A DNA stretch of 18,981 bases from Terramyces sp. JEL0728 (lineage: Eukaryota; Chytridiomycota; Chytridiomycetes; Rhizophydiales; Terramycetaceae), in contig JADIIU010000188.1 in assembly GCA_027603945.1 (NCBI GenBank), forward strand, positions 1 through 18,981. Direction: 5' to 3'. The notes under the pieces were generated by a model. It searched no databases. It was given only the letters and a program-made list of their open reading frames with translations, and was not told where the DNA came from. The position numbers and the translations under genes were made by a program. This document shows, piece after piece, positions 1-18,981 of this stretch. Every line of letters starts with the position of its first letter. Within the stretch, counting starts at the first letter, position 1.

Positions 1-121
1 CCAATTCGGAGGTGTCTTTTCTTTTCTCCTGTCGTTTATTATATAGCCTTTGCGCTAATTTGTTTCTGAAATTGAAAAGGAATGCTCTAAAATAAAGAAT
101 TCTTTATTCTGTTCCACACGA

Positions 122-2791
122 TCAGTTTTCGTTCTCACTCACTGGCCATAATTTTGAATTTGGGGTTGGAGTGCTTACAGCAGGACTCAGTGGTGTTGAC
201 TTAATTATATCACTTGGAATTGTACTATCTCTGACAGATGTCTTCTTTTCAAAGGCTGCTGAAGCTCTGTGCGAACGGTTAAATGAGGAAGGAGGTTGAT
301 ATGAATCTTTTTGTGTCGGTTCCGTTTCATTTTCCTTTGGCGATTTTCGCTTCATTCTATTTTCCAATCTCATTCTCTTTTCTTCGCGTTTAAAGTGCTT
401 CTTTAGATAAATAATTTTATGTTTTTGGCCGTATTTTACTTCCTTTACTTCATTTTCTAAAGTATCGATATCGACTCCAAAGAATATTTTTACTCTTCCC
501 ATGCTTTTTGATATATCTGCATCCAAGGAATCTATATGTGGTGCATAGTCTGCGAAAAGCACGGCACTTTCTTTAGCCAATGCTGCAGCCATGCCCATCT
601 TTGTTGACATTGATATATAAGCTACGTCAGTGGCCATATTGATTTCAAACATCAAATACATCCACCAAACATTCATAGAACATACAGCGATCAGGGTGAT
701 TAGCAAAACTTGAACAACAGTCATCCAAATAGATGGTACATTGAAAATTCCAGCGCCAACTTCCCCGTAATACTCACACTGTGCTTTAAGGGATGGGTCA
801 AATTGCATCATCACGTAATGAGCGGGGACAGCAAGAGCGACTGCCACGCCTTTCCACATTTGGTCATCATGGTAATACCCATCTGGCAATGTCCCCTCTG
901 CGAGAACGTTTGAAAATGAAGCGCCTTGACTAGGCTGGTAATCTTGCCCATTATACGCATACTGCAATACCTTTTGATACCTACTCGTAAGGTCATACGT
1001 GTCATCTAAGATAAGAGGCGATTACCGATGAGCTGATCATAAAACTCAATAAACGTACGACCTTTCGAATTACGAGCTTGAATGGTGGACTTTCCCACGC
1101 TGATCTCCTTTACTCCATCGGTTGAAACCATTTCCCACTCGTCATATATAAATGACGTTCTAACATTTCCTTTTCCTATCTTTGTAATGAAGGTGCAAGT
1201 CTGATAAACACCAAATCCAATATCAACATCAGTTTGGATTGAAGCGTTTGGAAGGAACAATGTCAATTCCCCTTCTAGAATATTGCTTGTTTTTGTACTT
1301 TTAGTTAACCAAACTCTGGTAAAGTTGCTAGTGGAATTTAGTGCTGGGGATGGGTAAGCACACGAAGTAAAAATGGCGTACGCAAACCCTTCGCCATTCA
1401 TTGAAAATGAAGAGGACGGATTAGCCATTGGCCAGGAACTCCATCCTCCTATAATACCGTCCTCCAAAGGTATGCCAAATGTATATACCAAAGCAAAATC
1501 AACATCGCCTTGCATAAAATCGCCCAAATTTGTATAAATAGGGGATTCGTACGGATACGTTGCAGGGATACAATGTCCAGTCATGAATAAGGTTTCGGCA
1601 GGAACCCACTGATAATCGAGGGACAAGAATGACAGGAGGACAGCCAAAACAATCGAAATAAAAAATATAAACTGTCGGAGTCTTCCTCCCGGAGCATTGC
1701 TTGCTAAATACCCTGATTGAATATCATTAACCTGCGCACCTTTATGGGCAACCATTGAGCAAATAATCCCCTTGTGGATACACTTGAGCAGCTGATTTCC
1801 ACACATGAACAATAAATGTCCAGATAGAATGGTTCCAATATGAATACCTGTTGATTATTCGAATATTACCATCATAGACGTCAATGCTGTTCAGCAAAAT
1901 TCCTGGAATCAACATGGTGGAAGTAAAGATGAACCCCGTGATAGTGAGAAAGATTAAATATGTGACAATCAACTTGAAACGATAGCTTTCAAAATAGAAT
2001 CTAACTTGGCGGACAACTGGCCGTTCCCAGCATCGGCCTATTTTTTCCCTGGTTTTAGTGATAAAGGTCTTGTCTTCTTCATCTAGCGGTTCGTCGTCAG
2101 AGTTCTCTGATGATGCTCTGCTATTCACGCTTCCGCGCCGTCGTAATCCTGCATTTGAGGCTTTGGAAATTGGATCAATGTCCGCTTGGCTTAGCGATCG
2201 ATTTTGTACAAAAACATCTTCTAATTCTCTGTCAGTAGGCGGTGACAGATTATCCTCTTCTGATAGATGCTTGTCTTTGTTGAAACTCGGACTTTTAGCT
2301 ATCCTTAGTGGCGGAGGAGTAGGTGCTTTATAACCCTGACCAATATCCTTTAGATTATGGTGACTTTTTTTCATTTCTCCATCAACAACCAAGACATCAT
2401 CAGAAAAATGAATAATTTTCTTTTCCAGTTTCAAAGGAGATTTAAGTGAATCTCCAATTGACGATTTGTTGCAATCGTGAGAGTCATTCAGCGGTTGTAA
2501 CTTTGGGAGAGTATTTGAACTGACTGGTATATCCTCTTGAGAGCTTGCTTTCTCCTTTGAAATATTGGGGTAAGCTTGAAGTGTGCTTATCCGCAAACTA
2601 TTATTGCTTTTATCGGGTTCTTTCTTTTGTAGAGAATGCAATGATTTTTCATCCATCCTTTCTAAAATCATTGGCAAATTACCTTCTGATTCAGATCCTA
2701 TATCTGTTTTCAGCGGTTTGCTGAATTCATCGGCAAAGTGAATGCCCTTATGTCTTGCTTCCACAAAATCATTCTTTGGATAGTTCTCCAT
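122..2791 (-). CDS. Multi-pass membrane protein, unknown family (3 exons, ~875 aa)
   Basis: I do not recognise this family. Three open stretches join cleanly when two short introns are removed: 1848-1869 (22 nt) and 1006-1025 (20 nt). Without splicing, each junction would be a stop codon plus a frame change. Residues 1-270 are polar, Ser/Asp/Lys-rich and probably disordered and cytosolic. A helix follows at about 274-297 (core TYLIFLTITGFIF), then a weaker hydrophobic stretch and a helix near 365-385 (FIFFISIVLAVLLSFLSL). Next is a domain of about 280 residues with N-glycosylation sequons (NST, NFT) and several cysteines, likely lumenal or extracellular. A last helix lies at about 675-700 (VVQVLLITLIAVCSMNVW), followed by a basic, charged C-terminal tail. 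This fits a surface or endomembrane protein with a large exposed loop. The ATG at 2791 gives the longest frame; the next methionines would remove about 40 residues. The gene model is firm but the function is unknown. Confidence 0.75.
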
Positions 2792-2812
2792 GACGCGTAA
2801 GTTGTGGAAAAA
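2792..2812. promoter_or_regulatory. Very short divergent promoter with an ACGCGT (MCB-like) site
   Basis: Only 21 bp separate the ATG of the minus-strand membrane-protein gene (2791) from the ATG of the plus-strand 61-aa gene (2813). The gap contains ACGCGT at 2793-2798, the core of the MluI cell-cycle box bound by MBF-type factors in ascomycete yeasts. Whether this organism uses that code is unknown. If both ATGs are right, each promoter must lie inside the neighbouring coding region. Confidence 0.3.
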
Positions 2813-3018
2813 ATGAGGATTAGTAATAATTATGCAATTCCATTCGTTACTCTAGTTACTTTCAGAACTTTCCCATAGTATTTCAGCGATATTCAAGTAC
2901 TGCGCCGTCACTACGATGGATGATATGGTACCTAGTGAAGAAATACACTAAAACACAAGTTGATATTCTCGAGGAATCGCTATATCCAATTGGAGCGCCA
3001 AACGATACGACAGTTTAA
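2813..3018 (+). CDS. Hypothetical 61-aa protein (2 exons)
   Basis: This small gene appears only after splicing. Exon 1 (2813-2877) opens with ATG and reads 21 codons plus two bases. A 20-nt intron follows at 2878-2897, starting GTATTTCAG and ending TTCAAG. Exon 2 (2898-3018) continues without a stop to TAA. Unspliced, the frame stops at the TAG that spans the donor. The product is MRISNNYAIPFVTLVTF... through an aromatic/hydrophobic stretch (LRWMIWYLVKKY, residues about 27-38) to an acidic end. It could be a small single-helix, possibly mitochondrial, membrane protein, but I recognise no family. The branch site is weaker than in neighbouring introns. The stop codon overlaps the T-run that would terminate the opposing tRNA gene. 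Moderate support: an open frame with a plausible intron, but no homology. Confidence 0.45.
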
Positions 3019-3032
3019 AAAAATGAGAAAAA
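3017..3032 (-). terminator. Pol III T-run terminators for tRNA-Ala
   Basis: On the minus strand, just after the tRNA, come T5 (complement of 3028-3032) and then T7 (complement of 3017-3023). These are typical RNA polymerase III stop signals, 4-19 nt past the mature 3' end. The T7 run overlaps the stop codon of the small plus-strand gene. Confidence 0.8.
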
Positions 3033-3035
3033 GAT

Positions 3036-3107
3036 TGGAGGCTAAGGGGATTGAACCCTTGGCTTCTCGCATGCGAAGCGAGCACTCTACCACTGAGTTA
3101 AACCCCC
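3036..3107 (-). tRNA. tRNA-Ala (anticodon CGC)
   Basis: Read on the minus strand, the cloverleaf is complete: acceptor GGGGGTT/AGCCTCC with G-T wobbles, D stem ACTC/GAGT with loop AGTGGTA, anticodon stem CTCGC/GCGAG with loop TTCGCAT (anticodon CGC, reading GCG alanine codons), and T arm AAGGG/CCCTT with loop TTCAATC. The discriminator base is A at 3036, as is usual for alanine. There is no intron. Box A (TAACTCAGTGGTAG) and box B (GGGTTCAATCCC) are intact. Structure, length of 72 nt and a downstream T-run agree. Confidence 0.95.
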
Positions 3108-3195
3108 ACCAGAGCGAGCATCGAACCTGCGCGAGGCTGGCAGGTTTTGCCATTTCAGCCACACACTCCTAAAATTCTAAAAAACCGCTTGCTCT

Positions 3196-3561
3196 TCAAC
3201 ACATTGACGAGAGCATTTCACGATGGGATTGTAATTTTGGTGGATAATTCTCTTTGGGTATGGCACTAAAATCAACTATCAGCTCTTGCCAAGCTTGGCA
3301 ATGCAGTAGAAAAGGCATTGGTTCACTACAGCTACATTCCCATGCAAGAATAGAAAGTTCTTGTTCGATATAACGGCTGTACCCCACATCCCACGAAATT
3401 CGAATCAAAGACTCGTTAATCAACGTGATTCCATAAAAGGTCACGCTGGGACTATAAAAAAACTTTGAATTGCAACAATTTTCAGAAAATTCTACATGAC
3501 CAGTGCAAAAGTTATTGATGGCAAAACAATTGCAGAGTACTATATAATATAACGGTAGCAA
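3196..3561 (-). CDS. Doubtful ORF, 121 codons, unknown
   Basis: An uninterrupted minus-strand frame of 121 codons. The middle and C-terminal parts (about LIRISWDVGYSRYIEQELS to SAIPKENYPPKL) have a protein-like composition with several Trp and Cys residues, but I recognise no family. The first third overlaps exon 1, intron 1 and the TATA box of the C1-THF synthase gene on the other strand, and there is no in-frame ATG downstream of that overlap before the last third. It may be a gene with an unseen 5' exon, a decayed fragment, or a chance frame. Confidence 0.2.
   Translation of the reverse strand: MLPLYYIVLCNCFAINNFCTGHVEFSENCCNSKFFYSPSVTFYGITLINESLIRISWDVGYSRYIEQELSILAWECSCSEPMPFLLHCQAWQELIVDFSAIPKENYPPKLQSHREMLSSMC
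3453..3460 (+). promoter_or_regulatory. TATA box of the C1-THF synthase gene
   Basis: TATAAAAA lies 43 bp upstream of the ATG at 3496. The same spacing (31-47 bp) is seen before the CAP, Ser-rich, epimerase and LicD genes, which supports both the start and a short 5' leader. Confidence 0.6.
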
Positions 3562-6407
3562 AATCCGAGCCAGCCTCGCACTGTCTGTTCAAGGACTTGC
3601 CAAGATTAATATTGTTCCTCAGCTAGCTGTGATCCAGGTTGGCGATCGCCAAGACTCTAGCCAGTACGTTAGAATGAAACAACAAGCCTGTGCAAAGGTA
3701 TTCGTAACCTAATGGCGAGATTGGAATGAAATTCATCCATGAAGTTGTGCCAAATACTATTACTGAGGGATCGTTGCTTAATCTCATAACCAAAATGAAT
3801 GAAGACGATTCGGTTCATGGTGTACTTGTTCAATTACCGCTTCCAGGCCATCTGAATGAAAAAATCATCACCGAAGCCATTTCCCCTCGCAAAGATGTCG
3901 ATGGGTACTTTTTATTAATGTAGTTTCCATGCTGTAAACATCGGAAAGCTAGTAAAGAAAGATTCTTCCCCAGACTTTGTTGCATGCACCCCAAAAGGAA
4001 TCATTGAGCTTTTAAAACACGAAAATGTCGAAATTGCAGGAAAAAGAGCTGTAGTAGTAGGTAGATCCAATATCGTTGGAATGCCAATTTCTCAATTACT
4101 ACAAGCTTTAGATGCTACAGTTACTGTTTGCCATTCTAGAACTGTTGGGATGGAAAACATTGTCAAGGAAGCTGTAATTCGTAAATGTAATGATAGGATA
4201 TTCTTATTGTTGCTGCTGGAGTGCCAAATCTCGTTAAAGGCTCGTGGATCAAGCCTGGCGCTGTAGTCATCGATGTTGGTACCAACTGCGTTGAAGGTAA
4301 TTGCTAATTTAAATTAGATAGCACAAAGAAATCTGGGTTTAGATTTGTTGGAGATGTTGATTACGAAAGCGCATCCCAAGTAGCTTCAATGCTTACTCCG
4401 GTTCCAGGCGGTGTTGGACCAATGACTGTTGCCATGTTGCTCCAGAATACCTTGGAGTCTGCCGAAAAATTCGCAAAGGGTTACAAGGCACCGGTTGAAT
4501 ATCTTTTCCCAGAGCTGAAAACTCCTGTTCCTAGTGATATTGATATTGCAATGGCTCAAACTCCAAAGAATATCCGCAAAATTGCAAATGAATTGGGATT
4601 GAATTCCAGCGAATTCGAGCAATATGGCCCATACAAAGCTAAAGTATCTTTGTCGGTGTTGGAAAGGCTTGGCCATCGTCAAGATGGTAACTATGTAGTT
4701 GTTGCTGGTATTACTCCAACTCCTCTCGGCGAAGGCAAATCCACCACCACTATTGGTCTTGTCCAAGCAATTGGTGCGCATCTAAAGATTCCAGCTATTG
4801 CATGTGTTCGCCAACCTTCCCAGGGACCTACCTTTGGTATTAAAGGTGGTGCTGCTGGCGGCGGCTACTCTCAAGTTATTCCTATGGACGAATTCAACCT
4901 GCACTTGACTGGGGATATCCATGCCGTTGTCGCTGCAAATAACTTGTTGGCTGCTGCGATTGATGCCAGAATGTTCCATGAGGCAACACAGTCGGACAAG
5001 GCTTTATTCGACCGTTTAACTCCTGCAAAGAAAGGTGTTCGCACATTCTCCAAAGTTATGCTAAAGAGATTGCAAAAGTTGGGAATCACTAAAACAAACC
5101 CAGACGATTTAGCCCCTGAAGAACAAACTGCATTCGCAAGATTGGATATTGATCCAGCAACTATCACTTGGCAAAGAGTAATTGACACCAACGACAGATT
5201 CTTACGTAGAATCACAGTTGGCCAAGGACCGCAAGAAAAAGGACACACCCGCGAAACTGGATTTGATATTGCTGTTGCTAGCGAGGTTATGGCTGTGCTG
5301 GCACTAACTACCGACTTGAAAGATATGAGAGAAAGACTAGGGAATATGGTGGTTGCCAGCAACAAGAAGGGCGACCCAATAACTGCAGATGATATCGGCG
5401 TTGGTGGTGCCCTCACTGTTTTGATGAAGGACGCAATCAAGCCTAATGTAATGCAGACATTGGAGGGTACCCCGGTATTTGTCCATGCTGGACCTTTTGC
5501 CAACATTGCCCACGGAAATTCTTCCATCTTGGCCGATAGAATTGCTCTCAAACTGGTGGGAACTGCAGATGAATCTGAACAAAAGGGTTTCGTTGTTACT
5601 GAAGCTGGATTCGGTGCCGATATCGGCATGGAAAAATTCTTCAACATTAAGTGCAGATACTCTGGATTGAAGCCAAACGCTGTAGTTTTGGTCGCCACCG
5701 TCAGAGCGCTTAAATGCCATGGCGGTGGTCCTGAAGTTGTTGCTGGACGTCCACTATCCGAAGTGTACCTTGAAGAAAACGTTGAACTTGTCACTAAAGG
5801 CTGCTGCAACTTGATCAGACACATCCAGAATGTCCGCAAATTCGGTGTCCCAGTCGTTGTTGCAATCAACAGATTCAGCACTGACACTCAGGCTGAAATT
5901 GATGCTATTAAAGCAGAAGCTCTCAGAGCTGGCGCATTTGCAGCTGTTCCAGCCAACCATTGGGCTGAAGCTGGTGCAGGAGCAGTTGACGTAGCTAATG
6001 CAGTAAAGGAAGCATGCGCATCAACTCAAGACTTTAAGTTCTTGTATGATTTGGAATTGTCCATCTACGACAAGATTGAAAAGATTGCCAAAGATTTGTA
6101 TGGAGCCGACGGCATTACCCTTTCACCTCTTGCTCAGCAAAAGGTTGAAACCTACACAAGACAGGGGTTCGCCAAACTACCAATCTGCATGGCCAAGACT
6201 CACTTGTCATTCTCACACGACCCTAAAATTAAAGGAGCGCCAACTGGCTTCACCATTCCAGTTAGAGACATCAGGGCCTCTGTTGGTGCTGGATTCTTGT
6301 ATCCGCTTCTTGGAGATATGCAAACAATGCCTGGCTTATCAACCCGCCCATGTTTCTTTGATGTTGATCTCGACCCAGAAACTGGAAGGGTTTATGGGCT
6401 ATTCTAA
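3496..6407 (+). CDS. MTHFD1: C1-tetrahydrofolate synthase, trifunctional (6 exons, 934 aa)
   Basis: Methylene-THF dehydrogenase / methenyl-THF cyclohydrolase / formate-THF ligase, which interconverts one-carbon folates for purine, thymidylate and methionine synthesis. Exons are 3496-3536, 3559-3697, 3720-3904, 3924-4173, 4197-4296 and 4318-6407. The five introns are 22, 22, 19, 23 and 21 nt, all in the N-terminal third. Exon 1 supplies [13 protein letters not shown], matching the family N-terminus. The dehydrogenase/cyclohydrolase domain covers about 1-300, with catalytic Tyr50 and Lys54 in YVRMK, then [18 protein letters not shown] and [10 protein letters not shown]. The synthetase domain covers about 310-934 and has the ATP loop [11 protein letters not shown] near residue 376, then [12 protein letters not shown], and ends at GLF. 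Length is as in fungal and animal enzymes. No targeting peptide is evident, so the cytosolic (Ade3-like) form is more likely than the mitochondrial one. Donor and acceptor sites restore the conserved frame each time, so this is not a pseudogene. Confidence 0.97.
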
Positions 6408-6411
6408 TTTC

Positions 6412-6417
6412 AATAAA
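6412..6417 (+). terminator. Poly(A) signal of C1-THF synthase
   Basis: AATAAA begins 4 bases after the stop codon at 6407. AATAAA this close to the stop recurs in the window, for example at 7654, 10115 and 15247, so 3' UTRs appear very short. Confidence 0.5.
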
Positions 6418-6496
6418 CTATTCATCAACTCAAATGTTTTGAATACGCCTTTTTAATTTGTTCCAGGAAATTCTATTCTGGCAACACGAGTTTGAA

Positions 6497-6787
6497 ATGT
6501 TTGTTTGCAGACGGGCTGCGTATCGACATATTTCGAGCATTAGTATACCTGGAACAATCCTAAATGTCTTCCAAAACACTTTTCACTCTTCTATGTTGAT
6601 TCACAAGAGTGGTTGGCGACCACGACCAAATTTAGGACGTGGCGGTCGCTTTCCAAAAAGAGAACAATCAAAGGCCCCCCAACCAAAGACTATTCTTTCC
6701 CCAAAAGCTAAAGCAACAACAACACAGAGGACGTAATGAAAACCTATTCTTTACAGGCTGCCAAAGTTGAGCGGCCGTTCTATTTGA
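6497..6787 (+). CDS. Small basic protein, possibly mitochondrial (2 exons, ~88 aa)
   Basis: An open frame with the ATG at 6497; an earlier in-frame ATG at 6458 is possible. The N-terminus MFVCRRAAYRHISS is Arg-rich, lacks acidic residues and could form a mitochondrial presequence up to about FHSSM. The rest is Arg/Lys/Pro/Gly-rich (GWRPRPNLGRGGRFPKR), as in small organellar ribosomal or RNA-binding proteins, but I cannot assign a family. Unspliced, the frame ends at TAA 6734-6736. That TAA lies within a plausible 24-nt intron at 6733-6756 (GTAATGAAAA to TTTACAG); removing it gives 11 more residues and a stop at 6785. The intron is less certain than others here. The gene lies about 90 bp after C1-THF synthase and 130 bp before CAP. 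Confidence 0.4.
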
Positions 6788-6869
6788 ATTTTCCAATTTA
6801 GACTATTTCATTTCTTCTTTCGTTCCAATTCAAGGGACCCGGGCTCTGTGACCTGATCGGCGTCTCGAA

Positions 6870-6876
6870 TATAAAT
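6870..6876 (+). promoter_or_regulatory. TATA box of the CAP gene
   Basis: TATAAAT lies 47 bp upstream of the ATG at 6917 and would place transcription start about 15-20 bp before the ATG. Confidence 0.6.
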
Positions 6877-6916
6877 GCTTTTAAGGCTTCAGTGCGTTTT
6901 CCAGAAAATAGATTAA

Positions 6917-7642
6917 ATGTTCGTCAACACCATCGTTTCACTCGCTGTTGTAGCTTCTCAAGTAGCTGCTACTCAAGTTTTCCACCCAGTCTCTCACCTC
7001 GTAAAACGTTCCAAAACCTCGAACGGAGGAACTTACACTTATGGTCCAAACGGAAGACAATGTGTCAACTCTCCAGCTCCAGGAGACATTCCAAAAAGCA
7101 CTAACCCAACTCCAGCAGGCTCTGGAGGTTACGGAAACGCACCAGCTCCAGTTGGTGACGTCTATGCCTCTTTAGCTAACGCTTTGGCCACAATTGATAT
7201 GTCCAAGTACGGTTCTGACGACCAATCCTGCCTTGATATGCACAACTACCTCCGTTCCCTCCTCGGAGTTGGTGCATTGACCTGGAGCAACGACTTGGCC
7301 AACAAAGCCCAACAATGGTCCCAAGTTTGTGCTAACAGCGACACTCTTAAACACTCTGACTTGTCTTACGGTGAAAACGTAGGCATGACTTCTGGAGCCG
7401 CTTACACCTGCGCTTCTGGTGTTAAACGTTGGTTCGAAGAATATAAATTGTACTCTGCTGGTACTCCATCCAACTCTGGCGGTTACGAACTATGGGGCCA
7501 CTTTACTCAAGTTGCTTTCCCAGCTACCCAACAAGTTGGTTGTGGTTTGGCAACTGCTGCTGGAGGTGCACAATACCTTACTTGTGAATATTTCCCTGCT
7601 GGCAACAGTGGTGCTCCAGTTCCATTCGCTTATATGGGTTAA
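6917..7642 (+). CDS. Secreted CAP/SCP-domain protein (PRY/PR-1 type), 241 aa
   Basis: Single-exon gene. Residues 1-19 are a signal peptide (MFVNTIVSLAVVASQVAAT), followed by a short propeptide ending in Lys30-Arg31 (SHLVKR), a Kex2-type processing site. A Pro/Gly/Ser-rich linker runs to about residue 85, and the CAP domain fills the rest. Visible CAP signatures are CLDMHNYLRS with LTWSNDLA, HSDLSYGENVG (the His and Glu of the cavity), GHFTQVAFPATQQVGCGLA and YLTCEYFPAGN. Fungal Pry proteins bind and export sterols and fatty acids, and related proteins in pathogens and parasites act outside the cell; which applies here is not visible. Codon use is strongly biased to a few C/T-ending codons. 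Together with the TATA box and lack of introns, that suggests high expression. Confidence 0.93.
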   Translation: MFVNTIVSLAVVASQVAATQVFHPVSHLVKRSKTSNGGTYTYGPNGRQCVNSPAPGDIPKSTNPTPAGSGGYGNAPAPVGDVYASLANALATIDMSKYGSDDQSCLDMHNYLRSLLGVGALTWSNDLANKAQQWSQVCANSDTLKHSDLSYGENVGMTSGAAYTCASGVKRWFEEYKLYSAGTPSNSGGYELWGHFTQVAFPATQQVGCGLATAAGGAQYLTCEYFPAGNSGAPVPFAYMG

Positions 7643-7653
7643 TCTTTTTCATA

Positions 7654-7679
7654 AATAAACTTGTAGTTTCGAATTTATT
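7654..7679. terminator. Facing poly(A) signals of the CAP and LicD genes
   Basis: The two genes converge with 38 bp between their stop codons. AATAAA on the plus strand (7654-7659) serves CAP. AATAAA on the minus strand (7679-7674) starts one base after the LicD stop codon. The two mRNA 3' ends probably overlap. Confidence 0.55.
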
Positions 7680-7680
7680 T

Positions 7681-8652
7681 CTAATATTTGTATCGGTTTC
7701 GCAAGTTGTGATTTGGCTTTGCCAGCTTTCTTCCCCGGATCCACCGCTGCTTTTGTTCGCTCCATACGTTGCCTCTGTAGTATTTCGAGAGCAGAGCCCT
7801 GCCTGAATATTCCTTTGTCAAAATAGGAACAACTTTATGATTCCTCCAAGTTTCAATATTTTCAAACCGCGTCAGGTGGAGCGGAAACAAGAATCGAGGG
7901 TTATAAGAATGCGGAGACTTGCAATACAATGATCCATCATCCATCAAAGCCAACCCAGTAATATCCAAAAATATCCCGGTTTCAGTATCTACGAACCGCA
8001 CATCAATGACATTATTTTCCTGATGATTTCGATAAACAAGAAAAGGATTGACATTGACGAGATACCTACCAGCAACAATCGACTGGTTGAATTCGCCAAG
8101 CTTCAATAGCCCTCGCAAACTAGTCTGGATATCAATATCGTCGTCCCAAGGCAGGATTTTTTGGTTCCAGTACCATCCAATCAATGACCCATGGGATATC
8201 CAGTAATCTATATCATTCTCAAAGCAGAATTGGGAGAATTCTAAAAATATTGATTGCATGCTTTCCATTAGATTGAATCCTTGTTGAGCGTATTCGGCAT
8301 CTAAATGACTGCTCCTGTTGCACTCTTTAAAGTATTTGTAGATGGTCTCATTCGGCGGTGGTTTAGGGAGAAGATCCAGCTGGAAATCTTGCAGTGCTAT
8401 ATCCTTGCGCGCGTTATTATTCCAACCGTCTCGTCTATTTAGCCTCCTTATTTCTTCTACATAGGGAAAGCTTTTAGGAATTGCCTTCATTCCAATTAGC
8501 CGATTGGCTTCAATTTCGTATGGTATTCTGGACAGATTTTCTAGTGCTGCACTTTCATTGACTCTGCCTCTTCTATTAACTCTGCAGATTGTTAGGATCA
8601 AGGCGGCGATAAAAAGTATTTTTATTACTTTGGACTTTGTGTAGCTTTTCAT
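7681..8652 (-). CDS. LicD-family type II membrane protein, 323 aa
   Basis: A single uninterrupted frame. A short basic N-terminus (MKSYTKSKVIK) precedes one hydrophobic segment (ILFIAALILTI, about 12-22), so the protein is likely a type II Golgi or ER membrane protein with a lumenal catalytic part. The LicD nucleotidyltransferase-fold signature is clear: IDYWISHGSLIGWYWN followed by LPWDDDIDIQ, holding the metal-binding aspartates. It is preceded by a helix rich in aromatic residues and followed by a conserved FLDITG segment. LicD-type proteins transfer phosphocholine, ribitol-phosphate or mannose-phosphate to surface glycans. Fungal members include Mnn4-like proteins needed for mannosylphosphorylation. 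The substrate cannot be told from sequence. A TATA-like element on the minus strand (8685-8679) is 33 bp upstream of the ATG. Confidence 0.85.
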   Translation of the reverse strand: MKSYTKSKVIKILFIAALILTICRVNRRGRVNESAALENLSRIPYEIEANRLIGMKAIPKSFPYVEEIRRLNRRDGWNNNARKDIALQDFQLDLLPKPPPNETIYKYFKECNRSSHLDAEYAQQGFNLMESMQSIFLEFSQFCFENDIDYWISHGSLIGWYWNQKILPWDDDIDIQTSLRGLLKLGEFNQSIVAGRYLVNVNPFLVYRNHQENNVIDVRFVDTETGIFLDITGLALMDDGSLYCKSPHSYNPRFLFPLHLTRFENIETWRNHKVVPILTKEYSGRALLSKYYRGNVWSEQKQRWIRGRKLAKPNHNLRNRYKY

Positions 8653-9098
8653 AAAGAACTGTTACGCGTTTTATAAGGTTATATATTGCCGAAAATCTTT
8701 GTTGCCTTTCCTGTCAATTGCTTTTACAGCGGAATTTCTTGTTCAGCCCATTGCAAGACCGTAAACCATTGCCGAGCGATACCCAATCTTAATTATTCCT
8801 CATAATCGCTGTCAATTAGTACCGCTACCGCTATAGGCCTGAAATATGGCTTTTAAATGTTTCAATAGCTGAGAGTTTCAACTGATGCTTGGTTTCGGTG
8901 TATGCAAGAGTGAAAACGCGTAGGCAGCTGAACACGACTGATAAATCGGTAATAAATGGCAATCTCATTCAATTATATAGATGCATTATAGTTTATTCAG
9001 GGTTTCTATTGAAATCCAACACTCTTCATTGCAGTGACGTATCGATGAAATGACGTTTGACAAAAAAGTACAATCGATTTCTACAATTTCCAGACTAC
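8653..9098. other. Intergenic region between LicD and the 7TM gene
   Basis: A divergent promoter region of 446 bp without a credible coding frame. It holds the LicD TATA element, ACGCGT at 8664 and 8916, and two TGACGT half-sites (9035-9040 and 9051-9056), the core bound by ATF/CREB-type bZIP factors. Two upstream ATGs lie just before the 7TM gene: a two-codon uORF at 9045 and a longer overlapping one from 9050. They could reduce translation from the ATG at 9099. Confidence 0.4.
8664..8685 (-). promoter_or_regulatory. LicD promoter: TATATAA plus ACGCGT
   Basis: On the minus strand, TATATAA (8685-8679) lies 33 bp before the LicD ATG. ACGCGT (8664-8669) sits between it and the ATG. A second ACGCGT is at 8916-8921 in the same intergenic region. 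Confidence 0.4.
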
Positions 9099-10093
9099 AT
9101 GCCAAACACTACGCAGATCCAGTTTACAGCAATAGAAGATGCAGTAGTACACGTTGCATACATTGTACAAACAGGAGCAATAATCCTATCGTTATTTAAT
9201 ATACATTACGCTGTAACATCTTTCAAAGGGAAGACCTGGTTTCCGTTTCAGTATATGGCATCTGTGCTCAACGTAGTGATCATTGCCGGGAACATAAGCC
9301 AGGCGTTTGTGTTTTTTGGCGGGTATCCACAAACTGGTGCTATGATAGTGTCAAACATCACACATTTTTTCACATGTCTAGTAATATGGCTGGCTGATAT
9401 TGAAACGCTGCGAATGTTGCTTATAGTACTACCTAATTGTTCGACCTCTGCTGTGAATATCATGCAGGCAATTGCAGTGATACTCTCCATTGGTCTGAAT
9501 GGCGGTAACGAGCAACTAATCCTAGCTCTATTATTTAAAGACAGTGTATTTAGCTCTGTTAATGACGACAACTTTTTTGCCCAAGTACTTTTTGCTAACG
9601 TTAGTGGTACGGGACGACTGGCTTGCCCTACAACATCATACTATTTGTAGGGATGTTTGCCAAAGCCGTCTATGTCTGGTATCGCATGAATTCAATACTT
9701 TTAAGCGCAAATTCATTTCAAACGCAGCAGCTAAACAACAAAATGCGATCAACGCTGCGATATCACGCGCTGAATATACTGCTGATTGCCTGTAACCTGG
9801 CCATTTGCATCATATCATTCCAAGTTGACGATTCGATTGCTGGGTCTGTTAGGAACATCATCGGCAAAGATTTCTACTCTTACTCGATATGTCTATTTAC
9901 CATACAACTAAGAATTTACTTAATACTAAATCATACCCTAGGAGTGCTATATGCCGAGTCGGTAAAGATGAACAAGAACAGAGAGACGAAAGCAGATATT
10001 GATGACTACCTGGATGACATGATCAGCCATGTTGAGGTGGGGACTAAATTGGGAGCAGGAACATCCAAATATGAAGGAGAGGAGGACATTTAA
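9099..10093 (+). CDS. Seven-helix membrane protein (2 exons, 324 aa), possible GPCR-like receptor
   Basis: Two open stretches join when the 20-nt intron 9585-9604 (GTACTTTTTGCTAACGTTAG) is removed, giving ...FAQ/WYGTTGLPYNIILF.... Seven hydrophobic segments are visible: near AYIVQTGAIILSL, YMASVLNVVIIAGNI, IVSNITHFFTCLVIW, IMQAIAVILSIGL, YNIILFVGMFAKAVY, ALNILLIACNLAICII and YSICLFTIQLRIYLIL. The short N-terminus carries an NTT glycosylation sequon, and the tail is polar with acidic repeats, so an outside N-terminus and inside C-terminus are likely. The layout fits the many uncharacterised fungal 7TM receptor-like proteins, but I see no diagnostic GPCR motif and no match to the Ste2 or Ste3 classes. 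The ATG at 9099 is chosen as the first in frame; earlier ATGs are out of frame. A poly(A) signal follows at 10115. Confidence 0.7.
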
Positions 10094-10321
10094 ATTGTAA
10101 ATACATGTATTTTGAATAAAAACATTGAAAATTCAGCCGTTGCCTGGGAATAGTGCTAGGGTTTATTCTCGAATATTTAGTGTACCGCAACAGTAAATCA
10201 CTGCTTTTTAAGTAGCAAAGAGCATCTGCAATATCCTCTATCACGCACCATAGTTCCTCTGTCGATTCATCATGATTATTCCCCACTATTGCGATTCATT
10301 TTCACTTTTCCAAATTTCAAA

Positions 10322-10687
<366 letters not shown>

Positions 10688-10937
10688 TCCAATCCTTAAT
10701 AAAAAAGAATGTTTTATAAAAGGTTTTGGATTTAAATTGTCAAGAAGGGCAGCCATTCACGGATGATAGAGGCAATCGCAGTCTATCCTGGGCCGAGGTA
10801 AATAAGCTTCAGCATAAAGGTAGAGACTATCCTATTCACAATACCATTCCAATTGGTGGTACCTTGATAAATTCAATAAATAAGCGGCATATGAAAAACC
10901 ATGGGAAATGTGGAAAACAGATCACAATTTTTTCCCA
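10688..10937 (+). other. Spacer with an unexplained open frame (10726-10941)
   Basis: Between RBX1 and UBE2G1 there is a 71-codon open frame with protein-like composition (for example RSLSWAEVNKLQ and YPIHNTIPIGG). It lacks an ATG at its start and ends in a TGA that overlaps the UBE2G1 ATG. A TATAAAAG element is at about 10713. GT...AG pairs of 22 nt occur within it, but no splicing I tried gives a complete gene. It is either a cryptic small gene or the UBE2G1 promoter. Confidence 0.25.
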
Positions 10938-11558
10938 ATGACTGAAGCGCAATCTTCCTTACTGCTCAAAAAACAACTAGCTGGTAATAAAATACTAAAA
11001 AGAATTAACAAAGAAACCAGTCGATGGTTTCAGCGCAGGCCTGTTAGACTCCAATTTATATGAATGGGAAGTAATGATTATAGGACCAGAAGGTAGATTA
11101 ATTCGCTAACAATAGGTATTTATTGCTAATTTAGGCACCCCATACGAAGGAGGGTTCTTTAAAGCGATTTTGACTTTTCCAAATGATTACCCGCAGATGC
11201 CTCCTAAAATGAAATTCACAGTAAGTGTTTGATAATCTAGTCTGAAATCTGGCATCCTAATGTATTTGATTTTAATCGCAGGTTCATACTAACGGTGATG
11301 TTTGTATTTCAATTTTACATGCGCCAGGCGAAGATAAATATGGATATGAAGATGCAAGCGAGCGATGGTTGCCTATTCATACTGTGGAAAGTATTGTGCT
11401 ATCAGTCATCAGCATGCTGAGCGATCCGAATGATCAGTCACCAGCCAACATTGAAGCAGCAGTAAATTTTATTAATGTAGAAACAATGGAGGGAAGATGT
11501 AAAGGAATTTAACCGTAAAGTAAGAAGACTGGTTAGAAAAACCATTGAAGGAGAATAG
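10938..11558 (+). CDS. UBE2G1: Ubiquitin-conjugating enzyme E2 G1 (UBE2G1 type, 166 aa)
   Basis: An E2 that takes ubiquitin from E1 and builds Lys48 chains. Introns are 10984-11002 (19 nt), 11093-11134 (42 nt, best read as abutting introns of 23 and 19 nt), 11221-11240 (20), 11262-11281 (20) and 11462-11480 (19). The product starts MTEAQSSLLLKKQLAEL, close to animal UBE2G1 and unlike UBE2G2. The UBC fold shows GPEGTPYEGG, the HPN motif (79-81), catalytic Cys89 in GDVCISILH, and the acidic loop after it (APGEDKYGYEDASERW) that defines the UBE2G/UBE2R group. It ends in a basic helix. Length is normal. In mammals UBE2G1 works with CRL4 ligases, which contain RBX1, the upstream neighbour here; the functional link in this organism is inference. 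Confidence 0.96.
11093..11134 (+). other. Two abutting introns (23 + 19 nt) with no exon between
   Basis: Between ...GPEG (first base of the Gly codon) and TPYEGG..., 42 nt must be removed. The stretch divides exactly into 11093-11115 (GTAGATTAAT...GCTAACAATAG) and 11116-11134 (GTATTTATTGCTAATTTAG). Each half has its own GT, a GCTAAY branch site 5-6 nt before the AG, and one of the two usual lengths for this window. Removing the first leaves the second at the same exon position and phase. A single 42-nt intron is the alternative, but it would be about twice as long as any other here. Confidence 0.65.
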
Positions 11559-11685
11559 ATTTTAATTTGTTGACTTAATAATAAAAGGATTTGTTATTTA
11601 TCGGTTGACACATTTCAATAACCGCCTGAAATCCACACAAGGTAGAGGAATCAAATGAGGCTCAAGCTCCATACATTTATTAACA

Positions 11686-11922
11686 TTATTCAAATTCCTC
11701 CAAAGTTTTCACAGTCAGCTGCAGAAATTCAAAAAACGAGTAAACCGAAGTCCGCAATTCCTTTAAATTCTCTGAATCAAACTGGATAACCAGGCAACTA
11801 CCGCTTAAATCTAGTGTTTTTGTGCAATGCGATTTGTAATCTCTGTCTACTTGTAACACCTTTCTGCAAATTTCAGCTTGGGCTTTGCTTTTGAATGGGA
11901 TTTCGAGGGTGAGATTGTGCAT
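11686..11922 (-). CDS. PCC1: KEOPS/EKC complex subunit Pcc1 (LAGE3), 78 aa
   Basis: The small dimerisation subunit of KEOPS, which makes the t6A modification on ANN-decoding tRNAs and has roles in telomere upkeep and transcription in yeast. The sequence follows the Pcc1 pattern: LTLEIPFKSKAQAEICRKVL, then a VDRDYK segment, a TLDLSGSCLVIQFDSE beta pair, and the C-terminal helix KELRTSVYSFFEFLQLTV ending at EEFE. The ATG at 11922 starts MHNLTLEIPF, the normal N-terminus for the family, and gives a usual length of about 80 residues. The frame is open a little further upstream but without an ATG. The gene converges on UBE2G1 (127 bp between stops) and diverges from the ciliary gene, sharing 195 bp of promoter. 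Confidence 0.85.
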   Translation of the reverse strand: MHNLTLEIPFKSKAQAEICRKVLQVDRDYKSHCTKTLDLSGSCLVIQFDSENLKELRTSVYSFFEFLQLTVKTLEEFE

Positions 11923-12117
11923 TTGTTGAAAAAAGTAAAGTTGATGGGATGAATTAATACCTGACAAATTATTATATCGACAACAAATCTATTGTGATAT
12001 TTTTAAAAGTAGAGACACCACTGGTACTGCAATTGAATACAACAGTATTTAACTGCATATACAGTAATTTTCAGCTGTCAAATTATGACGTGTGCAACAA
12101 ACAATAACACTTTCCAA

Positions 12118-12705
12118 ATGGCAGATACAAAAAACGACAGGGTCCATAATGCAGTCCATGACGATGCGATATGGTAACTACAGTTAATGCCAGGAGACAG
12201 ACCATCCGCTACGAATCAAATACTGCAAGCAACTGGCAAAAGAACTGGGGTTTCATGCAGCAAGCAATGATTGAAAATGTAACAACAATTAATATAGCAA
12301 AAAATAGCCCAGAAAGAGGATTCACGCAAAGTTTCTCATCGTCCTACCTTGCCTGCCATTACATCTAATGATGGCAGAGTCACCGGACTGCCATCAATCC
12401 TACCGCCAGGATTAGACGATGAAGGTAATGGAATAGTATCGGACTGGATGTACACCTCAAATATCCCTAGGATAATCAAGTACAGGTTTCCTTCAGAAAA
12501 ATACAAGACGCCAACAACTACTTCGCACGAGATTGGCTGGCCGTGGCAAAAAGAACCAATTAAACCTATAAAGAAACCAGGAGTTTCAATTAGTTATAAT
12601 AGAGCTGCTATACCGCAAGCTGACAGCCTGGAAGTGTATGGCAAACACGCGCGAGGACAAGGGGATGTATTGAAATGGTTTGGGGCCAGAGAAGCGCTCC
12701 CATAG
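12118..12705 (+). CDS. C20orf85/LLC1-family ciliary microtubule inner protein (CIMIP1-like, 3 exons, 182 aa)
   Basis: Introns 12174-12193 (20 nt) and 12279-12297 (19 nt) are removed. The spliced N-terminal part reads DDAIWRQTIRYE, then TASNWQKNWGFM, the hallmark of the C20orf85 (LLC1, CIMIP1) family, whose members sit inside axonemal doublet microtubules. Further on come TTTSHEIGWPWQ and, near the C-terminus, LEVYGKHARGQGDVLKWFG, also typical of the family. The first intron interrupts the Trp19 codon inside the conserved IWRQ motif, so homology proves that splice. A gene of this kind is expected only in organisms that build a motile cilium, which makes this window's owner a flagellated (zoosporic) lineage or a recent descendant. 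The family call rests on motif recall, not a search. The stop codon is 19 bp from that of the convergent DUF4286 gene. Confidence 0.8.
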
Positions 12706-12724
12706 TTCCAGAACAAATTAAAGG

Positions 12725-13124
12725 TTAGTTTTTTATTGTTGCCGAAACCATTTTTAGTATTCTTCTTGACGTTACTATGAATCCCCAATGATCTTGTTCT
12801 GCGTGCGCTACAATTCCCTGATGTATTTTTAGATACTCTTCCAAATGCTCTTGGCTGTCTACATGGTAATGAACAGTGAAATAAGCTTTATTAGCTCCTT
12901 CTTCCGATAACCAGTATAACCCAGCTATATTAAAGAAAAGTACTTGGTTTCGGTTGTGAATAAACTACGGCATGTGTGAATCCTGAGACTGTGTCGCTAA
13001 CATTGAGTGTAAACTTTTCCAACCATTCCTGGTATCCATCCGCCTTTTCTTTTGGAATAGAGAGGTTCACTTCGTATATAATTGAATAATCTGGGATTGA
13101 GGCAGTTGAAACTCTCTTTTCCAT
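12725..13124 (-). CDS. DUF4286-family protein (2 exons, 126 aa)
   Basis: After removal of the 19-nt intron 12925-12943 (GTACTTTTCTTTAATATAG), the protein reads IIYEVNLSIPKEKADGYQEW, then SDTVSGFTHAVVYSQ, LYWLSEEGANKAYFTVHYHV and HLEEYLKIHQ. This is the pattern of DUF4286, a small ferredoxin-like (EthD/ABM-like) domain found in many bacteria and some eukaryotes, with no established function. The start at 13124 (MEKRVSTAS) is the in-frame ATG closest to the domain; the frame upstream lacks an ATG. It is mostly known from bacteria, but the intron shows it is an established nuclear gene, whether or not it was transferred. Confidence 0.8.
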
Positions 13125-13466
13125 TTGAAATGGAAAAAATTTCAATCTCCAGCTGCAGAAAGATTCATTTTTGCCTCCAAGTAATCGCAAGTAGATGAGC
13201 TACTATCTTTCGTTTTGAATATGTTTATTTTGGCCTATCTCATTCTATTAAATGGCAAAGATTGCTGGTTTTGAATGGCGAATCTAAGCAAATATTTTGA
13301 ACGGTGATGCAGAGCATGTTGTATGGTTAGAATGGCAATCCGGAGTGCATAAGGAATAGTCGGAATTCAGATGACAAATATTTCGATCCGATGCCCATTA
13401 GTGCGAATCACTTGCAACGACTAGACTGATGAATTGACTTTTTCACATATGCTAGAATTCTAAATA

Positions 13467-13491
13467 GTCATTTAGAGAATGACTGTTCTCT
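13467..13491. repeat. Two overlapping, mutually exclusive hairpins
   Basis: GTCATT (13467-13472) and AATGAC (13478-13483) form one 6-bp stem with a 5-nt loop. AGAGAA (13474-13479) and TTCTCT (13486-13491) form another with a 6-nt loop. They share bases, so only one can form at a time. Confidence 0.5.
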
Positions 13492-13880
13492 GTAATTACG
13501 TCTGGGATCCTTAAAAATAATGAACGGTCAATCAAGTAATGGTTGGCGTGAACAATACTAAATTCTGATTACTTGAATACAATTTCGCGTTGTTAACCCC
13601 ACAGCAATCTTGGAATAGAGTAATATTCGCCAAATAATCCAAATGGCTGGCATAAATCAAATCTTACTACCATATTTGAACACTGAGCACCTAAGCCACC
13701 ATAAATAAACATTTACTAGGGAAAATTTAGTTGACGGTATTGATAGGAGGAATCTCTAAATCTCAATCGGAAAAAACTGGAATGATTGTCGCTGCATTTC
13801 AACTGCGTTTTGATTTATGATGATGTGAAATTGGGGGACTAAACATCCCTTTTTGGGAAACTATGGTGATTGTCCTGGTA

Positions 13881-13900
13881 GGATCGAGTCCCACATTTTT
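13881..13900 (+). other. Box-B-like motif followed by T-run (possible Pol III relic)
   Basis: GGATCGAGTCC (13881-13891) differs by one base from the tRNA box B core GGTTCGAGTCC and is followed by TTTTT at 13896-13900. The T stem would have one A-C mismatch, and no acceptor or D arm can be built around it. It is at most a tRNA relic or a box-B-driven RNA. Confidence 0.25.
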
Positions 13901-13975
13901 ATTTGGGTAACACAATGGAATTCAGACATGTTTTAGCCCTCCCAGCCAAACGAAAAACCTGAAATGAGAGTGGAA

Positions 13976-13983
13976 TAAATATA
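13976..13983 (+). promoter_or_regulatory. TATA-like element of the epimerase gene
   Basis: TAAATATA lies 39 bp before the ATG at 14015. The spacing matches the other TATA-ATG distances in the window and favours this upstream ATG. Confidence 0.45.
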
Positions 13984-14014
13984 CTATGATCCGCTGAATA
14001 CACTTCTGCTGTAC

Positions 14015-15232
14015 ATGCTTGATCTTGGAGATAAATGTGCAAGTGGATACGCATATTCCGCAAGTGGCACAATATGCCCAAAAGTCCATTTAAATATGGA
14101 TTGGAAAAATTTGTCGTCAAATAATTTAATGGCTCCTGCTAACGATTTCGCTCAACAGCTAGAAGGACTACAAGATACTGAAAACTATATCCTGGTAACT
14201 GGCGGTGCTGGGTACATTGGCTCTCACACTGTCCTAGAACTCTTGAATGAGGGTTTCAAAGTCATCGTCGTCGACAATCTCGTCAATTCTACTCAAGAGT
14301 CATTGAACAGAGTGTTAAAGCTCGCTCCAAAAGGTTCTGAACTCCATTTCTTCAAAGTTGACATCTGCAACAAAGCTGACTTGGAAAAGGTCTTTGCAGA
14401 CTTTAAGATTGACGCAGTCATTCATTTCGCTGGTTTGAAGGCAGTCAATGAATCTATTTCTATTCCATTGCGCTATTATACCAACAACATTACTGGGACT
14501 TTGATCCTCCTTGAATGTATGGACACGGTCAATTGCAACAACATTGTGTTTTCTTCCTCTGCTACTGTATACGGAAACCCTGATGGATTCGAGGCTTTGG
14601 ATGAAGCTCAATCCACAGGTCCAATCAATCCGTATGGCCAAACAAAACTAATGGCCGAAGTCATAATTGAAGACTTTTGTAACAGCAAGAAAGTAATGAA
14701 TGCTTCTATCCTCCGTTACTTCAACCCCATCGGTGCTCACGAATCTGGTATTATCGGTGAAAACCCCCTTTTGCCTCCATCCAACTTGCTCCCTTGTGTT
14801 ACCAGGGCCATGTTACATGAAAACAGACCTTTGCACGTTTACGGAGATGATTATGACACTCACGATGGGACTGCTGTCCGTGACTACATCCATGTTGTTG
14901 ACTTGGCTCGTGGCCATGTTGCAGCACTAGAAAAGCTGCTACAAGACTCTCCAGGATGCATGGTCTTGAATATGGGCAATGGCCGAGGGTATTCTGTAAA
15001 AGAAGTTGTCGATCATATGCACAAAGTCACTGGCGTAGCTGTTCCACACATTCTCGCTGCTCGTCGTGAAGGTGACGCTCAATACGTTGTTGCTGATCCT
15101 TCTAAAGCGCTCAAATTGCTCAACTGGAAACCAAAGCATGATCTTACTGCAATGTGTCACTCTGCATGGAAATGGCAATCCAATAATCCCCAAGGATACA
15201 CTACTGTCGATTCTGCAGAGCACAGTCGCTAA
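14015..15232 (+). CDS. GALE: UDP-glucose 4-epimerase, 405 aa
   Basis: Interconverts UDP-galactose and UDP-glucose (Leloir pathway) with bound NAD; also supplies UDP-Gal for glycans. An extended SDR fold with the Rossmann glycine motif TGGAGYIGSHTVLELL, then HFAGLKAVNES, the catalytic SSATVYG serine and YGQTK Tyr/Lys pair, RYFNPIGAHESG, and RDYIHVVDLARGHVAAL. There are no introns. Family members start just before the glycine motif and run about 345 aa. This frame adds about 58 N-terminal residues with no recognisable signal. Starts at 14096 or 14129 would shorten that, but the TATA-like element 39 bp before 14015 fits the longer form. It has only the epimerase domain, without the C-terminal mutarotase of Saccharomyces Gal10. 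A poly(A) signal (AATAAA) lies at 15247. Confidence 0.95.
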   Translation: MLDLGDKCASGYAYSASGTICPKVHLNMDWKNLSSNNLMAPANDFAQQLEGLQDTENYILVTGGAGYIGSHTVLELLNEGFKVIVVDNLVNSTQESLNRVLKLAPKGSELHFFKVDICNKADLEKVFADFKIDAVIHFAGLKAVNESISIPLRYYTNNITGTLILLECMDTVNCNNIVFSSSATVYGNPDGFEALDEAQSTGPINPYGQTKLMAEVIIEDFCNSKKVMNASILRYFNPIGAHESGIIGENPLLPPSNLLPCVTRAMLHENRPLHVYGDDYDTHDGTAVRDYIHVVDLARGHVAALEKLLQDSPGCMVLNMGNGRGYSVKEVVDHMHKVTGVAVPHILAARREGDAQYVVADPSKALKLLNWKPKHDLTAMCHSAWKWQSNNPQGYTTVDSAEHSR

Positions 15233-16027
15233 GCACCTTTTATTCCAATAAATTTCATTCTCCATTAATATACTGACAGGAAACTGCTTAGGAATCAAGA
15301 GTCTTGCCATTTCAAATTTATTGGTAAATCACTGGAAACATGCTTACAAAGGACTGCTGTATCATCAGAAGCAATTGCAGTAGAGCCATTTGATTTAACA
15401 ATCGATCACATCTTGACCGCAATGAGGATGAAATTAAAAATCATGTATGGAATGAAATATAGAACTACTATGGACTATGCAATATTTTGGTTATTCCGGT
15501 ATGATTATTCAACAGTGCCCAATTGCGCGGTATCCATACAAATTCAAATCAAATATTATAATCACCTACTTCATCAATGTAATAATTACCGCAGCACAGT
15601 AAATCAACCCGTCCCCAATACATATTTTCGACCCAATTCGAAAATAGCGGTCAACAAGTCGCCGCTCTAATTTGGCGATTTACCCTGACTATCGTCAATC
15701 AGCCAAAAGGAAAATATACCATAACAAACGACGGCAATCCTCGATATTTATTGATATTTTCAAATATTATTATGATTGAGCATGCAATCTAAGCGCAAAT
15801 TCTCATTATTGATACCCTACAACTCCAGTCTTCTGCGCCAACAAGTAAAAAAATTCCGTGAATATAACTGAATCCCCATCGCTGCTTTTCCTTTTTCAAA
15901 TAATTTTGGTTTTATTACGTCGTACAGGCAATGTTCAGAAGGGATGGGCTGAGATCCCTGCTATATTCGTCAATCAAAAGAGACCGCCCCAGCAATTATA
16001 AAAGCAGCTGAAACCAAGTACACCAAA
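15233..16027 (+). other. Unresolved region with a 134-codon open frame (15267-15670)
   Basis: After the epimerase poly(A) signal, one plus-strand frame stays open from about 15267 to 15670. Its first ATG is at 15413, giving 85 residues from there. Segments such as HFKFIGKSLETCLQ, AVEPFDLTIDHILTAMRM and MDYAIFWLFRYDYS look protein-like but match nothing I know. A possible 22-nt intron at about 15358-15379 would join an ATG at 15339 to the frame, but it lacks the usual branch site. From 15671 to 15990 the DNA is AT-rich and appears non-coding. Confidence 0.25.
15997..16004 (+). promoter_or_regulatory. TATA box of the Ser-rich gene
   Basis: TATAAAAG lies 31 bp before the ATG at 16028, implying a leader of only a few bases. 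Confidence 0.55.
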
Positions 16028-16411
16028 ATGCGATCAATTTCAACCGAGTCGCTATATTCGAATGTTTCAGAGTGCTCCACAACATCCACAATTACACACG
16101 CACCCTCCTTAAGGACGATAACGTCGCTCAGATCAATGAACTCCTTTTCGACAATCAAGACAGATGCAACAATTAAAGACTCGCAGTTTGTATATCCCGC
16201 TTATGCAGAGAGTGAGCCAGACACTGAATTAATGTCGCAGTTTAGTTCCTTTTCATTGCGATCATCCCCATCGATTGCTTCATTCAAATCATCCAGTAGT
16301 GATGAAGAGGACTACATTAGTAGGTATTTTGAATCTGATCCACTGGTCACCATCCAAGATTGTAAAGTAGCTGGCAACCAGTATAGAATTTTAACTGTAA
16401 ATAAACAATAA
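16028..16411 (+). CDS. Ser/Thr-rich low-complexity protein, 127 aa
   Basis: A single-exon frame with a TATA box 31 bp upstream and AATAAA signals at its 3' end (the coding end itself reads AATAAACAATAAA), so a real transcript is likely. The protein is very rich in Ser and Thr (e.g. ECSTTSTITHAPSLRTITS, FSSFSLRSSPSIASFKSSSS), followed by an acidic DEEDYISRYFESD stretch that looks like a CK2-type phosphorylation target, and a short conserved-looking end. It has no signal peptide or membrane segment and is probably disordered. I recognise no family and cannot suggest a function. Confidence 0.6.
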   Translation: MRSISTESLYSNVSECSTTSTITHAPSLRTITSLRSMNSFSTIKTDATIKDSQFVYPAYAESEPDTELMSQFSSFSLRSSPSIASFKSSSSDEEDYISRYFESDPLVTIQDCKVAGNQYRILTVNKQ

Positions 16412-16535
16412 ATCCCTTTATACTTTAGATTCCAGCATTATCCTTGATGTCATAGCGCCAAACAGGAATGGAACCAGGCGGTTAAGGTGCAATGTCATCA
16501 TCTCAGCCTACTGGATAAATATATTCAAATTACAA

Positions 16536-17857
16536 TTATATTACACTGGATATTTCCGTACCGTCACCTCCTTTATACGGAATGCCTATAAAATTCCAAT
16601 TCAACGGCGAATCTATGTTCTCTTTTCTACATTAGCAATTGTTACATCTCTTGTCCCAAGAATCTAATCAGAACCTGGAGATTCAACACTCCTTTTCGCA
16701 AGTCAGTGACCCTTAACCCAACCAAATTCAGCAGCTGTTCAATATCTTTGCTTAGTAAGAAAACGCTGTATTCAAAAGATGGATGCTTGTATAGAGGATA
16801 TCTGCATTAATGAAATGTACTCGCTGACCGGGAATAAAGAAATTGGGTCTTGGATAGAAGATCTTGAAGATTTTAGAGTGATAGGGTATCGTAATGGAAT
16901 ATTCAAGTATACAGAGACCATCACAACCAAGTGCCCAAGATATCCCAAGCCCATCGCTAAATCTTCCTTGGTCCCTTTTGTTATATGAATCGAACGAATG
17001 CAGTCATTCGAAAGTGGGTAAATGTAGTCCAGTTCTTTGATTAGATGCGCCTGCCGTCTATATATCTTGGTGTAAATGGTATGCATTTGTTTTCTACATT
17101 AGCTTGATGTACTTTGTAAGCTCCAGACCAATTCGTGAAGATGATATCACCTGCCGCTGTTTTGCGAGCGAGTTGATCTGCTTTGAAAGCGTCAGCCTCC
17201 TCTCCAACAGCAGCATTTTCTTGCTTGTCAAATCCTGTTTTCTGAAATGTAAATTCTGCGTTTTAAGCAGTAAGTTGGACTCTATCTCTATGACTTTTTT
17301 TGTTGTGATGGGCTAAATAAATTCGCATTTACATTCTACAGTCAGACAATAGGATACAATCGTATCTAATGGCAATTCGTGTACTCTAATTTCCTATTGT
17401 TTATCCCGATATTTACCTCCTCTATATCCTGTTCCAGTATATTCAAAACTTTTCTCTTTTCAATTATCTTGTTCAACTGATCCAGCGTAAATGATCTTGC
17501 AGCTTTCCCCTGGCTACTTCCTTTCCCTATAGTTCCAGATCCAACTGCGACATCCATTTCCACCTCCCCTGCGACGTACAATTTCTGATTAAAACAAAAA
17601 ACCAACTGCTCTTTACAGTCCTCTTTCTTCTCTTTCAACTGACCCAAATCAACAAAATGTGATATTTCCTTTCCATCGTATTTTAGACACAACGAAAACT
17701 GTCCTTGTTGTAAATCAAAAACAAATTTTGGGTTTGCAGTTTTCTTTGCCGTCAGATCCAATGTAGCGGATTTAAATTCAACTCGCAGATTAAATGTAGA
17801 TATTTTGCCCATTTTTCTATATACAACGTATTCAAAATTATTCCTTGTCGGGAACAT
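16536..17857 (-). CDS. UVRAG/Vps38-like subunit of class III PI3K complex II (6 exons, ~404 aa)
   Basis: With Vps34, Vps15 and Beclin 1/Vps30, UVRAG/Vps38 forms the complex that makes PI3P on endosomes. Introns: 17394-17416 (23 nt), 17313-17339 (27 nt, or a split alternative), 17094-17112 (19), 16802-16820 (19) and 16627-16645 (19). Residues 1-110 form a beta-rich, C2-like region. A coiled coil rich in Leu, Lys and Gln follows (about 165-235). The C-terminal BARA-like part is diagnostic: ELDYIYPLSND, AMGLGYLGHLVVMVSVYL, IPLRYPITLKSSRSSIQD, FPVSEYPLYKHPSFEYSVFL and SKDIEQLLNL. The FP...PLY stretch is restored only after removing the 19-nt intron at 16802. The last intron carries the stop of an unspliced frame; removing it adds about 30 residues. 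It starts about 70 bp after the ABC transporter stop. Confidence 0.85.
17313..17357 (-). other. Ambiguous intron region in UVRAG: one 27-nt intron, or 22 + 20 nt around a 3-nt exon
   Basis: Two in-frame solutions exist. One removes 17313-17339 (27 nt, longest in the window, weak branch site). The other removes 17336-17357 (22 nt, CTGAC before the AG) and 17313-17332 (20 nt, starting GTAAATG), leaving only AAT (17333-17335) as an exon. The two proteins differ by five residues before the coiled coil, where homology cannot decide. Confidence 0.4.
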
Positions 17858-17926
17858 TTTGAGATTAGAAGGTTAAAAATCTTTTTGAAAATGCAGTTAG
17901 TTTATTTGCAATTGATTTAATCATAG

Positions 17927-18980
17927 TTACAGTTTATTAGCAATTGCTTTGATTAATACAGCGTTAGCTTCGCCCGTTTCGGCAACCATGCGAGTGAATT
18001 CGCTATCATAGTCTAATAGTGCCTTTGGTGAATCGTATTCTATAATCTCGCCAAAAGATAGAACCATGATTTTATCATAGTCGGCAATGGTATTCAATCT
18101 GTGGGCAATAGTAATGATGGTGGATCCTTGGAAATCTCTTCTGATTGCTGTTTGGATAAATTCATCGGTTGCAAAATCAACTGACGCTGTTGCTTCATCA
18201 AGTAAAATGATTTTCGAGTTTTTCAGCCTGAATTAACAAAGAATTACATTGCTCTGGCTAGACAAATCAATTGTCTTTGGCCAGTGCTCCAGTTTTCGCC
18301 ATTTTCGGCAACAATAGATTCCAATCCCAAAGGTGCTCCTTTCACAACATCGTGCAGGTTGGCTCTCTTTAAAACATCCCAAATCTGATCATCTGGCTTT
18401 AGATTAGTTTACCTTTGTATTCCGAGAATGGATCAAGGTTGAATCTGATAGTCCCTGAAAACAAGACTGGCTCTTGAGGAATCACTGCAAGCTTGCTTCT
18501 TAAATCATGTAACCCAATCTTGCAAGTGTCGACCCCATCAATAATAATATTTCCAGACTCAAACTCAACCATCCTGAGTAACGTTGTGATGATTGTGGAC
18601 TTTCCTGCGCCAGTACGACCTACAATACCAACCTTTTCTCCAGCAGATATGTCAAAAGATACGTTTTTGAGGACCAACGGGAGATTTGGCAAATACCTAA
18701 ACTGCAGATTTCGAACTTGAATGTGGCCATTTTCCGGCCATTGGGGTGTTAATTTCCTTAATTCAATTTGGCCGTCTGCGACACCAAGCTGTTCGACTTC
18801 TTTGGAAACACGTTCCTCCGCAACCACATGAGACTGGATAACTCTAGGTCTTTCCGATTCCAAACTATCAGTATAATATATCATTCTTTCCGCGCTGTTC
18901 ATGTAAGTTTCCACATCAGTAGAGGTCTTGACGACCCAAGTAAAGGTTTGTGTAATTTGAAGCGAGTAGGCAATCAGCAA
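17927..18980 (-). CDS. ABCC/MRP-type ABC transporter, C-terminal part (5' end outside window)
   Basis: This is the 3' portion, 337 residues, of a full-size ABC exporter of the C (MRP/Ycf1) subfamily. It begins at the end of the second membrane domain (YSLQITQTFTWVVK) and the linker (SAERMIYYTDSLESERP). Introns 18393-18412 and 18228-18247 (20 nt each) are removed. The second nucleotide-binding domain is complete: Walker A GRTGAGKST, Q-loop VIPQEPVLFSGTIRFNLDPF (the FNLDPF is typical of ABCC), a signature WSTGQRQLICLARA in place of canonical LSGGQ, Walker B IILLDEATASVD with the catalytic Glu, and H-loop TIAHRLNTI. The second intron splits the gap between signature and Walker B. Members move glutathione or other conjugates across vacuolar or plasma membranes; the substrate is not predictable here. 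Confidence 0.95.
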
Positions 18981-18981
18981 C

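What the first reader, a model, noticed from the sequence alone, without database searches (positions are those of the whole stretch)
122..18980. A genome-wide intron size near the physical minimum: about 30 introns, 20 of them exactly 19 or 20 nt
In eleven different genes, conserved reading frames are interrupted by 19-24 nt GT-AG segments (one 27), counting the abutting pair as two. Lengths: nine of 19, eleven of 20, two of 21, three of 22, three of 23, one of 24, one of 27. Removal restores family-conserved residues (RBX1, UBE2G1, C1-THF synthase, CIMIP1-like, DUF4286, ABCC NBD2). Introns this short are known from chlorarachniophyte nucleomorphs and some ciliates. I know of no well-described case in a fungus-like nuclear genome with ordinary gene content.
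Basis: partly seen in the sequence, partly recalled or inferred. Interest (0 to 1): 0.9.

Follow-up and report, generated by a model that had tools for sequence, protein, structure and literature searches.

The report
A fungus with almost only 20-nt introns
The genes of a chytrid fungus are interrupted almost only by spliceosomal introns of 19-23 bases, among the shortest known, and in a few places two or three such mini-introns sit directly end to end.

Summary
Confirmed. The window is a contig deposited as Terramyces sp. JEL0728 (Chytridiomycota, Rhizophydiales). Of 30 reported introns, 25 are supported here (eight of 19 nt, ten of 20, two of 21, three of 22, two of 23); four more, all in one gene, are uncertain, and the reported 24 and 27 were not recovered. 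Length-neutral tests on the window plus 20 unselected 10-kb stretches show the same sharp peak: 78 GT-AG introns of 19-23 nt against 1-11 for nine false boundary pairs, with no excess of GT-AG introns above 30 nt. Genome-wide, one strict intron motif occurs 5,348 times against 264 for its backward control, suggesting roughly 10,000-18,000 such introns. The branch A sits mostly at position 14 or 15 and the 3' splice site 5-7 nt further on, with no excess at 13. New: abutting mini-introns. Gaps of 42 nt (UBE2G1), 43 nt (HAT1) and 66 nt (dynein heavy chain) divide exactly into 2, 2 and 3 units, each with its own GT, branch site and AG; an 85-nt four-unit case is not settled by homology. I infer unit-by-unit removal by an ordinary-looking major spliceosome restricted to tiny introns. 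No RNA data were available, and U1 and U6 snRNAs were not found.

The parts
1848..1869 (-). 22-nt intron, unknown membrane-protein gene (CDS 122-2791 -)
   Evidence: joins two open frames; no homology test, no Pfam match
1006..1025 (-). 20-nt intron, same gene
   Evidence: joins two open frames; no homology test
3537..3558 (+). 22-nt intron, C1-THF synthase (CDS 3496-6407 +)
   Evidence: 6 of 6 chytrid proteins
3698..3719 (+). 22-nt intron, C1-THF synthase
   Evidence: 5 of 6 chytrid proteins, (the Globomyces model lacks this stretch)
3905..3923 (+). 19-nt intron, C1-THF synthase
   Evidence: 6 of 6 chytrid proteins
4174..4196 (+). 23-nt intron, C1-THF synthase
   Evidence: 6 of 6 chytrid proteins
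4297..4317 (+). 21-nt intron, C1-THF synthase
   Evidence: 5 of 6 chytrid proteins; the Boothiomyces JEL0866 model drops 12 residues here
9585..9604 (+). 20-nt intron, unknown multi-pass membrane-protein gene (CDS 9099-10093 +)
   Evidence: joins two open frames; no homology test, no Pfam match
10358..10378 (+). 21-nt GC-AG intron, RBX1 (CDS from 10322 +)
   Evidence: gapless 89-residue alignment to PDB 8rwz_R
10407..10426 (+). 20-nt intron, RBX1
10538..10557 (+). 20-nt intron, RBX1
10656..10675 (+). 20-nt intron, RBX1
10984..11002 (+). 19-nt intron, UBE2G1 (CDS 10938-11558 +)
   Evidence: weak branch motif (score -1.5)
11093..11115 (+). 23-nt unit of an abutting pair, UBE2G1
   Evidence: 42-nt gap exact by homology; divides as 23+19, 0 of 20,000 shuffles as good
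11116..11134 (+). 19-nt unit of the abutting pair, UBE2G1
11221..11240 (+). 20-nt intron, UBE2G1
11262..11281 (+). 20-nt intron, UBE2G1
   Evidence: the deposited model fuses this and the previous intron into 61 nt and loses SEIWHPN
11462..11480 (+). 19-nt intron, UBE2G1
   Evidence: also used in the deposited model
12174..12193 (+). 20-nt intron, CIMIP1/LLC1-like gene (CDS 12118-12705 +)
   Evidence: PF14945 match (residues 9-170) spans it
12279..12297 (+). 19-nt intron, CIMIP1/LLC1-like gene
   Evidence: PF14945 match spans it
12925..12943 (-). 19-nt intron, DUF4286-like gene (CDS 12725-13124 -)
   Evidence: PF14114 match (residues 15-105) spans it
18393..18412 (-). 20-nt intron, ABC transporter nucleotide-binding domain
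   Evidence: PF00005 match (residues 104-252) spans it
18228..18247 (-). 20-nt intron, same ABC transporter
   Evidence: PF00005 match spans it
16802..16820 (-). 19-nt intron, Vps38/UVRAG-like gene
   Evidence: exact with the Boothiomyces JEL0838 protein; the JEL0866 model differs here
16627..16645 (-). 19-nt intron, Vps38/UVRAG-like gene
   Evidence: exact with JEL0838 and JEL0866 proteins
17094..17112 (-). UNCERTAIN 19-nt intron, Vps38/UVRAG-like gene
   Evidence: strong motif (5.7) and open frame, but relatives and Pfam disfavour the residues that follow it
17394..17416 (-). UNCERTAIN 23-nt intron, Vps38/UVRAG-like gene
   Evidence: weak motif; relatives' models remove 17256-17416 as one 161-nt piece
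17336..17357 (-). UNCERTAIN 22-nt intron, same gene
   Evidence: weak motif; as above
17313..17332 (-). UNCERTAIN 20-nt intron, same gene
   Evidence: as above

Best explanation
These are U2-type (major spliceosome) introns that in this chytrid are confined to about 19-23 nt. Each holds a GTA donor, a YTRAY branch site with its A usually at position 14-15, and YAG 5-7 nt further on. The first step would make a lariat loop of about 14-17 nt with a 5-7 nt tail. The floor at 14 fits a donor hexamer (positions 1-6) and a branch-site heptamer (about 9-15) lying side by side without overlap. Removal proceeds by intron definition, one unit at a time, so abutting units can be cut out one after another through zero-length exons. 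Shown: positions, lengths, motif spacing, genome-wide excess, restoration of conserved proteins, abutting units. Inferred: splicing itself, the lariat, unit-by-unit removal, and that the machinery, not only deletion pressure, limits the length.
For: Exact homology in C1-THF synthase, UBE2G1, RBX1 and at one dynein heavy chain site. Length-neutral peak with false-boundary controls. 154 of 190 introns are 19-23 nt with a length-flat motif model; 211 of 222 units in 24 stretches, 3 of them chosen. Motif grid. Whole-genome motif 5,348 against 264. No excess of GT-AG introns above 30 nt: 40 against 28-41, and 16 against 12-18, for eight false pairs. U2 snRNA with GUAGUA. U2AF-large-like and SF1 genes present, themselves modelled with 19-20 nt introns. 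Abutting units in UBE2G1, HAT1 and dynein.
Against: No RNA evidence. U1 and U6 snRNAs were not found (the pattern was mis-made). Donor +5 G, normally favoured (recalled), is only 16% of 211. Branch-A assignment: 149 of 154 at 14-17, but 4 at 11 and 1 at 19. Abutting units: at unit score above 0 the reversed control has 4 pairs, the sample 1 pair, 1 triple and 1 quadruple, so pairs alone are not in excess. One 161-nt gap in the Vps38/UVRAG-like gene does not divide into units and may be an ordinary intron.
Confidence: 0.92

Rival explanations
1. Ultrashort introns are real, but each abutting set (42, 43, 66 nt, perhaps 85) is one longer intron removed in one step; the inner motifs are relics of tandem duplication.
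For: Three units of the 85-nt set share TAATCTCCAG, so duplication happened. The deposited UBE2G1 model uses the 42-nt piece as one intron. Two of the three homology-checked sets (HAT1, dynein) were found by searching for abutting motifs, so their divisibility is not an independent test.
Against: Units of the 42-, 43- and 66-nt sets differ in sequence, yet each keeps GT, a branch site and AG; for all four sets 0 of 20,000 shuffles divide as well (not corrected for the search that found them). No class of single introns above 30 nt is detectable.
Confidence: 0.25
2. A small class of ordinary long introns exists beside the ultrashort ones and was missed.
For: The 161-nt gap in relatives' models with better Pfam score. 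The test cannot exclude a few real cases within its noise; UTR introns were not tested.
Confidence: 0.3
3. Assembly errors, pseudogenes or retained insertions; the segments are not removed.
For: No RNA data.
Against: Conserved core genes, exact frame restoration, fixed motif spacing, thousands of cases.
Confidence: 0.02
4. Non-spliceosomal removal (programmed DNA excision or ribosomal bypassing).
For: None found.
Against: GT-AG ends plus a YTRAY site at fixed spacing, U2 with GUAGUA, U2AF-like and SF1 genes.
Confidence: 0.02

Closest known systems
Introns of Stentor coeruleus, 15-16 nt (PMC9505925: outline and parts 1-2 of 6 read)
   Same: GU-AG ends, AU-rich, nearly one length, branch A at a fixed position (10th or 11th) with a 5-nt tail, U2 with GUAGUA
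   Different: Here 19-23 nt, branch A at 14-15, a clear YTRAY site (weak in Stentor), a fungus, abutting units
Mikrocytid introns, 16-17 nt, 224 in Mikrocytos mackini (PMC10245619: passages)
   Same: Very short, narrow length range
   Different: A parasite with a reduced spliceosome and few introns; here a chytrid with thousands
Chlorarachniophyte nucleomorph introns, 18-21 nt (as cited in PMC10245619)
   Same: Nearly the same lengths
   Different: A relic endosymbiont nucleus; here the nucleus of a fungus
Trichomonas vaginalis short introns, minimum 23 nt (PMC12316389: passages)
   Same: Short introns, branch site near the 3' end
   Different: Intron-poor, with a second, longer class
Stwintrons and recursive splicing at zero-length exons (recalled, no call)
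   Same: Intron units removed in succession
   Different: Stwintrons are nested and known recursive sites lie in long introns; here 19-23 nt units abut

Membership tests
U2-type (major) spliceosomal introns | GT-AG (or GC-AG) ends | tested here: met
   one GC-AG at 10358-10378
U2-type (major) spliceosomal introns | YURAY-like branch site at constrained distance from the 3' end | tested here: met
U2-type (major) spliceosomal introns | U2 snRNA with GUAGUA in the same genome | tested here: met
U2-type (major) spliceosomal introns | U1 and U6 snRNA genes in the same genome | tested here: inconclusive
   none found with Rfam models or patterns; sensitivity and assembly gaps unknown
U2-type (major) spliceosomal introns | U2AF large subunit and SF1 genes | tested here: met
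   the six-frame U2AF hit (251.7 bits) is under the curated cut-off (310.3), being read through introns
U2-type (major) spliceosomal introns | removal from RNA with a lariat | not testable with these tools
   no RNA data
Ultrashort-intron genomes (heterotrichs, mikrocytids, nucleomorphs) | one narrow length peak at or under about 25 nt | tested here: met
Ultrashort-intron genomes (heterotrichs, mikrocytids, nucleomorphs) | no ordinary-length intron class | tested here: inconclusive
   no excess over false boundaries; one unresolved 161-nt gap
U12-type (minor) introns | U12 snRNA and long conserved donor | not tested
   U12 was not searched; AT-AC served only as a false-pair control (10 in 19-23 nt)
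Stwintrons | an internal intron interrupts a splice signal of an outer one | tested here: not met
   units abut and each holds complete signals

The most novel reading that the evidence does not exclude
Quantised introns: the spliceosome of this fungus accepts only units of about 19-23 nt, an upper as well as a lower limit. Intervening sequence therefore grows and shrinks in whole units, and every longer insert is a train of mini-introns cut out one at a time through zero-length exons.
Probability: 0.35. Interest if true: 0.93.

Novelty: new variant of a known kind. Interest (0 to 1): 0.85.

Why it matters
Introns this short were known from a few ciliates, mikrocytids and nucleomorphs. A chytrid with thousands of them gives a fungal system, in the order of Batrachochytrium, in which to ask how small a lariat the spliceosome can make and what limits intron length. 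The motif grid acts as a ruler: branch A at 14-15, 3' splice site 5-7 nt on. With 5-7 nt between branch A and 3' end there is no room for an ordinary polypyrimidine tract, yet a U2AF-large-like gene is kept. Abutting units would be a direct test of recursive splicing without exons. It also warns that deposited proteins from such genomes can be wrong: the two from this contig that I saw both are.

Tried and rejected
Longer GT-AG introns as a second class: the length-flat finder predicts some (32 of 190 at 31 nt or more), but false boundaries give as many, and only 1 of those 32 divides into units. The weak introns in the Vps38/UVRAG-like gene: left uncertain. The 85-nt four-unit set in dynein: homology does not decide between it and a 79-nt gap ending at the third unit (43.1 against 43.4 bits for the best chain; one search also chose 35+23+21 there), so I lowered the novel case from 0.40 to 0.35 and no longer count it as homology-checked. 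U6: two sub-threshold hits (27 bits) lack the conserved U6 core and contain a 20-21 nt intron motif; four one-mismatch pattern hits are not U6; one exact partial hit is coding. Abutting pair in L015 (33+20): not checked.

Literature: ten searches of the held library listed no report of ultrashort introns in chytrids. Most subscription papers are not held, perhaps including the source paper of this genome, so absence from print is not shown. PMC9505925: outline and parts 1-2 of 6; PMC10245619, PMC12316389, PMC8371127, PMC11210171: passages; all others: listings only.
Full report
Identity. The window is contig C188 of a 15,016,339-base, 231-contig assembly. Its C1-THF synthase is 96% identical to that of Boothiomyces sp. 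JEL0866, then 80-81% to other chytrids, Globomyces, Gorgonomyces and Batrachochytrium among them. Two deposited proteins listed with a contig of 18,981 bases, the length of this window, are named Terramyces sp. JEL0728 (P0123; P0127); P0127 agrees with my UBE2G1 at 153 of 153 aligned residues, with 13 residues missing. Taxonomy: Chytridiomycota, Rhizophydiales, Terramycetaceae.

Window introns. I modelled 29 introns in nine genes and count 25 as supported. Spliced UBE2G1 aligns to PDB 6d68_A over 164 residues with two single-residue gaps, neither at an intron; spliced RBX1 aligns to 8rwz_R over 89 residues without a gap. A spliced aligner that allows any length from 14 to 250 nt recovers the same introns from chytrid proteins made by other annotators (4-400 nt). 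Four introns of the Vps38/UVRAG-like gene remain uncertain. One RBX1 intron is GC-AG.

Genome-wide test. Twenty stretches at the fixed place 20001-30000 of every fifth contig (C1 to C96) and the window make 218,981 bases. A gene finder with nothing but GT..AG and flat lengths places 78 of 139 introns at 19-23 nt; the same finder with nine false boundary pairs places 1-11 there. With donor and branch weights but still no length preference, 154 of 190 are 19-23 nt (35, 62, 29, 21, 7), none is 18 or 24. A count of the bare motif GTA..YTRAY..YAG against reversed sequence shows the excess at branch-A position 14 (128 against 44) and 15 (90 against 36), with the 3' end mostly 5 or 6 nt on. Across the whole genome GTAAN{6,7}YTRAYN{1,2}YAG occurs 5,348 times, its backward form 264 times. 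Since 44 of 154 modelled short introns fit that strict form, the excess implies about 17,800 introns; scaling the gene finder's 154 gives about 10,600. A later run on 24 stretches, 3 of them chosen (L040 to continue the dynein gene, L041 and L042 because the list was dense there), gives 211 of 222 units at 19-23 nt.

Longer introns. With short introns allowed, GT-AG introns of 31-250 nt number 40, against 28-41 for eight false pairs; with a stiffer penalty 16 against 12-18. So no ordinary class is detectable in coding sequence. This does not exclude a few; the 161-nt gap in the Vps38/UVRAG-like gene is a candidate.

Abutting units. The UBE2G1 gap of 42 nt is two complete introns end to end. 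A search for such neighbours (unit score above 2) found 5 pairs at distance 0 and 2 in all at distances 1-12, from three places. In a dynein heavy chain gene a 66-nt stretch is three units of 22, 23 and 21 nt, and its removal aligns FHATV-G-FIADTG to cytoplasmic dynein without a gap. The same gene has four abutting motifs over 85 nt, but there homology does not decide. In a HAT1-like gene a 43-nt stretch is 20+23; removing it restores a frame that matches HAT1 on both sides, with a 4-residue length difference just downstream. Shuffled versions divide as well in 0 of 20,000 trials for each of the four. Limits: HAT1 and dynein were found by looking for abutting motifs, so they do not test how often longer gaps divide; and plain pairs at a weak threshold are no commoner than in reversed sequence, where however no triple occurs.

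Machinery. U2 snRNA carries the usual GUAGUA. A U2AF-large-like protein and an SF1-like protein are encoded, with 19-20 nt introns of their own. U1 and U6 were not found, which I leave open. Donor consensus is GTAATT-like: +5 is G in 16%, T in 45% of 211. U12 and the minor spliceosome were not tested.

Mechanism. Branch A at 14-15 leaves six donor positions and about six branch-site positions side by side, which would explain the floor of 19 (14 plus 5). Stentor manages 10 plus 5 (PMC9505925), so this is a lineage-specific setting. That abutting units keep full signals after diverging suggests each is still used. Whether the machinery also has an upper limit is the boldest reading and needs RNA.

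Deposited models. P0127 fits gaps of 37, 42, 61 and 19 nt and lacks 6 and 7 residues of the E2 domain, ELTKKP and SEIWHPN; P0123 departs from its relatives after residue 147. The Boothiomyces JEL0866 proteins lose residues at two sites where Terramyces has 19- and 21-nt introns, which hints that Boothiomyces shares them. No relative's DNA could be read here.

Noticed in passing
window 10938-11558 and 16627-17857: Two deposited proteins of this contig (UBE2G1, 153 aa; a 213-aa fragment of the Vps38/UVRAG-like gene) are mis-spliced.
   Followed up: yes
genome G000: No U1 or U6 snRNA found by Rfam models or patterns, although U2 is present with GUAGUA.
   Followed up: partly
211 short introns in 24 stretches: Donor +5 is G in only 16% and T in 45%; the usual +5 G preference is absent.
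   Followed up: no
window 10358-10378: A 21-nt GC-AG intron in RBX1.
   Followed up: yes
window 17256-17416: A 161-nt stretch that relatives' models remove as one intron and that does not divide into 19-23 nt units.
   Followed up: partly
L023 and L024, near 1501-1606: Two similar loci that hit the U6 model weakly hold the same intron-like motif in 21- and 20-nt versions.
   Followed up: no
L013 minus strand, positions 8613-8698 of the reverse complement: Four abutting intron motifs in a dynein gene, three sharing TAATCTCCAG; homology does not settle the boundaries.
   Followed up: partly
Boothiomyces JEL0866 proteins P0001, P0122: Residues are missing at sites where Terramyces has 21- and 19-nt introns, hinting at shared ultrashort introns.
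   Followed up: partly
window 3035-3108: tRNA-Ala gene, minus strand.
   Followed up: no
window 6917-7642, 7681-8652, 11686-11988, 14096-15232: Genes read without introns: CAP-family protein, LicD-family protein, Pcc1-like protein, nucleotide-sugar epimerase.
   Followed up: no
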